In this document: positions 1 through 64,000 of the stretch, in pieces
Layout: the number at the start of each line of letters is the position of its first letter
Position numbering within the stretch: the stretch's first letter is position 1
Source of the DNA: Agriterribacter humi
GTDB lineage: Bacteria; Bacteroidota; Bacteroidia; Chitinophagales; Chitinophagaceae
DNA length: 64,000 nucleotides
Assembly: GCF_009192765.1 (NCBI RefSeq)
Contig: NZ_VOHQ01000005.1
Span: 186,001-250,000, forward strand
Reading direction: 5' to 3'
Program-made: the position numbers and the translations under genes
The notes under the pieces: model-generated
Database searches by the model: none
Seen by the model: the letters and a program-made list of their open reading frames with translations, nothing else
What the model was told of the DNA's origin: nothing

Positions 1-437
1 GCCTCGAAAAGAATGATTGTCTGTCTGGCAACATTTCACCGGATAGCATTTTTCTCTGCGGGGCGCCTATTGAAGATCATCGAAAGTCCAAAAACGGAGA
101 AAGTGAAACTTTCTGGCAATATATTCCTGATAACGGAGTGTATGGAGTTCCCTATGGAACAATTGTGCCTAAAGGAAGCGAATTGGTATGGGTGGCAGGA
201 CGTTGTTTTTCTGCTACGCATGATGCCCATGCCTCATGCCGCTCGATGGCCCAAACGATGTGTATGGGACAAGCTGCGGGACTTGCCGCTGCGTTATCCA
301 TAGATGAAGATATGGCCGCTCATTCCTTAGATATTTCCAAATTACAATCAAAACTGTTACAGACAGGAGCCATCCTGGAGGTTCCTCAAACTTTGGCAGA
401 TACAAGCAGAAATGGTTGGAGATATAATTTTAGGTAG
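1..437 (+). CDS. FAD-dependent oxidoreductase, C-terminal part (5' end outside window)
   Basis: The reading frame is open from base 3 and ends at TAG 435-437, so only the last ~144 residues are here. The piece contains VYGVPYGTIVPKG, then WVAGRCFSATHDAHAS and QTMCMGQAAGLAAAL, which match the C-terminal FAD-binding segment of the FAD_oxidored family (PF12831), often found beside polysaccharide utilisation genes in Bacteroidetes. The conserved GR...A...R.M..C...GQAAG pattern places the isoalloxazine/ribityl contact region. The substrate cannot be told from this part. A start inside the window (138) would remove conserved sequence, so I treat the gene as running in from the left. A heptamer repeat array begins 18 nt after the stop. 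Confidence 0.8.
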   Translation, partial: LEKNDCLSGNISPDSIFLCGAPIEDHRKSKNGESETFWQYIPDNGVYGVPYGTIVPKGSELVWVAGRCFSATHDAHASCRSMAQTMCMGQAAGLAAALSIDEDMAAHSLDISKLQSKLLQTGAILEVPQTLADTSRNGWRYNFR

Positions 438-454
438 AGCAATCTTTGATAAGC

Positions 455-571
455 ATTCAGCGATCAGCCATCAGCATTCAGCCAGAAGCGATGGTTGAAA
501 GCCATAAGCAATCCAGTGCTATGTTAATCGTGAAACGTCAGAAGTCAAACGTGGAAATCTCACGTCTCACA
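455..571. repeat. Heptamer repeat array after the FAD oxidoreductase gene
   Basis: TCAGC recurs with exact 7-nt spacing at 457, 464, 471 and 478. A second block from 530 to 571 reads as six 7-nt units: four of the type GTGAAAC/GTCAAAC, then two of the type TCTCACG, which are close to the reverse complement of the first type. The two halves could pair as an imperfect hairpin. The array begins 18 nt after a stop codon and fills most of the gap before the next gene. Confidence 0.7.
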
Positions 572-609
572 ATTGTTTACGATGCAATAGTCTTAACTTA
601 ACATTAAAC

Positions 610-1569
610 ATGCAATCCACTAAGATCCCATTTGTGCGAACAGTTCTGGGAGACATTTCTCCTGCTGAAATGGGATTAACCTATTCGCACGAGCACATTG
701 TTATTGAGGAAAGTTATCCTACCCTGCAATATCCTTTGTTTCTGCTTAACGACGTAGATAAAATTTCGAAGGAATTAAAAAGCTTTTATGACGCAGGGGG
801 ACGAACGATGGTTGATACCATGCCCGCTGATTGTGGCCGTAATGTGCTCAAACTGGCTGAAGTTTCCCGCAGAACAGGTGTACATATTATAGCGCCTACC
901 GGCATTCATCTCGAAAAATATTATTTACCTAATCACTGGCGATATTCCTATACGGAAGAACAATTGACGCGGTTATTTATCGCTGATGTAATGATTGGAA
1001 TTGATGCCAATGATTATAACGGTCCTAATGTTGACCGCACCACGCATAAAGCCGGTATGATTAAGCTGGCCACCGGTGATGAAAAGATTACTGCCCACCA
1101 GGAAAAAATATTTCGTGCAGTAGTGAACACACACCTGGAAACCGGTGTACCTGTTTTAACCCATTCCAATTTTGGTAAACATGCCATTGACCAGGTGAAT
1201 ATATTTGAAAAGCTGGGCGCTCATTTAGCGCATGTGGTGATTTCACATGTTGATCGCTACGAGGATATTGGATACAACCGGGCATTACTTGAAACAGGGG
1301 TAAGAGTAGAATACGACAGTGCTTTCAGATGGAAAGAAAAAGAGAACTGGACCTATAAACTACTGCAAGCTTTATTGCCTGATTTTCCTGATCAGATAAC
1401 GATGGGAATGGATGCCGCTAAAAGCAGCTATTGGTTATCTTACGGTGGCAAGCCCGGATTGAATTTTTTGCTAACCACTTTTAAAGATGATCTGCAAAAG
1501 ATGGACTTAGTCCAGTATTATGAAAATATTTTTTTTAAAAACCCGGCGCAGTTGTATTCATTTTCTTAA
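610..1569 (+). CDS. Phosphotriesterase-family metal-dependent hydrolase
   Basis: 319 aa, amidohydrolase-superfamily TIM barrel of the phosphotriesterase-homology type. Visible metal ligands are HEH at residues 27-29 (strand 1), K152 (candidate carboxylated lysine), H185 in LTHSNF, H213 in ISHVDR and D268 in GMDAAK. This is the complete binuclear set of the family. No signal peptide is seen, so it should be cytoplasmic. Family members hydrolyse lactones, phosphoesters or sugar-derived lactones; the substrate here is unknown. Standing next to a flavin oxidoreductase and a sugar-oxidation-type cluster, a sugar lactonase role is possible but is inference. It converges with the DUF1080 gene. Confidence 0.8.
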   Translation: MQSTKIPFVRTVLGDISPAEMGLTYSHEHIVIEESYPTLQYPLFLLNDVDKISKELKSFYDAGGRTMVDTMPADCGRNVLKLAEVSRRTGVHIIAPTGIHLEKYYLPNHWRYSYTEEQLTRLFIADVMIGIDANDYNGPNVDRTTHKAGMIKLATGDEKITAHQEKIFRAVVNTHLETGVPVLTHSNFGKHAIDQVNIFEKLGAHLAHVVISHVDRYEDIGYNRALLETGVRVEYDSAFRWKEKENWTYKLLQALLPDFPDQITMGMDAAKSSYWLSYGGKPGLNFLLTTFKDDLQKMDLVQYYENIFFKNPAQLYSFS

Positions 1570-1636
1570 GGCATACATCTGCTATGCATATTTAAAGAGA
1601 AATTGTCTCAAAATATTCCTTTTTAGACCGGCCCCT

Positions 1637-2398
1637 CTACAACGCTCTTATCCAGATATTCCGAAAACTAACTTCACTCCCGTGACCTTGTAATTTGATA
1701 GCTGCTTTATCATGAAGCTCGTAGCGCGGAATACCGATATATTCTATCGTTCCCTGAATTTCAAAATGGTTCAGTGTTAATACTCCGTTATGCACTAAAG
1801 TAATATAGGCTGGTTTTTCAACACTACCGTTGTAGCGGAATCGGGGAGCTGTGTAATAAATGTCAAAAGTATTCCAATCACCCGGCTTGCTGGAAGCATT
1901 TGCCATAGGGATAACCTGTTTATAAATGCTTCCCATTTGTCCATTGGCATAGAGCGGCGTTTCATTATTATAAGAATCGAATATCTGTACCTCATAACGT
2001 TCCTGCATAAATACGCCACTATTACCGGCATTGTTGCGCTCAGTACTGTTTTTAGCATCTGCCGGAATTTTAAATTCAACATGTAACTGGCAATCACCAA
2101 ATTTTTGTTTGGTTTGAATATCGCCGGTTCCTGGCTTAAAAGTCATCACACCATCTTGCAATTTCCACAGGCAAGTACTCTTATCTTTTGACATTACCCA
2201 ATTATCAAGGTTTTTGCCATTGAATAGAACTATTGCATCGGATGGTGGTGCACTACCTATACCCGGAGTAACGATTTTAGGTAACGGGCCTACTACTTCC
2301 GTAGCTTCCGGTTTAGTATAATCTTTCTCAAAAATGTTCTGAGCTTTCGCCATAGAACAAAAACTTAATACAACCAGGGAAAACAATATTTTTTTCAT
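1637..2398 (-). CDS. DUF1080 (3-keto-disaccharide hydrolase-type) secreted protein
   Basis: The chosen start at 2398 gives a clean signal peptide (MKKILFSLVV...KAQ); an in-frame start 84 nt further out would put charged residues before it and run through a hairpin. The mature part has the PF06439 jelly-roll pattern: LFNGKNLDNWV, LQDGVMTF, then FGDCQLHVEFK, GNSGVFMQERYEVQI and a C-terminal ELHDKAAIKLQGHGSEVSFRNIWIR. The family includes hydrolases that cleave 3-keto glycosides and also sugar-binding homologues. It is the last gene of the SusC/SusD operon on this strand, 121 nt after susD, with a strong hairpin in the gap. A role in cleaving oxidised disaccharides made by the dehydrogenase-like protein at 7522-10398 is inferred. 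Confidence 0.8.
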   Translation of the reverse strand: MKKILFSLVVLSFCSMAKAQNIFEKDYTKPEATEVVGPLPKIVTPGIGSAPPSDAIVLFNGKNLDNWVMSKDKSTCLWKLQDGVMTFKPGTGDIQTKQKFGDCQLHVEFKIPADAKNSTERNNAGNSGVFMQERYEVQIFDSYNNETPLYANGQMGSIYKQVIPMANASSKPGDWNTFDIYYTAPRFRYNGSVEKPAYITLVHNGVLTLNHFEIQGTIEYIGIPRYELHDKAAIKLQGHGSEVSFRNIWIRAL

Positions 2399-2431
2399 AA
2401 AAATTTTTGATAACCGTAAAGATTGGGTAAG

Positions 2432-2459
2432 TAAACCCGGGTCTTTCAACCCGGGTTTA
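2432..2459 (-). terminator. Strong 11-bp hairpin between susD and the DUF1080 gene
   Basis: TAAACCCGGGT at 2432-2442 pairs perfectly with 2449-2459 around a 6-nt loop. There is no U-tract on either side, so it is not a textbook rho-independent terminator. It lies between two co-directional genes of one cluster, so partial termination or 3'-end protection of the susCD transcript is the likely role. Confidence 0.55.
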
Positions 2460-2519
2460 TAATAAAACCAGCCTGCATACACTGGCGTTACGTTGCTCCG
2501 ATTATGTCTTTCAACAAAA

Positions 2520-4262
2520 CTAATATCCGGGATTTTGTGTCAATTTCGGATTTTTTTCCATAATGCTCAAAGGAATCGGAAGCCGATAATTTTTATCATT
2601 GGTTATAATATAAGATTGAGGCACAACATTAAAATACTCATAACTGATTTGATTGGTTACCGTATTCAAAGAAGGCTCAACTCCCCTGACAAAACCTTGC
2701 AGCTTATTGCCTATTTTCCATCTTGTAATATCTGTATATCGCTTATCTTCAAATGCAAGCTCAATTCTTCTTTCAGTACGGATAATTTCGCGCATTTGCT
2801 CCTTGCTCACAACACCATACGTATCCTGGATCGTAGGAATATTTACATCGGCTCTTGTTCTTATTTGATTAATGGCATCTAACACAGACTGATCGGGGCC
2901 AACGGCTTCGTTTTGTGCTTCAGCATAGCCCAGGAGTACATCAGCATAACGGATCAATGGCCAATCTCCCAAATTTTTCTTTCCCTTAGGACGTTCCAAT
3001 AGCCCATTGATTCTTTCGTCATACGTTTTGCGGATATAATATCCTGTAGGGGTAACCCATGATGTACGGGCCCGATCAACAGCATTGTAAGGGTCTCCTT
3101 TCCTGGTGTAAATAAAACCGTCTCTAAATGGCGCCCCGTCGTAAATAATAGATTCATAAAACCTGGGTTCACGGTTTTCATAGGGATGAGCTGCGTCATA
3201 AAGTGGAGACTCTGTAATGGTTTTTCCGTCTTTCATACGGTAGGCATCTACCAAATCCTGGGTAGGCGCGGATTCAACAATAGAATAATTTACAACGCCA
3301 AATGGCTCTATTATAGCATTAGCAGGACCATAGAGATCTTCCAAAAAACGAGTATCCTGGTCTTCATTGGCAAGAGGATATCTTATGACGTAGGGCAAAA
3401 TCATTTCAGCATTGTGATTATTATCTTCAACGAACAATCCGTGGTAATAATCCGTTAGTTGGTATTTTGCCATATCCATAACCTGCTTGTAACTGGCAGC
3501 GGCTTTTGCCCATAGCTCAGTATTACCATCAGGATTGCTTAACGGACTTGCTGCAAGAAGCTCGACATAGCCTTTCAATGCGAGTGCAGCCCCTTTTGTT
3601 ATCCTGCCCCATTCCGGTTGATCCACAGGAAGTGAGTCGGCTGCTTCCTGGCAGTCTCTGCTTATAAAAGCAGCGGTTTCCTGCGCAGTTGCCCTTTCCC
3701 GGAATATCGCATCTCCCTGGGTTTTTTGATCTAAAGGCTCTTCAATAATAGGAAGACCTCCAAAATATTTGAATGTGGTCATATAAAACCACGCCCGCAG
3801 AAACTTGGCTTCAGCTATCCGCCCGGTTTTATACTCGCTGGTTAACGCTTCAGATTGTCTTACCTTTTGTATAAACACGTTACATTTCCGGATATAAGAA
3901 AAGTTCGCATCCCAGGCCCAATCATTTACAGCATCATATCTTTTGATAGTGAATAAAGTATTACTTGGAGACATTGAACCACTGCGAACAATTTCCGCCT
4001 GGCCTTGCCAGGTTTGGACATTCATGCAATTGTCTGTCCAGCTTTCGCTCCACCAACCGGTAGTTCTATACGGTGGTAAAAAACCATAGATATCGTTTAA
4101 AAATAAGTCTGCTACTGAAGGTTTATCCCAAACTGCATCTTCACTCACACGGTCTTGCGGTTCAATATCTAACCATTTTTCTTTACACGATGAAAAGGTT
4201 AAAATAACGGTTGTTAAAACCATAATAAGACTATAGTGTATTGCTCTTTTTATATTTTTCAT
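2520..4262 (-). CDS. SusD/RagB-family outer-membrane glycan-binding lipoprotein
   Basis: 580 aa. The N-terminus has a lipoprotein signal ending in LTFSSC, with Cys26 as the lipid anchor, followed by EKWLDIEPQDRVSEDAVW, the usual SusD start. TPR-type helices follow (NVFIQKVRQSE, GRIAEAKFLRAWFYMTTFKYFGGLPII), with the typical C-terminal EIIRTERRIELAFEDKRYTDITRWKIG. It should sit at the cell surface as the lid of the SusC channel encoded 11 nt upstream. The length is normal for the family. The ligand cannot be read from the sequence; the operon context suggests a disaccharide or oligosaccharide that is then oxidised. Confidence 0.95.
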   Translation of the reverse strand: MKNIKRAIHYSLIMVLTTVILTFSSCKEKWLDIEPQDRVSEDAVWDKPSVADLFLNDIYGFLPPYRTTGWWSESWTDNCMNVQTWQGQAEIVRSGSMSPSNTLFTIKRYDAVNDWAWDANFSYIRKCNVFIQKVRQSEALTSEYKTGRIAEAKFLRAWFYMTTFKYFGGLPIIEEPLDQKTQGDAIFRERATAQETAAFISRDCQEAADSLPVDQPEWGRITKGAALALKGYVELLAASPLSNPDGNTELWAKAAASYKQVMDMAKYQLTDYYHGLFVEDNNHNAEMILPYVIRYPLANEDQDTRFLEDLYGPANAIIEPFGVVNYSIVESAPTQDLVDAYRMKDGKTITESPLYDAAHPYENREPRFYESIIYDGAPFRDGFIYTRKGDPYNAVDRARTSWVTPTGYYIRKTYDERINGLLERPKGKKNLGDWPLIRYADVLLGYAEAQNEAVGPDQSVLDAINQIRTRADVNIPTIQDTYGVVSKEQMREIIRTERRIELAFEDKRYTDITRWKIGNKLQGFVRGVEPSLNTVTNQISYEYFNVVPQSYIITNDKNYRLPIPLSIMEKNPKLTQNPGY

Positions 4263-4273
4263 TGTTGCTGTAT

Positions 4274-7200
4274 TTAGAATGATAGACTAACACCGAAAGA
4301 AACAGATTTTTGGTTGGCAAATCTGTAAGCACCTCCCGCTGCGGATTCAGGATCCGAGTTAAGGTATTCAGCCGTCCAGGTAAACAAATTTTGACCAGAA
4401 ACATAAAACCTTGCAGACCCCACTCTGATTTTTTTCAATAAACCGGCAGGGATGGTGTATCCAACATTAAAACCCTTCAATCGTATATAGGTATTATTTC
4501 TCATTGTATGCGTTGAGGTACGGAAATTATTAGCTGAACTGAGGTAAGACCACCTGGGAAATTTTGCATTGGGCGTTTGTGGGGTCCAGTGATCCAAGGC
4601 TTCAACCTGGGTATTCCCATTGGAATTGCCAGGTGCTCCGCCACCTGCTGCTCCCGGTCTGTTAACACTCATTAAGGTAGCTCCCTGGATCAATGCACTG
4701 ATATCAAAACCTTTCCATGAAACGGCCAGATTTAAGCCGAATATACTCTCAGGAAAATTCGGGTATCCTATCTTTTTTTCATCAGTGGCATCAACTATGC
4801 CATCTTTATTGAGATCTGCATACTTTACATCGCCGACTGTGTAGGTGCCAAAATTTTGTACTGGCGAGTTATCCACTTCTTCCTGCGTCTGAAAGTATCC
4901 CAGGGCTACCAAACCATACTGTGCCCCCAATTGATTACCTGTACGTCGCCGGTTAGGATCGTTATAAGTTGCCGGGTTTTCGAAAATTCTAAGCAGTTTA
5001 TTTCTGGCAAAAGAAAAATTAGCATTGATATCAAAGGTAATCCCATTGGCAAAATTTTTTCTTGTGCCTGCTGTCAACTCAAACCCCCGGTTTGACATTT
5101 TCCCTGCATTTTCCTGAGGTAGGGTAATTCCGTATTCTGCAGGAATAGTAACATCAGGATTAAGCAACATATTATCGCGGATCTGGTAGAAATAATCAGC
5201 ACTAAAGGATAATAAACCATTCCATAAAACAACGTCAACACCAATATTGGTTTGCTTTTGTTTTTCCCAGGTAATAGAAGGATTGGCAGGAGATCTTTCA
5301 TACAATCCAGTACCTAACTGACCACCCAGTCTATAAATTTCGTTAGATATGCCATATGTACTCAGATATTGATAAGGATCACCGGCAAGGTTCCCGGATT
5401 GTCCCCATGAGCCACGGAGCTTTAATTCGTTGATCCAGGCATATTTATTTTTAATAAACTTTTCCTGCCCAATTCTCCATCCTGCAGAAACAGCAGGGAA
5501 ATAACCAGTCCTGAATCCGGGAGCAAAGTAATAATGCTGATCCCGCCGGCCGGAAAAACCAATCATATATTTGTCCTGGTATCTGTAATCTAATTTAGCA
5601 ACTAGCCCAAATTGACGGGCTTGGGTTGCAGTACCACCATTACCTATATCAGTCTGCACTGAACTACCCATGTCAAGAGTGGGAATCAGGATACTATAAT
5701 TCTTTTTGGTCGCGTAAAAACTCTTGGTGTTCAGATCACGTGCCTCAGTCACAAATAATGCGGTGATCGCATGTTCACCAAAAATGCGGTCATAATTTAG
5801 AAAACCCTGGGCGGTAATGGTATTGGATCTCAAATAGTTTTGTGCAAAGCCTGGTTTTGATGTGGGTAGTCTTTTGGTGTACACAGCAGGTGTTACTGTA
5901 TTGTCAACGTCCCAGTAAATAGGATCGGTATTCCATGCTTCGCCAAATGTATTATTGGTTCCATAGTTAAAAACGCCCTTAATACTTAGGCCTTTTAGCG
6001 GTAGTTTTTGTTCAAGACCCACGCTATAAAGGGTGTTATCTGCTTTATTGGTACTTTGTCCCGAAGTATATATACGACCAGCAGGATTGAAATCAAACCT
6101 GCCTCTTGCCCAAAATCCGTCCGTGTTAGGATACCATATCGCGTCATCAGGAGCGATTTCATACATTCGTCCATAAATCCCAAACACATCTGTTATTTGA
6201 CTGCCGAATGAAGGCCATTTCCTGATACCCCGGTCCATCCTTACCCCTAAAGAAACTTTCAATGACTTGTTCAGATCAGCATCAAGGTTGAGCACCCCGT
6301 AATATCTCTGAAAATTTTCAGTGGGGATCATTGACGCCTGGTTAAAGTATCCGAGGCTTCCGTAATAAGTAATGTTTTCCGAACCGCCTCTGATCGAAAA
6401 ATTTTGATTGCTGATCGGGTAATCATGCCTGATAACATCGTGCAGGTTATTGCTGTTAAAATATTTATCGTAATTACCGGTAGGATCTCCTACAGATACC
6501 TTGCGGTATTCTTCGAGTTCACTTTCCGACCAGGGAACATTGGTATCGTTAGGATGATCATTTAAATAAATTTCATTTTGCATCAATGCCTGCTGGTACG
6601 AATTGAGGGTCTTCGTTAAATAAACAGGGTTTTGAAATCCCAAATTGGCATTATAAGAAAGTTTTGCACCCCCCTTAACCCCTTTCTTTGTTGTAATTAA
6701 AATTACGCCATTGGCGGCGGCCAATCCGTAAGGAGCAGCAGCAGCAGCATCTTTTAAAACAGATATGTCTTCGATATCTTCAGAATTTACGCTACTCATT
6801 TGCCCCGGAATCCCATCAATGATGATCAGGGGGGCTGAATTTCCAATGGTATTTTGACCCCTGATCCGGATAGTAGTTTCATCAAGACCCGATTCTCCGC
6901 TGGTTTGGTAGGATAAAATTCCTGTAACTCTACCAGATAATTTATTAGCGATATTCGGTACAGCTTCAATTAATTTATCGCCTTTTATCGCACTGATCGA
7001 AGATGTTAATGTTGCTTTCCTGGTTTTATTGCCATATCCCACCACTACAACCCCTGCTAACCCGGTACCATTTTCTTCCATAGTTACATCAAATGCATTT
7101 TGATTTCCTACAACAACAGACTTCTCAGTAAACCCAACATAAGTAAATACTAAAACAGATTGGCTACCAGGAACCTCGAGGGAAAATCTTCCATTCACAT

Positions 7201-7414
7201 CCGTCATAGTTCCAATTTGCGAGTTTTTCACTTTTATACTTACAGATGCAAGCGGTTCCTGTCCGGAAGTTTTGACTACTCCGGAAACTTTTACCGACTG
7301 GGCACTTAAAGTGCCGGCTGAAAACAGCAATAGAAGCGCAGGGATCAAAAAGGAATACCTCCCTGGTTTCCAGAGATCGCAGAATGCTTTAAATAATCTG
7401 AGCTTTTTGTGCAT
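4274..7414 (-). CDS. SusC/RagA-family TonB-dependent glycan importer
   Basis: About 1046 aa from the Met at 7414, which precedes a positively charged stretch and a hydrophobic signal ending in AQSVKVSG; a start 51 nt upstream is also open. Order of domains: signal peptide, carboxypeptidase-D-like regulatory domain (SGVVKTSGQEPL... to DVTMEENG), TonB box/plug (GVVVVGYGNKTRKA, LIIIDGIPG, DISVLKDAAAAA.YG, GVILITTKKG), then a 22-strand barrel ending in SVSFGVSLSF. There is no N-terminal STN domain, so it is not regulated by a sigma/anti-sigma pair and none is nearby. It pairs with the SusD lipoprotein 11 nt downstream. Confidence 0.95.
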   Translation of the reverse strand: MHKKLRLFKAFCDLWKPGRYSFLIPALLLLFSAGTLSAQSVKVSGVVKTSGQEPLASVSIKVKNSQIGTMTDVNGRFSLEVPGSQSVLVFTYVGFTEKSVVVGNQNAFDVTMEENGTGLAGVVVVGYGNKTRKATLTSSISAIKGDKLIEAVPNIANKLSGRVTGILSYQTSGESGLDETTIRIRGQNTIGNSAPLIIIDGIPGQMSSVNSEDIEDISVLKDAAAAAPYGLAAANGVILITTKKGVKGGAKLSYNANLGFQNPVYLTKTLNSYQQALMQNEIYLNDHPNDTNVPWSESELEEYRKVSVGDPTGNYDKYFNSNNLHDVIRHDYPISNQNFSIRGGSENITYYGSLGYFNQASMIPTENFQRYYGVLNLDADLNKSLKVSLGVRMDRGIRKWPSFGSQITDVFGIYGRMYEIAPDDAIWYPNTDGFWARGRFDFNPAGRIYTSGQSTNKADNTLYSVGLEQKLPLKGLSIKGVFNYGTNNTFGEAWNTDPIYWDVDNTVTPAVYTKRLPTSKPGFAQNYLRSNTITAQGFLNYDRIFGEHAITALFVTEARDLNTKSFYATKKNYSILIPTLDMGSSVQTDIGNGGTATQARQFGLVAKLDYRYQDKYMIGFSGRRDQHYYFAPGFRTGYFPAVSAGWRIGQEKFIKNKYAWINELKLRGSWGQSGNLAGDPYQYLSTYGISNEIYRLGGQLGTGLYERSPANPSITWEKQKQTNIGVDVVLWNGLLSFSADYFYQIRDNMLLNPDVTIPAEYGITLPQENAGKMSNRGFELTAGTRKNFANGITFDINANFSFARNKLLRIFENPATYNDPNRRRTGNQLGAQYGLVALGYFQTQEEVDNSPVQNFGTYTVGDVKYADLNKDGIVDATDEKKIGYPNFPESIFGLNLAVSWKGFDISALIQGATLMSVNRPGAAGGGAPGNSNGNTQVEALDHWTPQTPNAKFPRWSYLSSANNFRTSTHTMRNNTYIRLKGFNVGYTIPAGLLKKIRVGSARFYVSGQNLFTWTAEYLNSDPESAAGGAYRFANQKSVSFGVSLSF

Positions 7415-7521
7415 GATCGTTAGTTTAGTTATTAAATATTTGTTTTTCTGTTTTATGGTTGACACTCAATATAGATGTTTAAAATCCAACTAATTGCAAC
7501 CTGTATAATCCTTCTGTCTTG

Positions 7522-10398
7522 CTACAGTTTCTTGTCGTTTTGCAACAAAAATGAAACAACATCAGCAATATCCTGCCTGCTTACCGGCATGTATTCGGGT
7601 GAAGGCATAATCGTCATTTTGTTCAATTGCTTCCTGGTTTCAATTTGCGAAGCTTCAATGATGTATTGCCTGCCATAGGTATCCATAACTGTTACTACAG
7701 GCCCACCCGATTGAAGTAAGCCATAAATGACTGCCCCGTTTTTCAACAGTACAAGGTATGGCTCAAGTCCGAAGGAGATACCTGAGGCGGGATTTGTAAT
7801 GGCGTCAAGTATTACTTTCTTATCAAACCTGGTTTGGATATTGGTAAGGTCAGGACCAATGTCCTGGCCGGTGGTTCCTACTTTATGACAGACAACACAT
7901 TTTGCAATAAAGACGTTTTTGCCACGGCCGATATCTGACGGTAATCCTGCAATGGCGTCAACCTGGTAAGAACTATCCGGCGAAGCAAAATAATGGGCCA
8001 TTAGTACTTTTATATTCCTATCGTCCTCTTGTAGCATTTGCGTGCTTAAAGTATGGATAATGGTGTCCGGCAACTGATGACTAACCAATAAATAAAGGAG
8101 ATGGAGTTTACCTGTTGGGCTCACCGCCAATGTGGAGGCACTTTCCATTCTTATGTTCATCGCTACTGTTGAATCAGCAACCTGCCGGCGGTATGTCAGC
8201 ATTTCGGGGTGCGCTTCCGGTAACAGATCTACGGATGATTTCCAGTTTTTTAAATAGTCCGTCCAGCTATTTGTTTTGCGAAACACGAGCCACCATTTCA
8301 CCATGCGGTTCATGTCATCACCCGAATGATCTTCAAGGTGAAGCATTGCTGTAGCCGCTTCCTGTGTAGGAATAAACGCCAGAGCTACCAAAGCCTTTTT
8401 CCTGTCTTCAGGTGAGAGCTGCCTGGATGAAGCTCTTTTTTGTAATGCCGGAACCGCCGATGACGGATGTAATTCCCAAACGATAGAAGCCAGCGGCTGG
8501 GGCCAGCTTTCGGCATCCTCAGCATTAAAATGTTGCAGTAAATCCGGGTAAAAAGCTTCCTCTTTGCCCTCCAGTGCAATCCCTAATGCATTTAAGTACG
8601 CCGGATCCTTACCATCAAATGCGTCTATCAGTGTTAGTATAACTTCTTTGCTTTTATCCAGTGGTACATCCCTCATGGCAATGGCCACCTCCCGCCTTAC
8701 TGCAGGCGATTTGTCCTTAGCTGAGCGCCCTGCATACAGCATCAGGTGTTCCGCATCTGCCTGCCTGAGTGCGCGGAAAGCCGTGATTCTTATATTCGGA
8801 TCAGCATCCTGTAGCAGCGTTTCTACTTCTTTAATACCCTGTTCTCCCATTTGAGAGAGCAGCCAAACGGCCCGGGCACGGTGATAAGGATTTTCAGCAG
8901 ATAATATTTCTTTTATTTCAGGCAGCACTTTGCTTCCCTGTGCTTTCAATAGTTCAAAGCCCCGGTTCCGTACATTAATGGCAGGATTCAACAATGCAAG
9001 TACCTGGCCGCTGGTATTTTTTAAATTAATAAGAGGTGAAGCGAGCTTTTTGTTTTTGGGAGCAATCCGGTATATCCGGCCATTGCCTTTTTGATCCAGC
9101 ATCTGATGTCCGCCCACAACAGGATCGTACCAATCAGCTACATAAATAGCCCCATCAGTGCCAATCGCTACATCACTTGGACGAAACCATTTGTTTTTAT
9201 TGACGGAATCTATTTCACTCCAGCGGTAGTGCTCATTATCCATATTAACCGAAGCAATAAAGGAAGTTCTGCCTGATAAATTATAACCGGCACCATCTGG
9301 TTTGGGATGATAGCCAAAAATAGTATTCCGCCCGGCATCAGCGCTCAGCAATAAACCCCGGTATGCTGCACCTAATCCATCACTTTCATTAACCACTATT
9401 CCTGTTGGGGCTCCCGCGCCGTACATATCTCCTGATTGCTGGATGCCGGGGTCTTCCTGATGCCAATGGGCTGTCAGGATACTTTGCCCCGGCCGTTTGT
9501 CTGCCTGCCAGGTTCGTTCGCCGGTAGAGCTGAAATATCCTGCATTTCCCCCTTCCATAACCCAGCTTGTACGACAGGCATCTACCTCATCGTCATTATC
9601 ACTCTGCCATAAGTTACCATAAGAGTCTACTGCAACTTCGTAAGAATTGCGAAAGTTGTGAGCAAGGGCTTCCAATCCTGTTCCATCCGGATTTACTCTA
9701 AAAGCTACCCCTCCTGTCCATATTCTTCCATCATCACTTTTCATTGCCGGCGTATTTTCTGTGTTATAAGGAGTGCCCCCGGTATATACGCTTCCGGCAC
9801 GTAACGTGCGGCCAGCTTTATCCGTAACTATATGAGGTCCGGCGTTTCCGGCAATAAAATACCATTTCCCATCAGGTCCGGCAGTACCCGTGTGCAAGCC
9901 ATGATCATGATCTTTGCCGCCAAAACCGGTGAGAAAAATTTCTTTTTTATCCGGCTTGTCATCTCCATTTTCATCGGTATAAACAATAATGTTAGGGGAA
10001 CAGGAGACAATTACTTTATTGCCAATGACCGAAATTCCTAATGGCGCCACAAGATCACTATCCTGCACAAAAACTTTTGAAGTGTCTGCTTTGCCATCAC
10101 CATCAGTATCTTCTAATATCATAACTCTGTCTCCCTTCGAATGCAGGAGATATTTTGTGGTATCATGATTAAAGTTTCGATAATCAACTGCTTCAGTCAC
10201 CCAAATACGTCCCCTGATATCCACATCTATATTTGTAGGATTATAGAACATCGGCGATTCAGCCCATACAGTAGCTTCCAGGCCATCAGGAACAAATAGC
10301 AATGGCGCTGTTTGAGATTTTTCTTTACCAGATGTACAGGAAAATACCAGAAATAACAAAAACAGGATAAAGTAATCATTGATTCGGCAAGAAGTCAT
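7522..10398 (-). CDS. Lipoprotein fusing sugar-dehydrogenase-like propeller, HEAT repeats and cytochrome c
   Basis: 958 aa from the Met at 10398; the longer form adds 11 residues ahead of the signal. A lipobox ends in VFSC. Residues ~30-470 form a PVC-type membrane-bound dehydrogenase propeller, with LEATVWAESPMF, WVTEAVDYRNF, GDRVMILEDTDGDGKADTSKVF and later DGAIYVADWYDPVVGGHQ. About 480-650 carry HEAT-like repeats (IRITAFRALRQAD, VRREVAIAMRD). The C-terminal ~130 residues hold a c-type haem domain with CVVCH at about 834-838 and GPDLTNI after it. Such proteins are predicted to oxidise sugars outside the inner membrane and pass electrons to haem. It leads the operon with susC 107 nt downstream, which ties oxidation to glycan import. 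The substrate is not known. Confidence 0.8.
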   Translation of the reverse strand: MTSCRINDYFILFLLFLVFSCTSGKEKSQTAPLLFVPDGLEATVWAESPMFYNPTNIDVDIRGRIWVTEAVDYRNFNHDTTKYLLHSKGDRVMILEDTDGDGKADTSKVFVQDSDLVAPLGISVIGNKVIVSCSPNIIVYTDENGDDKPDKKEIFLTGFGGKDHDHGLHTGTAGPDGKWYFIAGNAGPHIVTDKAGRTLRAGSVYTGGTPYNTENTPAMKSDDGRIWTGGVAFRVNPDGTGLEALAHNFRNSYEVAVDSYGNLWQSDNDDEVDACRTSWVMEGGNAGYFSSTGERTWQADKRPGQSILTAHWHQEDPGIQQSGDMYGAGAPTGIVVNESDGLGAAYRGLLLSADAGRNTIFGYHPKPDGAGYNLSGRTSFIASVNMDNEHYRWSEIDSVNKNKWFRPSDVAIGTDGAIYVADWYDPVVGGHQMLDQKGNGRIYRIAPKNKKLASPLINLKNTSGQVLALLNPAINVRNRGFELLKAQGSKVLPEIKEILSAENPYHRARAVWLLSQMGEQGIKEVETLLQDADPNIRITAFRALRQADAEHLMLYAGRSAKDKSPAVRREVAIAMRDVPLDKSKEVILTLIDAFDGKDPAYLNALGIALEGKEEAFYPDLLQHFNAEDAESWPQPLASIVWELHPSSAVPALQKRASSRQLSPEDRKKALVALAFIPTQEAATAMLHLEDHSGDDMNRMVKWWLVFRKTNSWTDYLKNWKSSVDLLPEAHPEMLTYRRQVADSTVAMNIRMESASTLAVSPTGKLHLLYLLVSHQLPDTIIHTLSTQMLQEDDRNIKVLMAHYFASPDSSYQVDAIAGLPSDIGRGKNVFIAKCVVCHKVGTTGQDIGPDLTNIQTRFDKKVILDAITNPASGISFGLEPYLVLLKNGAVIYGLLQSGGPVVTVMDTYGRQYIIEASQIETRKQLNKMTIMPSPEYMPVSRQDIADVVSFLLQNDKKL

Positions 10399-11011
10399 TG
10401 TTGTAGAATATTTAAAGGAATGAAAATGCACTATCAGACTATTATTTTCGAAAAATAAAATGATGATGCATTAAACTGAACGGATATATGAAATATTAGC
10501 AATGTAAAAATTGAAAAAATGCCCCTGAGCCAACAGCACCTTCTACGATGATCCAGGGCAATTGTTTGCCAAAGCGACTACCTCATTAGCTTTCCGGGAG
10601 ATCAATCATAAGCGCAACCCTGAATTTCATTTTGGCCGGGTGTAATTAGGCTGAGGGACTTTTAATAGGGTGAATGTTAATCAGCATGCTGTTTTAATAT
10701 TACTTTTTCCGATAAAAGTTATCTGTAACAAATATAAAATGGTAAAAGCCTCAGGGTTGATACTTTTTCACCAATTCATGCAAATATTTTGACTTTACTC
10801 AATGTTCAAAATTTTTTTAACTTCGGGAGTAACGAGGACAAAAGAATGGAAATCAATTTACAGATAAAAAGTACGCTGGAAAAGAAGAAACATTTCGTCT
10901 TTCAAATTACTTTTTTCAACTCGTAAAAATGACATGATAAATTTAAGTTGTTGAGTTGAATGAAAAAGTCGGTATGTTTATTTTGTTATTGACTGTACTA
11001 ATATTTAAAAT
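10399..11011. other. Divergent intergenic region of 613 nt
   Basis: This gap separates the dehydrogenase-SusCD operon (minus) from the AraC gene (plus) and should hold both promoters. I find no clear TAnnTTTG element for either. A short open stretch at 10529-10645 (38 codons, no start codon, ending in TAA) has protein-like composition with FREINHKRNPEFHFGR near its end; it may be a gene remnant. TGCCCCTG near 10520 and CAGGGCA near 10554 form a weak inverted repeat. Nothing else is recognised; the remaining sequence is A/T-rich. Confidence 0.4.
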
Positions 11012-11899
11012 ATGAAGCCACGGCAGGAAAAACTAATCTTGGAACTGATATACTCTTTTGTAGTGCAAAAAGATGTTTACCCATACTATCCTACTCCATG
11101 GCACTATCATCCGGAGTATGAATTGGTGCTGGTTTTAAAAAGTACCGGACAGAGAACAGTCGGTGATAGTGTTGAACGATTTTCTGATGGTGATTTAGTT
11201 TTCCTGGGACCTAATTTGCCTCATGCTTATCAAAACGATCCTGTTTATTACCAGAAAAATTCAAACTTAACAGCGGAAGCAATAGTTATACATTTTAAAG
11301 AAGATTTTTTAGGCAAAGAATTCTTTAATCTTCCGGAGATGATTTATGTAAACCAGCTTTTTGATAAAGCCAAGCTCGGAGTAAAAGTGCTGGGGGATAC
11401 CCGTGAGAAGATTTCAGACATGATGCTGGAAATGCAAACCTCAGGCGGACATAGACGCATTATTCTTTTACTATCTATACTCGAAATGCTTTCTGTTTCA
11501 AAGGAAATTCAACTTTTAGCAAATTCTGGTTTTGTTCAGCAATCTACCGTTTCCGCTAATGATCGTCTTGCAAAAGTTCATGAATATATTATGGAAAATT
11601 TTAAAAAAGACATTTCGTTGGTTGACGCCGCCAAAGTAGCTAATATGTCCGTTCCCTCTTTTTGCCGGTTTTTCAAAGCCTGCACAAGAAAAGGATTTTC
11701 TAATTTTCTTAATGAAGTACGAATCGGTTATGCGCGTAAACTACTTTTGGAGGACAGGTACAATATTGCTCAAAACTGTTACGAGAGTGGATTTAAGAAC
11801 ATGTCGAATTTTAACAGGCAGTTTAAAAAATATACAGGTGAATCTCCATCACATTATAAGCAAAGAGTATCACAATCCATTAATGCATCGTATTTGTAA
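11012..11899 (+). CDS. AraC-family transcriptional regulator with N-terminal cupin
   Basis: 295 aa. Residues ~20-100 look like a cupin sensor (WHYHPEYELVLVLKSTGQRTVGDS, DLVFLGPNLPHAYQND), the usual effector-binding half of AraC proteins. Residues ~190-290 are the double helix-turn-helix: ISLVDAAKVANMSVPSFCRFFK, then YNIAQNCYESGFKNMSNFNRQFKKYTGESPSHYKQR. It is transcribed away from the dehydrogenase-SusCD-DUF1080 operon across a 613-nt gap, which suggests it controls that operon in response to the imported or oxidised sugar. The assignment of family is firm and the target is inferred. Confidence 0.9.
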   Translation: MKPRQEKLILELIYSFVVQKDVYPYYPTPWHYHPEYELVLVLKSTGQRTVGDSVERFSDGDLVFLGPNLPHAYQNDPVYYQKNSNLTAEAIVIHFKEDFLGKEFFNLPEMIYVNQLFDKAKLGVKVLGDTREKISDMMLEMQTSGGHRRIILLLSILEMLSVSKEIQLLANSGFVQQSTVSANDRLAKVHEYIMENFKKDISLVDAAKVANMSVPSFCRFFKACTRKGFSNFLNEVRIGYARKLLLEDRYNIAQNCYESGFKNMSNFNRQFKKYTGESPSHYKQRVSQSINASYL

Positions 11900-11965
11900 A
11901 TCTGAAAAACACCCACCCATTTACTCACCCTGAGATTGCCTTTTTTTGAAATGATTTGACAGGAG

Positions 11966-12008
11966 AAAAACAAAAATCCCTGTAAATCAATGAAGACTTA
12001 CAGGGATT
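11966..12008 (-). terminator. Rho-independent terminator of tRNA-Pro
   Basis: An 11-bp perfect stem (AATCCCTGTAA at 11975-11985 with 11998-12008) and 12-nt loop lies 25 nt past the tRNA 3' end. On the minus strand it is followed by a T-rich run (11966-11976), as expected for intrinsic termination in that direction. Confidence 0.8.
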
Positions 12009-12032
12009 GATTTGATTTGACATCGAATTAAG

Positions 12033-12106
12033 TCGGGAGGACAGGATTCGAACCTGCGACCCCGTGGTCCCAAACCACGTATTCTACCGGGCTGAACTAC
12101 CTCCCG
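12033..12106 (-). tRNA. tRNA-Pro (anticodon TGG)
   Basis: 74 nt. The acceptor stem pairs CGGGAGG (12100-12106) with CCTCCCG, discriminator A at 12033. The anticodon stem CGTGG/CCACG encloses a TTTGGGA loop, giving anticodon TGG at 12070-12072. The T-arm shows GGTTCGAATCC. The 3' CCA is not encoded. A terminator hairpin lies just downstream. The only recognisable promoter is 150 nt upstream, on the far side of a broken copy of the tRNA 5' part. Confidence 0.95.
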
Positions 12107-12180
12107 AACTGTTCTCTTTTTTCTATCCCACCCTAAAGCGGGATCTTTGAAAATCTATTAGTCCTTTCGTTACAATGATT

Positions 12181-12208
12181 TTCTACGACCGGGCTGAACT
12201 ACTTCCCG
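12181..12208 (-). pseudogene. Truncated tRNA-Pro copy (acceptor strand and D-arm only)
   Basis: Read on the minus strand from 12208, the sequence repeats the first ~28 nt of tRNA-Pro with one change in the acceptor strand (CGGGAAG for CGGGAGG) and two extra bases in the D-loop region. Homology stops before the anticodon stem. It sits ~42 nt behind the likely transcription start, the place a working tRNA would normally have, and the intact gene follows 75 nt further on. Confidence 0.7.
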
Positions 12209-12256
12209 AACCTCATTTTCCTGCCGCTGCCGTTAAGGCAAATGCTGAAAGGGTGG

Positions 12257-12290
12257 CAAAGGTAATGGAAATGACAATCAATTCCCAAAA
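12257..12290 (-). promoter_or_regulatory. Bacteroidetes-type promoter for tRNA-Pro
   Basis: On the minus strand TACCTTTG (12257-12264) matches the -7 consensus TAnnTTTG, and TTTTG (12286-12290) lies 21 nt upstream as the -33 element. Spacing and order fit the primary sigma factor of this phylum. Transcription would start near 12250 and run through the tRNA fragment into the intact tRNA-Pro. Confidence 0.7.
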
Positions 12291-12335
12291 GAGACAGAAT
12301 TCTTCCCGAAAAATTTCTACAGTTCCGGTTTCCCC

Positions 12336-12366
12336 TCTTACTTCTTACTTCTTACCATCTTAACTC
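12336..12366. repeat. Pyrimidine-rich heptamer array at the PNGase F 3' end
   Basis: Units TCTTACT and TCTTACC repeat at 7-nt steps from 12336 and continue, with one 8-nt unit, up to and slightly into the last codons of the PNGase F-like gene (through ~12380). It belongs to the same heptamer class as the other intergenic arrays in this window. Confidence 0.65.
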
Positions 12367-14295
12367 TTACCCTCCTACCCTAACCCGTTTATTAAAAACC
12401 AGCTTACCGCCCACATATACTTTTAAATAATAACGTTGTGCCGGCCGGTACGACAGGTCGTATGTAAACACAGCTTCTTTCAACTCCTCGTATATATGTT
12501 CTTCGATTACCTCATTGCCGGGATCGGTAACCAGGTGCACCGTTACTTTTTGGGGACTGTTCCCAAAGTAATCCATCGTGGTTTTGCCGCTTGTACGCGT
12601 TGGAAAAACACCGATAGCGGGCAGGGCATCCGGTAAAGCAAATGCTGTGGTATCGGTTGATACTTCAAAGCTATAATAGATATCACTTCCAAAATCCGAA
12701 TCAAAATGTTTCAGCAATTGCCCTTTACTATCCAGCAGCCGGGCAAAGCCTCTTCCACCACGATTATTGAACCAAAATTCCAGCCCGTTATCCGCCGTAT
12801 CTTTTAATACGAGCTCGTAACATCCGGGAGCTAAACGAAGTGTATCCCTGTAATCGGTTTCCGCTTCTAAGGTGCCTAAAGCTCTTTCATACATTGTGTT
12901 ACCATCACTGTTGCGTACAACATACCCGTTTTGCTGCGGCTGTTTGTTGGTGCGCAAATGAAACACCAGCTCACTGCCATGCACAGGCGCTTTTGTAAAC
13001 AGCGTATGCATGGTATTGTCACTCCTGTTATCATCTTTTTTTCCATTGGGTTCGGCAAGCGATACGTTGAAAGTATTTTCACCTGTATTACCCTGCACTT
13101 CACCTGGCAACCCTATAATCGCTTGCCGGTTAAACAACAGGTTGCCTTTCCATACATGTTTCCGCCGGCTAAAACCAGCCGTACCATACTCAATTACACA
13201 TTGTGTAAGCGGCTTACTGCCCATATTCCGGATTACGATTACGGGATTTGCACAGGAAGGGTTTTTACGAAGATGCGTTTTCGAACCCGTAGGTACCCTA
13301 ATATCTTCAACAGCCACATCATGTTGCGCCGCCGGTTTTTTATATTGAATGAGATAAGCGCTGATGCGTTCATTGGCACTGGGGTTACCGGTTACATAAG
13401 GTTCCATGTTAATATCTATCGTATGCTCTGTACCGTTAGTAACAGCCAGGTCAAAAACATCAGGTTGCTGCAGGTAGCCGGGGCACCAGTAGGCACGGTC
13501 TATAAGCCAGGTGCCTGCCTGCGGGTATAAAGGATTATCGCCACATTTTTTCCAGATATTCCTTTTGTCAATCATTTTCCCATCGAACCAAAGTTCGCGG
13601 TACCGGCTGCAAAACTCGCCGCAACCATTGGCGTCCATACCATGCCCCGTTTGAAAAATAAGGATACGGGTATGTTGCGTATTTTTTCCGGTAACAAAAG
13701 AAACCGGTTTTAATTTTTCCTCTATGCTTTGCGTACTGTCGCCATAAAGAAAGCTGCCATCATACAACTTAAGAATAGAAACAGGTTCCAGCACCGGCGT
13801 GCCTTCAACAATCTCAAAGGTTACGGTAATCTTCCAGCCCCTGTCGTTATTGGGTTCGTAGCCCGTATGCTCGTATTCAATTTCAACACTGTCCCGCAGC
13901 AATAAGCTAAAATCCGTAATGTCCGACTTCCAGTCAAAGCTCCAATCCTGCCCAAATGCGCCACCATAAGGAGTAAGCATTCTGCCAATGGGATAATCCA
14001 AAGACGGGCTGTTAACGCCTCCTTTCCTGCGGATATAAATATGATCTAAGTAATCCCAGTCGGCGCAACGCAAGGAATCCGGACAGCCGAAAATAACCAG
14101 CAGGTTAATTCTGCGTACCGGCACTTTTGTTGAGGGAAATACCGCCCACCGCCTGTAGGCTTTTACACCTTTGGCGGGATCGGTAACTACTACGGTTTGA
14201 TCGTGTGAAACCACGCGGATAGTATCACCTGTTTTTGACCAGAGCAGGGAAATGCAGCAAAAGATAAATACAAGGGATAATAGAACTGTTTTCAT
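12367..14295 (-). CDS. PNGase F-like secreted peptide-N-glycosidase with probable T9SS signal
   Basis: 642 aa with a signal peptide (~20 residues, ending near LLWSK). Residues ~25-300 match the two eight-stranded jelly-roll domains of peptide:N-glycosidase F, which frees N-glycans from asparagine. CADWD (77-81) and GCGEFC with E227, plus the QTGHG segment, are the conserved acidic/active-site stretches. Residues ~310-550 are an extra beta-rich region with a CARDB-like part. The last ~75 residues (FPTRTSGKTTMDYFG..., ending YYLKVYVGGKLVFNKRVRV) look like a type A C-terminal sorting domain, so export by the type IX system is likely. The longer architecture than the classical enzyme is notable. 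The gene ends a run of co-directional secreted hydrolases. Confidence 0.85.
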   Translation of the reverse strand: MKTVLLSLVFIFCCISLLWSKTGDTIRVVSHDQTVVVTDPAKGVKAYRRWAVFPSTKVPVRRINLLVIFGCPDSLRCADWDYLDHIYIRRKGGVNSPSLDYPIGRMLTPYGGAFGQDWSFDWKSDITDFSLLLRDSVEIEYEHTGYEPNNDRGWKITVTFEIVEGTPVLEPVSILKLYDGSFLYGDSTQSIEEKLKPVSFVTGKNTQHTRILIFQTGHGMDANGCGEFCSRYRELWFDGKMIDKRNIWKKCGDNPLYPQAGTWLIDRAYWCPGYLQQPDVFDLAVTNGTEHTIDINMEPYVTGNPSANERISAYLIQYKKPAAQHDVAVEDIRVPTGSKTHLRKNPSCANPVIVIRNMGSKPLTQCVIEYGTAGFSRRKHVWKGNLLFNRQAIIGLPGEVQGNTGENTFNVSLAEPNGKKDDNRSDNTMHTLFTKAPVHGSELVFHLRTNKQPQQNGYVVRNSDGNTMYERALGTLEAETDYRDTLRLAPGCYELVLKDTADNGLEFWFNNRGGRGFARLLDSKGQLLKHFDSDFGSDIYYSFEVSTDTTAFALPDALPAIGVFPTRTSGKTTMDYFGNSPQKVTVHLVTDPGNEVIEEHIYEELKEAVFTYDLSYRPAQRYYLKVYVGGKLVFNKRVRVGG

Positions 14296-14340
14296 ATAAG
14301 CACCTGTAATTAACGGTCTGTTTCATGCATGCACGCTATC

Positions 14341-15426
14341 TTACGCCAACGCTACAACCTTCCCTGTACGTACCGATTCATCACAGGCAAAAGCAATGCG
14401 CAGGCTATTAACGGCATCTTCAATATGATTGGTGAGATCAATATCTTGATTTATGGCTTTTAGAAAATAAAGCTGCTCGCGGTCGCACAACTCCTGGTGG
14501 CCCGGCTCATCTTCTAAGTTGATCCATTCATCTTCTCTCGCGAATTTTTCATTGGCATCTAATTCCGCATGATGCACCAGCAACGATTCTGTTTTGGTAT
14601 GCGCGTCAATAGAATCCGACTTTCCGCTTCCTCCCGCTGTTTTTGCCACAATAGACACCGAACCTTTTGGTCCAATTACATCTTTCACAAAAAACGCTGT
14701 TTCACTGATCATCGGCCCCCACCCTGCTTCATACCATCCTACCGATCCATCTTCAAAACGGATCTGCAGCTGACCGTAATTATAATTTCCTGCCGGTATC
14801 TCTTCGGTTAGCCGCGCTCCTATGGCGTATACCTGCACCGGCTTTGAGCGGGTCATCTGGCACATCACATCAATATAATGCACACCACAGTCAACAATAG
14901 GGCTCAGCGATTTCATAAGGTTACGGTGCAACGTCCACATTTTGCCGCTGCTTTGCTGGTTCAGGTTCATGCGTATAGCCAAAGGCTTACCCAGCTTATG
15001 GGCTTCTACAATAAACCGCTCCCACGAAGGGTGATGCCGCAGGATATAACCCACTACTAATTTCTTTCCTGTTTTGCGGGCAACCTCCGCTACACGTTCA
15101 GCGGCAGCAACAGAATCCGCTATGGGCTTTTCAACAAATACATGACAGCCTTTTTCCATGGCTTTAACAGCAAAGCGTTCATGCGTATCGGGATAGGTAG
15201 ATATGCATACCGCATCGGGCTTTGTGGCTTCCAGGGCCAGGTCAAAATCGTTATACAGGTCATAGCCACCGCCCAACTTTTCATTCAATATTTCTTTAGT
15301 GCTTCCACCAGAAACCAGTCCACAGATCTCAAATCCATCAAGATGATGATAAGCCATTGCATGGGAACTTCCCATATTGCCACAACCTACAACCAAAACG
15401 CGTATTTTTTTTGTATTGTCCAGCAT
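14341..15426 (-). CDS. Gfo/Idh/MocA-family sugar oxidoreductase
   Basis: 361 aa. The Rossmann fold opens with VLVVGCGNMGSSH (GxGxxG at 14-19) for NAD(P). EKP at 99-101 and DCGVHYIDV (D179, H183) supply the usual catalytic Lys/His set. There is no signal peptide, so it is cytoplasmic. Family members oxidise or reduce sugars, often at C3 or of inositol type. It lies 45 nt upstream of the PNGase F gene and 76 nt downstream of the esterase fusion, so it is probably co-transcribed. With DUF1080 proteins elsewhere in the window it could act on 3-keto sugars, which is inference. Confidence 0.9.
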   Translation of the reverse strand: MLDNTKKIRVLVVGCGNMGSSHAMAYHHLDGFEICGLVSGGSTKEILNEKLGGGYDLYNDFDLALEATKPDAVCISTYPDTHERFAVKAMEKGCHVFVEKPIADSVAAAERVAEVARKTGKKLVVGYILRHHPSWERFIVEAHKLGKPLAIRMNLNQQSSGKMWTLHRNLMKSLSPIVDCGVHYIDVMCQMTRSKPVQVYAIGARLTEEIPAGNYNYGQLQIRFEDGSVGWYEAGWGPMISETAFFVKDVIGPKGSVSIVAKTAGGSGKSDSIDAHTKTESLLVHHAELDANEKFAREDEWINLEDEPGHQELCDREQLYFLKAINQDIDLTNHIEDAVNSLRIAFACDESVRTGKVVALA

Positions 15427-15502
15427 AACTGAAATGATATTTTATGATATAAATATAGTTAACTCTGTTTTATGATACCCCTGTTTAACCTATTGAACAT
15501 TA

Positions 15503-17446
15503 TTATTCATTCACCAAAAAATGTACAATGCGACAGGCATTTCCTTTCGAATCTTTGTTCTTTTGAGCTATGATCTGCACCTTCAATATATGTTTCCTCT
15601 TTGGTAAACCATCGGCTAATACCAGGTACCAGGGCAGATGCAATCCCCCACTCCATTGTGTGTACAGATCAATGGTTTTGGCAGCCTTTCCATCCACCGA
15701 ATATTTTATCATTCCCGCATCCGGACCCGCAACAATAGCAATGCCCGCAGCAGTTCCTGTAAATGAAAAACCAAAAGATGCACCGGCTTTACCTGATTCA
15801 AGTACGGGCACATGCACAAAGCCCTGCCTGGTTCCTCCTTTGTCAAGCGGATGCCAGTTGGCGTTCAGCGAAAAATCCTTCAGTGCAGTGGCCTTATCCA
15901 CGCTTACATATCTTCCATTATCATAAGCTGCTTTATATCTGGCCGCCGGAAGTTTTACAGGAACCAATCCTTCTTCTTTATATTCCTCGCCAGCCTTTTT
16001 TAAAAGTGCTTTAATAGCCTGAAAATAAATTTCCTGGCCAAAAGGAGAAGGATGCAGATCTTTAAAATCAGCTTCCCAGGTAAACTCTTTCTTAGCAATA
16101 CGCTGCTGCACTTCGTGTGCAAGATTAAGAAAGGAAAGTTGGTAATACTTTGCCATCTGGTCGTGCAAGGCTACTTCAGCAGGTGTTTTTCCATTTTCGT
16201 AGTCCCTGATCTTGTCTTCGTCTGCAAAAGCCATTAACACAATATTCATATAAGGATTAGCCGTAAGCGCATGCCTTATGATGCCTTCCATTGCTTTTTG
16301 CTGTTGTGCCACTGGCGTTTGATTGGCCAAATCATTTACAGCCGCTTCCACAAACAGCAGGTCAACTTTCCCCTTACTTAAAACATCTGTCTGCAAACGA
16401 AAAGCATGCGGCACACTTCCCAGGGATGCAATGCCTGCATATATAAAATGAAATTTTGTTTGCGGATAAACTTCCTGCAGGTATTTGGCCGTTTTATCTT
16501 TCCAGCCGGGGTTTTGCGTTATGGAACCGCCTAAGAAAGCAACCGTCAGCTCCTTTTTTTCTTCGACCTGGTAAAATGTATTGTTCAGGCTGCCATAGCT
16601 GTGCACAAACTTTTCATTAGAAAGCGTTTGCTTTAAAGGGATCGTATGATTGAAAATAAAATCCGCATATTGCTCAGGATCTTTAATCGTAAAATGATGT
16701 CCTACATCATTCACGCCTTCCGTCATGTAATCCACGCGAATATTGCCTCCATACTTTTTATAATTCTTTTCCAGTACTGCTGTATTTTCAGCCAGTGGCA
16801 CTATGCTGTCTCTTTCACACACCACGTGCACAACAGGTACTTTATACGCGGCCAATACCTCCAGGTTGTTAACCGGGTTATCGGCAAAGGCCATTGCCTG
16901 CTCTTCAGTATAGTTATATGCTTTGAATAATTTTTTCCAGTCGGCATCGCTGCCTCTCCCTTTTCCTTTGCCACCGGGCCAACTCTTAATGTCTAATACA
17001 GGCGCTTCGGCATAAATGCAACTCACCTTACCGGGATTCCGTTTAGCCCATGCATATACATACAGTCCGCCGCGGCTTACCCCTTCCAATGCCGGCTTTT
17101 CTGAAAATTGTTTTTCGCGTATAAGATAATCGTAAAATTGTTCCCATACCTGCATGGCTTCTGCACTGCCAAACATATCGCCACAATCAATATACGCGAT
17201 ATGAAAGCCGCGTGATAAAAGGATGCTGTCCATATCCGTATGCCAGTCGGGAAAATAGGCCCGCCATACCCACGGGTTTCCCGGCAAAGCCTGTTGCGGT
17301 GCTACAATACGTGCCTGCCTTCCCTCAAAAACAAAACTGTGTTTAACAAAGCCATGCCATGCGCTTTGTTGCGGCTCCTGCTGTGCAAATACGGATGTGC
17401 AGCCGAAGATGCAGAGCAATAATATCTTTATGATGATCTTTTTCAT
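15503..17446 (-). CDS. Two-domain esterase: alpha/beta hydrolase fused to SGNH hydrolase
   Basis: 647 aa from the Met at 17446, which precedes a clear signal peptide (MKKIIIKILLLC...FAQ). A longer frame upstream runs through heptamer repeats and is rejected. Residues ~25-270 are an alpha/beta hydrolase: nucleophile S124 in GVSRGG, D213 in CERDSIVP, His near 250 in VGHHF. Residues ~295-485 are an SGNH hydrolase: S308 in LGGSIT, N in AAVNDL, D463/H465 in DLHPSPFG. The last ~150 residues are beta-rich. Both catalytic sets look complete, so this could remove two ester types (for example acetyl or aromatic) from one glycan. Location is periplasm or outside. Confidence 0.8.
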   Translation of the reverse strand: MKKIIIKILLLCIFGCTSVFAQQEPQQSAWHGFVKHSFVFEGRQARIVAPQQALPGNPWVWRAYFPDWHTDMDSILLSRGFHIAYIDCGDMFGSAEAMQVWEQFYDYLIREKQFSEKPALEGVSRGGLYVYAWAKRNPGKVSCIYAEAPVLDIKSWPGGKGKGRGSDADWKKLFKAYNYTEEQAMAFADNPVNNLEVLAAYKVPVVHVVCERDSIVPLAENTAVLEKNYKKYGGNIRVDYMTEGVNDVGHHFTIKDPEQYADFIFNHTIPLKQTLSNEKFVHSYGSLNNTFYQVEEKKELTVAFLGGSITQNPGWKDKTAKYLQEVYPQTKFHFIYAGIASLGSVPHAFRLQTDVLSKGKVDLLFVEAAVNDLANQTPVAQQQKAMEGIIRHALTANPYMNIVLMAFADEDKIRDYENGKTPAEVALHDQMAKYYQLSFLNLAHEVQQRIAKKEFTWEADFKDLHPSPFGQEIYFQAIKALLKKAGEEYKEEGLVPVKLPAARYKAAYDNGRYVSVDKATALKDFSLNANWHPLDKGGTRQGFVHVPVLESGKAGASFGFSFTGTAAGIAIVAGPDAGMIKYSVDGKAAKTIDLYTQWSGGLHLPWYLVLADGLPKRKHILKVQIIAQKNKDSKGNACRIVHFLVNE

Positions 17447-17516
17447 ATACCTGTAATAGTACCCGCCCGCCTGCCCGACTGAGTCATTCAGGCGCGGTTG
17501 AACACCTTTCGGACGG

Positions 17517-17650
17517 GGTGAGTGGTGAATAGTCAATAGTGAGAGGAAGACCCTTTCATCGCTCCTTTCTCGTCTCTCGTTTTCCCTGCAATTTGCAACC
17601 TGTAACCGGCCTCCTGTCCCTGAAACCTGCAACTTGTAACCTGCCCCAAA
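17517..17650. repeat. Two-armed heptamer array between GH31 and esterase genes
   Basis: Four purine-rich units run from 17517 to 17544 (GGTGAGT, GGTGAAT, AGTCAAT, AGTGAGA). After a pyrimidine-rich stretch, units such as GCAACCT and GTAACCT recur from 17588 to about 17650, ending 8 nt from the GH31 stop codon. The two arms have opposite strand bias. Confidence 0.75.
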
Positions 17651-17657
17651 CCCCCTC

Positions 17658-19796
17658 CTACTTCGTCATAAATTCCCACGTAATTTTATTGTAGTGAAAC
17701 GCCTTGCTTTCAGGCAATTTAGCCGAACCTTTTAACTTTCCTTCCTTATCTTTTTTTACCGACAATAACGCCCTGGCATAAGCGCCTTTTTCATAGTCAA
17801 AGGTTTCCCCGTCATCGTCGTATAATTGTATACTGTTTTCTGTATGTCCATAATGCCTCACAGTTAAAGGTAATATTTCATCCTTACCCGGCGTATGCAA
17901 TACCGGCGGTATCATTGGAATAATGGCTCCTTCTTTTACAAACAAAGGGATGTTTTGAAGTCCCGGTTCAATTTCAATTATAGCGCCATTGCCTGCAAGC
18001 CTGCCCGTATAGAAGTCGTACCAGTTGCCTTTGGGCAACACTACCTTCCTGGTTTTTTCACCGGCGAACATGGGCGCCACCAATAAATAATCGCCCAGCA
18101 TGTACTGGTCTTTTATATCCTGCTTTATCGCTGTTTCATAAGGATTGTCGGATGAATTTAAGTTACCTCTTTCTTCTTTGGCATTAAAGAAAAATCCTTC
18201 TTCGAGATTCATGGCCCTCACCGGAGGTTTGCCCTCGAAATGATATTGTGCAAATGCATTGTACAGGTAAGGCAACAATTGCATGCGCAGCAACATTACC
18301 GATTTCACTTCATCGGCCACATCAGCAAAAGTCCAGGGTTTGGTTCCATCCGCCCATGCATTGAGCATAGCCATGGGTGAAAAACAAACCGACTGCATAC
18401 GGCGCAGCCATTCCTCCGATGTTTTGGAGGAACGTGCTTCCGGCGTCCATAGTACGCCTATAAAACTACTGTTGCATAAAGCGGTGATGAAGTCACGGTG
18501 ATTGTAATAATCATTATAGATCACATAAGGCAAAGACGGAGCGCCTGCATTGGAAGCCCGGGTTAACCCGTAAGTGCGCTGATTTTTTTCGCGGAACCAC
18601 TGGTCGCTCATTTTCTGAAACTGCAAACCATATATCTGGCGCATTTGCTCACCACTTAGCCCGGAAGGAAATTTAGCGCCATCGGGCCAAAGCCATACAT
18701 CAAAGCCATCCGTTTCATCAACTTTATAACCCGACACGCCGATACCGAGATGCTGTTGCGAAAAAAGTTTTTTATACAAATCCTGTACCGGAGGTAAAGT
18801 AAGGTCGGGTACCACACCGGCCCAAACGGTATGGGTGCCGGTGTACGGTAGTACATCTTTATAAATGGGTGAATGGGAAGATACATAAGGATTGATCCAC
18901 AGGTTAACCCTGATGTTCCTATCCAATAGCCCGCGAACAAATTTTTGCGGCTGTGGAAAACGGGTACTGTCCCAAACAAAATTATTGGGATAGGAGTAGG
19001 TTTGCCAGCCGGGTTCCAGGCCTATAAAACTTAAAGGATATCCTCTTTGTTCAAAAGCATCCACTTCTTTCATCACCTGCTTACCGGAAAAAAGCGTTGG
19101 CGTACGTTGGGTAAAGCCCAATCCCCACTTGGGCGGTAATACACCTCCGCCGCAAAACAGGTTATAGCGCTGTACTACTTCTAATGCATTGCTGCCTGCA
19201 AAAACGTACACTTCCGTACCCGGCGCAGGCACTACTATTTCCACCGCATCGGAGTAAGGTTGCGGATCCCAGTTGGACTGGGTATTCCGGTTCATTTCAT
19301 CAGGCGGGTTTTTGCTATCCTTTCTAACCGCTATACCCGCATACACTTTAATGCGGCGTGCGGCATTTATTAAAACACCGTAACCTTTATCGGATATATA
19401 CAGCGCTACCGGCGCATGGGTGCGGCCATCGTCTTTTCCACCATAATGATCTACCTGCAATTCTTTAATGGTGCCTCTTTGCTGAACCGATTTAAAATTC
19501 AATCCCAGTCCAAAAAGTTGTTCTTCTCTTTCCAGGGGGAACCTAAGCAGCGTTTTGGCATCAAAAATTTCGTTTACGCTTTGCTGTAAGTTTGCCGGGA
19601 AAGACGGTTCACCCAATTTTGAAAGCGCCGCTCTATTGGGCTCTATACCTGCAATACTTAACGGACTTACTTTTTCCGGAATGCCGGCCAGGGCTTTCCA
19701 TACCCCCGGCGCTACCTGCTGCCATTGAAAAGATTTTTCCTGGGCACTAACAACAATGCAACTAAAAGTTAAACTTAAATAAATCAAATACTTCAT
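17658..19796 (-). CDS. Glycoside hydrolase family 31 enzyme
   Basis: 712 aa with a short signal peptide (ending VVSAQ). The central barrel shows the GH31 order: PPKWGLGFTQRTPTLFSG, YPLSFIGLEPGWQ, IRVNLWINPYVS, then the nucleophile segment GYKVDETDGFD with D360. The usual WNDMNE/KTDFGE form is absent, so this is a divergent subgroup with the KxDE pattern. The acid/base is probably in the YNDYYNHRDF region. A C-terminal beta-sandwich follows (GNWYDFYTGR...). Family members act on alpha-glucosides, xylosides or galactosides; I cannot choose. It is 83 nt after the tandem SGNH gene on the same strand. Confidence 0.85.
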   Translation of the reverse strand: MKYLIYLSLTFSCIVVSAQEKSFQWQQVAPGVWKALAGIPEKVSPLSIAGIEPNRAALSKLGEPSFPANLQQSVNEIFDAKTLLRFPLEREEQLFGLGLNFKSVQQRGTIKELQVDHYGGKDDGRTHAPVALYISDKGYGVLINAARRIKVYAGIAVRKDSKNPPDEMNRNTQSNWDPQPYSDAVEIVVPAPGTEVYVFAGSNALEVVQRYNLFCGGGVLPPKWGLGFTQRTPTLFSGKQVMKEVDAFEQRGYPLSFIGLEPGWQTYSYPNNFVWDSTRFPQPQKFVRGLLDRNIRVNLWINPYVSSHSPIYKDVLPYTGTHTVWAGVVPDLTLPPVQDLYKKLFSQQHLGIGVSGYKVDETDGFDVWLWPDGAKFPSGLSGEQMRQIYGLQFQKMSDQWFREKNQRTYGLTRASNAGAPSLPYVIYNDYYNHRDFITALCNSSFIGVLWTPEARSSKTSEEWLRRMQSVCFSPMAMLNAWADGTKPWTFADVADEVKSVMLLRMQLLPYLYNAFAQYHFEGKPPVRAMNLEEGFFFNAKEERGNLNSSDNPYETAIKQDIKDQYMLGDYLLVAPMFAGEKTRKVVLPKGNWYDFYTGRLAGNGAIIEIEPGLQNIPLFVKEGAIIPMIPPVLHTPGKDEILPLTVRHYGHTENSIQLYDDDGETFDYEKGAYARALLSVKKDKEGKLKGSAKLPESKAFHYNKITWEFMTK

Positions 19797-19879
19797 GCTG
19801 GTGGTTTATGGTTTTCATAATCATTTCCCGTATCATTCAAAAATTTGAAAGATACTAAGCAGCCCATTATCATACGCTA

Positions 19880-21655
19880 TTATTTTTTAAGATAGCCGGC
19901 TAATACGGGCGCCAGTTTATTATAACCTGTGGCGTTGGGGTGCAGTCCGTCGCTAAAAAGACTTTCATCAATTTTACCGGAGGCCTTAAGGAATACCCGG
20001 CCGGGATTAATATAGGTAACCTTCATTGTGGTTGCCAGTTTTGTAATTTTTTCATTGATCTCCCGCACTCTTTTTTCCATATCTCTTCTCGGGAATATAC
20101 CAGACAGCAGTATGCCTGTTCCCGGCTGACGCAGTTGAACGGCTTCCACTAACCATTTCAATCCGGCTATTATTTCTTCATTGGTATTGATGGCCAAATT
20201 ATTGGTGCCTATCATCAACACCACGTGTTTTGCGGTATACCCTTCTAATGCGCCGTGGTACACCCTCCACAGCGCATTCTCTATCCTATCCCATCCAAAT
20301 GCCATATTTCTGAGATCCAATGGCGCCAGGTAGCGGTTCCACGAATCCTCCCCTCTTGCAATCGGATCTCTGGGTTCACCGGCCCAGTAATGAATTATTG
20401 AATTAGCGATAATTACATTGCGGGGTGGAGATTTTTTATTGAGTTCGCTGATGGCATTGTGTCTTCCACGCCAGTCGTACCCGTCGCGGCTTTGTATTAT
20501 CGGCTGCGTGGTGCTGTACACCGGATTGGCAGGCTCATGCACAATTTCGCGAATGGCCTTCGTGTAGGCATCGGCGTGCTGTTTCATGCCCAGGTCCGTA
20601 GGATGGCTGCCGTCTACAGTTGAATTAATATCCATTCCCAGCGCTGCATTGGATAGTATATAAATATTTTTAACGCCCTCGCTTTTTAGCTTCGCGAAGG
20701 TTTGCTGCAATACTTTAGTGGATCTTTCGCAATCCTCCACCCTTTTAGCATTGATGATACCTGAATGAGAACCCAGGCTATGTTCAACCAAAAGTATAGG
20801 TGTGGTAGATCGTTTAGCCTGCAGTCCTTTCACCGATTCCCTGATTTTATTTTCCAGTTCTTTATCAGGAATATTGACCAGGTTGGGCAAGCAGTCAAGC
20901 ACGTATATTTTAGCGTCAATTTCTGTCATCAGGTCAATCACCGGCTTTTCTAATCTTCCATTGCCCGAAAAACCAAGATTAATCAAAGGATAATCCAACT
21001 GACGTTCTAATATAGCGGTCCACGCCATGCCCGGCCGGGATGCGCAACCACCCTGGGCTATAGAAGTGCCATAGATCACTACCGGTTTCTCTTCCGAAAG
21101 CGGCATCGGGATAAACGTATTTCCTTCCGGCACGCCAATTTCCATCCAGCTAACGGCATTGTATAGGGGCAGGAACAATCTGAATTCACAGTCTCTTCCT
21201 TTAAATTGCCGGTCCACTTCTATATTAGCATACTGGTAGGTTATGGTATCAGAAAAATGATATTTTCCCGGCGCCCACACCCAGTTCCCGCTATGGTCAA
21301 GAGCATACAGGTCTACCCCACTTACGCCCGTAGCCGGCATATGTGGCATGGCGAAATTGCCTTTTGAAGTTACACCATAACGAACTGCGATATTACTTGC
21401 ATTCGTCTTGAATTTGATGTACAAACCTGCGCTGTGCCGCGATAAATTCCATACTTCTTTTCTTACGGTTGGTTCTGCCCTTGCGGGTAAGCGGTCGTAA
21501 AAGCTTTTTACTTCCTTTGGCCATGCCTGTCCTTCGAGAACAGGAAAAGCATTGCCGGCAGGATTCCACCAGGCAATGGTATCTGTTGCCTGCGCCGCGG
21601 CTTTTTCAACAATCAAAAAACAGATCAGTATCCCAAACAGGTATTTTAATTTCAT
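19880..21655 (-). CDS. Secreted protein with two SGNH hydrolase-type domains
   Basis: 591 aa, signal peptide ending in EKAAAQ. Residues ~25-175 are a beta-sandwich ahead of the first SGNH domain, which has VVIYGTSIAQGG (nucleophile Ser), NLGFSGNG and DGSHPTDLG. A second SGNH domain fills residues ~390-591, with VIIANSIIHYW in place of GDSI, VLMIGTNNL and SDGLHPNATGY. Ser and the DxxH pair are kept in both, but the Asp after the first Gly is replaced by Asn in the second. It probably de-esterifies glycans in the periplasm. It sits between the sulfatase (23-nt gap) and GH31 genes. Confidence 0.8.
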   Translation of the reverse strand: MKLKYLFGILICFLIVEKAAAQATDTIAWWNPAGNAFPVLEGQAWPKEVKSFYDRLPARAEPTVRKEVWNLSRHSAGLYIKFKTNASNIAVRYGVTSKGNFAMPHMPATGVSGVDLYALDHSGNWVWAPGKYHFSDTITYQYANIEVDRQFKGRDCEFRLFLPLYNAVSWMEIGVPEGNTFIPMPLSEEKPVVIYGTSIAQGGCASRPGMAWTAILERQLDYPLINLGFSGNGRLEKPVIDLMTEIDAKIYVLDCLPNLVNIPDKELENKIRESVKGLQAKRSTTPILLVEHSLGSHSGIINAKRVEDCERSTKVLQQTFAKLKSEGVKNIYILSNAALGMDINSTVDGSHPTDLGMKQHADAYTKAIREIVHEPANPVYSTTQPIIQSRDGYDWRGRHNAISELNKKSPPRNVIIANSIIHYWAGEPRDPIARGEDSWNRYLAPLDLRNMAFGWDRIENALWRVYHGALEGYTAKHVVLMIGTNNLAINTNEEIIAGLKWLVEAVQLRQPGTGILLSGIFPRRDMEKRVREINEKITKLATTMKVTYINPGRVFLKASGKIDESLFSDGLHPNATGYNKLAPVLAGYLKK

Positions 21656-21678
21656 ACTCCGGTTTTTTAAACTCGTAT

Positions 21679-23220
21679 TTATAAGGATGCTTTTTCACCC
21701 GGCCATGGCGCCGGCTTACCGGTTGCTTTATACAGCGGCTTTTGGGCCTTTACTTCTTTTAAATATGCCGTTAACTGGCCGGCAAGGTTCTTCACCTTAG
21801 CCGGGTATTTTTGTGCAAGGTTATTATGCTCTCCAATATCGCCTTTTATATTAAACAATTCCGTCCGTGCATCTTTATAATAATAAATCAATTTCCAGTC
21901 GCCTGAACGGATGGTGCTGGTTGCTCCGATACCGGGTCCTGCAGGGCCCCAGTTATTGGGAAAATGCCAGTACAGGTTACGGCTTTTTCTTTTGGCCTGA
22001 GGGTTTTTTAAAAGATCTTCAAAAGATGCACCATCAACATGCTGTACTGTTTTTGTTGCTTTTATACCGGCCAAAGAAAGGATGGTTGGGAAAAAATCTT
22101 CAGCGATAATATATTGGTTACAGGAACTGCCGGCTTTGGTAACGTCCGGCCAGCTCACGATCATTGGTTCCCGTATGCCGCCCTCATATGCAGAACCTTT
22201 ACCACTGTTGAGCGGAGCGTTATGCGTATGGGGTTTGCCCGCACGGGCCTGGGCGCTCAGCCCGCCGTTGTCCGACATAAAAATGATGATCGTATTACCT
22301 GCAATATTTTTTTCATCAACGTAATTCAAAATATCATTTAAACTCTTGTCCATTCCTTCTATCATAGAAGCATAGCGTGCTTCGCTTTCGGGTAAATCCC
22401 GGTCTTTGTATTTTTTGTAATAACGATGATCGGCCTCCAATGGAACATGTATGGCGTAATGCGACAAATACAAATAGAATGGCTTATGCAATGAGCGCGC
22501 CGTGTCCATTGCCAGAATAGCCTCCTTAGTAAGCGCATCGCTCAGGTTAATATCCTGTCCCCAGTATTTTTCCAGTCCCGGAATGGACCATACCTGTTTG
22601 CCGGGGTCTGTTGAATTATTGCCAAAATCATTTAAACCCTGGTAAGTAGCCGGACCGCCTGCCGCGTGTCCGGCAATATTCACATCAAAGCCAAGGTTTT
22701 TAGGATCAGCCCCCGGCGTACCCATTGCGCCCCAGTGCGCTTTACCGCAATGAATGGTATAATATCCGTTGCTGCGCAAAACCGCGGGTAACGGGGTAGC
22801 ATACACGGTGCGCTCAATACCGGCTACGGGTGATAATCCATTTACATTCCATAATGGATACTCAAGTACATCGTCTTTTGCATCATTAGAGGCATTTTTT
22901 CGCAAAGTCCAGTTGGTTACCCGGTGCCTTGCAGCATTCATTCCCGTCATCAAACTCACACGGGTAGGCGAACACACGCTGCTGGCATAAGCCTGGGTAA
23001 ATTTCATACCCGAAGCAGCCAGGCGTTCCATAGCGGGGGTATGATACAAATGGTTAAAAGGCGTTGCTTCATTCCAGAAAGGAACCGAAGTATCCTGCCA
23101 GCCCATATCATCCACCAAAAAAAAGATGATATTGGGTTTGGGGTTATCCTGCGCGGACAATGCGCCGGGCGTACTCACACAAAACAATAAAAAAGCAATG
23201 AATAGAAGGGATCTTTTCAC
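21679..23220 (-). CDS. Formylglycine-dependent sulfatase
   Basis: 513 aa with a signal peptide (ending ALSAQ). The S1-type sulfatase motif is complete: metal-binding DD at 37-38 in FLVDDMGWQ, C83 in SSVCSPTRVSLMTG as the residue turned into formylglycine, then YLSHYAIHVPLE, MSDNGG and the C-terminal DWKLIYYY strand. It should remove sulfate from a glycan in the periplasm. It heads the run of minus-strand enzymes down to PNGase F. No sulfatase-maturing radical SAM gene is visible in the window. Substrate is unknown. Confidence 0.92.
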   Translation of the reverse strand: MKRSLLFIAFLLFCVSTPGALSAQDNPKPNIIFFLVDDMGWQDTSVPFWNEATPFNHLYHTPAMERLAASGMKFTQAYASSVCSPTRVSLMTGMNAARHRVTNWTLRKNASNDAKDDVLEYPLWNVNGLSPVAGIERTVYATPLPAVLRSNGYYTIHCGKAHWGAMGTPGADPKNLGFDVNIAGHAAGGPATYQGLNDFGNNSTDPGKQVWSIPGLEKYWGQDINLSDALTKEAILAMDTARSLHKPFYLYLSHYAIHVPLEADHRYYKKYKDRDLPESEARYASMIEGMDKSLNDILNYVDEKNIAGNTIIIFMSDNGGLSAQARAGKPHTHNAPLNSGKGSAYEGGIREPMIVSWPDVTKAGSSCNQYIIAEDFFPTILSLAGIKATKTVQHVDGASFEDLLKNPQAKRKSRNLYWHFPNNWGPAGPGIGATSTIRSGDWKLIYYYKDARTELFNIKGDIGEHNNLAQKYPAKVKNLAGQLTAYLKEVKAQKPLYKATGKPAPWPGEKASL

Positions 23221-23361
23221 ATTCAGGTTTATTTAACAGGCAGCGCTTCATACAAATCATTGCTTTCAAAAACCTCAGCGGCTACGCAATGCGAATAAAG
23301 GCAAAAATTGGGGTTGAACCTAAAACAAATACTATAATTTTATGAACAATTTACATCGTTT

Positions 23362-23814
23362 ATGACAGCTACCATCAATGAACTCCAAACTATTATAGAA
23401 AAATACTGCCCACTGCTTAAAACGGTTAGTGACGCTGATTACACATACAAACCATTACCGCATAAGTGGAGTAAAAAAGAAATACTGGGTCATTTGGTAG
23501 ATTCAGCGCAAAATAATACCAGGCGGTTTATTGTAGCCCAATATGAAGATGAGCCTCAGATCACCTACCAGCAGGATGAGTGGGTAAACATCTGCAATTA
23601 TCAGGAATACCCTGTGCAAGACTTAATTCAACTGTGGCAACTGCTGAACCGGCATATCTGTATTATTCTTGCCCATACGGCTGCCGAAAAACAAAACAGA
23701 ACGGTATTCACAAGCGAACCACATACCATGGGCTGGGTAGCGTCAGATTATAATAAACACCTCTTACACCATTTGCACCAGGTGCTGGATATGGAGCCTG
23801 TAGCCTACCCGTGA
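23362..23814 (+). CDS. DinB-family four-helix protein
   Basis: 150 aa, cytoplasmic. The pattern KTVSDADYTYKPLPHKWSKKEILGHLVDSAQNN near residues 19-50 and the C-terminal YNKHLLHHLHQVLDM give the three metal-binding histidines typical of DinB/DfsB-like four-helix bundle proteins. The family covers metal-dependent transferases and hydrolases for thiol cofactors, and many members of unknown role. It stands alone on the plus strand, divergent from the sulfatase gene with a ~140-nt gap. No function beyond the fold is claimed. Confidence 0.85.
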   Translation: MTATINELQTIIEKYCPLLKTVSDADYTYKPLPHKWSKKEILGHLVDSAQNNTRRFIVAQYEDEPQITYQQDEWVNICNYQEYPVQDLIQLWQLLNRHICIILAHTAAEKQNRTVFTSEPHTMGWVASDYNKHLLHHLHQVLDMEPVAYP

Positions 23815-23877
23815 TGGGTGTTTGAATGAATGTGCAAATGAAAATTTTTTAGTTCCCTCTATGGTGCTTCTATGCAA

Positions 23878-23901
23878 CTATGTGTCTATGTGTCTATGTG
23901 T
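23878..23901. repeat. Three exact copies of an 8-nt tandem repeat
   Basis: CTATGTGT occurs three times in a row, preceded by degenerate copies from about 23859. It lies 60 nt past the DinB stop codon. Unlike the other arrays in the window the period is 8, not 7. Confidence 0.8.
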
Positions 23902-23962
23902 CAAAAAATAAATTGTTTTTGCTGTGCCGGACTGTTTTAACAAAAATGCGTAAATTGGTTTT

Positions 23963-25072
23963 ATGAAAAAAACAGGCATTCCTTTACTGTTTTCCATGAT
24001 CATTTTTATGGTAAGCAGCAATGCTTCCGCTCAAAATGCTTTAGACAGTATATTGCCCGTTCGCGGGTTTTGTATTGCGGCGCCGATGCCAAAAGGCGTT
24101 GATTCACTTGTGACCTTTATTAATAAGGAACTGGCTCCCCGCAAAGTAAATACACTGATCCTTCGTGTAGATTATAATTATCAATATACCAGTCACCCCG
24201 AATTGCGCGATAGTATTGCTTTGTCAAAAACGGATGCTAAAAAGATAGTAGCCGCCTGCCGGGCGAACGGAATAAAAGTAATACCGCAGGTTAACCTGCT
24301 TGGGCACCAGTCGTGGGCGAACAAAACGGCTAATCTTTTACTAAAATACCCGCAATTTGATGAAACGCCTCATGTAAAAATGCCGGAAAAATATGTATGG
24401 CCCAATGCGGATAGTTTGTACTGCAAGAGCTATTGCCCTTTGCATCCCGGTGTTCATAAAATTGTATTTGCATTGATGGATGAGATTTGCGATGCGTTTG
24501 AAACAGATGCTTTTCATGCGGGTATGGATGAAGTATTCTATATTGCCGATACCAGGTGTCCCCGCTGCGGTGGAAAAGATAAGGCCGAACTGTTTGCCGG
24601 AGAGGTAACCCGTATACACGACCATCTTGCCGTTTCAGGAAAAAAACTATGGATTTGGGGCGACAGGCTGATTGACGGATATACCACTGGGTTGGGCATG
24701 TGGGAAGCCAGTCATAATAACACATATCCTGCGATTGATATGATCCCAAAAGATGTGGTAATATGCGACTGGCATTACGAACGGCCCGATAAAACAGCGG
24801 TATACTTTGCTATGAAAGGCTTCAATGTAGTTACCTGCCCCTGGCGGAACCCATCCATTGCATTAAGCCAGCTCAACGATATGATCAGTTTCAGAAATGG
24901 ATCAACACCTGAAATGAACTCCAGGTTCAGGGGAATGGTTCAAACCGTATGGTCGGGCGCCGATGGATTCCTCAGAGGTTATTATGGCGGCACAGAAAAT
25001 ACGCCGTCAGGCGGGAACACCCCATGGGATTCCTTCCGGGTGCTATACCAGGAGATCAACAAGCTGCAATAA
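23963..25072 (+). CDS. GH20-like secreted glycoside hydrolase
   Basis: 369 aa with a signal peptide (ending NASAQ). The barrel contains VNTLILRVDYNYQY, VIPQVNLLGHQSWA and the FHAGMDEVF segment, where D189-E190 matches the catalytic Asp-Glu pair of family 20 hexosaminidases. KLWIWGDR and CDWHYERP follow in the right order. It lacks the N-terminal GH20b domain and is shorter than classical hexosaminidases, so its substrate may differ. A cysteine-rich stretch (CPRCGGKD) near 199-206 is unusual. It converges with the small gene at 25086 across a terminator hairpin. Confidence 0.7.
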   Translation: MKKTGIPLLFSMIIFMVSSNASAQNALDSILPVRGFCIAAPMPKGVDSLVTFINKELAPRKVNTLILRVDYNYQYTSHPELRDSIALSKTDAKKIVAACRANGIKVIPQVNLLGHQSWANKTANLLLKYPQFDETPHVKMPEKYVWPNADSLYCKSYCPLHPGVHKIVFALMDEICDAFETDAFHAGMDEVFYIADTRCPRCGGKDKAELFAGEVTRIHDHLAVSGKKLWIWGDRLIDGYTTGLGMWEASHNNTYPAIDMIPKDVVICDWHYERPDKTAVYFAMKGFNVVTCPWRNPSIALSQLNDMISFRNGSTPEMNSRFRGMVQTVWSGADGFLRGYYGGTENTPSGGNTPWDSFRVLYQEINKLQ

Positions 25073-25100
25073 AAAGCGGGTAGTGCTACACTACCTGTTT
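25073..25100. terminator. Bidirectional terminator between convergent genes
   Basis: GGTAGTG (25079-25085) pairs with CACTACC (25089-25095) around a 3-nt loop. An A-run lies before it (T-run on the minus strand) and TGTTT after it. It overlaps the end of the minus-strand gene, whose TAG stop codon forms the loop. Confidence 0.65.
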
Positions 25101-25382
25101 CATGATCTCCCTTTCAGAAAAGCGTACCAGAGGTTTAAACCGCTCATACCAGTCTTTCCACTGATCACCGCCCAGCTCTTTTTTCAGATCTGTTTCATAA
25201 TCGGACAAACGGGCATAGGGTAATTCAATAATGAGGCGGTAACCTTCGCCGGTAAAATCAGTTAAAACCCTTGTGCCGGTGGGATGAAGCAGTAAGTCTT
25301 TTTGAATCCCTTCATCCAATAAAGCTTTGGCATCACGGTAGCGGCCAAACTGAAGATGGAAAATTTCGCGAAAGATGTACAT
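25086..25382 (-). CDS. Small NIPSNAP-like / dimeric alpha-beta barrel protein
   Basis: 98 aa, no signal peptide. The sequence (FREIFHLQFGRYRDAKALLDEGI..., RVLTDFTGEGYRLIIELPYARLSDYETDLKKE) has the beta-alpha-beta layout of dimeric ferredoxin-like proteins such as NIPSNAP or antibiotic-monooxygenase relatives. No catalytic motif is visible and no role is proposed. It converges with the GH20-like gene, and its stop codon lies inside the shared terminator hairpin. Confidence 0.65.
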   Translation of the reverse strand: MYIFREIFHLQFGRYRDAKALLDEGIQKDLLLHPTGTRVLTDFTGEGYRLIIELPYARLSDYETDLKKELGGDQWKDWYERFKPLVRFSEREIMKQVV

Positions 25383-25602
25383 AACCCATTTGTTAAGATG
25401 AATAAGTGCTTGTAATAAATATACTCAATAGATCAGTAAATAAAGATTTTGTTACATATAATAATTGAATTCTTATAATCTAATGATAATAAATCTCCCT
25501 TAAAATTAATAATTGTGCATTTAAACAGACAAAGATTTCTTCTACTGTTTTTTGTGGTGTTATGGCATGATTTTTTCAACCTCTTTGCAAAATTTATAAC
25601 TT

Positions 25603-26121
25603 ATGTCCGTACGTAATTTTTGTTTGCTGATTATTTCAGCTACCATGTTGCTGGCAATAACATCCTGCCAAAAAGACAATAAGAATGATTCTACACATTT
25701 AAAAATCAAGCTTACGGATAATCCCTACCAGGCTTCAGAAGTGAATGTGGACATCATGGAAGTAAACATAAAATTAAATAATGATTCTGCCGGCTGGACG
25801 CGGCTTGAAACACATGCAGGCATTTACAACCTGCTGGATCTGCAAAACGGCATTGATACAGTATTGGCGCAGGGCGTTATTCCCACTGGCACACTCAAAG
25901 AAATCCGCTTTGTACTTGGCAATGAGAACAGCATTAAAATTGGAGACGCAGTTTATCCCCTAAGTATTCCCAGTGGTGCGGAGTCGGGCTTAAAAATTAA
26001 GCTTAATAAAACACTCAATGCCTCTTTGGATTCTTTATTGATTGATTTTGATGCTGCACTGTCCATTTTGCAGGAAGGAACCGGTGATTATAAATTAAAA
26101 CCAGTGCTGAAGATTAAATAA
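25603..26121 (+). CDS. DUF4382 lipoprotein
   Basis: 172 aa. The lipobox AITSC places the lipid anchor at about residue 22. The mature part (HLKIKLTDNPYQASEVNVDIMEVNI..., GWTRLETHAGIYNLLDLQNG, IPTGTLKEIRFVLG) matches the DUF4382 beta-sandwich found in many Bacteroidetes surface or periplasmic lipoproteins. The function of the family is not known. It appears to be a single-gene unit, ending in a clear terminator. Confidence 0.85.
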   Translation: MSVRNFCLLIISATMLLAITSCQKDNKNDSTHLKIKLTDNPYQASEVNVDIMEVNIKLNNDSAGWTRLETHAGIYNLLDLQNGIDTVLAQGVIPTGTLKEIRFVLGNENSIKIGDAVYPLSIPSGAESGLKIKLNKTLNASLDSLLIDFDAALSILQEGTGDYKLKPVLKIK

Positions 26122-26450
26122 TTAACTGATCTTGACCACGTAAAAGAAGCTAAGTTTTTTTCAAGAACTTGGCTTTTTTCGCTGCAATTATAGCCGAACT
26201 TATACTATAGTGCCAATAGACTGGCATTGCATCATATCTATTCTACCTTCCATGCTTTTAAGGATTGTTCCGCAATCGTATGGCCCGGAACGGGAAATTT
26301 AATAATAAACCGAAATGCCGGCACCATAAAACTGTTTAATATCCTGTAATATGATTAATTTGTAGGGTTAAAGTTCTAAAAACAACCGAATGCACGGTGT
26401 TAGGGCTGATTTGGATATTATCATCAATATATTCCTCAACATAGCTGCGT
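26122..26450. other. Intergenic region of 329 nt
   Basis: It starts with the terminator of the DUF4382 gene (26147-26179). The remainder up to the DUF1080 gene holds a small hairpin (TGCCA at 26211-26215 with TGGCA at 26222-26226) and otherwise nothing I recognise. No clear TAnnTTTG promoter is seen for the following gene. Confidence 0.5.
26147..26179 (+). terminator. Rho-independent terminator of the DUF4382 gene
   Basis: AAGCTAAGTT (26147-26156) pairs with AACTTGGCTT (26166-26175), ten pairs including one G-T, followed by a run of T. It lies 25 nt after the stop codon. Confidence 0.85.
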
Positions 26451-27146
26451 ATGAAAATAATTTTCTTCATCTTCATCCTGATTCCTTCCGGACTGTTGTC
26501 TCAATCTGCCTCCTATAGCCTTTTTAACGGACGCGATTTAAGCGGATGGCATATAGATGTTCCGGAAATGGATACGAATGCCCTGGCTAGAAATCCTTTT
26601 ATCATTAGAAACGGACTGCTGGTAAGCTTAGGCGAACCCAATGGACATTTGATCACAGATTCCATTTACAAGAATTTTAGGTTACAGGTGGAATACCGCT
26701 TTGCCGGTAAACCGGGAAATTGTGGTGTGCTGGTATTTGCTTCCACTCCCCGGTCACTTTATAAAATGTTTCCCAAATCCATTGAAGTGCAAATGATGCA
26801 TGAAAACGCGGGTGACTTCTGGTGCATTGTGGAAGATATAGCCGTGCCTGATATGAAAAAACGGCGGGGAGCAAAAAAAGAATGGGGCATAACGGAAGGT
26901 AAAAAAAGAAGGATACTCAACTTAACAGACGGATCCGAAAAGCCTTTGGGAGAATGGAACACGATGGTAGTGGAATGTCTAAAAAATTCGATACGGGTAT
27001 GGGTAAACGGCGACCTGGTCAACGATGGTTTCAACTGCACGGCGGAAAAGGGTCAGATCGCGTTACAGGCTGAAGGCGCAGAAGTAGAATTTCGAAAAGT
27101 TGAATTAACGCCTATTGCCGCGTTGTCGGCGGCTGTTAAAAAGTAA
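26451..27146 (+). CDS. Second DUF1080 (3-keto-disaccharide hydrolase-type) protein
   Basis: 231 aa with a signal peptide (ending LLSQSAS). PF06439 features are SLFNGRDLSGWHIDVP, FIIRNGLLVSLGEPNGHLITD, YKNFRLQVEYRFAGKPGNCGVLVF, KSIEVQMMHENAGDFWCI and the final AEKGQIALQAEGAEVEFRKVEL. Compared with the 1637-2398 protein it lacks the 60-residue N-terminal linker. It is a lone gene here with no dehydrogenase beside it, so its partner in any oxidative route would be elsewhere. Hydrolase activity is from the family, not shown by visible catalytic residues. Confidence 0.8.
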   Translation: MKIIFFIFILIPSGLLSQSASYSLFNGRDLSGWHIDVPEMDTNALARNPFIIRNGLLVSLGEPNGHLITDSIYKNFRLQVEYRFAGKPGNCGVLVFASTPRSLYKMFPKSIEVQMMHENAGDFWCIVEDIAVPDMKKRRGAKKEWGITEGKKRRILNLTDGSEKPLGEWNTMVVECLKNSIRVWVNGDLVNDGFNCTAEKGQIALQAEGAEVEFRKVELTPIAALSAAVKK

Positions 27147-27455
27147 TTGGCGTTGCCACCAGGCGCTATAGTTTTGCGTAAAAGTTAATATCATCCGATT
27201 TAAAACTGCATAGGTTTCATCCATCAAACAATAACCACGGAATGAGGACGCGGGATTGCTTTACCAGTCGATAAACGGCCATCCGGTTTCTTCCTCAAGC
27301 AATAAACTCCCTTATTTTTGTAGCAAAACAGACCGGTTTGGGTAATTTATACCACACCCGCTGTATCAATACAACGTTTACATGCATTAGCATGATATTT
27401 TCTATTGATTGATAAGGGATTAGCTCAAAAAAACAAATACCCGTATTCATTTAGC
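27147..27455. other. Intergenic region upstream of tamB
   Basis: 309 nt between the DUF1080 gene and the chosen tamB start. Apart from the -7-like element at 27313-27320 I see no hairpin, repeat or small gene. Confidence 0.5.
27313..27320 (+). promoter_or_regulatory. Probable -7 element for tamB-tamL
   Basis: TATTTTTG fits TAnnTTTG and is followed by GTAGC-type start-site sequence. No good -33 TTTG lies at the right distance. It would give a leader of about 130 nt before the tamB start. Confidence 0.45.
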
Positions 27456-30400
27456 ATGAGTAGCATGGACCAGCAGGGAACAAAAAAAAATACAGGAAGA
27501 AGAATAGCACGGATAGTGGTCAAAACTGTTCTTTTTATATTGTTGTTTCTGGTTCTTCTTGCCGGGCTCATCCTCACCCCGCCCGTGCAAAATTTTATTC
27601 GTGGAAAAGCGGTTACTTATCTTGAAAAAAAGCTACACACCAAAGTTGCTATTGGCAAAATATATATCGGCTTCCCCAAAAAAGTGGTGGTTGAAAATGT
27701 TTATATAGAAGACCGGAGCAAAGACACGCTAATTTCCGGAGGCAGCATAAAAGTAAATGTTGATTTATTTGATCTCATTACCGGAAATGGAGTAGACATC
27801 CAGTCTGTTGAATTAGATAATATAACGGCTAAAATTAAACGACAATTACCCGATACGGTTTTTAACTTCCAGTTCATTGTTGATGCTTTTGCTTCAACAG
27901 ATACAAGTCCCAAAGAAGAAGATACCAGCTCTACTCCCATTACTTTACGTTCTGTTGAATTGAATAAAATAAGAACGATCTATAAAGATGCTATCACAGG
28001 CAACGATGTGGAGGCATACTTAGAACATTTTGACACCAGACTGCAAACATTTGATCTGGAAAAAATGCAGTTCAGCGTGGCTCCTATTACCCTGCAGGGT
28101 TTAACTGCCCGTGTATACCAGTCGAAGCCATTGCTTGATGCAGAACCTGCACAAAAAGATATAACAGATGCCAAAACACCGCTTAATGTGCAGTTAGATA
28201 TAGACAATTTAGATCTTCAAAACATCAACCTCGATTACCGCAACGATGTCTCTGCTTTGTATACGCAGCTAAACCTGGGAGCATTGCAGATTCAACCGAA
28301 AAAAATTGACCTCGCACAACGCATCATTAATCTCGATGCCCTTGCATTAGACAGCACAACCGTTGTTTTACGCCTGGGCAAAAAAGAAGGTGCGGAAATT
28401 GTAAAAAAAGAAACCCGGCAGGAAGCAGAGGCCCAGGCGGAAGCGGGCTGGCGGGTACAGATAGGAAACTTGCAATTAGACAACAATAACCTGCAGCTTG
28501 ATGACGACAACAGCCCCAAACAGCAAAGCGGCATGGACTATATGCACCTGAAAACAGAAGCATTGACCTTACACGTTAGCGATCTTTTATACAGCAGTGA
28601 TTCCATTGCCGGCAATATTACAAAAGGAACGTTTAGCGAGCAAAGCGGTTTTGTATTGAATCAATTGCAAACACATTTTTTGTATTCAAACAGGCAGGCT
28701 TATTTAAAAGAGCTCTATTTAAAAACGCCCGGAACGGAATTGAAGCGAAGTATTGCTATCCGGTACGATTGTGTTGCTGCATTACAAAAAGATATAGGCC
28801 GCATGGAGCTGAACCTTGATCTGCAGAAAAGCAAAATTCAGGTAAAAGATATACTGACCTTTGTACCTGACCTGCATTCTCAACCCGCTTTTGCCGACCC
28901 CAATACTACATGGCTGATCAATGGCCGCATAAGCGGCCGCATTGCTGATCTGCAGCTCCCTGTTCTACAGATCAGCGGATTGAAAGATACACGGATTGAC
29001 ATAAGCGGGCGATTAAGGGGTTTGCCTGACATGAATAACCTGGGCGCCGATCTTTCCATAAAAAATATCAGCAGTTCACAAAGAGACATTGCATTATTTG
29101 TGCCTGCAGGAACCCTGCCTCAAAATATTACACTGCCTTCCCAAATGCATGTATCCGGCAAGCTCAATGGTAATACGGGGAAGCTTGTTACCGACCTGTT
29201 ACTGAAAACCAGCCTGGGCAATGCTTCGTTAAAAGGAACCATGGAGGAGATTGCTGACGCCAAACGCTCTGTTTACAATCTTCAACTGAATACAACAGCT
29301 CTTGACCTGGGAACCATTTTACAGAATAAGGAAAGCCTTGGGCCGGTGTCTGCCGATTTCCACATTAAAGGAAATGGTTATGATATCAAAACAGCCAACG
29401 CTACACTTACGGGAAAAATAAGATCGGCCATCATTAAACAATATGAATACCGCGATTTGAATATGAAGGGAACAATAGCCGATCAGCAGGCAACAGTACA
29501 TGCTGATATTGCTGATCCCAATATTCATTTTGCGGCGGATGCTACAGCCGACCTTTCCAAAGAATACCCGTCTGTACAATTGAATGCAACCATTGACAGT
29601 ATTAAAACGCAAGCCCTGCATTTAACCGGCGATGAGTTGATCTACCGTGGTAATGTAAAGGGCGATTTTAAAAATACAAATCCGGATAGTCTTGATGGTA
29701 CATTGTTCATCCTGCAATCATTGCTGGTACATAACCAGCAAAGAGTGCAAATGGATACCATACAATTACTGGCAGGAACAAATGACAGCGCGAGATATAT
29801 ACAGTTAAACAGTGATGTGGTAAACGCCCGATTGCTGGGCAGGTATAAGCTCACCGAACTGGGCAGTATTTTTCAATATGCTATACCACCTTATTTCGCC
29901 ATGGCTGATACAGATTCAGCAAAAAAACCGGAGCCCTATGATTTTACCATAAATGCAAATATCATAAACGGACCGGCGCTAAAGGCTTTTGTGCCCCAAC
30001 TCGAAAGAATGGATTCTGTAGTGCTCAAAAGCAGGTTCACAACCAATGAAGGCTGGAATGCATTGCTGGCTGCACCGGTTGTACATATTGGCGCCAACCA
30101 GGTAGACAACCTGCAACTGAACGCCTCAACTGCAGACAGTGCCCTTCAGATTAATGCTGATGTAGAAAATATAGTTATTGGAAAAAGCCTCGCCCTGCAT
30201 AAAACCAATATTACCGCTTCGGTAGCAAACAATACAATTGATTATGCATTGAATATAAAAGACAAAACCGACAGCGAAAGATACAACCTGAAAGGATTAT
30301 TACAGCAATCAAAAAACGGTGATTACCTGTTTTCGATAAAGCCTGAAGACCTGCTGTTGAATTATAAAGACTGGACAATATCGGCAGATAATAGAATTAC

Positions 30401-32570
30401 AGTAGCTGATGAAGGAGTGCATGCGGAAAATTTTGTTTTAAACCAGGACAAGCAGCAACTGAGCATCAATAGTATTTCCGAAGCAGCAAATGCCCCGATG
30501 GAAATCGGCTTTTCCAATTTTAGCATTGCCACCCTCACCGGTTTTGTGCAGCCCGACTCCACTTTAGCTGATGGCACACTGAATGGTACAATTACCATTA
30601 GTAATCTCATGCAGCAGCCTGTTTTTGTTGGTGACCTTTCTATAAATGAGTTGAGCATCAAAAAAGATACGGTAGGAAATGTAAAAATGCTGGTCAACAA
30701 TAAAGTAGCAGATACCTACAATGCCGATGTAACCATAACCGGCAATGACAATGATGTACAACTCAGCGGCAATTATTATGCTAACAATAAGGCTATTGAT
30801 CTGAGCCTCGACATACGTAAACTGCCTCTTACTACCGCACAGGCGTTTTCGGCAGGGGCATTGCGCGATGCTTCAGGGTTTGTAAACGGGGCATTTAAAA
30901 TTACGGGTACAACAGACCAGCCTGCTGTAAACGGCGAATTGCTTTTCAACAAAACAGTTTTTAACCTGAGCATGCTCAACAATATGTTCGCTATTGACCA
31001 GGAAAAATTATCGGTAACCAGCCAGGGTATTGTTTTCGATCGCTTTGAGATAAGGGATTCAGCCAGCAATGCACTGATGCTTGACGGTACTGCAGCCACC
31101 AGCAATTTTTTGAATTACAATTTTGACCTTAAAATAAGAGCGGATAATTTCAGAGCATTGAACAGCACCAAAAAAGACAATAAATTATTCTATGGTCAAT
31201 TGTATTTTAATACCAACCTTACCGTAAAAGGGACGGAAAAAGCGCCCGTGATTGATGGAAGCCTGAAAGTAAATGAAAAAACAAAAATGACCATCGTACT
31301 GCCCCAAAATGAACCAGGGGTGGCTGATAGGGAAGGCATTGTAGTTTTTATTGATAAAGATGCGCCGAAAAATGATTCTCTTTTTCTGGCTTCCTATGAT
31401 TCACTGAACACTTCATCGCTGCAGGGAATGGACGTTTCGGTAAATATTGAAGTAGATAAGGCTGCGGATTTTACACTGATCGTTGATGAAGGCAATGGCG
31501 ATTTTCTGAATGTGAGGGGTGATGCACAACTGAGTGCCGGTGTAGATCCCAGCGGTAAAATAACACTTGCCGGAACCTATGAAATGGAAGAAGGCAGTTA
31601 TGATCTTACATTCAACTTTCTTCACCGAAAATTTGATATCGTAAAAGGAAGCAAAATTACCTGGGAAGGAGAACCTACGGATGCCAACGTGGATATTACC
31701 GCCAAATACACAGCCAGCACAGCTCCTTTGGACCTGGTGAAAAACCAATTGGGTGAGGACGTAACTCCTGCCCAAAGAAATACATACCTGCAAAAACTTC
31801 CTTTCGATGTAATGCTTAGTATGACAGGTAAACTGCTGAAGCCCGACATTAGCTTTAATATTATTCTTCCGGAGAATAAAAATTACGGTGTTTCAAATGA
31901 TATTTTGGCCAATGTAAGAACGAAACTTGATATCCTGCGGCAGGAAGAAGCGGAAATGAACAAACAGGTTTTTTCATTATTGCTGCTTAACCGTTTTGTG
32001 GCAGAGGATCCTTTCAGAAGCAGCGGAAGCACCAGCGCCTCTACATTGGTGCGGCAAAGCGTAAGCAAACTGATGACGGAACAACTCAACCAGCTTGCGG
32101 CCGACCTGGTAAAAGGTGTTGATCTTAACTTCGACATTGCCGCTTCCGATGACTATACTACCGGGGAAAGACAAAGCCGTACTGACCTGAACGTGGGACT
32201 ATCCAAAAAATTATTAAATGATCGTTTAACCGTAACCGTTGGCAGCAATTTTGAGGTTGAGGGTCCTAAAAATTCCAATCAGGCTTCAAGCAATATTGCC
32301 GGTGATGTAGCGCTGGATTACCGTTTAAGTGAAGACGGCAGGTATATGCTGAGGGCTTACCGGAAAAATGATTACCAGGGCGTAATTGATGGTTATATCG
32401 TGGAAACGGGCATAGGCTTTATCATTACTGTAGACTATAACCGCTTCAGGGATATCTTCAGAAAAAGGAAAACACCTGAGCAACGCAGAAAAGACAGGGA
32501 GATAAAAAAAACCGAGCGGCAGGAACAAAAAAACAATCCACCGGAAAACACCAATCCTGCAAACCAATAA
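27456..32570 (+). CDS. tamB: TamB-like translocation/assembly protein (DUF490)
   Basis: About 1704 aa from the Met at 27456; the open frame starts 51 nt earlier, but the short form puts the positive charge and the membrane anchor (VLFILLFLVLLAGLIL) near the N-terminus as in AsmA/TamB proteins. The body is a long beta-helical, repeat-rich periplasmic stretch (repeated ..L.I.N..L.., ..G.L.G... units). The C-terminal ~400 residues, with GDFLNVRGDAQLSAGVDPSGKITLAGTYEME and NILLPENK-like LPENKNYG, match the conserved TamB domain. It should bridge inner and outer membrane and carry lipid or assist outer-membrane assembly. tamL follows after a single base. Confidence 0.9.
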   Translation: MSSMDQQGTKKNTGRRIARIVVKTVLFILLFLVLLAGLILTPPVQNFIRGKAVTYLEKKLHTKVAIGKIYIGFPKKVVVENVYIEDRSKDTLISGGSIKVNVDLFDLITGNGVDIQSVELDNITAKIKRQLPDTVFNFQFIVDAFASTDTSPKEEDTSSTPITLRSVELNKIRTIYKDAITGNDVEAYLEHFDTRLQTFDLEKMQFSVAPITLQGLTARVYQSKPLLDAEPAQKDITDAKTPLNVQLDIDNLDLQNINLDYRNDVSALYTQLNLGALQIQPKKIDLAQRIINLDALALDSTTVVLRLGKKEGAEIVKKETRQEAEAQAEAGWRVQIGNLQLDNNNLQLDDDNSPKQQSGMDYMHLKTEALTLHVSDLLYSSDSIAGNITKGTFSEQSGFVLNQLQTHFLYSNRQAYLKELYLKTPGTELKRSIAIRYDCVAALQKDIGRMELNLDLQKSKIQVKDILTFVPDLHSQPAFADPNTTWLINGRISGRIADLQLPVLQISGLKDTRIDISGRLRGLPDMNNLGADLSIKNISSSQRDIALFVPAGTLPQNITLPSQMHVSGKLNGNTGKLVTDLLLKTSLGNASLKGTMEEIADAKRSVYNLQLNTTALDLGTILQNKESLGPVSADFHIKGNGYDIKTANATLTGKIRSAIIKQYEYRDLNMKGTIADQQATVHADIADPNIHFAADATADLSKEYPSVQLNATIDSIKTQALHLTGDELIYRGNVKGDFKNTNPDSLDGTLFILQSLLVHNQQRVQMDTIQLLAGTNDSARYIQLNSDVVNARLLGRYKLTELGSIFQYAIPPYFAMADTDSAKKPEPYDFTINANIINGPALKAFVPQLERMDSVVLKSRFTTNEGWNALLAAPVVHIGANQVDNLQLNASTADSALQINADVENIVIGKSLALHKTNITASVANNTIDYALNIKDKTDSERYNLKGLLQQSKNGDYLFSIKPEDLLLNYKDWTISADNRITVADEGVHAENFVLNQDKQQLSINSISEAANAPMEIGFSNFSIATLTGFVQPDSTLADGTLNGTITISNLMQQPVFVGDLSINELSIKKDTVGNVKMLVNNKVADTYNADVTITGNDNDVQLSGNYYANNKAIDLSLDIRKLPLTTAQAFSAGALRDASGFVNGAFKITGTTDQPAVNGELLFNKTVFNLSMLNNMFAIDQEKLSVTSQGIVFDRFEIRDSASNALMLDGTAATSNFLNYNFDLKIRADNFRALNSTKKDNKLFYGQLYFNTNLTVKGTEKAPVIDGSLKVNEKTKMTIVLPQNEPGVADREGIVVFIDKDAPKNDSLFLASYDSLNTSSLQGMDVSVNIEVDKAADFTLIVDEGNGDFLNVRGDAQLSAGVDPSGKITLAGTYEMEEGSYDLTFNFLHRKFDIVKGSKITWEGEPTDANVDITAKYTASTAPLDLVKNQLGEDVTPAQRNTYLQKLPFDVMLSMTGKLLKPDISFNIILPENKNYGVSNDILANVRTKLDILRQEEAEMNKQVFSLLLLNRFVAEDPFRSSGSTSASTLVRQSVSKLMTEQLNQLAADLVKGVDLNFDIAASDDYTTGERQSRTDLNVGLSKKLLNDRLTVTVGSNFEVEGPKNSNQASSNIAGDVALDYRLSEDGRYMLRAYRKNDYQGVIDGYIVETGIGFIITVDYNRFRDIFRKRKTPEQRRKDREIKKTERQEQKNNPPENTNPANQ

Positions 32571-32571
32571 A

Positions 32572-34872
32572 ATGAAGAAAAGGACCATTCATATTATTAT
32601 AGCATGGGTAACGGTTTGCTTGCTGGCAGCTTGCAGCAGTACCAGGAAACTACCGCCCGGCGAGGCATTGTATACAGGTGCTGATGTAAAAATAGAAGGT
32701 CCTTCCCTTGGGCATAAAGAAAAGAAGAATATTAAAAATGAGCTGGAAGCGCTTACCCGCCCTTTACCGAATAAAAAAATATTAGGTGTTCCTTTCAAAT
32801 TATTGATGTATAACCTGGCAGGCAATCCCAAAAAAGAAAAATCAATAATGGGCTGGCTGAAATATAAAGTAGGTGAGCCTCCCGTGCTGGCCAGTGATGT
32901 TAATATAGAATGGAATGTAAAAGTGTTACAAAGCACAATGGAAAACCGGGGTTATTTCAAGGCTGCCGTACAGGGCGATTCTATACTGAAAAACAAAAAA
33001 GCTAAAGTAGTGTATGCCGTTCAAACGGGCAACCGCTATGCCATTAATAAAATTATGTTTGATAAGGACAGTTCTGTTTTACAAAAAACAATAAATGCAT
33101 CTTCTGCCAAAACCCTGCTTAAAACCGGCTCTTATTTTGATCTTGAAACCATCAAAGCCGAACGGGAACGGATAGATGCAGATCTGAAAGAAAAGGGATT
33201 TTACTATTTTGATCCGGATTATCTTATCATCCGGGCCGATAGTACGATTGGTAATAATGCAGTGGACCTGGATGTAAAAATTAAGCCGGGCACACCACAA
33301 ATGGCCAGGCAGGTGTATACCATTAACGATGTATATATTTTCCCGGGCTACCGGCTCAGTGCAGAAAAAGCCGACACTCTCAAAAGTGATGCGGAATACT
33401 ATAAAGGCTACTATGTTGTAGATAAACGTAAAACCTACAAACCGCAAATGTTTGCGCAGTCCATGCAATTTAACCCCGGCGATGTGTATAACCGCACTGA
33501 TCACAACCAGAGCATCAGCAGGCTGGTAAACCTGGGCGTATTTAAGTTTGTAAAGAACAGATTTGAGCCCGTTAAAAATTCAGATTCCGCCCAACTCAAT
33601 ACCTATTATTACCTCACTTCCCTGCCCAGGAAATCGCTGCGTGCCGATATCAATGCCAATACCAAATCGAACAATCTTACCGGCTCCGGCATTACCATAG
33701 GATGGCGCAACCGCAATACGTTCCGGGGTGGCGAACTGCTGTCTGTTAATGCTACTGCTGGTTTTGAAATACAGTTTAGCGGACAGTTAAAAGGATTTAA
33801 TACCTACAGAGGCGGATTGGAAACCAAATTGACTTTTCCACGCTTTCTTATTCCTTTTGTTAGTTTGAATACGCGCAGCGGCTTTGTGCCTAAAACCAAT
33901 ATGCTCCTGGCCTATGATATCCTTACAAAGGAAAAATTGTATACCATGAATTCTTTCAGGGGCGAATTTGGTTATGCCTGGAAAGAAACAGTTAATAAAG
34001 AACACCAGCTCAATCCCATTTCAATCAATTACGTGCAACCCATCCGTGTTACCCCTTTATATGAAAGCAATGCGTTCAACAATCCCACCCTGCAAAAGGC
34101 AATTGAAAAGCAGTTCATCATTGGTTCCAATTATAATTACAATTACAATGAACTAACAGGTAACAATGGCTTAAAAGGATTCTATTTTAATGGCAATGCC
34201 GATCTTTCCGGAAATATTGCCGGTTTAATTACCGGCGCCAATACACTGAACGGAAAACCTAAAACGATTTTTGGCGCACAGTTTTCACAGTATGTTAAGC
34301 TCGAAACCGATCTCCGGTATTACGTGAAGCTCTCTTCAAAAAATACATGGGCAAACCGTTTGATCGTTGGATTTGGTTATCCGTATGGCAATTCCACAGA
34401 GCTTCCTTTTATCAAACAGTTTTTTGTGGGTGGGAACAACAGCATCCGTGCATTTCGCAGCCGTTCCCTGGGGCCCGGTACTTATAAAGACATGAATACG
34501 GTTAATTTTATTCCTGATCAGTCGGGCGATATCAAGCTGGAATTCAATACAGAGTTAAGAGCTAAATTGTTCAGCATAGTACATGGAGCTATTTTTGCAG
34601 ATGCAGGCAATATATGGCTATACCGGGGAAATACAGATAAGCCAGGCGGTAAATTTAGTAGTAGTTTTATGAAAGAGCTGGGTGTAGGTACAGGTGTGGG
34701 GTTACGTTTTGATGTATCCTTTCTCGTGTTGCGGCTCGATGTGGCCTTTCCTTTGCGTAAACCCTGGCTTCCGGAACCGGAAAGATGGGTAATAGACGGG
34801 ATAAAATTCGGCAGCGGCGCATGGCGGAGAGACAACCTTGTTTTTAATTTGGGGATTGGCTATCCGTTTTAG
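32572..34872 (+). CDS. tamL: TamL: lipidated TamA/Omp85-family outer-membrane protein
   Basis: 766 aa. The lipobox LLAAC and following SSTRKLPPGEALYTG are the mark of the Bacteroidetes lipoprotein form of TamA. POTRA-like repeats fill residues ~30-330 (NRYAINKIMFD, ARQVYTINDVYIFPGY). The 16-stranded barrel (surface antigen domain) covers about 400-766, with VGGNNSIRAFRSRSLGPGTY as the conserved loop-6 RGF-like segment (here RAF) and a final aromatic F. It begins one base after the tamB stop, so the two are surely co-expressed. Joint role is outer-membrane assembly with TamB. Confidence 0.9.
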   Translation: MKKRTIHIIIAWVTVCLLAACSSTRKLPPGEALYTGADVKIEGPSLGHKEKKNIKNELEALTRPLPNKKILGVPFKLLMYNLAGNPKKEKSIMGWLKYKVGEPPVLASDVNIEWNVKVLQSTMENRGYFKAAVQGDSILKNKKAKVVYAVQTGNRYAINKIMFDKDSSVLQKTINASSAKTLLKTGSYFDLETIKAERERIDADLKEKGFYYFDPDYLIIRADSTIGNNAVDLDVKIKPGTPQMARQVYTINDVYIFPGYRLSAEKADTLKSDAEYYKGYYVVDKRKTYKPQMFAQSMQFNPGDVYNRTDHNQSISRLVNLGVFKFVKNRFEPVKNSDSAQLNTYYYLTSLPRKSLRADINANTKSNNLTGSGITIGWRNRNTFRGGELLSVNATAGFEIQFSGQLKGFNTYRGGLETKLTFPRFLIPFVSLNTRSGFVPKTNMLLAYDILTKEKLYTMNSFRGEFGYAWKETVNKEHQLNPISINYVQPIRVTPLYESNAFNNPTLQKAIEKQFIIGSNYNYNYNELTGNNGLKGFYFNGNADLSGNIAGLITGANTLNGKPKTIFGAQFSQYVKLETDLRYYVKLSSKNTWANRLIVGFGYPYGNSTELPFIKQFFVGGNNSIRAFRSRSLGPGTYKDMNTVNFIPDQSGDIKLEFNTELRAKLFSIVHGAIFADAGNIWLYRGNTDKPGGKFSSSFMKELGVGTGVGLRFDVSFLVLRLDVAFPLRKPWLPEPERWVIDGIKFGSGAWRRDNLVFNLGIGYPF

Positions 34873-34883
34873 TAGTAATTGGG

Positions 34884-34939
34884 CAGTTGTCAGTGGTAAG
34901 TGTCTTCTCACTTTCACCTTTCTCTCTTTCTTCTCTCCC
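34884..34939. repeat. Heptamer array after tamL
   Basis: Eight consecutive 7-nt units start 12 nt after the tamL stop: CAGTTGT, CAGTGGT and AAGTGTC, then TTCTCAC, TTTCACC and pyrimidine-rich variants. Purine-rich units come first and pyrimidine-rich units second, so the ends can pair imperfectly. Confidence 0.75.
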
Positions 34940-35135
34940 ATGGCCTATTCACATTTTTGTTCTACTCATATTTGAAATACCGGGGCTTTTTTTCCACAGG
35001 TTTCGTTTTATAATTCTCCTTACGTTTACGGATATGCTATTGCGTTGCAGGTGTGCTGACTTACGCATTAATAAACAGATCATATCAAACTGGCAAGACT
35101 TTTGAAAAAGAGGATAGAAACTAAAAGAGTACATT

Positions 35136-35828
35136 ATGAAAAAGACTATCGCAGCACTTGGTGCATTACTTCTGATGAGCGGACTGGTTGTACAGGCGCA
35201 AAAATCTTCCGTATACGTAAAGGCTGGTTTAAACCTGGCCAATATTTCTGTTAATAAAGACGGACAGGTAGATGATTCGAGAACGCTTCCCTCTTTTCAT
35301 GCGGGATTACAGGCCGATCTTCCTATAGGTTCATTCTTCGCTATTCAGCCCGGTGTATTTTTTACGGGTAAAGGATCAAAACTCGAATCGGGCAACACAT
35401 CGGGCGATAACTGGTACAGGGTTTCTACACGCCCCTATTACATTGAGGTTCCTGTGAATGCCATTATAAAAATTCCATTGGGTGAAGACGCCCGGTTCTT
35501 TGTTGGAGCCGGCCCGTATGCCGCCATTGGCGTGGGCGGAAAAAATAAAGTAGAAGGCGAACTGTTTGGCGTAGACTTCAGCAGAACACAGAACATTAAA
35601 TTTTCAGATGATGATCCGTTTACCAGTGGTGAAGAAGGATCTGGTTATGGCATTATGAGGCGCTTTGACTACGGTCTGAATGGTACGGCAGGTATAGAAG
35701 GTAAACGTGCCCTGTTTTCCATCAACTATGGATTAGGATTAGCGAAATTACAATCAGGCACCAGCAGCTCGGATGATGAATTGAACAAGCACCGGGTGTT
35801 GAGCTTTACCCTTGGAGTTAAATTATAA
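35136..35828 (+). CDS. Small outer-membrane beta-barrel (porin/PorT-like)
   Basis: 230 aa with a signal peptide (MKKTIAALGALLL...VQAQ). The mature chain starts with SSVYVKAGLNLANIS and alternates short amphipathic strands with Gly/Asp turns (FHAGLQADLPIG.FFAIQPGVFFTGKG; RYYIEVPVNAIIKIPLG-like), ending in the aromatic-poor FTLGVKL. This fits the outer membrane beta-barrel family PF13568. Function is unknown. It is separated from tamL by a 263-nt gap with a repeat array and probably has its own promoter. A heptamer array starts 4 nt after its stop. Confidence 0.85.
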   Translation: MKKTIAALGALLLMSGLVVQAQKSSVYVKAGLNLANISVNKDGQVDDSRTLPSFHAGLQADLPIGSFFAIQPGVFFTGKGSKLESGNTSGDNWYRVSTRPYYIEVPVNAIIKIPLGEDARFFVGAGPYAAIGVGGKNKVEGELFGVDFSRTQNIKFSDDDPFTSGEEGSGYGIMRRFDYGLNGTAGIEGKRALFSINYGLGLAKLQSGTSSSDDELNKHRVLSFTLGVKL

Positions 35829-35831
35829 GTT

Positions 35832-36011
35832 AGTGAATGGTCAATGGTGAATGAATGGTCAGGGGTGAGTTGTCAATTGTCAGCGATGACTCACCTCTTA
35901 GTTCATAAAACGATAAACGTGAAGCGATAAACCGTTTCAACTTCTCACCTTTCATATCGTGAGACGATAAACTATCCAACTTCTCCTCTTTTCACCTTTC
36001 ACCTTTCACCT
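35832..36011. repeat. Large two-armed heptamer array between convergent genes
   Basis: From 35832 units of the type AGTGAAT, GGTCAAT and GGTGAAT repeat every 7 nt up to 35884, with one 4-nt slip. The middle has AACGATA-type units. From 35991 TTCACCT occurs three times exactly in register, and the last copy supplies the stop codon of the minus-strand gene ending at 36006. The left arm is G-rich and the right arm C-rich, so the ends are inverted with respect to each other. Confidence 0.85.
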
Positions 36012-37877
36012 ACTCACCACATCATCCACATAATACACCGCTTTTGCAACTTTCTCATCTGCGCCGGGCAATGGAGGTGTTGGTTCTTCATTAGGCGTTC
36101 TGCGGTTCGGAATATCCCTGTATGGCCCTGTTCTGAAAGATATCCGCTCAACCGATTTCACTGCTTCGGTTAATGCTGCGCGTGATAGCACTTTTTTGCC
36201 GTTCAGGAAAAGATCGAATGATCCGTTTATATCAGCATTAATGATAAGCCGGAAATCATACCATGTACCGGGCCGATATTTTTGGATCATAATGCTTTTA
36301 CTGCCATTCATTACTTCTATATATCCCTTATCTGTAAAATCAATCCGTACCGGGCGATTGCCATAGCGGTCGGTTACATCAACTGACAGTTCACCATGAT
36401 CGCTTTGCCCGGCATATAACCTGAACCGCAGATCAGCTTTAGTGGTTTCTTTAAAAACCCGTATGGCTCTTGCATAGTCATAGGGATCTTCATCCGTTAA
36501 CTGCAGACTTTTATTTTTAGCACCGGGAAAATCTGCTACTGCAACGGGCGCCCATTTTGGAGAATAGGTATTCCAGTTGGGTATTGCTTTCCCCGCAACA
36601 AAGGAATTAAAATTATCATTTACAGGTGTGTTTATACTGTAGGTAACAGGAACGGGTACACGCGTTATCCACATATCCTCCTTGTTCATGCTGTAAGTGA
36701 TCCACATATCGTTGCCCGGCGGGTTGCCATTGCCTTCCACTATGCCTCTTGTATAGCAGGGTCCGAAATCTTTCCACCTGCCAAAAAAACGCCTGGGCGG
36801 CACTTCGCCCTGCACCAGCAGCATATCATCAAAAACAATTCCGTCGTTGCTGGTCACTATAATTAAGGGATAACGGTATTCGGAGTTGTCTATCGGGTTA
36901 TAACACATGGCATACCTGCCGTCCTCCATTCTTTGTCCCCAGTTTTTACCGCCCGACATTAAGAGCGTAGGCACTCTCACAGGTGTGGAAAATGTAGCGC
37001 CTTCGTCTTCCGATAAAGCGGCTTTTGATTTTTTCCATAGCAGAACCACTTTGTCATCTTTACGATGAAAATAAGACAATGCGGAAAGATGGTCATCATT
37101 TTTATTTTCGGCATATAAGGCATCGTTACCATCATCCTCATCCTTCCATTGTAACACCATTAACCTGTTTTTCAGCAATGCTTCGCAGGCGGCAACAAAA
37201 CCGGTATCCTTTGATTGGGTATAAAAAGGAAAGCTGGTATTGGTTTCGTTCCATTGGGCATGACTTTCATAACGGATAAAATGTATAGGGCCAAAACTAC
37301 CGTCTTTGTATATTTCCCGCACTACCCTGCCAATGCCACCTTCCTGGAAAGGGTCTTCCGTATGCCCGTAAAAAGCAAGGGTGAGTAACCGCCCGTTTGG
37401 CGCCGCGTAAAATCCCATGCGCTGATGCATCATATACCCGTGGTATCCGTCCGGTATTGTTACTCCGGCAGGCGGCTGGTAAGGCGGAAACAAAATGCGT
37501 GGCTTTTCCCAATTGCGTCCATCAGCCGAAGTAGTGAGGAGCGTTTGCCCCGGCGCAATATGTTCATCAACCGGGTTGCTGAGATATTGCAGGTAAAATT
37601 TTCCATTCCGGTAGGCCAGGTTAGGTGCATGATTATATGTCCACCCCGAATCCGCATCCATCCCGCCATGTTCTCTATTGGCCCGCATTACCTGTATGCT
37701 TTCGGCGCCAACTGCCCAACGTAAGCGACCTTCATGCACACTCGGATCAATGGTTACGCCGCCCACATAGCGAACGGGTTCGGAGGCGCTGCCGGTTTGG
37801 GCAAACAAATATGCAGGCAATAAAATAACCGTCAGGGATATTGCACAAATAACTTTGCTGTGGGTTGAACAAAACAT
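36006..37877 (-). CDS. Secreted sialidase-fold propeller protein with C-terminal LamG-like domain
   Basis: About 623 aa from the Met at 37877, which precedes the signal peptide (ending YLFAQTG); a start 39 nt earlier is also open. Residues ~30-420 look like a sialidase-type beta-propeller with Asp-box-like turns (TTSADGRNWEKP, LSEDEGATFSTP, TSNDGIVFDD). Residues ~440-610 resemble a concanavalin/LamG sandwich (DLRFRLYAGQSDHGELSVDV, FLNGKKVLSRAAL). No FRIP motif is visible, so true sialidase activity is doubtful. Related propellers in Bacteroidetes act on plant or uronic-acid glycans. The stop codon lies in a heptamer repeat unit. Confidence 0.6.
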   Translation of the reverse strand: MFCSTHSKVICAISLTVILLPAYLFAQTGSASEPVRYVGGVTIDPSVHEGRLRWAVGAESIQVMRANREHGGMDADSGWTYNHAPNLAYRNGKFYLQYLSNPVDEHIAPGQTLLTTSADGRNWEKPRILFPPYQPPAGVTIPDGYHGYMMHQRMGFYAAPNGRLLTLAFYGHTEDPFQEGGIGRVVREIYKDGSFGPIHFIRYESHAQWNETNTSFPFYTQSKDTGFVAACEALLKNRLMVLQWKDEDDGNDALYAENKNDDHLSALSYFHRKDDKVVLLWKKSKAALSEDEGATFSTPVRVPTLLMSGGKNWGQRMEDGRYAMCYNPIDNSEYRYPLIIVTSNDGIVFDDMLLVQGEVPPRRFFGRWKDFGPCYTRGIVEGNGNPPGNDMWITYSMNKEDMWITRVPVPVTYSINTPVNDNFNSFVAGKAIPNWNTYSPKWAPVAVADFPGAKNKSLQLTDEDPYDYARAIRVFKETTKADLRFRLYAGQSDHGELSVDVTDRYGNRPVRIDFTDKGYIEVMNGSKSIMIQKYRPGTWYDFRLIINADINGSFDLFLNGKKVLSRAALTEAVKSVERISFRTGPYRDIPNRRTPNEEPTPPLPGADEKVAKAVYYVDDVVSR

Positions 37878-38076
37878 AATGATGAAATTAAGGTATTCAA
37901 CTATATAAAACAGCACGGCTATGCTGAATCTTATTCTAATTTACTATAGAGAAATTATATTTCGATTTATACTGCATAATGTACCTGCCGTTAATCTTTC
38001 GGTTTGGGTTTCGTGGCTAAGGGTTATAGGTTTCACACGGCGTACGCAGCGATATGCGCAGCGTGAATAAAAGTTT

Positions 38077-38084
38077 TAATTTTG
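38077..38084 (+). promoter_or_regulatory. Probable -7 element for the YjbR gene
   Basis: TAATTTTG matches TAnnTTTG and would place the start of transcription near 38091, 14 nt before the ATG. No clear -33 element is seen. Confidence 0.5.
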
Positions 38085-38104
38085 ACCATTGAAAAATATA
38101 TCAC

Positions 38105-38428
38105 ATGAACGTTGAACAAATACGCGAATACTGCTTGCTAAAAGAAGGCGCAGAGGAGTCTCTTCCTTTTGGACCCAATACAGTAGTATTTAAAGTAGAC
38201 GGGAAAATATTTTTATTGCTCGCTTTGGATACAGCACAAACACAGTTCAATGTAAAATGTGATCCGGATAAAGCGGAGGAGCTCAGAGCAGCATATCCCT
38301 GCGTACTTCCCGGTTACCACATGAATAAAAAACACTGGAACACGATTATTGTTGATGGATCTGTTTCATCTGGTTTATTGAAAGAATGGATGGATGATTC
38401 GTATGGGCTGGTGAAGAAAAAGAAGTAA
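38105..38428 (+). CDS. MmcQ/YjbR-family protein
   Basis: 107 aa with the family pattern: VEQIREYCLLKEGAEESLPFGPNTVVFKVDGKIF, LNVKCDP-like QFNVKCDPDKAEELR, PGYHMNKKHWNTI and a final LLKEWMDDSYGLVKKK. This is a CyaY-like fold thought to bind DNA. It is widespread as a lone gene and its role is unclear. The lysine-rich tail is usual. Confidence 0.9.
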   Translation: MNVEQIREYCLLKEGAEESLPFGPNTVVFKVDGKIFLLLALDTAQTQFNVKCDPDKAEELRAAYPCVLPGYHMNKKHWNTIIVDGSVSSGLLKEWMDDSYGLVKKKK

Positions 38429-38491
38429 GCGGTTATATTCCATTAAAGGACAATAGCCGCTGTCGGCAGCTATTTCCTCCCGCGCTTCATT

Positions 38492-39013
38492 TTATGAAGA
38501 AATGCTATCCGCCTCAAGTACAGCGCTGCTCATACGCACTATAGCATTGATGTTTTCTTCCTTTACATTATCGCTGTCCTGCCGCATGAATTTCTTAGCT
38601 TCAGGATCTTTTACCAGCATAGCACCTACATTAAGCATAAACCTGTCTTTCCATGAGAGCTTACTTTGGATCAACCGCCCGGGCAGGAAAAAAAGATGGG
38701 AGGGGTCAACAAGCCCGTCAGGAACATTTTGCATTATGATCTTTTCGCGGTCCTTGGGGTTATTGCTGCCGCAAACTATAAACAGGAGTATCTTCTTATT
38801 TTTTAAAACATCCGCATATTGCTTTATCCAGTCGCGGATGAGCAATTTGCCGATATACACGGAACTGCCCATAATAATGCAATCATACGTTTTGATATCC
38901 GCTTCCGGCAGTTCTTCCGGTGTTTTAAGTGGCAGATGAAGTGCTGCACCCAGCCATCCAGCATACTGGCGTGTGGCTCCGTACTTTCCTTTATAAATGA
39001 TAACGCTTTTCAT
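38492..39013 (-). CDS. Flavodoxin-domain protein
   Basis: 173 aa from the Met at 39013. VIIYKGKYGATRQYAGWLG at the start is the FMN phosphate-binding loop of long-chain flavodoxin/HemG-like proteins, and DCIIMGSSVYIGKLL and FIVCGSNNPKD form the later flavin contacts. It is cytoplasmic and should act in electron transfer, perhaps with an oxidase like protoporphyrinogen oxidase. Its start overlaps or abuts the stop of the DUF3817 gene (39015), so the two are co-transcribed and possibly translationally coupled. Confidence 0.85.
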   Translation of the reverse strand: MKSVIIYKGKYGATRQYAGWLGAALHLPLKTPEELPEADIKTYDCIIMGSSVYIGKLLIRDWIKQYADVLKNKKILLFIVCGSNNPKDREKIIMQNVPDGLVDPSHLFFLPGRLIQSKLSWKDRFMLNVGAMLVKDPEAKKFMRQDSDNVKEENINAIVRMSSAVLEADSISS

Positions 39014-39014
39014 A

Positions 39015-39332
39015 CTAAGCATTGGCTGCCTGCTGTTCCTTTTTTAATTTACTATCCAGCACAAATGTACCGAAAGGCAGAAGGGATGCTATAAATGCCA
39101 GCACTACCTTACCAAAACTCCACCGGTACTGTATCCATACTTTTAACAGCAGCGCTATATACAACACAAACAATACGCCGTGTATCCAGCCCGTATACTT
39201 TACCGCCTCCGGAAGCTCTGCGAAATACTTTAAGGGCATGGCTATACCTAATAAAATAAGGTAGGATATACCTTCCACTATCGCTACCAACCTGAACCTG
39301 CCCAATGTTGAATCCCAAAATGAATTATTCAT
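39015..39332 (-). CDS. DUF3817 integral membrane protein
   Basis: 105 aa from the Met at 39332 (MNNSFWDSTLGRFR). A start 60 nt upstream is open but runs towards a repeat array. Three or four membrane helices are visible, with the family pattern GRFRLVAIVEGISYLILLGIAMPLKY, then KYTGWIHGVLFVLYIALL and a C-terminal lysine-rich tail. The function is unknown. It overlaps the alternative start of the flavodoxin gene, which it precedes. Confidence 0.85.
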   Translation of the reverse strand: MNNSFWDSTLGRFRLVAIVEGISYLILLGIAMPLKYFAELPEAVKYTGWIHGVLFVLYIALLLKVWIQYRWSFGKVVLAFIASLLPFGTFVLDSKLKKEQQAANA

Positions 39333-39389
39333 GCCTGAAATTTTTGGAAAGATATAAAGATTTCCCACAACGCGGGCAATGAAACTGGC

Positions 39390-39445
39390 CACTCACTTCT
39401 CACCTTTCTCGTTCCACCTCTCACTTTCAATTCACTATCATTCAC
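39390..39445. repeat. Pyrimidine-rich heptamer array
   Basis: Eight 7-nt units run in register, among them CACTCAC, TTCTCAC, CTCTCAC and CATTCAC. The array lies between the DUF3817 gene and the 3' end of the GH28 gene at 39499. Only one strand type is seen here. Confidence 0.7.
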
Positions 39446-39498
39446 CACAGCCACAGCGCGTATAGGAGAACCATCACGTCCTTTAAGATACCATACGC

Positions 39499-40983
39499 TT
39501 ATTTTGAATTATTCTTAATCATTTGTTTTTTCTTTTTAACACCCGCTTCTTTTATCTGCAAATTTTTAAAAGAATATCCGTTTACATTATCCATAACTAT
39601 TGCAGTTCTGTAATCTTTATTACGTGCAATGAGCTTTACATTTTCGAAAGATATATTCCTGGCATTTTTAATAAAAAACCCCCAGGCTGGTAATTCTTTG
39701 AATTGAGAAAATTCGGGATACGCAGTTTCCATTTCCGGGATTTCACTCAACGCTTTTGCCGAGGTTCCCCGATAAGCATAATTGGGATTGCCATTTCCGG
39801 GATATGAAATTTCTATGTTCTTTAATTTCATATTCTCTATTAACATGTTTTTCAATCCTACAATACCGGATGGAGAAATATTTCTTGGATTATCTTCTAC
39901 AGGCCCTTCTATTTCATAACCTGCATCGGGTTTTTCTTCTGTGATTTCAGCATAAAAATTCTGGATGGTTATATTTTTCATGGAACCAATCCTTTCATTG
40001 TTCCAGCGCGCGCCAATACGCAAATAAATAGGATTCCCCGTATGATAGGCGTACAAACTGTCTACGAATATGTCTTCTATAATCCCACCGTCCGGTGTAG
40101 CAATGGTTAAAGCAGACCTTAAGGTATTATAGACTTTATTGTTGATAATTCTGATATTTTTATATCCTCCTGCCGACACTGTTCCGAACTTGATACCATT
40201 AGCGCTTGACCTGGCTACGTTATTGCGTATCTCTACATTCTCATTTCTTTTGGTTTTATCGTGGGATTTAAGACAGATGGCATCATCAGCAGCATCAATA
40301 TAAGAGTTGAGTAACTTAAAATTTTTACAGTCAACAATGTCAATACCATCATTATTCCAGAAAGCAGTGCTGATTACCGTAATACTATCCACAACAACGT
40401 TTTCACACTGATCATAGGTTTGAACCCATGTAGCGGAGTTTTTAATAATGATGCCATAGATATTTACACCTTTACACTCCCTGAAATAAATACAATGCGG
40501 ACGTTTATTATCAGGGCGGTCATATTTCATGGGGTCTTCTATAACACCTTTATGAATCTGATCAACCAGATTATACGCCACTTCCCTGCCCTGCCCGTCA
40601 ATAACCCCCTTACCCCTTATGGCTATATTTTCAGCTCCTTTAGCATACACCAGGCCGGGAATGGGTTCTTTTATATTGTAATCATAAATATTGGTTGAGC
40701 CCAGTAATATGGCTCCTTCTTCTAAAAGTATGGTTACATTTGATTTCAGTTCAATGGTTCCTGTAAGGTACCTGCCCACATAAAAACGCAATGTTCCTCC
40801 TCCTTTTTCGCTGATATAATCTACGGCTTTTTGTATAGATGTAGTATTCAGCGTAGTTCCATTCGACTTAATGCCAAATAAAGATGCATTATAAATGGTA
40901 TCAGTGGTTCCGGCTTTTATATGAAAATTTATCAGCAATAAAGCCAATGCGGAAATAATATATCGTTTAGTATTCATCACCAT
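39499..40983 (-). CDS. GH28-family polygalacturonase-like enzyme
   Basis: 494 aa (starting at 40983; a Met two codons later at 40977 is equally good), with a signal peptide (ending FHIKA). The parallel beta-helix of pectinases is clear. Catalytic Asp regions are present: NNDGID at 210-215 and DAADDAICLKS with D233/D234. The third GH28 motif, normally GHG, reads SSANGIKFG (His replaced), and the RIK motif is also changed. It is the last gene of a pectin-type operon and very similar to the protein at 41734-43212. Role: exo- or endo-cleavage of galacturonate-containing chains in the periplasm, specificity uncertain. Confidence 0.85.
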   Translation of the reverse strand: MVMNTKRYIISALALLLINFHIKAGTTDTIYNASLFGIKSNGTTLNTTSIQKAVDYISEKGGGTLRFYVGRYLTGTIELKSNVTILLEEGAILLGSTNIYDYNIKEPIPGLVYAKGAENIAIRGKGVIDGQGREVAYNLVDQIHKGVIEDPMKYDRPDNKRPHCIYFRECKGVNIYGIIIKNSATWVQTYDQCENVVVDSITVISTAFWNNDGIDIVDCKNFKLLNSYIDAADDAICLKSHDKTKRNENVEIRNNVARSSANGIKFGTVSAGGYKNIRIINNKVYNTLRSALTIATPDGGIIEDIFVDSLYAYHTGNPIYLRIGARWNNERIGSMKNITIQNFYAEITEEKPDAGYEIEGPVEDNPRNISPSGIVGLKNMLIENMKLKNIEISYPGNGNPNYAYRGTSAKALSEIPEMETAYPEFSQFKELPAWGFFIKNARNISFENVKLIARNKDYRTAIVMDNVNGYSFKNLQIKEAGVKKKKQMIKNNSK

Positions 40984-40990
40984 TTCAAAT

Positions 40991-41731
40991 TTAAAGTACA
41001 GGTTTACCCTTTGGATTAATGCAATTTTCCACCATGATTATTTCGCTATTCTGATCCTTTATAATGGGCTGCCCCTTAGCATCAATAAAAATATTTTTTA
41101 GCGTAATTGATTTTGTATTTTGAAAAACGACACTGCCGCTGTTTTCAATAGTATTGTTTCTGATGATTTGATTGCTCAGATCAATCTGATTACAGGAGAT
41201 ATACTTTTGAGCATTTTGAAGTGATTTCTGGAAGATGATCCCTTCCACCTTAACATTGGAACAGTTTATCATGGTGAGTAAGGAGGGCGTTAGCGCTAAA
41301 TAATCAGCCTGTAGTTGTTGCTTACCCTTTAGCGCATTCGTAGTTAAAAAATATTGCTTTGGATTTGCTTCTATTACTCCTTTCCCAATAATACTTACAT
41401 TCCTAAGGTTATTTCCAAATAATAATGCCCTTTCGTTTTCATAGAGTATATAATCATTAATATTAGAACTGGCAACCAATATTGCTCCTTCGTGCAACTC
41501 AATCGTTACATTGGATTTAAGCACTAATCCGCCTGTTAAGTAACGGCCTACATAAAAGCTCAGCTTGCCTCCGCCTTTTTCTGCTATATAATCTATTGCC
41601 GCCTGAATGGAAGTTGTATTGTTGGTAATACCGTCGGACATGCACCCAAACAGGGAAGCCTTATATTCCTGTGCCTGGCAAATGGTTATAGTAAATATTG
41701 CTATAAATAGCGACAGTCGTATTCCTTTCAT
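40991..41731 (-). CDS. Short GH28-like beta-helix protein lacking the catalytic region
   Basis: 246 aa with a signal peptide (ending TICQA). The N-terminal half follows its neighbours closely (ASLFGCMSDGITNNTTSIQ, FYVGRYLTGGLVLKSNVTIELHEGAILVAS). After residue ~150 it keeps a beta-helix pattern (IINNCSNVKVEGIIF-like, KSITLKNIFIDAKG) but has neither the NDGID nor the DD segment. It ends cleanly, 7 nt before the next gene, and starts 2 nt after the previous one, so it is not a frameshift remnant of a longer gene. It may bind substrate rather than cut it; this is inference. Confidence 0.8.
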   Translation of the reverse strand: MKGIRLSLFIAIFTITICQAQEYKASLFGCMSDGITNNTTSIQAAIDYIAEKGGGKLSFYVGRYLTGGLVLKSNVTIELHEGAILVASSNINDYILYENERALLFGNNLRNVSIIGKGVIEANPKQYFLTTNALKGKQQLQADYLALTPSLLTMINCSNVKVEGIIFQKSLQNAQKYISCNQIDLSNQIIRNNTIENSGSVVFQNTKSITLKNIFIDAKGQPIIKDQNSEIIMVENCINPKGKPVL

Positions 41732-41733
41732 AG

Positions 41734-43212
41734 CTATTTGATTGAGGTATTATTAGACTTATAAAAGAAAATTTGTTGTTTATTACCGGCTTCAGGTTCT
41801 TCCGTTTTTACATTTATAAATTCAATATTATCTACTTTGTCACTTACTATAGCAGGTCTGTAGTCCGGCTTATTGGCTCTGAATGTTACATTCTTGAACG
41901 TGATATTTTTAGCATGACGAACATAGAATCCCCATGCCGGTAATTCTTTGAATTGAGAAAACTCGGGATACGCAGTTGGCATTTCAGGTATGGAGTCCAG
42001 TTCCGCAGCAGTTAAACCTCTGTATGCGTAGAATGAATCGCTCCCTCCCGGATAAACGATCTCAATATTTTCCAATAACACATTTTCAATATTATAACCC
42101 GGCAATCCTATAATACTTGACGGAGAAATATTCCTGGGTAAATCTTCCACCGGGCCTTCATAATCATAACCCTTATCCGGTTTCTGAAGGGGCACTTCCG
42201 CGTATACATTCTTAATCGTTATATTCTTCATCACCGGCTTCTTACCTTTACCCCAGCGGTCTCCTATCCTTAAAAAAATTACATTGCCGGTATTGATAGA
42301 TCTAACGCCATCAACCAAAATATTTTCTATAACAGCTCCATCAACCGCGGCAAAAGTAATTGCAGACCTGTAGGTGTCAATTACTGTTAAGTTTTTAACC
42401 GTTACGTTTTTAAATCCGCCACGTGATACCGTACCAAATTTCAAACCATTAGCGCTTGACCTGGCTACACAATTTTCGATTAGAATATTTTCACACAATT
42501 TTGTTGCGTCATGAGATTTTAAACAAAGCACATCATCGGCTGCATCAAAATAAGAGTTACGAATAATCACGTCTTTACAATCTACGATGTCAATACCGTC
42601 GTTATTCCAGTAAGATTTACTGTCTACAGTAATATTGTCAACAAGGAGGTTCTGGCATTGATCATAGGTTTGATTCCAGCTGGCCGGGTTTTTTAAAGTA
42701 ATGCCTTCAATTTTTATATTCCTGCACTCGCGGAAATAAATATTCTCAGGTCTTTTCCATTCGCGTACTCTGTCGTATTTCATCTCGTCCTCAATCAGTC
42801 CCCTGTGTGCAAGATTCAGCGTGTTTATAGCTGTGGTAAATCCTCTGCCATCTATTATGCCGGCGCCTGTAATGCCTATATTATCCTGCTTGATTGCGAA
42901 AATCAGGGCTTTCCATTTTACCGTGCTATCCATAATGTAATCATACGGATTAGTCGAACCCCAAATGGTAGCCCCTGCCTCCAGATGCAGGGTTACATTG
43001 GCTTTTATATAAACAGATCCGGTTACATAATTTCCGGGGCTGAAAATTAACCGCCCTCCGCCTTGTTTGGATACAAAGTCTATGGCAGTCTGGATTGATC
43101 TTGTGTTCAGGGTAACATGATCACCATAGACTCCAAAGTCCTGAACAAAATAATCCTTGCCATAAACGCTGGTTGTTAGTATCGAAACTAAAATCAATAA
43201 TAGTCTTTTCAT
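41734..43212 (-). CDS. GH28-family polygalacturonase-like enzyme (first of three)
   Basis: 492 aa from the Met at 43212, which directly precedes the signal peptide (MKRLLLILVSIL...YGK); a longer open frame adds 38 non-signal residues and is rejected. It has the same features as the protein at 39499-40983: WNNDGIDIVDC and DAADDVLCLKSHD for the acidic catalytic pairs, and SSANGLKFGT where GHG is usual. C-terminal region: SQFKELPAWGFYVRHAKNITFKNV. It follows susD by 189 nt and leads directly into the short GH28-like gene. Confidence 0.85.
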   Translation of the reverse strand: MKRLLLILVSILTTSVYGKDYFVQDFGVYGDHVTLNTRSIQTAIDFVSKQGGGRLIFSPGNYVTGSVYIKANVTLHLEAGATIWGSTNPYDYIMDSTVKWKALIFAIKQDNIGITGAGIIDGRGFTTAINTLNLAHRGLIEDEMKYDRVREWKRPENIYFRECRNIKIEGITLKNPASWNQTYDQCQNLLVDNITVDSKSYWNNDGIDIVDCKDVIIRNSYFDAADDVLCLKSHDATKLCENILIENCVARSSANGLKFGTVSRGGFKNVTVKNLTVIDTYRSAITFAAVDGAVIENILVDGVRSINTGNVIFLRIGDRWGKGKKPVMKNITIKNVYAEVPLQKPDKGYDYEGPVEDLPRNISPSSIIGLPGYNIENVLLENIEIVYPGGSDSFYAYRGLTAAELDSIPEMPTAYPEFSQFKELPAWGFYVRHAKNITFKNVTFRANKPDYRPAIVSDKVDNIEFINVKTEEPEAGNKQQIFFYKSNNTSIK

Positions 43213-43401
43213 AATGATCTTATCGTTTAATAATTGTAACCGCCTGAATCTCATATCCGGCTTCATCCTGGTTGTTGTGCTTTCCGGAAAGTGAATTGTT
43301 TCCGGACTCCAGTCTTTATCTAGCACGAAAGTGTTATGGACTGCAGGCAGAAACTCATTATCAACTGGCTTTTGGAGAAGTTTAAAGGTTAATACTTTAA
43401 A

Positions 43402-44862
43402 TTAAGGCTGCCACCAAAGTTTTGTTCCTTTGGTATCTCCGCCCATCGCCTGCTTTGCTTCATTGTAATTGTCGCGGTTATTGGAACTCTCGGCAAGCGG
43501 GTAAGAAACCCGGAATGGAACAGAAGTTACGGTATTATCGAGGATCGTAGCCGGGATAACGAAAAAATCATCGCCATTGGGCTTTTTAAAATCCAGCCGG
43601 GTTCTTTCAAACCAACCCTGCAACCCCTGGTTATAAAGCGCAACCCATTTTTGTGAACCGATGATGTTTTTCCAGTTCGCCTGGTCGTAAGGGTTAGCGA
43701 GGAGAAAGGCATCGGCATCCGTATCGCTTACACCCCAAAATTTCATACTGGCTCTAACGCCATTTTCATAAAACGTTGCTGCATCGCCTCCTACGCTAAA
43801 TCCTCTTGCTGCGGCTTCGGCCAGGGCAAACTGCACTTCAACATAACTCATAATATAACCGGGGAATACAGGACTGTATACCTGTGAACTGGGCAGGGAA
43901 AACCGGTCTATCCCTCCGGTGAAATCGCCAAGGCCATAAGGCTTGCCCACAATATCATTAGGTGTGGGTGCAACCCTGGCATATTTGGTTAAACGGGGGT
44001 CATTGGTCTCTTTTAAGAAATCAACGAGTGTAGCAGATACAAAGTATTGATTGGATACCCCACCGCCTGATTGATCGTTATAAGGAAACTGATCCGGCAC
44101 GTCTTTCAGGTAAGTAAATTTCGCCTCATCGTTTATACTGGTAAAAACACCGGCACTTGCCGCCTGCTCAATAATCGTTTGAGCCTTTGCAGGATCGGCA
44201 TTGAGCATTCTGCACCCTATCCGGAGCTTTAAAGAATTCGCCAGCTTTTTCCATTTATCCGGAGCGCCATTGTAAATGAGCTCACCATTTGAAAAAGTAG
44301 GTTCACCTGCATTTAATGCAGCGATCTGTTCATCCAGCATGGTGATTAAACCGTCATAAATTGATTTTGAGTCATCGTATTTGGAAGTCAGAATAAGTTC
44401 ATCCCCTTTTAAAGCCTCGCTAAAGGGGACATTTCCATACGTATCTGTGAGTACTTCATAAATCCAGGCGCTAAGAACAGAAGCTATGGCATTTTGATTT
44501 TTAGCGCCGGGCTCTGCATTGAGCTGGTTTATTCTTTCCAGTTCCTGGATATTGGAAAGAGAAGTGGAATACAATGTCCAGAGTAAATTATTTCCGCCTT
44601 CGTCTAACTGGTACTGGCTTTGAGATTCATTTTGAGTTTGTGAATAATATTGCGCATAAAGATTACCGATATTGATGTTTACAAACTGATGGTACATGAT
44701 ATCAGACGCCGTTTTTTCGATTCCGGTAATCAGAAGTGCCGGAGTAACAGCAGTTGGTTTTGTAGGATCGCGGTTCAATTCTTCAAATCCCTTGGTGCAC
44801 GATTGAAGCGAGTAAATAACCAACAGGGCGATAGCAAATTGTATTTTCAAATATTTTTTCAT
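43402..44862 (-). CDS. SusD-like glycan-binding lipoprotein (second cluster)
   Basis: 486 aa. The lipobox SLQSC is followed by TKGFEELNRDPTKPTAVTPALL, the start typical of the shorter SusD_like_2 group. Helical repeats and the YAQYYSQTQNESQ and VEVQFALAEAAARG segments fit. It is shorter than the SusD at 2520-4262 and belongs to a different subfamily. It binds glycans at the surface with the SusC partner encoded 17 nt upstream. The downstream GH28 genes and upstream GH78 gene suggest a rhamnogalacturonan or pectin ligand. Confidence 0.92.
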   Translation of the reverse strand: MKKYLKIQFAIALLVIYSLQSCTKGFEELNRDPTKPTAVTPALLITGIEKTASDIMYHQFVNINIGNLYAQYYSQTQNESQSQYQLDEGGNNLLWTLYSTSLSNIQELERINQLNAEPGAKNQNAIASVLSAWIYEVLTDTYGNVPFSEALKGDELILTSKYDDSKSIYDGLITMLDEQIAALNAGEPTFSNGELIYNGAPDKWKKLANSLKLRIGCRMLNADPAKAQTIIEQAASAGVFTSINDEAKFTYLKDVPDQFPYNDQSGGGVSNQYFVSATLVDFLKETNDPRLTKYARVAPTPNDIVGKPYGLGDFTGGIDRFSLPSSQVYSPVFPGYIMSYVEVQFALAEAAARGFSVGGDAATFYENGVRASMKFWGVSDTDADAFLLANPYDQANWKNIIGSQKWVALYNQGLQGWFERTRLDFKKPNGDDFFVIPATILDNTVTSVPFRVSYPLAESSNNRDNYNEAKQAMGGDTKGTKLWWQP

Positions 44863-44879
44863 ATCACTGTTTTTAAAAA

Positions 44880-47800
44880 TCAGAAACTAATGTTTAAGTT
44901 GATGCCAAAAGACTGTACAGATGGCAATGCTCCGCCCTCTATTCCTATAATATTTGAATCTGAATTAATAATGTTCGAAGGGTCTACGTTAGGCGAATTG
45001 GAGCTGATCAGCCACAGGTTCCTGCCATATAATGAAAGTGTAGCCTTATTAGAATGAATGGCCCGGATCCATTTTTCAGGTAAGCTATATCCAAGCTTTA
45101 CTTCCCTTAAGTATACATAGCTGCCATCATACAAATTGGCTTTATTAAGCCTGGTACCGAAGTTGTTTTTGAAATAACGCGGGGCTGTAAGCCTGGTGGT
45201 CAGGGGGGTTCCATCGGCCAATACACCTGTAACATCTATACCGGTTTCCCTGATATTATTGGCAACGGTTTCCTGTAACATGCCCGAAGCAAATCCATAC
45301 ATATTGGTGTAAGAAAAGAAATTTCCGCCTTTTTGGAAATCAATCAATCCACTCAATACAACGCCTTTATACGTGAAAGTGTTGGTTATACCTCCCACAA
45401 AATCGGGTTGGGTACTACCAATAACCTGATTTTTATCGGAGGGTACATAAAACCCGTTAGCATCAACCACTTTTTCTCCCTTTAAATAGGTGTAATCTGT
45501 ACCGGTAAGTACAAATAATGGTTGTCCAACGATTGCCGCAACAGAAACAGAATTTCTTCTCCGCTCTGTTGCCAGAATGTAACGGTCAATACTCGGATTA
45601 TTTGGAATATCCAAAGCCAGCAAAATACTGCGGTTTGCAGCGTAATTAATTCCTATTGTCCAGGAGAAATGCTCAAACTGCAAAGGGATACCCGTTAATT
45701 GCAATTCAATTCCCCTGTTTCTTGATTTTCCAACATTGGTAAGAAAGGAGCTATACCCCGAAGTATTGGAAATGGAAAGTGGCATTATCAAACCATTGGT
45801 GATCCGGTTGTAGAAAGTAAAGTCAATACCAATACGGTTTTGCAGGAACTTTAGTTCTACCCCCGCTTCTATTTCATTGCTTCTTTCAGGTTTTAACTTA
45901 CTGTTCGATAATGTAGGGTTCCTTAAAATATAGGGATTACTTCCAAATAGTACAGCAGGGTTATATGCTACCTCGGTTCTGTAAGGGTCCGTATCGCTCC
46001 CTATTTGTGCCACACTTGCTCTGAATTTCCCATAGCTAAGCCATTTGCTGGCGGAAGTCAGCCAGTTTGAAAAGATAACAGACAGGGAACTTGCAGGATA
46101 AAAATAAGAATTGTTTCCTGCCGGCAGCGTGGAAGACCAGTCATTTCTTCCCGATATATCCAGGAAAACAGCATCCTTATACCCCAGTGTTGCAGTTCCA
46201 AAAACAGAGTTTATTGTTTTTTTGAAAATATTCTCTCCAACACCAATCCTTCCAATATTATTGGTAAGGGTATATAATCCGGGAGTGATGAGTCCTGCAT
46301 AACTGGCCGAATTTACTACATCTTTTGAGTTCATTATATTTCCGCCCAATGCCGCGCTGATATTAAGACTTTGACTGAGCTCCTTTTGTGCAGAGGCAAT
46401 AAATTGATAATTCAATTCTCTATGCTCAATGTCTGTTCTTGAATAATTACCGGGCGTATAATCCCTGGCTACGCGTTCTTCCCGCAAGGTATTGAACTGG
46501 TCAATAAAAACTTTTGCAGAAAGGTTGATCCAGTCTACCGGTTTAAAATCAAACCCTGTCAACCCGTATAACCGCTTCCTTTTATCGGTAGGATAATCTT
46601 CATATTGATGCCAGTAAGGAGTAGTAGCGAAAAGCGGACGGGGATTGGTTGGAGAGGTTCTGTTCCAGCTAACCTGCGAGCCATCAGCAAACTTGTAAAA
46701 TTTCAACATATCCATCTCCAGTTGCCTTTGCCCATACATAGTGAATAGCTGGGTTGGATTGTAACCACTAAAGCCGGTTGCCGATTGGCCCCTTACGAAG
46801 TTTTCAGAATAATTGGCACTCAGTACTACACTCAGGTTCCTGTTTTTGGTGAGTATATGGCTGCCGTTAAAGCCAAAATTATTTCGTTTCAGAAGGGAAT
46901 TGGGAAGAATAAAATTTTGATTCAGGTTGCTGTATGCCAGTCTGAATGATCCTTTGTCATTGCTTCCTCCCACACTGATGCTGTTGGTTAAAGTAATTCC
47001 TGTTTCATAAAAATCCCTGATATTATCCGGCTGAGGCGACCAGGGTGTAGTAACACCAAAATAGGGATTGCCCTTATCCTGATCAAAAGAGTAATAGGGT
47101 CTTATAATCTGTCCTTTAAGTTCAGGTCCCCATGATTCATCAACCGAATACTGAGGCAGCAGATCATATCCTCCATTCACCGGGTCATTATATGTGGGGC
47201 CATTCAAAAAAAGATCCGGGAATTTGCTCTGCCATAAGGTATCAAAGCCACTGGCCACAAAATCGGGTGCATTATTAGATCCGCCGCCGCCATACCTGTT
47301 TTGAAATTTGGGCAAATAATACACATTGTCTATTTGAGCATTCATATTATAGGTAATGCCTAATCCATATTTCCTATTTCCTTTTTTAGTGGTAATGAGT
47401 ACCACGCCATTCGAACCTCGGCTGCCGTACAATGCGGTAGCCGCGGCCCCTTTTAAAACACTGATCTGATCAATATCATCGGGGTTTATATCCTGAATGG
47501 GGCTGCCATAATCATATCCGCCACCCCCTTTTTCCTGGTTGGTGTTGGCAATGGGCGAACTATTACCCATGAAAATGCCGTCAATAACAAAGAGCGCATT
47601 GTTGTTACCCGTAATGGATTTATTACCCCTTATAAGTATTTTTGTAGAACCACCCAGAGCGCCATTATTGGTGTTTATTTGAACACCCGCTAATTTGCCC
47701 TGTAAAGCATTTACAAAATTCGCTTCTTTAGCCGTTTGTATGGCATCCCCTTTTATTTCTGCAATGGAATAACCAACGGCATCCGTCTTTTTTGAAATAC

Positions 47801-48146
47801 CCAGGGCGGTTACTTTTACTTCAGTCAGTTGCTGGGCATCCGTATTGACCGATAAAATCACTGTAAGGTAGGCATCGGGGTTATCAACCACCAAAGTAGT
47901 ATCCCGGTAACCCACGCTGGTAATCAGTATACTTGTTCTTTTGCTGAAGGGAAAACTGAATTCACCATTATTATTGGTGCTGTACATATTGCCGTCATCC
48001 GGCGTTAGGGTGGCGCCCGCTAAAGGATTGCGGTCCTGGTCAAGCACTCTTCCCCTGATATTTTTGACGGTGTCCTGTGCGGCAAGCGTACAAAATGAAA
48101 GCGCCGTAAAACAGAAAAAGCATAGCAGTCGTTTTTTAAATGGCAT
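44880..48146 (-). CDS. SusC-like TonB-dependent importer (second cluster)
   Basis: 1088 aa with a signal peptide (ending TLAAQ). Carboxypeptidase-D-like domain at ~25-115 (IRGRVLDQDRNPLAGATLTPDD), TonB box and plug (LTEVKVTALGISKK, TKILIRGNKSI, ALFVIDGIFMGNS, QISVLKGAAATALYGSRGSNGVVLITTKKG), then the barrel ending in SFGINLNISF. There is no STN domain. It imports oligosaccharides together with the SusD encoded 17 nt downstream. The gap to GH78 upstream is 106 nt with no strong terminator, so GH78-susC-susD-GH28 may be one transcript. Confidence 0.95.
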   Translation of the reverse strand: MPFKKRLLCFFCFTALSFCTLAAQDTVKNIRGRVLDQDRNPLAGATLTPDDGNMYSTNNNGEFSFPFSKRTSILITSVGYRDTTLVVDNPDAYLTVILSVNTDAQQLTEVKVTALGISKKTDAVGYSIAEIKGDAIQTAKEANFVNALQGKLAGVQINTNNGALGGSTKILIRGNKSITGNNNALFVIDGIFMGNSSPIANTNQEKGGGGYDYGSPIQDINPDDIDQISVLKGAAATALYGSRGSNGVVLITTKKGNRKYGLGITYNMNAQIDNVYYLPKFQNRYGGGGSNNAPDFVASGFDTLWQSKFPDLFLNGPTYNDPVNGGYDLLPQYSVDESWGPELKGQIIRPYYSFDQDKGNPYFGVTTPWSPQPDNIRDFYETGITLTNSISVGGSNDKGSFRLAYSNLNQNFILPNSLLKRNNFGFNGSHILTKNRNLSVVLSANYSENFVRGQSATGFSGYNPTQLFTMYGQRQLEMDMLKFYKFADGSQVSWNRTSPTNPRPLFATTPYWHQYEDYPTDKRKRLYGLTGFDFKPVDWINLSAKVFIDQFNTLREERVARDYTPGNYSRTDIEHRELNYQFIASAQKELSQSLNISAALGGNIMNSKDVVNSASYAGLITPGLYTLTNNIGRIGVGENIFKKTINSVFGTATLGYKDAVFLDISGRNDWSSTLPAGNNSYFYPASSLSVIFSNWLTSASKWLSYGKFRASVAQIGSDTDPYRTEVAYNPAVLFGSNPYILRNPTLSNSKLKPERSNEIEAGVELKFLQNRIGIDFTFYNRITNGLIMPLSISNTSGYSSFLTNVGKSRNRGIELQLTGIPLQFEHFSWTIGINYAANRSILLALDIPNNPSIDRYILATERRRNSVSVAAIVGQPLFVLTGTDYTYLKGEKVVDANGFYVPSDKNQVIGSTQPDFVGGITNTFTYKGVVLSGLIDFQKGGNFFSYTNMYGFASGMLQETVANNIRETGIDVTGVLADGTPLTTRLTAPRYFKNNFGTRLNKANLYDGSYVYLREVKLGYSLPEKWIRAIHSNKATLSLYGRNLWLISSNSPNVDPSNIINSDSNIIGIEGGALPSVQSFGINLNISF

Positions 48147-48252
48147 AGGTATCTTTTTAGGTGATCAAAAAAAATCGGATGTATCAATCATTTCCGGATA
48201 AAGATTTATAATATTTTCGGTTTATTTTTTAAATCTTTTGAATACCATATTA

Positions 48253-51200
48253 TTACATTGCCACGCTGAAACTATATTTCCCCGACTGCAATAGCACCTT
48301 CGTTTCCTTGCCCGTAGCTGAAAGTAATTTTACGCCTGCGGCACTTTTAATATCACTTCCGCTTTCGGTAACACCATTTCCGGCCGGAATAACAACTGTG
48401 GCCGTTGTATTCACAGGTATTTCCACATCTATACTAAAGCTTTCCTTTTCTTTTTTCCAGGATACGCCAATCCTGCCTGCAATAGAATGATAGGATCCTT
48501 TTGCATGGGTAAGGCTTCCTCCCGGAACGGGTTGAATGATAAAATGCTTATACCCCGCATTCTCTTTATCGTTATTAATACCCAGGATACTCCTGTACAT
48601 CCACTCTCCCACTGAACCTATGGCGTAATGATTGAATGAATTCATCCCGACATCCTGGAAACCCCTGCCCTTTACATATCCATCCCATCGCTCCCATATG
48701 GTGGTAGCGCCCTGGTCAACAGAATAAAGCCATGAAGGAAACCTGTGGCTTTCAATTAGCCGGTAAGCGATATCATTGTATCCAAACGCCGTTAACTGGT
48801 TCATTAACCGGATGGTGGTTTGAATACCGGTTGAAATACGGTAATCATATGCTTTAACTGCTTCCACCATATGTGCGGCTGCTTTTTGCTTCATATTTTC
48901 AGGTACAAGGTCAAAATCTAACGCCAATGCATACCCTGCCTGTGTATTGCCTGTTACCATTCCATCATCAGACACATATTCTTTTACAAATGCTGCTTTA
49001 CTATTTTTTGCCAGTGAATCATAATAGGCAATGTCGTCCTTTTTATTTAAGAGTTGGGCTGCTTTGGAAACAATGTTTGCAGAATATGCAAAAAATGCGG
49101 TGGCATATACATCATCCGGAACTTTGCCCCCTTCTTTTGGATAATCATCCGCAATAATTGTATTTCCATTCAGCCAGTCTCCGTATATATTACCGCGGGC
49201 CCGTTTCCAGAGCAGGTTCGGGTTTTCACTGACAATGCTGTGAATATATTTTTTCATCGCACCGTAATGTAATGACAGTACGGTGGTATCGCCATAATGT
49301 TCATAAACCTTCCACGGAATAATTACACCTGCATCACTCCATCCGGGAGAATTATAGAAATTGGCCATTACACCTACCTGGGGTGCAAAATCAGGGAAAC
49401 GTCCCTGGGAAGTTTGACAATCCCTTATATCGCGTATCCATTTGGTAAAAAAGGCTGCCATATCCATATTCAAAATAGCGGTAGTGGAAAATACCTGTGC
49501 ATCGCCCATCCATCCGGCCCGTTCATCTCTTTGCGGACAATCGGTAGGCGTTGAATGAAGATTATCGCGCTGCGTCCATAAAATATTCAACCACAGTTTA
49601 TTCAAATCCGGATTAGAGGTTTCAAAGTTACCAGCAATGGATGCGGAAGAGGCCACCACCCGGGCCATAACATTGCCGGGCTCAGGCTCCTGTGTGAGTC
49701 CTGATATTTCCACATACCTGAACCCGTGATAGGTAAAGCGCGGTTCATAGCTTATTTGCTTTTCATTCCCGGGAATATAAATATCGGTTTGCTTGGCCTG
49801 TCGCAGGTTATCGGTATATAATTTCCCTTCCTCATCTAAAACTTCACCAAAGCGCATCTTTATTGTTTTTCCGGGATTGTATGGCAGCTTTAATTGCACC
49901 CAGCCTGCAATATTCTGTCCAATGTCAAAAATATATGTGCCTGTTCCGGCAGAAATTATTTTAACGGGAACAATCTCTTCAGTAACTGCAATGGGTTCAT
50001 TCATTTGAGCGCTCAGTATAAGAGATACTTCATTATCCACAGTAACATGCTTCCATTTGCTGTCATCAAAACCGGCCTTATTTAAATCTGCCTGAACAAG
50101 CCTGGCGTCAAAATGTTCCCCATTAAAAAGAGATGCCTGCTGCACGGGACCATTCTCCCATATTTTCCAGCTTTCATCTGTTGCCACCAGGTCCCTGGTT
50201 TCATCATCGTATTCAACTGCTATCTGGGCCATTAATCTGCGGTCAAAACCATAGGAACCCCTGTCTGAATGCGAAAAGATTTCACCGGCATACCATCCAT
50301 CGGCCAGCATAGCCACAATAACATTTTGCCCCTGGTTCAGCAGGTTGGTTACATCGTAAGTTTGATATTGCACACGTGTATGATAATCCGTCCATTCCGG
50401 CGCAAGAATATATTGTCCACAGTTTTTTCCGTTGATGCGGATATCGTAAACGCCCAATGCACTGGCATACAGGAAAGCCTTTTTTACTTTTCTTTTTGTC
50501 GTAAATTCCTTACGCAATACGGGGGAAGGAGGAACGGGGAGGCTAAATTGTTTATGATTGAAATTGGGTTTTAAAAATCCGTCTGTTAAAAGTTCGGGGA
50601 GCCAGTTATCGCCTTTCAATCTCCTGTAATTATTAAAAAGATGATCTGCCAGTACATGCTTCTTTAATGCGATGTTTTTTCCCTGATCATCTAAAACTTC
50701 TATTTCTGCTAATGAAAAGCCAAACTGTGCCGAATCAATAGCGGCAGATTTTGTAACATACACTTTAATATAGCGCGCATTTGTTTTATTGAAGTGTATA
50801 TAATACGGGCTCACTCCTTTTGAAACATAATCATTGCCTGTTTCATCAGCAAGGATAACCGGGGAACTAAAATCAGCGGTGGAGGAAGCCACTATTTTAA
50901 AACGTACCGGGAAAATAAAAGGGGAAGACTCCTGGTATAATACCACGGGATGTAAACGAATGGCAGCAAATGATTCAGGCTTGCCCAAATCAACAGTTAC
51001 TGATCCGGGGTTTGTTGCCGATGAATCGCTCCGCGACTGATAGCCATAATGAAAATAGAACCTGTCTTCCATTGGAACCTGCTGTGGCGCAGCGCCTATC
51101 CATTTGGCCTTCCAGTCTTGTTTATTCAATAATCCTGCAGACCAGCTTGCAATTTCACTCCACGCACTTGTATTTCCCTTTTCATCCCACACTCTTACTT

Positions 51201-51531
51201 TCCAGTAATATTGGTAGCCCGATTCAAGGGCCTTACCTCTGTATTTTACCTGGTTTGTTTGATTTGATTTTACTTTTTCAGAATCCCATACATCAGCTTT
51301 ATCTTCTGTCAGCATCCCAGAATCGCCCGCTACCAACACCTGGTATGCCGATTGTGATTTTGCTCTTTCATCCGACAACAATTCCCAGCTTAGCCTGGGT
51401 TGTGTTACATCAATGCCCAATGGGTTTTGAAGATACTCACAACGCAGGCGATCAATAGCTATGTTGGCGGGTTGTTCTTTACAGGAGAATAATATAAAAG
51501 CGAAGAAGAAGCAAAGCAGCCTGGTATTCAT
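48253..51531 (-). CDS. GH78 alpha-L-rhamnosidase with inserted discoidin-like domain
   Basis: 1092 aa lipoprotein (FILFSC lipobox). It begins with the Bac_rhamnosid N-terminal fibronectin-like region (LRCEYLQNPLGIDVTQPRLSWEL). The (alpha/alpha)6 barrel carries the signature CPQRDERAGWMGDAQ with E670 as the likely general acid and later WERWDGY. A stretch at about 160-295 (GSVTVDLGKPESFAAIRLHP..., ARYIKVYVTK) looks like a F5/8 type C carbohydrate-binding domain placed between the first two domains. It should release terminal rhamnose from pectin side chains or rhamnogalacturonan at the surface or in the periplasm, feeding the SusC/D pair. Confidence 0.92.
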   Translation of the reverse strand: MNTRLLCFFFAFILFSCKEQPANIAIDRLRCEYLQNPLGIDVTQPRLSWELLSDERAKSQSAYQVLVAGDSGMLTEDKADVWDSEKVKSNQTNQVKYRGKALESGYQYYWKVRVWDEKGNTSAWSEIASWSAGLLNKQDWKAKWIGAAPQQVPMEDRFYFHYGYQSRSDSSATNPGSVTVDLGKPESFAAIRLHPVVLYQESSPFIFPVRFKIVASSTADFSSPVILADETGNDYVSKGVSPYYIHFNKTNARYIKVYVTKSAAIDSAQFGFSLAEIEVLDDQGKNIALKKHVLADHLFNNYRRLKGDNWLPELLTDGFLKPNFNHKQFSLPVPPSPVLRKEFTTKRKVKKAFLYASALGVYDIRINGKNCGQYILAPEWTDYHTRVQYQTYDVTNLLNQGQNVIVAMLADGWYAGEIFSHSDRGSYGFDRRLMAQIAVEYDDETRDLVATDESWKIWENGPVQQASLFNGEHFDARLVQADLNKAGFDDSKWKHVTVDNEVSLILSAQMNEPIAVTEEIVPVKIISAGTGTYIFDIGQNIAGWVQLKLPYNPGKTIKMRFGEVLDEEGKLYTDNLRQAKQTDIYIPGNEKQISYEPRFTYHGFRYVEISGLTQEPEPGNVMARVVASSASIAGNFETSNPDLNKLWLNILWTQRDNLHSTPTDCPQRDERAGWMGDAQVFSTTAILNMDMAAFFTKWIRDIRDCQTSQGRFPDFAPQVGVMANFYNSPGWSDAGVIIPWKVYEHYGDTTVLSLHYGAMKKYIHSIVSENPNLLWKRARGNIYGDWLNGNTIIADDYPKEGGKVPDDVYATAFFAYSANIVSKAAQLLNKKDDIAYYDSLAKNSKAAFVKEYVSDDGMVTGNTQAGYALALDFDLVPENMKQKAAAHMVEAVKAYDYRISTGIQTTIRLMNQLTAFGYNDIAYRLIESHRFPSWLYSVDQGATTIWERWDGYVKGRGFQDVGMNSFNHYAIGSVGEWMYRSILGINNDKENAGYKHFIIQPVPGGSLTHAKGSYHSIAGRIGVSWKKEKESFSIDVEIPVNTTATVVIPAGNGVTESGSDIKSAAGVKLLSATGKETKVLLQSGKYSFSVAM

Positions 51532-51698
51532 ATGGCAATTTTTACAAGGATACCAACTCCTTTGTACTATTTCAAATGTTTTTATAACATTTTAGAATGT
51601 TTTTTAAGCTTTCTGCAAACATAATACAGGCTGGTATGCTTTGTGTACGTTAGCGTTTTATACTACGCAGTGGAAACAGTATTGCCAGTTGCTTTTTC

Positions 51699-52919
51699 TT
51701 ATAAATAACTAAGCCACCACTTGTGATGTACATTCAGGCTTTTATACCGGTCATATTTTTTACAAAATGGATATAAAATAAGTACTACCAATAACCATAC
51801 TGCATACACTCCCCACAAGTTAAATCCAAAATCACTTGGCCTGAAAAGGAAAGGATTGTTGGGCGTAACAATTTGGCTATTGGAATAACCCTGCGCAAAG
51901 AAACAAATGACAACAAGCAGATGAATAAGATAAAAATGCAGGATATAATAAAACATTGGTACACGTCCGTATATCCTGAAAAAATCAGTGGTTTTATTTC
52001 TTATTCCTTCCAGTAATGACAACAGCAGCATTCCACCGCCAATAGTGATACAAAGAAAATGCAGCGATGGGGGGTATTTATTGATATTAATAAAGGAAAG
52101 AAAAGTAAACACATCACCTCTTGGTTGTACGGACCATGGAACCGGGTCGCCATATTTATTGATAAACCGGAAAAGAATAAAAAGCAGTAAAAGCCCTGCT
52201 CCCATCTGCCATAATATCTTTTTTCTCCATGCGGCATTAACACCGGAACTGAATAATCTTCCAAAACAATATCCAAGCAGCATTACTCCCGTCCAGGGTA
52301 GAAACGAATAAACAATAAGAACTAAATGATCTTTATCAATATTGTAAACAGAAAAATCAGAGAAGTACAAAAGGTTTGAAATTAAACTTCCTTTCAATCC
52401 CGCGTTGATACCCGGATAATCGAGCAGGTTATGACCAAAGACAATGATAAACCCAATAGTTAAGATCGCTTTAAAAGGCAGGTATATCAATAAACCCAGG
52501 ATGAAAAGACTTATACCGATAGCCCAGATGACCTGCAGAATGACAACATTATAAAATGGATTGAAAGTCCAGCCCAAAGTAATGATCGCTACTTCCACCA
52601 CTACCAGCCATAACCCTCTTTTCATCAGAAAACTGCTGAGTTCCTTTTTTGTTTTTTTTAAACCAAGTAAATAACTTGAAGAACCTGCCAGGAAAACAAA
52701 AATGGGAGCACAGAAATGAGTAATCCACCTGGTAAAAAACAATGCCGGCGTGGTGCTATCAAGATCAGTGGGACCGGTGGCAAGTTCATCCCCGCCCTCA
52801 ACAATCACTCTATGAAAAAAATCCCTGACATGATCCAGCGCCATGATAACCATCACAAGTCCGCGAAGCACATCAATCGAATCAATCCGGTAGCGACCAG
52901 TAACCGTTAATTCCTGCAT
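51699..52919 (-). CDS. DUF1624 / heparan-alpha-glucosaminide acetyltransferase-like membrane protein
   Basis: 406 aa with about ten membrane helices. The N-terminal RIDSIDVLRGLVMVIMALDHVRDFFH is the conserved acyltransferase-type motif with the active His, and APIFVFLAGSSSYL follows. Family members move acetyl groups to glycans across the inner membrane, but many are untested. It is a lone minus-strand gene between the GH78 and folC genes, with no direct sign of a link to the pectin cluster. Confidence 0.88.
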   Translation of the reverse strand: MQELTVTGRYRIDSIDVLRGLVMVIMALDHVRDFFHRVIVEGGDELATGPTDLDSTTPALFFTRWITHFCAPIFVFLAGSSSYLLGLKKTKKELSSFLMKRGLWLVVVEVAIITLGWTFNPFYNVVILQVIWAIGISLFILGLLIYLPFKAILTIGFIIVFGHNLLDYPGINAGLKGSLISNLLYFSDFSVYNIDKDHLVLIVYSFLPWTGVMLLGYCFGRLFSSGVNAAWRKKILWQMGAGLLLLFILFRFINKYGDPVPWSVQPRGDVFTFLSFININKYPPSLHFLCITIGGGMLLLSLLEGIRNKTTDFFRIYGRVPMFYYILHFYLIHLLVVICFFAQGYSNSQIVTPNNPFLFRPSDFGFNLWGVYAVWLLVVLILYPFCKKYDRYKSLNVHHKWWLSYL

Positions 52920-53030
52920 ACAATTGCATTTAACGTTTAAGATACAAAAAGGTGATTGTCTGCAAATACCCGAATTGGGGGATAAAGCTGCAATTTTCTT
53001 CCCTGTTCAGAAAATGAATATCCACTCCAA

Positions 53031-54329
53031 TCATTTTAAATTCCGCTCTACTTCCCCTACTACAAATACACTTCCGCAAACTATTAAAAGGTCGTCTTGA
53101 TGTGAATGACCGATTGCGTTTTGCAGCGCAATGTTTACATTGGCGAAATGATCCCCTTTCAGGCCATATTCTGCAGCAATAGTTGCAAACTGGTCTTCCG
53201 GCATGGCCCGGGGTGTTTGCGCTTTTGTAAAATAATACGAGGCTTCTTTGGGTAATAACTGCATCACTTTTTCTATCTCTTTATCCTTTACCATTCCAAT
53301 TACAATATGGAGATTATGATAGCTCATTAATTCCAACTGCTCTGTTATTTGCCGTATGCCATCTTCATTATGACCTACATCCAGTACGATCAGGGGTTGC
53401 CGGTGAATAATTTCCCAGCGGCCATGCAGCCCCGTCAGTGATTTAACATTGCGCAATCCATTTTGTATGGCTGTATCCGGAATTTGCCAGCCTTCTTTCT
53501 TTAGCTGGCCAATGGCAGTATATGCAGTAATTAAATTTTTTACCTGGTAAATACCTGTAAGATCAAGGTGGATGGTTTGCTTTTCATTATGTGAAGGACG
53601 CACCAGTTCTACCGCCAGTTCGTGCTTTTCATATTTGTGATCATCAGCATACCATTCCTTTTCAGCTAATACGAGAGGAGATTTTTTTTCTTTGGCAATG
53701 CTTTCAAAAACGGGCTTTGTTTCAGGCAGAGTTTCACCAACAACGACGGGTATCCCTCGCTTGATGATGCCTGCTTTTTCAAAAGCGATCTGTGCCAGGC
53801 TATCACCCAAAATATTCATATGATCCATGCCGATATTGGTAATTACGGATAACACGGGTATTATTACATTCGTACTGTCTAACCGCCCGCCCAAACCTGT
53901 TTCTATAACGGCAATGTCTACCTGTTTACCGGCAAAATATTCAAATGCCATCACAACGGTTATCTCAAAAAAAGAAGGTTCAATGGTTTCAATCAGGGAT
54001 ATTTTTTTTTCTGTAAAGGATACCACAAAATCTTCATCAATCATAGCACCATTTACCCTGATCCGTTCCCTGAAATCTTTAAGATGAGGCGATGTATACA
54101 ACCCCGTAGTATAGCCTGCTGTTTGCAATACCGCCGCCAGCATATGGCTAACAGACCCTTTGCCATTTGTTCCCGCTACATGAATACTTTTGAATGTATT
54201 TTGCGGATCACCGGCTTTTTCGCACAAAATGCGGGTATTGGTCAGATCTTTTTTAATAGCCGAAGCGCCCGTGCGGCTAAACATGGGAAGCGCCTTATAC
54301 AGATAGTCAATGGTTTCTTTGTAATTCAT
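53031..54329 (-). CDS. folC: Folylpolyglutamate synthase / dihydrofolate synthase
   Basis: 432 aa from the Met at 54329 (MNYKETIDYLYKALPMF), the family's normal start; a 30-residue hydrophobic extension upstream overlaps the terminator and promoter and is rejected. The P-loop is AGTNGKGSVSHML at ~52-64, followed by TSPHLKDFRERIRVNG and the Mur-ligase centre (VIETGLGGRLDSTN, GMDHMNILG). The C-terminal domain ends in VCGSVFVVGEVE. It adds glutamates to folates in the cytoplasm. A TAnnTTTG element on the minus strand lies 27 nt ahead of the start. Confidence 0.95.
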   Translation of the reverse strand: MNYKETIDYLYKALPMFSRTGASAIKKDLTNTRILCEKAGDPQNTFKSIHVAGTNGKGSVSHMLAAVLQTAGYTTGLYTSPHLKDFRERIRVNGAMIDEDFVVSFTEKKISLIETIEPSFFEITVVMAFEYFAGKQVDIAVIETGLGGRLDSTNVIIPVLSVITNIGMDHMNILGDSLAQIAFEKAGIIKRGIPVVVGETLPETKPVFESIAKEKKSPLVLAEKEWYADDHKYEKHELAVELVRPSHNEKQTIHLDLTGIYQVKNLITAYTAIGQLKKEGWQIPDTAIQNGLRNVKSLTGLHGRWEIIHRQPLIVLDVGHNEDGIRQITEQLELMSYHNLHIVIGMVKDKEIEKVMQLLPKEASYYFTKAQTPRAMPEDQFATIAAEYGLKGDHFANVNIALQNAIGHSHQDDLLIVCGSVFVVGEVERNLK

Positions 54330-54355
54330 GAAAATACCCTGCCTGGTGCAGGGAA

Positions 54356-54363
54356 CAAAAGTA
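54356..54363 (-). promoter_or_regulatory. Probable -7 element for folC
   Basis: Minus-strand TACTTTTG matches TAnnTTTG and would start the transcript near 54349, about 20 nt before the ATG at 54329. A 6-bp hairpin (CCCTGC at 54337-54342 with 54348-54353) lies across the predicted start. Confidence 0.5.
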
Positions 54364-54403
54364 AGCGGAAAAATAAATGTAAGTATGATTTGTAAAATAA
54401 AAG

Positions 54404-54444
54404 AAGGCATACGCTGCAACTAATGGTTGATCTGCGTATGCCTT
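54404..54444 (-). terminator. Rho-independent terminator of the TonB-like gene
   Basis: AAGGCATACGC (54404-54414) pairs perfectly with 54434-54444 (11 bp), and on the minus strand the stem is followed by CTTTTATTTT. It lies 33 nt past the stop of the gene at 54477 and just upstream of the folC promoter. Confidence 0.8.
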
Positions 54445-54476
54445 TTGAAGATATTGGGCTTCAAAAACAGGTATCT

Positions 54477-55352
54477 TTAATTCGTTACTTTAAAATTGAA
54501 AATGATCGTTCCTCTTTGTTCATCACCGGCAGCAAATTTTAGCTGGCGGGCCTTACGTAAAGCGATATCTTTTAAGCCGGCATTGGAAGTGGTAGATCCT
54601 CTTGGCTGGTAGGTAGCGCTGGTAACCGCTCCTGAAGCATTAACGGAAAGATCAACAGCCACTTTTGCATTTTCATTAAAATCATCCTGAAAGGAAGGTT
54701 GTTGCAAGATACGGCGCCCTCTCAAATTACCCGATATGGTATAGCCGCTGCCGCCCGATCCTTCATAGTTTTTTGAATTGGGATCACCATCAATCTTACC
54801 CCTGTCGCCGGAGCCTGTGGTATTGCCTTCGCTACGACTACCATTCCATGAATCGGCATTATTGCCTCCGGTACCACTACCATCACCGCCTTTATAAGTG
54901 GCTTTAGGTTTTGGTGGAGCAGGTTTGGGATTTTCAACAATCTGTGGCTTGGTATTATTTTGCTTAGTTACCGTTGTATTTTCCTTAGTTGGAACGTTGG
55001 TGCTTTTGGGATTAGATACCTTAGGTTTGGGTACCGTTACATCGGGAGCTTCTTCATCATTGTCGTCTGTTTCAATAGCTCTTACATCCTGAACTGGTGT
55101 ATTGGCAGCTTTGGGAGGGGTATTCACTTCTTTTTCCGCTGCTGCGGGTTTACCCGGAATAAGCGGCTGTATGTCTCCGGACCCATCATCACTGTTTCCA
55201 AGATTTACAACCATTCCTTCTTCAACAGGAGGAGGCGGAACAACCGGAACAGACCATGAAACCAGGAAAAAGAATAATAATAAAGCACCGGATATTACAC
55301 CCGTTATTGTTCCGGCCTTTACGTTTTTTGCTTTTTCGAAATCAGATGACAT
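54477..55352 (-). CDS. TonB-family protein with proline/lysine/glycine-rich linker
   Basis: 291 aa. A single membrane anchor at ~17-37 (GVISGALLLFFFLVSWSV) is followed by a Pro/Lys/Asn-rich periplasmic linker and a Gly/Ser-rich part. The C-terminal ~80 residues (KVAVDLSVNASGAVTSATYQPRG, KARQLKFAAGDEQRGTIIFNFKV) form a TonB C-terminal-like domain. It may energise SusC-type importers, though ExbB/ExbD are not in the window; such proteins often follow them. It has its own promoter and terminator. Confidence 0.8.
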   Translation of the reverse strand: MSSDFEKAKNVKAGTITGVISGALLLFFFLVSWSVPVVPPPPVEEGMVVNLGNSDDGSGDIQPLIPGKPAAAEKEVNTPPKAANTPVQDVRAIETDDNDEEAPDVTVPKPKVSNPKSTNVPTKENTTVTKQNNTKPQIVENPKPAPPKPKATYKGGDGSGTGGNNADSWNGSRSEGNTTGSGDRGKIDGDPNSKNYEGSGGSGYTISGNLRGRRILQQPSFQDDFNENAKVAVDLSVNASGAVTSATYQPRGSTTSNAGLKDIALRKARQLKFAAGDEQRGTIIFNFKVTN

Positions 55353-55375
55353 TTTATTATAATAAATTGATTATA

Positions 55376-55383
55376 CAAATTTA
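55376..55383 (-). promoter_or_regulatory. Probable -7 element for the TonB-like gene
   Basis: Minus-strand TAAATTTG matches TAnnTTTG, 24 nt ahead of the ATG at 55352. No convincing -33 element is seen. Confidence 0.5.
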
Positions 55384-55455
55384 ATCATGTTACTGTTATA
55401 ATCATGTGAATTTGGGCATATAATCATATAACAACTTATCATACAACGTCTGTCA

Positions 55456-56751
55456 TTACTCAAATCGTATCTGCGCATTGGGATGCACATGCCCGATGGA
55501 AATGGCAATATAGCTCAATAATAAAATACAGAGCAGTACTGCAGCCCACCATTTAAGCACAACATATGGCCAATGGGCAGGAATGGAACTTTCCTCCCCG
55601 GCTAATGCATCCGGGGTATTTTTACGCAGCAACAGCCACAATACTACCAGGTTCACCCAATATAAATGTTGAGAACTGAATTTTGGCGTAAGCCATATAG
55701 CGCTGATCACGTTGCTGATTATTATATACCATATCATGTAAAATAAGGTGAGCCACACTACTTTTTTTTGTGTGGATGCTTCCTGCAATGCCGGCTTATA
55801 ATAATAAGTGAGTGCCAGCATAAATAATGCAGACATCACCCACATAATAACCTGCCAGTTGAAAGCAAAAGCCGCCGGATCGGCAGTATGTATACCTTCC
55901 CCGGTTGACATCATGGTTTTGGTATTCACGCCTTCCATAAGATTAATTACAGGAAGGAGTATTATTAAAAATATCCACGCTATTGTGTTAGATGTTTTAC
56001 CGGGAGCAACGGTTTTAGGCCATTTGTTAACAGAAAATATTCCATAAGCCATTCCCAGCCCGCCAAAAAAACCGATAGAATATTCCATTACATTCCACCA
56101 GTTGAATTTTATACCTGAAGTATGCCCCATGCGTTGCAGGAAATTACCAAAGCCAAAACCAAAACCCGCACCCAAAGCGCTGAAAAAAGCGATGCGCAGC
56201 GCATAGCTATAGCCGTTACGATGCATATACCATCCCAAAGCCAGGGCGGCGCCCATGCAGGCGGCCCAAAGTTCAGAGCGGGGGGGCGTCATAAACCACT
56301 CCAACTGAAAAATAAATACACCCCAGAACAGGTATCCTCCTGCAAACATCTGCGTAAATACCGCAGCCCAGTCTACTTTATGTTCAGGTGTGGTTGATAA
56401 AGCAAGTGCCGTTATTCCTCCGCCCAAAAATCCATATAACGCTCCGATAATTACCAGCATTAATAAGCCGTAGCTTACATTCAGGTAATCCGCAGCATGC
56501 CCGTAACCAACAATTTTTCCATAACTGATCATACCGCCGGCGCCCCATGCAATAGCGCCCAATACCACAATAACAGGCAAACGATCGTACCAGTCTTTAC
56601 GGCCCGAAAGCGCTATTACCGTTAATATACCAATGGCGGCAGCCCAGGTTGCACCATATTCATGGCCAATTTGTCCACGGGCGGCCCATGCAGTTCCTAA
56701 TGCAAGGCCCACAGGCAGCATGCGTTTAAAAAATAATGAAGATGTATGCAT
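55456..56751 (-). CDS. Unrecognised multi-pass membrane protein of the sialidase-like cluster
   Basis: 431 aa with roughly 11-12 hydrophobic helices. I do not recognise the family. Visible features are Gly-rich helices with repeated motifs: LALGTAWAARGQIGHEYGATWA near the start, LGAIAWGAGGMISYGK, YGFLGGGITALAL, SALGAGFGFGFGNFLQRMG and GFFGGLGMAYG. Charged residues inside the first helices (R25, H29, E30) hint at transport or a membrane enzyme. It is the last gene of the run AraC/symporter/lyase/neuraminidase, 156 nt after the neuraminidase-like gene. A sugar or acid transporter is possible but not shown. Confidence 0.75.
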   Translation of the reverse strand: MHTSSLFFKRMLPVGLALGTAWAARGQIGHEYGATWAAAIGILTVIALSGRKDWYDRLPVIVVLGAIAWGAGGMISYGKIVGYGHAADYLNVSYGLLMLVIIGALYGFLGGGITALALSTTPEHKVDWAAVFTQMFAGGYLFWGVFIFQLEWFMTPPRSELWAACMGAALALGWYMHRNGYSYALRIAFFSALGAGFGFGFGNFLQRMGHTSGIKFNWWNVMEYSIGFFGGLGMAYGIFSVNKWPKTVAPGKTSNTIAWIFLIILLPVINLMEGVNTKTMMSTGEGIHTADPAAFAFNWQVIMWVMSALFMLALTYYYKPALQEASTQKKVVWLTLFYMIWYIIISNVISAIWLTPKFSSQHLYWVNLVVLWLLLRKNTPDALAGEESSIPAHWPYVVLKWWAAVLLCILLLSYIAISIGHVHPNAQIRFE

Positions 56752-56876
56752 CAGTAAGGGTTTAGTAATACAGGTGAGTACACCGGCGTTGTGATAAGAG
56801 CACTAAAACATCGGCCGCTAAGCTGGGAAAATAAGTGAGAAATGACATGGAGGAAACGAAAAAGTTTCGAAACATT

Positions 56877-56904
56877 CAAATCTCAAATTTTAAATCTCAA
56901 ATCA
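56877..56904. repeat. CAAATCT heptamer array at the neuraminidase 3' end
   Basis: Four in-register 7-nt units (CAAATCT, CAAATTT, TAAATCT, CAAATCA) end 3 nt before the stop codon of the gene at 56908. They are the reverse complement of the AGATTTG units found at the 5' side of the same gene. Confidence 0.75.
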
Positions 56905-56907
56905 CAT

Positions 56908-58008
56908 CTACCTGTCTTTGGCCGCTTTTATCAATGCATCTTTAGTACCTATCCAGTAAGCGATATTCTTCCTGTTCCATGTATAGCTTACGGCAATAGT
57001 ATCCCCATAGCTGATCACTGCGGGGTAGGAAAACTCGTCTTCTTTATCGCCGCTGTCAATATCCAATATCTTCGGCCAGGTAGCACCGTTATCAAATGAT
57101 ATAGCAAGCGAAAGCGGTGAACGCGAACCCCAGTTAGCCGTATCCGGATTATAGGCCAATACCAGTGTTCCATCTGGAAGTTTGGTAAGATCAATACCGC
57201 TGTTGGGATTGGGCAACCCTGATTTGCTGCCGGCAGACCAGGTTTTTCCCCCGTCTTCGGAATCACTGCGATAGATTGCGCCTTCAGAACTGCGCAGCAA
57301 CATATGCACTTTACCGGGAGCGGATTCCCATAGGGTAGGTTGTATTACTCCCTTGCCTTTAAACTCTTTTCTGTTTAACGCTATATATGGAGCAGCCGTC
57401 CATGTTTTACCCTGGTCGGTACTGATATCTGCAAAAGCATCCCATTTTCCTTCTTCGTGAGAAGCACCTGCTATCCACAATCCGCCGCACGTTACAATAG
57501 GCTTATTGCGCACCGGTCCTCTTCCTCCTTTATCGCCCTTCACCAGTTCGGTGGCTTCCGACCAGGTTTGCCCGTTGTCATCAGAAGTTTTTACCCATGT
57601 TTCCCATGAAGGAATTTTTTTCCCTACTTTAAAATACAGAAACACTCTGCCTTCGGGAGCCTGGAATAATACAGGGTTCCAATGTGCATCTTCTCTTATT
57701 TTAGCCACTTCAACCGGCGTTGTCCAGTTGCCGGGTTTACCCTTTACCAGCCAGATCCCTACATCATCGGTTCCCTCTTTTTGTCCGCCAAACCATGCAG
57801 CCAAAAATTCACCATTTTGCAAATGCAGAATGGTGGATGCATGGCACTCCGGGAAAGGCGCAGGCATCGTAAAAAAATATCCTTTTACAAAAGATGAATC
57901 ACCGGCAGGCATATCGGCGTCTTTACTATTGGTTTCTGTTTTCTGTTGCGGCCCCGAGCAGGCAGACAAAATGAAAATACATAAAACTGTGAGTAGTTTA
58001 ACAGGCAT
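56908..58008 (-). CDS. Predicted neuraminidase (BNR-repeat lipoprotein)
   Basis: 366 aa. The lipobox ILSAC gives a lipoprotein. The propeller shows four Asp boxes: TSDDNGQTW, STDQGKTW, SEDGGKTW and SFDNGATW. FPECHASTILHLQNGEFLAAWFGGQKEG is the mark of the COG4692-type predicted neuraminidases, which lack the classical FRIP arginine motif; I see none here. The C-terminal DEFSYPAVISYGDTIAVSYTW is conserved too. Together with the NanA-like lyase and sodium symporter upstream it suggests use of a nonulosonic or uronic acid sugar. The gene is flanked on both sides by inverted heptamer arrays. Confidence 0.8.
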   Translation of the reverse strand: MPVKLLTVLCIFILSACSGPQQKTETNSKDADMPAGDSSFVKGYFFTMPAPFPECHASTILHLQNGEFLAAWFGGQKEGTDDVGIWLVKGKPGNWTTPVEVAKIREDAHWNPVLFQAPEGRVFLYFKVGKKIPSWETWVKTSDDNGQTWSEATELVKGDKGGRGPVRNKPIVTCGGLWIAGASHEEGKWDAFADISTDQGKTWTAAPYIALNRKEFKGKGVIQPTLWESAPGKVHMLLRSSEGAIYRSDSEDGGKTWSAGSKSGLPNPNSGIDLTKLPDGTLVLAYNPDTANWGSRSPLSLAISFDNGATWPKILDIDSGDKEDEFSYPAVISYGDTIAVSYTWNRKNIAYWIGTKDALIKAAKDR

Positions 58009-58012
58009 ATTG

Positions 58013-58235
58013 ATATTTGAGATTTGAGATTTGTGGTTTATAGTTTAGGGTTGCATTTCGCTTCGGATTCGGATTGGTGGCAAACATAGGAGCAATCAGG
58101 TGAGTACCTGCTAACGACACGATGAGTATTCTTTCTTTTACTTCTCATTTTTCACCTCTCTCTTCTCTCCTTCCGTCAGGCTTCGGATTCTGTTACTGAT
58201 ACCTGACACCTCATACCGTATACCTAACCCAACTC
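58013..58235. repeat. Two-armed heptamer array between lyase and neuraminidase genes
   Basis: Left arm 58013-58068: ATATTTG, AGATTTG (twice), TGGTTTA, TAGTTTA and further 7-nt units. Right arm 58141-58235: TTCTCAT, TTTTCAC, CTCTCTC and then TACCTGA, CACCTCA, TACCGTA, TACCTAA. It fills nearly the whole gap, from 4 nt before the neuraminidase start codon to 2 nt from the lyase stop codon. Confidence 0.75.
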
Positions 58236-58236
58236 C

Positions 58237-59175
58237 TCACGCTACATCTTCATACACCACTTCTTTAATGTCTAACTTTTCGTACCATGATTTTAAAGTA
58301 TCTAAAATGGAGTGTAAAACAGCTTTTTCTTTAGGTGTAGGCTCCAGTGCATGCGCCCTGCTAATGGCATGAATGGGCAGTCCTCTCAGTTGCATAAAAA
58401 ATTTAGCGCTCATGGGGTAAGCAACATGAATTAAAGGATCTACGCGGGCCAATTCAGCCTGTATCCATTCTACTTCCTTTTGCTTGGACGGGTCGTTAAC
58501 ATGATCACACAACCACACCAATATTTCGGGGTAAAAGTTACCGGCTATGGCCGATAGTCCCGCTGCACCGGCTTTCATGGAAGAAACGCCATTGGGCGTA
58601 TGGGCATCAAAAAATTGCATGGGTGTATTTTTGATCAGCGCTAATTTTGCCTTTACCTGTGCTTCATCGCAACAGGTATCTTTATGATAAAACATCCTGT
58701 TGGTTGATACCAGCGTTTTTAATACTTCCGGCGTTACCACTCTTTTATAAGGAGCGGGGCATTCATATAACCCGAGGGGAATATTACCCGTTAAGGATAA
58801 CATTTTTTCAAATCTTTGCAGCAAAATATCATCTCCTTCATCTATCGCCGCATAATGTCCGGTAATCAGTACAACCGAATCAATACCGGTATCAAATATT
58901 TTTTTGGTGAATTCCGCTTTATCTTCAATGGTTAGGCCAAATGAACCGGTTGCCACCACCGGAACGCGGCCGTTAACATGCTCCACTACGGCCCTGGTAA
59001 GTGCCAACCGCTCATCTTCACTTATACTATACATTTCGCTGGAAAGGCAATTGGCGAATAATCCTTTTACTCCCGCGGCAAGATAAAAATCAACCAGTAC
59101 TTTCACCATATCAAAATCGAGCTTTGCCTCAGGTGTAAACGGCGTTATCATTACAGGAACAAATTTCTTTGACAT
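58237..59175 (-). CDS. DapA/NanA-family aldolase (N-acetylneuraminate lyase-like)
   Basis: 312 aa, cytoplasmic TIM barrel. The Schiff-base Lys is K165 in FYHKDTC and the partner Tyr is Y137 in LGLYECPAP; both positions equal those of the E. coli NanA numbering. The GSTGE/GTTGE loop reads NCLSSEMYS (42-50), which departs from both NanA and DapA. It is likely to cleave or form a 2-keto-3-deoxy acid, with pyruvate as one product. Next to a predicted neuraminidase and a symporter, breakdown of sialic acid or a related keto acid is the best guess. Confidence 0.8.
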   Translation of the reverse strand: MSKKFVPVMITPFTPEAKLDFDMVKVLVDFYLAAGVKGLFANCLSSEMYSISEDERLALTRAVVEHVNGRVPVVATGSFGLTIEDKAEFTKKIFDTGIDSVVLITGHYAAIDEGDDILLQRFEKMLSLTGNIPLGLYECPAPYKRVVTPEVLKTLVSTNRMFYHKDTCCDEAQVKAKLALIKNTPMQFFDAHTPNGVSSMKAGAAGLSAIAGNFYPEILVWLCDHVNDPSKQKEVEWIQAELARVDPLIHVAYPMSAKFFMQLRGLPIHAISRAHALEPTPKEKAVLHSILDTLKSWYEKLDIKEVVYEDVA

Positions 59176-59343
59176 AAATTTGTTTTGGTTTTATCAATTA
59201 TTTGTTGAATAATATACTTTACAAATTAAACGCAACATTACTTTACTGAACATACGCGGGAATGAAGACATTTTTATATGATCTTCATTTCTTTGGCATT
59301 GTAACTCAGTAAAATAAAGAGCCCCTATCATAGGCGTTCATAC

Positions 59344-60867
59344 TCATTTCCTTCTGGCTTTTGTTAATAATAGTCCTACAAGGAATATGGTCAAGGTACC
59401 TATAACCACGATCATGTTTACATGGAACGGGCTTTTAAGATGCTCCCATTGTGCCGGGAAATATTTGGATAATGACATCCATAAAATAACCAGTATACCA
59501 ACGATCGTTCCTGTAACGGCTTCGGCATTGCGCGCCTTTTTTGCAATCATGCCCAATAAAAATAAACCCAGCATACCCCCCGAAAGAATACCAGCCAGCT
59601 CCCACCACATATCCAGAATGCTTTTTACGCCAATCAGTGCAATGCCAAATACGATGGATAATATACCCGTAAAAGCGGTTACTGTATAAAGAATGAGCAT
59701 CTCTTTTTTAGGTCCCGGATTGGGATTGATGTAGCGCTGGTAAATGTCTTTTAAAAATACAGTGGCCGAACTGTTCATACCACTGCTGATGGTGCTCATT
59801 GCGGCACTCAGAATTGCGGCAATGATCAATCCCACCAAACCTTTAGGTACTTTCAGCACCATAAAATAAGGTAATATTTTATCTCCGTAATCAGCAGGCG
59901 TTAGGGTATTAATATCTACATTTTTTTCGGCCGCCACCTGTTGCTTTACCACATCTAACAGTTCGGGATGCTGACTAAAATACGCATACAATGCCGTACC
60001 TATAATAAAAAACAGCAGAGATACAGGCAGGTACCAGTATACGCAGAGCCAAACGCTTCTTGCAGCTTCCTTTTCACTCCGCGCGGTATGATAGCGTTGC
60101 ACGTAGTTCTGATCCATACCGAAATTATTCAGGTTGATAAAAAATCCATATAAAAAAACAACCCAGAAAGTAGAAGAACTGAAATCGGTGAGAGAGAAAC
60201 TACCCAAGCCAAATTTTTCATCCGCCACACCTATTCTGAATATTTCCCCTACACCTCCTTTCATTTCGTATAATATAATACCCAATACAATTAAAGCGCC
60301 TGCAGTTTTAATGATCCCCTGTACCACCTCTGTCCATATCACTGCCTCCATTCCTCCCAATACCGTATAAATAATAATGCAGATTCCTGTAACCACCATT
60401 ATGGTTTTCATATCCACACCGGTTAATGCCTGCAAGGTTAACGCAATACCAAAAAAGATAGAGCCCATGCGGGCCAACTGGGTAAGTATAAAGCAGATCA
60501 TGGCATAAGTTCGGGCCCAGGCGCCAAATCTTTTTTCGAGGTGAGTATAGGCGCTTACTTCACCATGAGTACGGTAAAAGGGCACAAAAAACCGGGTAGC
60601 GAAATAGGCGGCAAAAGGCATTGACAAACTGAATACGAGCGAATTCCAGTTGCTGCCAAACGCTTTTCCCGGAACACCCAGGAAAGTATTGCTGCTTAAA
60701 AAGGTAGCATATAACGATATACCCAGGGCCCAGCCGGGTATGCTGCCTGAAGCCGTAGTAAATTGTTTGGTATTTTTATTTTTCCTGGAAAAGTATACGC
60801 CAACCAGTACCATACTGAGAAGATATACAAGGATTACTATCAGATCAATCAGGGGTAAATGCTGCAT
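59344..60867 (-). CDS. Sodium:solute symporter (SSS family)
   Basis: 507 aa with about 13-14 membrane helices. Family features: LIDLIVILVYLLSMVLVGVYFSRKNKNTKQF at the start, GNSNTFLG-like SNTFLGVPGKAFG, then GGMEAVIWTEVVQ, a QNYVQRYH segment and LSAAMSTISSGMNSSATVFLKDIYQRY with the Na2-site serines. Similar to the sialic-acid/sugar branch of SSS carriers. It should bring the product of the neuraminidase-like enzyme into the cytoplasm for the NanA-like lyase encoded next. A minus-strand -7 element lies 47 nt ahead. Confidence 0.92.
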   Translation of the reverse strand: MQHLPLIDLIVILVYLLSMVLVGVYFSRKNKNTKQFTTASGSIPGWALGISLYATFLSSNTFLGVPGKAFGSNWNSLVFSLSMPFAAYFATRFFVPFYRTHGEVSAYTHLEKRFGAWARTYAMICFILTQLARMGSIFFGIALTLQALTGVDMKTIMVVTGICIIIYTVLGGMEAVIWTEVVQGIIKTAGALIVLGIILYEMKGGVGEIFRIGVADEKFGLGSFSLTDFSSSTFWVVFLYGFFINLNNFGMDQNYVQRYHTARSEKEAARSVWLCVYWYLPVSLLFFIIGTALYAYFSQHPELLDVVKQQVAAEKNVDINTLTPADYGDKILPYFMVLKVPKGLVGLIIAAILSAAMSTISSGMNSSATVFLKDIYQRYINPNPGPKKEMLILYTVTAFTGILSIVFGIALIGVKSILDMWWELAGILSGGMLGLFLLGMIAKKARNAEAVTGTIVGILVILWMSLSKYFPAQWEHLKSPFHVNMIVVIGTLTIFLVGLLLTKARRK

Positions 60868-60913
60868 GGTTCAGATCGGTGCGTTTAAATGCGGGTTTCA
60901 ATCAAAGATTATT

Positions 60914-60921
60914 CAAATTTA
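60914..60921 (-). promoter_or_regulatory. Probable -7 element for the symporter-lyase operon
   Basis: Minus-strand TAAATTTG matches TAnnTTTG and gives a leader of about 40 nt before the start at 60867. It lies in the divergent gap shared with the AraC gene. Confidence 0.5.
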
Positions 60922-61054
60922 AAAAGCGGCCAATGTTAATTGTTATAAAAAGAATAGCATAAATTATTATTGCCCTGTAAATTAATACTATTTTTAAGCC
61001 ACCGAAAATTAACTGAATATAGTGAGTATAGCAACAAAACAAGATACCGGTACC

Positions 61055-61909
61055 ATGGAAACAACGGCCCAAACACATTGGGTTTTGCCTGCACGTTTAA
61101 GAAGCAAATTAGAGAGCCATCCGATCGGAAAAAACCTATACATAACCGAAATAGCTTTTTATACTGAACAAAGCGCTCTTGAAAAAGAGATATTAAAAAA
61201 CAATCCCGACTATGTGCTGGTATATTGCGTAAGCGGTATTGGATGGTACACGATCAATAATAAAAAACTAATCCTCAAAGCCAATCATTTTGCAGTATTA
61301 CCCCGCAAAACCTATTTCCGGTTGGGTGTGGAAGCTTCTGACCAGTGGAGTCTTTATTTTGTAAAATTTAACGGGGCAATTGGTGAAGCGATGTATACCT
61401 ACCTGCTGCGGGATAAAAATAATAAAAACCAAACCACACCACCACTGGTAGGGCGGATAGCACAATTCCAGGACATTATGCATCACCTTGACCTGATGGA
61501 TAACATGGAAAACCTGTTGTACGCCAACTTCCGGTTCTATAGTTTTTTGGGCACATTCCGGCTTACCGTTTTCAATTATATGAAAAAGGGAGTGGATAAT
61601 ATTATTGAGCGTTGTATCCTCATTATGAAGCAACATCTTCATGACAATCTTACACTGGATGAATTAGCGAAAGAAGCCTGCGTATCAGCCTCCTATCTTT
61701 CGGCACTGTTCAGGCAAAAAACACATTATTCCCCCATTCAGCTTTTTACTTCACTTAAAATTCAGAAGGCAAGCCAGTTGCTGAAAGCAACAAAAATTCC
61801 TATTAAGCAGATCGCCGAGGAAATGGGATATACCGATCAGTACAGTTTTTCAAGATCATTCAAACAAATCATGGGCACTTCACCAAAAAAATTCAGGGAA
61901 AATAAATAA
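61055..61909 (+). CDS. AraC-family regulator divergent from the symporter
   Basis: 284 aa from the ATG at 61055; a GTG 33 nt upstream (61022) is also open and less likely. Residues ~20-150 resemble a cupin-type sensor (YVLVYCVSGIGWYTINNKKLILKANHFAVLPRKTYFRLG). The C-terminal ~100 residues are the two helix-turn-helix units (LTLDELAKEACVSASYLSALFRQKT, IPIKQIAEEMGYTDQYSFSRSFKQIMGTSPKKF). Its divergent place beside the symporter points to control of the symporter-lyase-neuraminidase genes, probably by the imported sugar. Confidence 0.92.
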   Translation: METTAQTHWVLPARLRSKLESHPIGKNLYITEIAFYTEQSALEKEILKNNPDYVLVYCVSGIGWYTINNKKLILKANHFAVLPRKTYFRLGVEASDQWSLYFVKFNGAIGEAMYTYLLRDKNNKNQTTPPLVGRIAQFQDIMHHLDLMDNMENLLYANFRFYSFLGTFRLTVFNYMKKGVDNIIERCILIMKQHLHDNLTLDELAKEACVSASYLSALFRQKTHYSPIQLFTSLKIQKASQLLKATKIPIKQIAEEMGYTDQYSFSRSFKQIMGTSPKKFRENK

Positions 61910-61919
61910 GAGCTATTTA

Positions 61920-61996
61920 TGATTTGCGGTTTTTGGTTTATGGTCGCATTTCGCTTCGGACTTAACAATTTGAAATTTGAGATATTAGATTTGAGA
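61920..61996. repeat. Heptamer array after the AraC gene
   Basis: Eleven consecutive 7-nt units start 10 nt after the stop codon, including TGATTTG, TGGTTTA, ATTTCGC, TTTGAAA and TTTGAGA. A 15-nt block from 61946 to 61960 is identical to 58053-58067 in the array near the neuraminidase gene. Confidence 0.75.
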
Positions 61997-62088
61997 TTGA
62001 ATCCGTTCGAATTCTTGCATGCATTGTCCCCTTCTACTCAATAGCTGAAATGGAAGAACTTATGCCCGCCTCTACCCTGAAGCACCGT

Positions 62089-62111
62089 CCCTCTCCGCTC
62101 CGGGGAGAGGG
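62089..62111. repeat. CCCTCTCC/GGAGAGGG palindrome upstream of kdsA
   Basis: An 8-bp perfect stem (62089-62096 with 62104-62111) and 7-nt loop, inside a longer C/T then G/A-rich stretch. It resembles the interspersed CTCTCC...GGAGAG palindromes seen in many bacterial genomes. It could fold in RNA ahead of kdsA, but no T-run follows, so it is not a standard terminator. Confidence 0.6.
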
Positions 62112-62143
62112 AAAGAGGGTGAGGTTACTTTCCCAGCCTTACC

Positions 62144-62151
62144 TAACTTTG
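62144..62151 (+). promoter_or_regulatory. -7-like element directly before the kdsA start
   Basis: TAACTTTG matches TAnnTTTG, but only 4 nt separate it from the ATG at 62156. If used, transcription would begin at or in the start codon, giving a leaderless message. Confidence 0.35.
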
Positions 62152-62155
62152 TCGT

Positions 62156-62974
62156 ATGGAACAATTTTTAAAAGACCTGTTTGCCGGGCAATCGTATAAC
62201 GAAAAAAACTTTTTCCTCATTGCTGGTCCCTGCGTTGTAGAAAGTGAGGAGCTGGTAATGGAAGTGGCCGAAAAAGTATCCGGCATTTGTAAAAACCTGG
62301 GCATTCCTTATATATTCAAAGCTTCTTACCGCAAAGCCAACCGTACCAGCGCCTCTTCGTTTACGGGTATAGGTGATGATAACGCGATGGCGCTGGTGAA
62401 AAGAACAGGTCAAAAATTCGGGCTGCCCACTACGTCCGATATACATGCACACGATGAAGCCGCATCCGCGGCCGCATATATTGATATATTGCAGATCCCC
62501 GCTTTTTTATGCCGCCAAACCGATTTGCTGCTGGCAGCGGCAGAAACCGGCAAGGTAGTAAATGTAAAAAAAGGACAATTTTTAAGCGGCCCCGCTATGA
62601 AGTTTGCGGTTGAAAAAATAAGAAAAGCAGGAAATAATAAAATTTTACTAACGGAAAGGGGTACCACATTCGGCTACCAGGACTTAGTAGTGGATTATCG
62701 CAATATCCCGTGGATGCAGGCGCATGGCGTACCGGTAGTAATGGATTGTACCCACTCTCTTCAACAGCCCAATCAAACCAGCGGCGTAACGGGTGGCAAT
62801 CCGCAACTGATAGGCACCATAGCGAAAGCTGCTATAGCGGCCGGTGCTGAGGGACTGTTTATAGAAACCCATCCTGATCCTGCTTCGGCTAAAAGTGATG
62901 GCGCCAATATGCTGCAATTGGATTTACTTGAACCGCTTTTAAAACAATTGCTGAAGATAAAGGCAGTGGTATAA
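62156..62974 (+). CDS. kdsA: 3-deoxy-8-phosphooctulonate (KDO-8-P) synthase
   Basis: 272 aa. It condenses phosphoenolpyruvate with arabinose 5-phosphate for lipopolysaccharide KDO. FLIAGPCVVESEE near the start has Cys26 at the position of the metal ligand of class II (metal-dependent) enzymes, where metal-independent forms carry Asn. FKASYRKANRTSASSF, SDIHAHDEA, QIPAFLCRQTDLL, NVKKGQFLSG and MDCTHSLQQPN are all in order. Cytoplasmic. The gene is single here and converges with the metal-binding protein gene across a long heptamer array. Confidence 0.97.
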   Translation: MEQFLKDLFAGQSYNEKNFFLIAGPCVVESEELVMEVAEKVSGICKNLGIPYIFKASYRKANRTSASSFTGIGDDNAMALVKRTGQKFGLPTTSDIHAHDEAASAAAYIDILQIPAFLCRQTDLLLAAAETGKVVNVKKGQFLSGPAMKFAVEKIRKAGNNKILLTERGTTFGYQDLVVDYRNIPWMQAHGVPVVMDCTHSLQQPNQTSGVTGGNPQLIGTIAKAAIAAGAEGLFIETHPDPASAKSDGANMLQLDLLEPLLKQLLKIKAVV

Positions 62975-62979
62975 GAAGT

Positions 62980-63120
62980 TTCAGGGAGCAGGTTACAGGA
63001 GAATGGGCTTGCGGGTTTGCAAACTGTCCTTGTACCTTGCAACCTGTACCCTGCAACTTGTACCTTGCAACCTGTAACCAACCATAAACTTCCAAACCAC
63101 AAACTTCAAACTTCCAACCA
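62980..63120. repeat. Longest heptamer array: inverted arms between kdsA and the HMA gene
   Basis: From 63019 to 63116 fourteen 7-nt units run without a break in register, of the types TACCTTG, CAACCTG, CAACTTG and then ACTTCAA/ACTTCCA. The left part (62980-63018) has G-rich units such as GGGAGCA and GGTTACA. GGTTACAGG at 62991-62999 is the exact reverse complement of 63071-63079. The array starts ~6 nt after the kdsA stop and ends at the stop of the opposite gene. Confidence 0.9.
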
Positions 63121-63465
63121 TCACTGGTCATCCGGTTTTTTACAGCAGGTTGGTAATTCTTTATATGAATCTTCATTCGCTTTCACGTCATCTGCATCAT
63201 AACCTACATTAGCGATCCCTGTTTTTATATTTTCAACATTGGTCCTGTCTTTGAGGTAGGTTACCGTAGTTTCTTTGCGTTTAAAATTTACGTTCACTTT
63301 TGTAATGCCTTCCTCATGTTTCATATAATCTTCAATACGTTTTTTGCATTGTTCGCATTGTACGGTGGGTGTGGCGATTTTAACCGTTACCGGTTTTTTT
63401 TGTTGCGCCGAGGCAGACCAGGCAATACCACAAACCAGGGTGACAAGCAGTACGAGTTTTTTCAT
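63121..63465 (-). CDS. Secreted heavy-metal-associated (HMA) domain protein
   Basis: 114 aa from the Met at 63465 (MKKLVLLVTLVCG...), with a signal peptide ending SASAQ. The HMA fold carries CEQCKKRIEDYM, a CxxC metal site in place of the usual MxCxxC, then ITKVNVNFKRKETTVTYL and VGYDADDVKANEDSY. A C-terminal CC pair (LPTCCKK) may add ligands. It should bind copper or a similar soft metal in the periplasm. It converges with kdsA. Confidence 0.88.
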   Translation of the reverse strand: MKKLVLLVTLVCGIAWSASAQQKKPVTVKIATPTVQCEQCKKRIEDYMKHEEGITKVNVNFKRKETTVTYLKDRTNVENIKTGIANVGYDADDVKANEDSYKELPTCCKKPDDQ

Positions 63466-63541
63466 AAAATACATTTTAATGTAAAAATATTATTGCGGAA
63501 TTATATGGTGAAAAGGTAATTGTTTTTTTCAAAACAATTTG

Positions 63542-64000
63542 TTAACCCTGCCAATGCGCCGGATCGCTGCGCCAGTTTAACAAAGTTGCTTCTTCGGCAG
63601 AGCCTACTATACCTTTATCCAATGCCAGGGATATAAGCGTTTCATAGTTGGTTAATGATTTCAAAGGCACCCCGGCTTCTGCAAAAGCGGCAGCAGCCAC
63701 ATCGAAGCCGTAAGTAAAAATAGAAACCATGCCTTCCACTTTCAATCCCTGTTCTTTAAGCACCGTGCAAACCTGCAGGCTGCTTTTGCCTGTGGAGATC
63801 AGGTCTTCCACCACCACTACCCTTTTGCCGGGTTCAAAATAACCTTCAACCTGGTTGCCCAACCCGTGTTCCTTGGGCTTGGGACGAACATATATATAAG
63901 GCAGCTTTAGCTGGTCGGCAGCCATTGCGCCCCACGCAATACCGGCGGTTGCTACACCAGCCAGCATATCCGCTTCGGGAAAGCTTTCAAATATCACATT
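63542..64000 (-). CDS. pyrE: Orotate phosphoribosyltransferase, C-terminal part (5' end outside window)
   Basis: The frame is open to the window edge; a GTG at 63997 is probably an internal Val. The visible ~152 residues have MLAGVATAGIAWGAMAA (substrate-binding loop), YVRPKPKEHGLGNQVEG (flexible loop with catalytic Lys), and VVVVEDLISTGKSSLQV, the PRPP-binding motif. The enzyme joins orotate and PRPP to make OMP in pyrimidine synthesis. About 60 N-terminal residues are missing because of the window boundary, not because of a break. Confidence 0.95.
   Translation of the reverse strand, partial: NVIFESFPEADMLAGVATAGIAWGAMAADQLKLPYIYVRPKPKEHGLGNQVEGYFEPGKRVVVVEDLISTGKSSLQVCTVLKEQGLKVEGMVSIFTYGFDVAAAAFAEAGVPLKSLTNYETLISLALDKGIVGSAEEATLLNWRSDPAHWQG

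Follow-up and report, generated by a model that had tools for sequence, protein, structure and literature searches.

A seven-nucleotide repeat period at gene ends in Agriterribacter humi and its possible relation to long hairpins in related bacteria

Several intergenic gaps in a 64,000-nt stretch of Agriterribacter humi DNA (hereafter "the window") hold arrays of imperfect repeats with a 7-nt period. What are these arrays, and why do they lie where they do? Short tandem heptanucleotides of cyanobacteria are known as STRR, and the 2007 report of a heptamer excess is reportedly that of Mrazek and co-workers. According to Rehm et al. (2015, PMC4692102), who described GGGAATC and GGGGA(C/T)T heptad repeats in Xanthomonas and Nostoc and also mention Calothrix heptanucleotides, that excess extends across many bacterial genomes (their reference 33), and a length of 7 nt may suit polymerase slippage; within the available text of this literature, slippage is the only mechanism offered, and as a guess. 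TAACTGA direct repeats occur in Beggiatoaceae, Cyanobacteria, and five Bacteroidetes (MacGregor 2015, PMC4679880). Reports from this phylum therefore exist, whereas an earlier reading of the window from sequence only (the sequence-only reading) knew of none. The period itself is already known, from the Xanthomonas GGGAATC, cyanobacterial, and TAACTGA repeats; the anatomy described here is the new part.

The 7-nt period in intergenic DNA

The sequence-only reading named ten stretches as period-7 arrays and proposed a lag-7 autocorrelation peak in intergenic DNA alone as the check. The lag-7 match rate of window intergenic DNA is 0.3045, compared with 0.2717 after shuffling (z 6.2), with harmonics at lags 14 (z 4.8) and 21 (z 4.1) and weaker values at lags 5, 6, and 8 (z 2.3–2.6), while the rate in coding sequences (0.2546) equals their baseline. 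Lag 7 is the best among lags 4–12 in all ten stretches, and the best lag-7 segment exceeds 1,000 shuffles at P ≤ 0.003 in eight; 34884–34939 (P 0.025) and 39390–39445 (P 0.048) are marginal. The rate across the ten gaps is 0.366, and the remaining 23 window gaps of at least 30 bp show no peak (0.271). The arrays in the named gaps (Table 1) are thus confirmed as real.

Table 1. Period-7 arrays and composite-repeat copies in the window
Feature	Position	Strand	Context
Heptad arrays 452–482 (TCAGCNN) and 523–552 (ACGTNAN)	452–552	+	Gap 438–609; 14 nt past stop at 437
CTTCTTA-family array	12323–12366	-	Ends at stop of minus gene 12367–14295; related unit has a higher copy number in G006
GT-type array 17517–17540, then CA-type 17587–17643 (AACCTGN)	17517–17643	-	14 nt from stop of minus gene 17658–19796
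Weak heptad stretch	34884–34939	+	11 nt past stop of TamL gene 32572–34872 (NF052279)
Convergent-gap element: GT-type array 35833–35882, 14-bp hairpin, CA-type array 35990–36011	35833–36011	.	GT-type array starts 4 nt after stop
Marginal heptad stretch	39392–39424	-	Gap 39393–39498
Heptad array TCAAATN	56876–56906	-	Adjoins stop of minus gene 56908–58008; array also present in G006
Arrays 58010–58052 (TTTGAGA to TTTATAG), 58142–58169, and 58196–58224 (ATACCTN)	58010–58224	-	GT-type precedes CA-type; 12 nt from stop of 58237–59175; words differ in G006
Partial copy of dispersed, ordered composite repeat (consensus ~250 nt)	58017–58136	-	
Arrays 61915–61944 (TTTATGG) and 61967–61998 (ATTTGAN)	61915–61998	+	5 nt past stop at 61909; gene 62156–62974 (PF00793, DAHP/KDO8P synthase family) lies downstream
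Further copies of composite repeat	61915–61974 and 63038–63078		
CA-type arrays 63028–63079 (AACCTGN/ACCTTGN) and 63093–63118 (AAACTTC)	63028–63118	-	Convergent gap; 2 nt from stop of minus gene 63121–63474

The signal extends beyond the window. In 800 kb of contig C1 of the same genome, 60 intergenic lag-7 segments reach a score of at least 13 (61 with a masked N run, which adds a segment at each lag and also raises all lags in the C1 autocorrelation), as opposed to 1.8 in shuffles (one being the masked run), three in coding sequences, and 1–10 at the other lags from 4 to 12 (lag 8 highest, at 10; each including one masked run). Later gap counts cover gaps free of N. The idea that arrays avoid coding sequence is nearly right, although the array at 35990–36011 crosses the stop codon (36006–36008) of the minus-strand gene 36006–37916. 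A 50-kb sample of E. coli K-12 yielded no segments at any of seven lags, and the opening 20 kb of C1 in 20 other genomes (two chosen as word carriers; three samples under 20 kb, including one all N) yielded eight lag-7 segments in total, indicating that the trait is patchy.

As the sequence-only reading held, units differ between arrays and drift within them: 136 arrays have 78 distinct consensus units, the commonest found in nine. The arrays therefore share head-to-tail 7-nt units and an intergenic location with heptanucleotide SSRs or STRRs, but not a fixed word; STRRs have few fixed units. Xanthomonas and Nostoc repeats are likewise intergenic 7-nt units, but consist of one G-rich, G-quadruplex-capable word per genome (PMC4692102), whereas words here are many and few have a G-tract; among 60 listed units out of the 78, three contain GGG, accounting for 4 of 136 arrays, so the units are not of the G-quadruplex kind. 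TAACTGA arrays, mostly intergenic and in part from Bacteroidetes, again involve one word (PMC4679880). An Rfam scan of the window brought only tRNA to the gathering score.

Position and order of arrays at gene ends

In the A. humi genome, arrays are attracted to stop codons, dense in convergent gaps, and rare in divergent ones. Arrays lie within 15 nt of a stop codon in 36 of 89 cases (13.2 expected within the same gaps) and within 15 nt of a start codon in seven (6.9 expected). Densities are 1.55 arrays per kilobase in convergent, 0.74 in codirectional, and 0.10 in divergent gaps, and a G/T-rich unit precedes a C/A-rich one in 10 of 10 mixed neighbors, with no case of the reverse order; an array near two stops was counted twice in this analysis. 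Gene contexts carry some error, having been called with a simple in-house caller, and hairpin and context counts cover gaps up to 900–1,500 bp, the limit varying by script. Across 80 named loci, which include the G006 contig itself (L107), the pattern is less polar than in the A. humi genome, with 0.63, 0.71, and 0.37 arrays per kilobase in convergent, codirectional, and divergent gaps, respectively; a divergent promoter gap holds arrays in six of them (L108, L110, L115, L151, L176, and L181). A replication-strand bias was considered and rejected, since G/T- and C/A-type arrays are intermixed over the 800 kb of C1, with no relation to GC skew visible by eye.

The association with 3′ ends lends some support to one origin raised by the sequence-only reading, a 3′-end RNA element. 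Xanthomonas and Nostoc repeats have a similar placement, with a mean distance of 28 nt to the upstream ORF, as against 160 nt to the downstream one, and with 7–8% lying between divergent ORFs (PMC4692102). By contrast, TAACTGA copies in Beggiatoaceae lie mostly just upstream of start codons (PMC4679880). The positions also bear on the possibility that heptanucleotides simply slip, neutrally, wherever DNA is unconstrained, with purifying selection alone setting their location. The scarcity of arrays in coding sequences and divergent gaps would follow, as would 7-nt indels and differences in copy number between species (see below). However, neutral slippage explains neither the pull toward stop codons within the same gaps nor the uniform G/T-then-C/A order, and we consider it unlikely.

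Long hairpins in Chitinophaga, Pedobacter, and Sediminibacterium

In these three genera, the arrays are arms of long hairpins. Among relatives, an inverted match scoring at least 14 lies beside 34% of 129 arrays (2% in shuffles), rising to 73% of 11 arrays in Pedobacter and 69% of 16 in Chitinophaga (none in shuffles). A 997-kb portion of C. solisilvae contains 104 hairpins, with arms of up to 112 bp, and its shuffles contain none. Hairpins occupy 51 of 89 convergent gaps, 49 of 272 codirectional gaps, and 3 of 108 divergent gaps. The lag-7 rate is 0.535 within arms and 0.271 in intergenic DNA outside them, so the period signal of this species is confined to the hairpins; this confinement, like the giant arms themselves, is a further point against neutral slippage. 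Codirectional hairpins start within 14 nt of the stop codon in 40 of 49 cases (10.4 expected), and over all contexts the distance from stop to hairpin base is at most 14 nt in 120 of 153 cases (86.3 expected). Its place inside giant arms at stop codons connects the 7-nt period with hairpins in DNA as well as with the ends of genes, and makes C. solisilvae an organism in which the mechanism behind the heptamer excess can be tested. The inverted arrangement, the stop-codon pull, and the dispersed word families described below go beyond what the sequence-only reading saw.

Known systems are similar in part. Each Xanthomonas genome has 70–75 inverted pairs of plus and minus repeats (PMC4692102), but Chitinophaga arms can be long enough to reach across a convergent gap from one stop codon to the other; the available text of that paper does not mention giant inverted arms for STRRs. 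A 2026 survey (PMC13155455) found bacterial inverted repeats to be strongly enriched after stop codons, as the hairpins are here, but took perfect arms, 10 bp or longer, with spacers of at most 8 bp, whereas C. solisilvae hairpins are mostly imperfect, with a median loop of 18; its main text names neither Bacteroidota nor Chitinophaga.

The hairpins directly past stop codons, and between convergent genes, suggest ordinary intrinsic terminators, whose long stems would be kept by selection for RNA pairing. Their stability (median MFE −85.7 kcal/mol) fits this explanation, as do the frequency of T after codirectional stems in C. solisilvae (251 of 588 bases) and a four-species Pedobacter alignment in which both sides changed in 3 of 25 pairs. 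However, 40 of 49 codirectional stems have no T run longer than 3 in the 12 nt past the base and so lack a proper U-tract; the covariation term of the alignment is near zero (0.12); arm mismatches in codirectional hairpins of both Chitinophaga species show no excess of G.U over A.C (49 and 43); copies occur in divergent gaps; and the 7-nt step is left unexplained. Among C. solisilvae convergent gaps, 13 of the 30 that lack a giant hairpin have a U-tract terminator, as do 10 of the 48 that contain such a hairpin. Overall, ordinary terminators are a rather improbable explanation.

The two arms of C. solisilvae hairpins are 96.6% complementary, and 25 of 104 hairpins are perfect, although arm identity is partly by construction because arms were located by complementarity. 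Between arms, indels of 7 nt number 12, compared with 3, 1, 2, and 1 for 5, 6, 8, and 9 nt, and 65 are of 1–4 nt. Similarly, indels between two Cyanothece strains are mostly 7-nt steps for TAACTGA repeats (PMC4679880). Because the arms often differ by whole 7-base units and their mismatches show no G.U preference, copying of one arm from the other at the DNA level is favored over selection for RNA pairing, although the lack of a G.U excess could equally reflect weak constraint of any sort. Two origins raised by the sequence-only reading thus gain some support: slippage, from the 7-nt indel peak, and a templated process, since near-complementary arms suggest copying.

Arm pairing is hardly a feature of the window's own genus. 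Arm complementarity is 8.06 (7.37 in shuffles), with 3% of 106 arrays reaching 14, and in G006 it falls below shuffles (6.74 and 7.41); about 99 kb of gaps contain four hairpins. Complementary arms were accordingly rejected as an own-genus feature. Two of the ten window stretches fold beyond z −3 relative to shuffles: 455–571 (z −4.6; whole gap 438–609, z −2.79) and 35833–36011, the strongest (z −5.4; whole gap, z −3.55). Inverted pairs of the Xanthomonas type, near the upstream gene end, are present in relatives, and the own genus displays the order alone. Own-genus arrays probably represent derived or degenerate versions of the hairpins, a link that is the weakest step of the argument.

Words, turnover, and possible origins

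Words change between species, and array locations persist. In 21 mappable gap pairs between the own genus and G006, arrays scoring at least 11 occur in both members of six pairs, in neither member of 15, and in one member only of none (at a score of at least 9, one gap has arrays in G006 only); words differ in two of the six. Copy-number change was seen between species and between arms only. Sister Xanthomonas species also mostly keep the gene context as repeat length varies (PMC4692102). Words are dispersed within genomes: one 18-base word form has 1,995 matches, allowing one mismatch, in 8.0 Mb of C. solisilvae (control, 0), and 54% of the 16-mers in an arm are found again in further hairpins, so whole hairpins may have dispersed. 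Such sharing is not expected from neutral slippage. In the A. humi genome, a composite repeat has 46 matches in 864 kb, none inside a called gene; of the copies in codirectional gaps, 15 of 19 have the G/T strand facing the mRNA, an orientation not predicted for a simple Rho-type terminator.

Ordered composite copies outside genes and an abundant word form might suggest a REP- or MITE-like mobile family whose copies insert at terminators or at the ends of genes and then decay. Matches to Y1 transposase (PF01797) in G000 (10) and Pedobacter terrae (9) leave RAYT/REP mobilization conceivable for the own genus, but none of this RAYT-type family was found in two Chitinophaga genomes or G019. Moreover, composite copy ends are ragged, listed hairpins have common outer words but different interiors, and locations persist between species. 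We regard a mobile family as improbable.

There is perhaps an even chance that the arrays are members of a family of elements found at gene ends, which we name heptad hairpins. The full form would be a long near-perfect inverted repeat starting from the stop codon, with both arms made of 7-nt words, often running from stop to stop between convergent genes. Arms may lengthen and shorten through slippage in 7-nt units, and one may be rewritten from the other at the DNA level by copying through fold-back or template switching, much as quasipalindromes are corrected; words may move between loci by recombination or copying. Elements would be retained at gene ends, chiefly convergent ones, as bidirectional transcription barriers (the role we propose from sequence) or 3′-end protectors, and removed from most promoters. 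Anatomy, position, the 7-nt indel peak, arm match, and word dispersal come from relatives; the own genus contributes the period, the stop-codon pull, the G/T-before-C/A order, and copy or word change at persisting locations. Most own-genus arrays would lack arm pairing, either through loss or from the outset, two window stretches still outfolding their shuffles. Together, these features suggest a gene-end structure of a self-copying kind that has received little study, and hairpins may be among the means by which these bacteria keep convergent genes apart.

In E. coli, long palindromes that are nearly perfect are unstable owing to cleavage by SbcCD, which makes the number of hairpins in C. solisilvae surprising. 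A bolder version of the heptad-hairpin reading, which we offer only tentatively, is that the structures maintain themselves: the replication machinery would extend them in 7-nt steps and rewrite one arm from the other, the lexicon would be replaced genome-wide between species as positions stay, and near-perfect palindromes of up to ~240 bp, hundreds per chromosome (extrapolated from 104 per megabase), would be a main barrier between convergent genes. If so, the 7-nt step would reflect a polymerase property common to Bacteroidota, Xanthomonas, and Cyanobacteria.

TTTRTRGTTTRTRGTTT was rejected as a phylum-wide word, with matches in 5 of 61 genomes (own included) and in 4 of 61 for the reversed control; G000 has 47 matches and G015 seven, with background elsewhere. 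Compared with letter-shuffled words in 13 other groups, own-genus words show no excess in Chitinophaga or Pedobacter and an excess in six groups (uncorrected P < 0.05), most strongly in Niastella. Allowing one mismatch, TTTCACCTTTCACC matches 51 of 58 genomes (own included), many at control level, with a clear excess in, for example, G000 (65 vs 9), G008 (74 vs 6), G019 (388 vs 5), and G006 (27 vs 6). GGTTRCAGGTTRCAGG occurs in 29 of 294 genomes, own included, and its reversed control in three.

The 7-nt period and its placement

The sequence-only reading held that about a dozen gaps of the window, with ten stretches listed, contain imperfect repeats with a strict 7-nt period, and that these arrays avoid coding DNA. 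Autocorrelation bears this out: self-match at a distance of 7 nt (“lag 7”) is 0.3045 in window gaps, and dinucleotide shuffles give 0.2717 (z 6.2). Harmonics stand out at lags 14 and 21, and the window's coding sequences (CDS) are without any lag-7 signal. The top lag among 4–12 is 7 in all ten stretches, eight of which exceed 1000 shuffles (P 0.003 or less). Because the lag-7 rate is 0.366 in the ten listed gaps versus 0.271 in the 23 others, these gaps hold the window signal. The genome containing the window comprises 5.69 Mb in 34 contigs; at a score of at least 13, 800 kb of it yielded 61 lag-7 segments in gaps and 3 in CDS, with 1.8 in shuffles; a single run of N is included both in the gap count and in the shuffle count. 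No such segment was present in 50 kb of E. coli.

In 864 kb of the window's genome, 136 arrays fall into 78 consensus units. Identical unit pairs number 128, versus 16 with letter-shuffled units, and the most frequent units, read on the G/T-rich strand, are forms of GGTTTCA, GGTTGCA, ATTTGAG, GTGAGTG, and GCTGATA. The pattern GGTTRCAGGTTRCAGG is present in 29 of 294 family genomes (this one counted), spread over 17 of 101 genera; the control, with the pattern reversed, is present in 3. One family member, G019, has an extreme load of a single word, TTTCACCTTTCACC (388 matches with one mismatch allowed, versus 5 for the control). On a 5.08-Mb contig (C1) of another genome, G015, all seven TTTRTRGTTTRTRGTTT matches lie on the reverse strand, scattered along the contig.

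Array density per kb of gap in the window's genome is 1.55 for convergent, 0.74 for codirectional, and 0.10 for divergent gaps. Of 89 arrays, 36 are no more than 15 nt from a stop codon, where 13.2 would be expected within the occupied gaps; for starts, the figures are 7 observed and 6.9 expected. The lag-7 rate goes up at the stop codon. In nine of the window's ten array gaps, an array edge is no further than 14 nt from a stop codon. Where neighboring arrays differ in type, i.e., units rich in G/T or in C/A, G/T comes ahead of C/A in 10/10 cases. The 864 kb also contain a composite repeat about 250 nt long with its parts in a set order. All 46 of its hits lie outside called genes, and its G/T strand is toward the mRNA of the nearest stop in 32 of 45 copies.

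Features with coordinates
Feature	Position	Observation
8-nt CTATGTGT array	window 23869-23902	Orthologous gap on contig C80 of G006 (nearest relative compared): longer tandem copies, unit at least 100 bases, containing CTATGTGT too
Listed stretches	window 34884-34939; 39390-39445	Marginal versus 1000 shuffles
Outer-membrane barrel gene	window 35136-35828 (within 34873-35990)	Heptad stretch each side; gene absent from syntenic G006 contig, which has <100 bp at the site
Array	window 35990-36011	Runs through a stop codon
Segment of about 13 kb	window 38432-51673	Two ORFs (about 1090 aa each); one gene rhamnogalacturonidase-like, though below cut-off; syntenic G006 contig has about 2.9 kb of other DNA instead
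PF00793-family gene (DAHP/KDO8P synthase family)	window 62156-62974
Giant arms, Chitinophaga locus	L173:8684-8837	DNA fold −77.5 kcal/mol versus −15.5 for shuffles

Giant hairpins of Chitinophaga solisilvae

In 996,765 bases of C. solisilvae, 104 hairpins have arms of at least 28 bp (median 54.5, maximum 112); shuffles of this sequence gave 0. Convergent gaps hold them most often (51 of 89), codirectional ones less so (49 of 272), and divergent ones rarely (3 of 108). In 40 of 49 codirectional hairpins (10.4 expected), the start is no more than 14 nt from the upstream stop, and convergent ones run stop-to-stop, within 14 nt on either side, in 33 of 52. Lag-7 self-match reaches 0.535 in arms, compared with 0.271 for gap DNA not in hairpins and 0.244 for CDS; in this genome, then, period and hairpin form a single element. 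One 18-base word form, with one mismatch allowed, has 1995 matches across the genome, 995 of them forward and 1000 reverse, with none for the control; a second Chitinophaga, C. hostae, has 138.

Arms of the same hairpin, which had been found by complementarity, are 96.6% complementary, with 25 of 104 pairs perfect. An arm shares, on average, 71% of its 16-mers with its partner and 54% with the arms of any of the other hairpins. Between-arm indels of 7 nt (n = 12) outnumber those of 5, 6, 8, and 9 nt (n = 3, 1, 2, and 1); indels of 1–4 nt number 65. RNA pairing that preserved arm likeness would predict more G.U than A.C among codirectional mismatches. Across the two Chitinophaga species, there is no such excess (49:43, P 0.60). 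A proper U-tract was not found after C. solisilvae stems; T is nevertheless the commonest base there. Given the 7-nt indel peak and the lack of both G.U excess and U-tract, we favor DNA-level rewriting: one arm would be copied from its partner, with 7-nt slippage alongside. The position of these heptad hairpins (i.e., long inverted repeats of 7-nt words starting at stop codons) suggests that they may be retained at gene ends and may act there as bidirectional barriers. Such a role fits the lower frequency of U-tract terminators in convergent C. solisilvae gaps with a giant hairpin (10/48) than without one (13/30).

Bacterial heptamer excess is already known and is attributed to polymerase slippage, as cited in PMC4692102. 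Closest in kind are the Xanthomonas GGGAATC repeats, which that source describes as lying near upstream ORFs, often in inverted pairs, with few between divergent ORFs. TAACTGA arrays have been reported from five Bacteroidetes (PMC4679880). Searches of openly licensed PMC papers, mostly at listing level, turned up no account of giant gene-end hairpins made of heptads.

The window's genus and other relatives

Arm pairing is barely above shuffles in the window's genus and below them in G006. A strict search of about 99 kb of window-genus gaps found four hairpins, although in the window itself two elements have better folds than their shuffles do. The weakest step of our argument is that these arrays may derive from heptad hairpins or be a product of the same process. 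When gaps of the window's genome and G006 were compared at score 11, six had arrays in both, 15 in neither, and none in one only; at score 9, one gap had an array in one genome only. Where both have arrays, copy number or words differ.

Among 80 named loci (1.39 Mb; mostly Chitinophagaceae, including Chitinophaga, plus Pedobacter and a few others), 32 contain a total of 102 lag-7 segments, versus a mean of 8.0 over six other lags. The best inverted match near 129 arrays averages 13.0; for direct matches the mean is 7.5, and in shuffles it is 7.9. Pedobacter species have an inverted-arm hairpin between the same gene pair, with words altered. Arrays per kb number 0.63, 0.71, and 0.37 in convergent, codirectional, and divergent gaps; overall, the tie to gene ends is weaker in these loci than in the window's genome. 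In L108, L110, L115, L151, L176, and L181, heptad arrays or hairpins lie in a divergent promoter gap upstream of a PF00793-family gene. Some of them adjoin a TANNTTTG-like −7 box; therefore, arrays can replace the −33 region. In L187 and L197, a GC-rich inverted repeat, CCTGTCCGCCGTGGCG, lies within or next to arrays, as though inserted.
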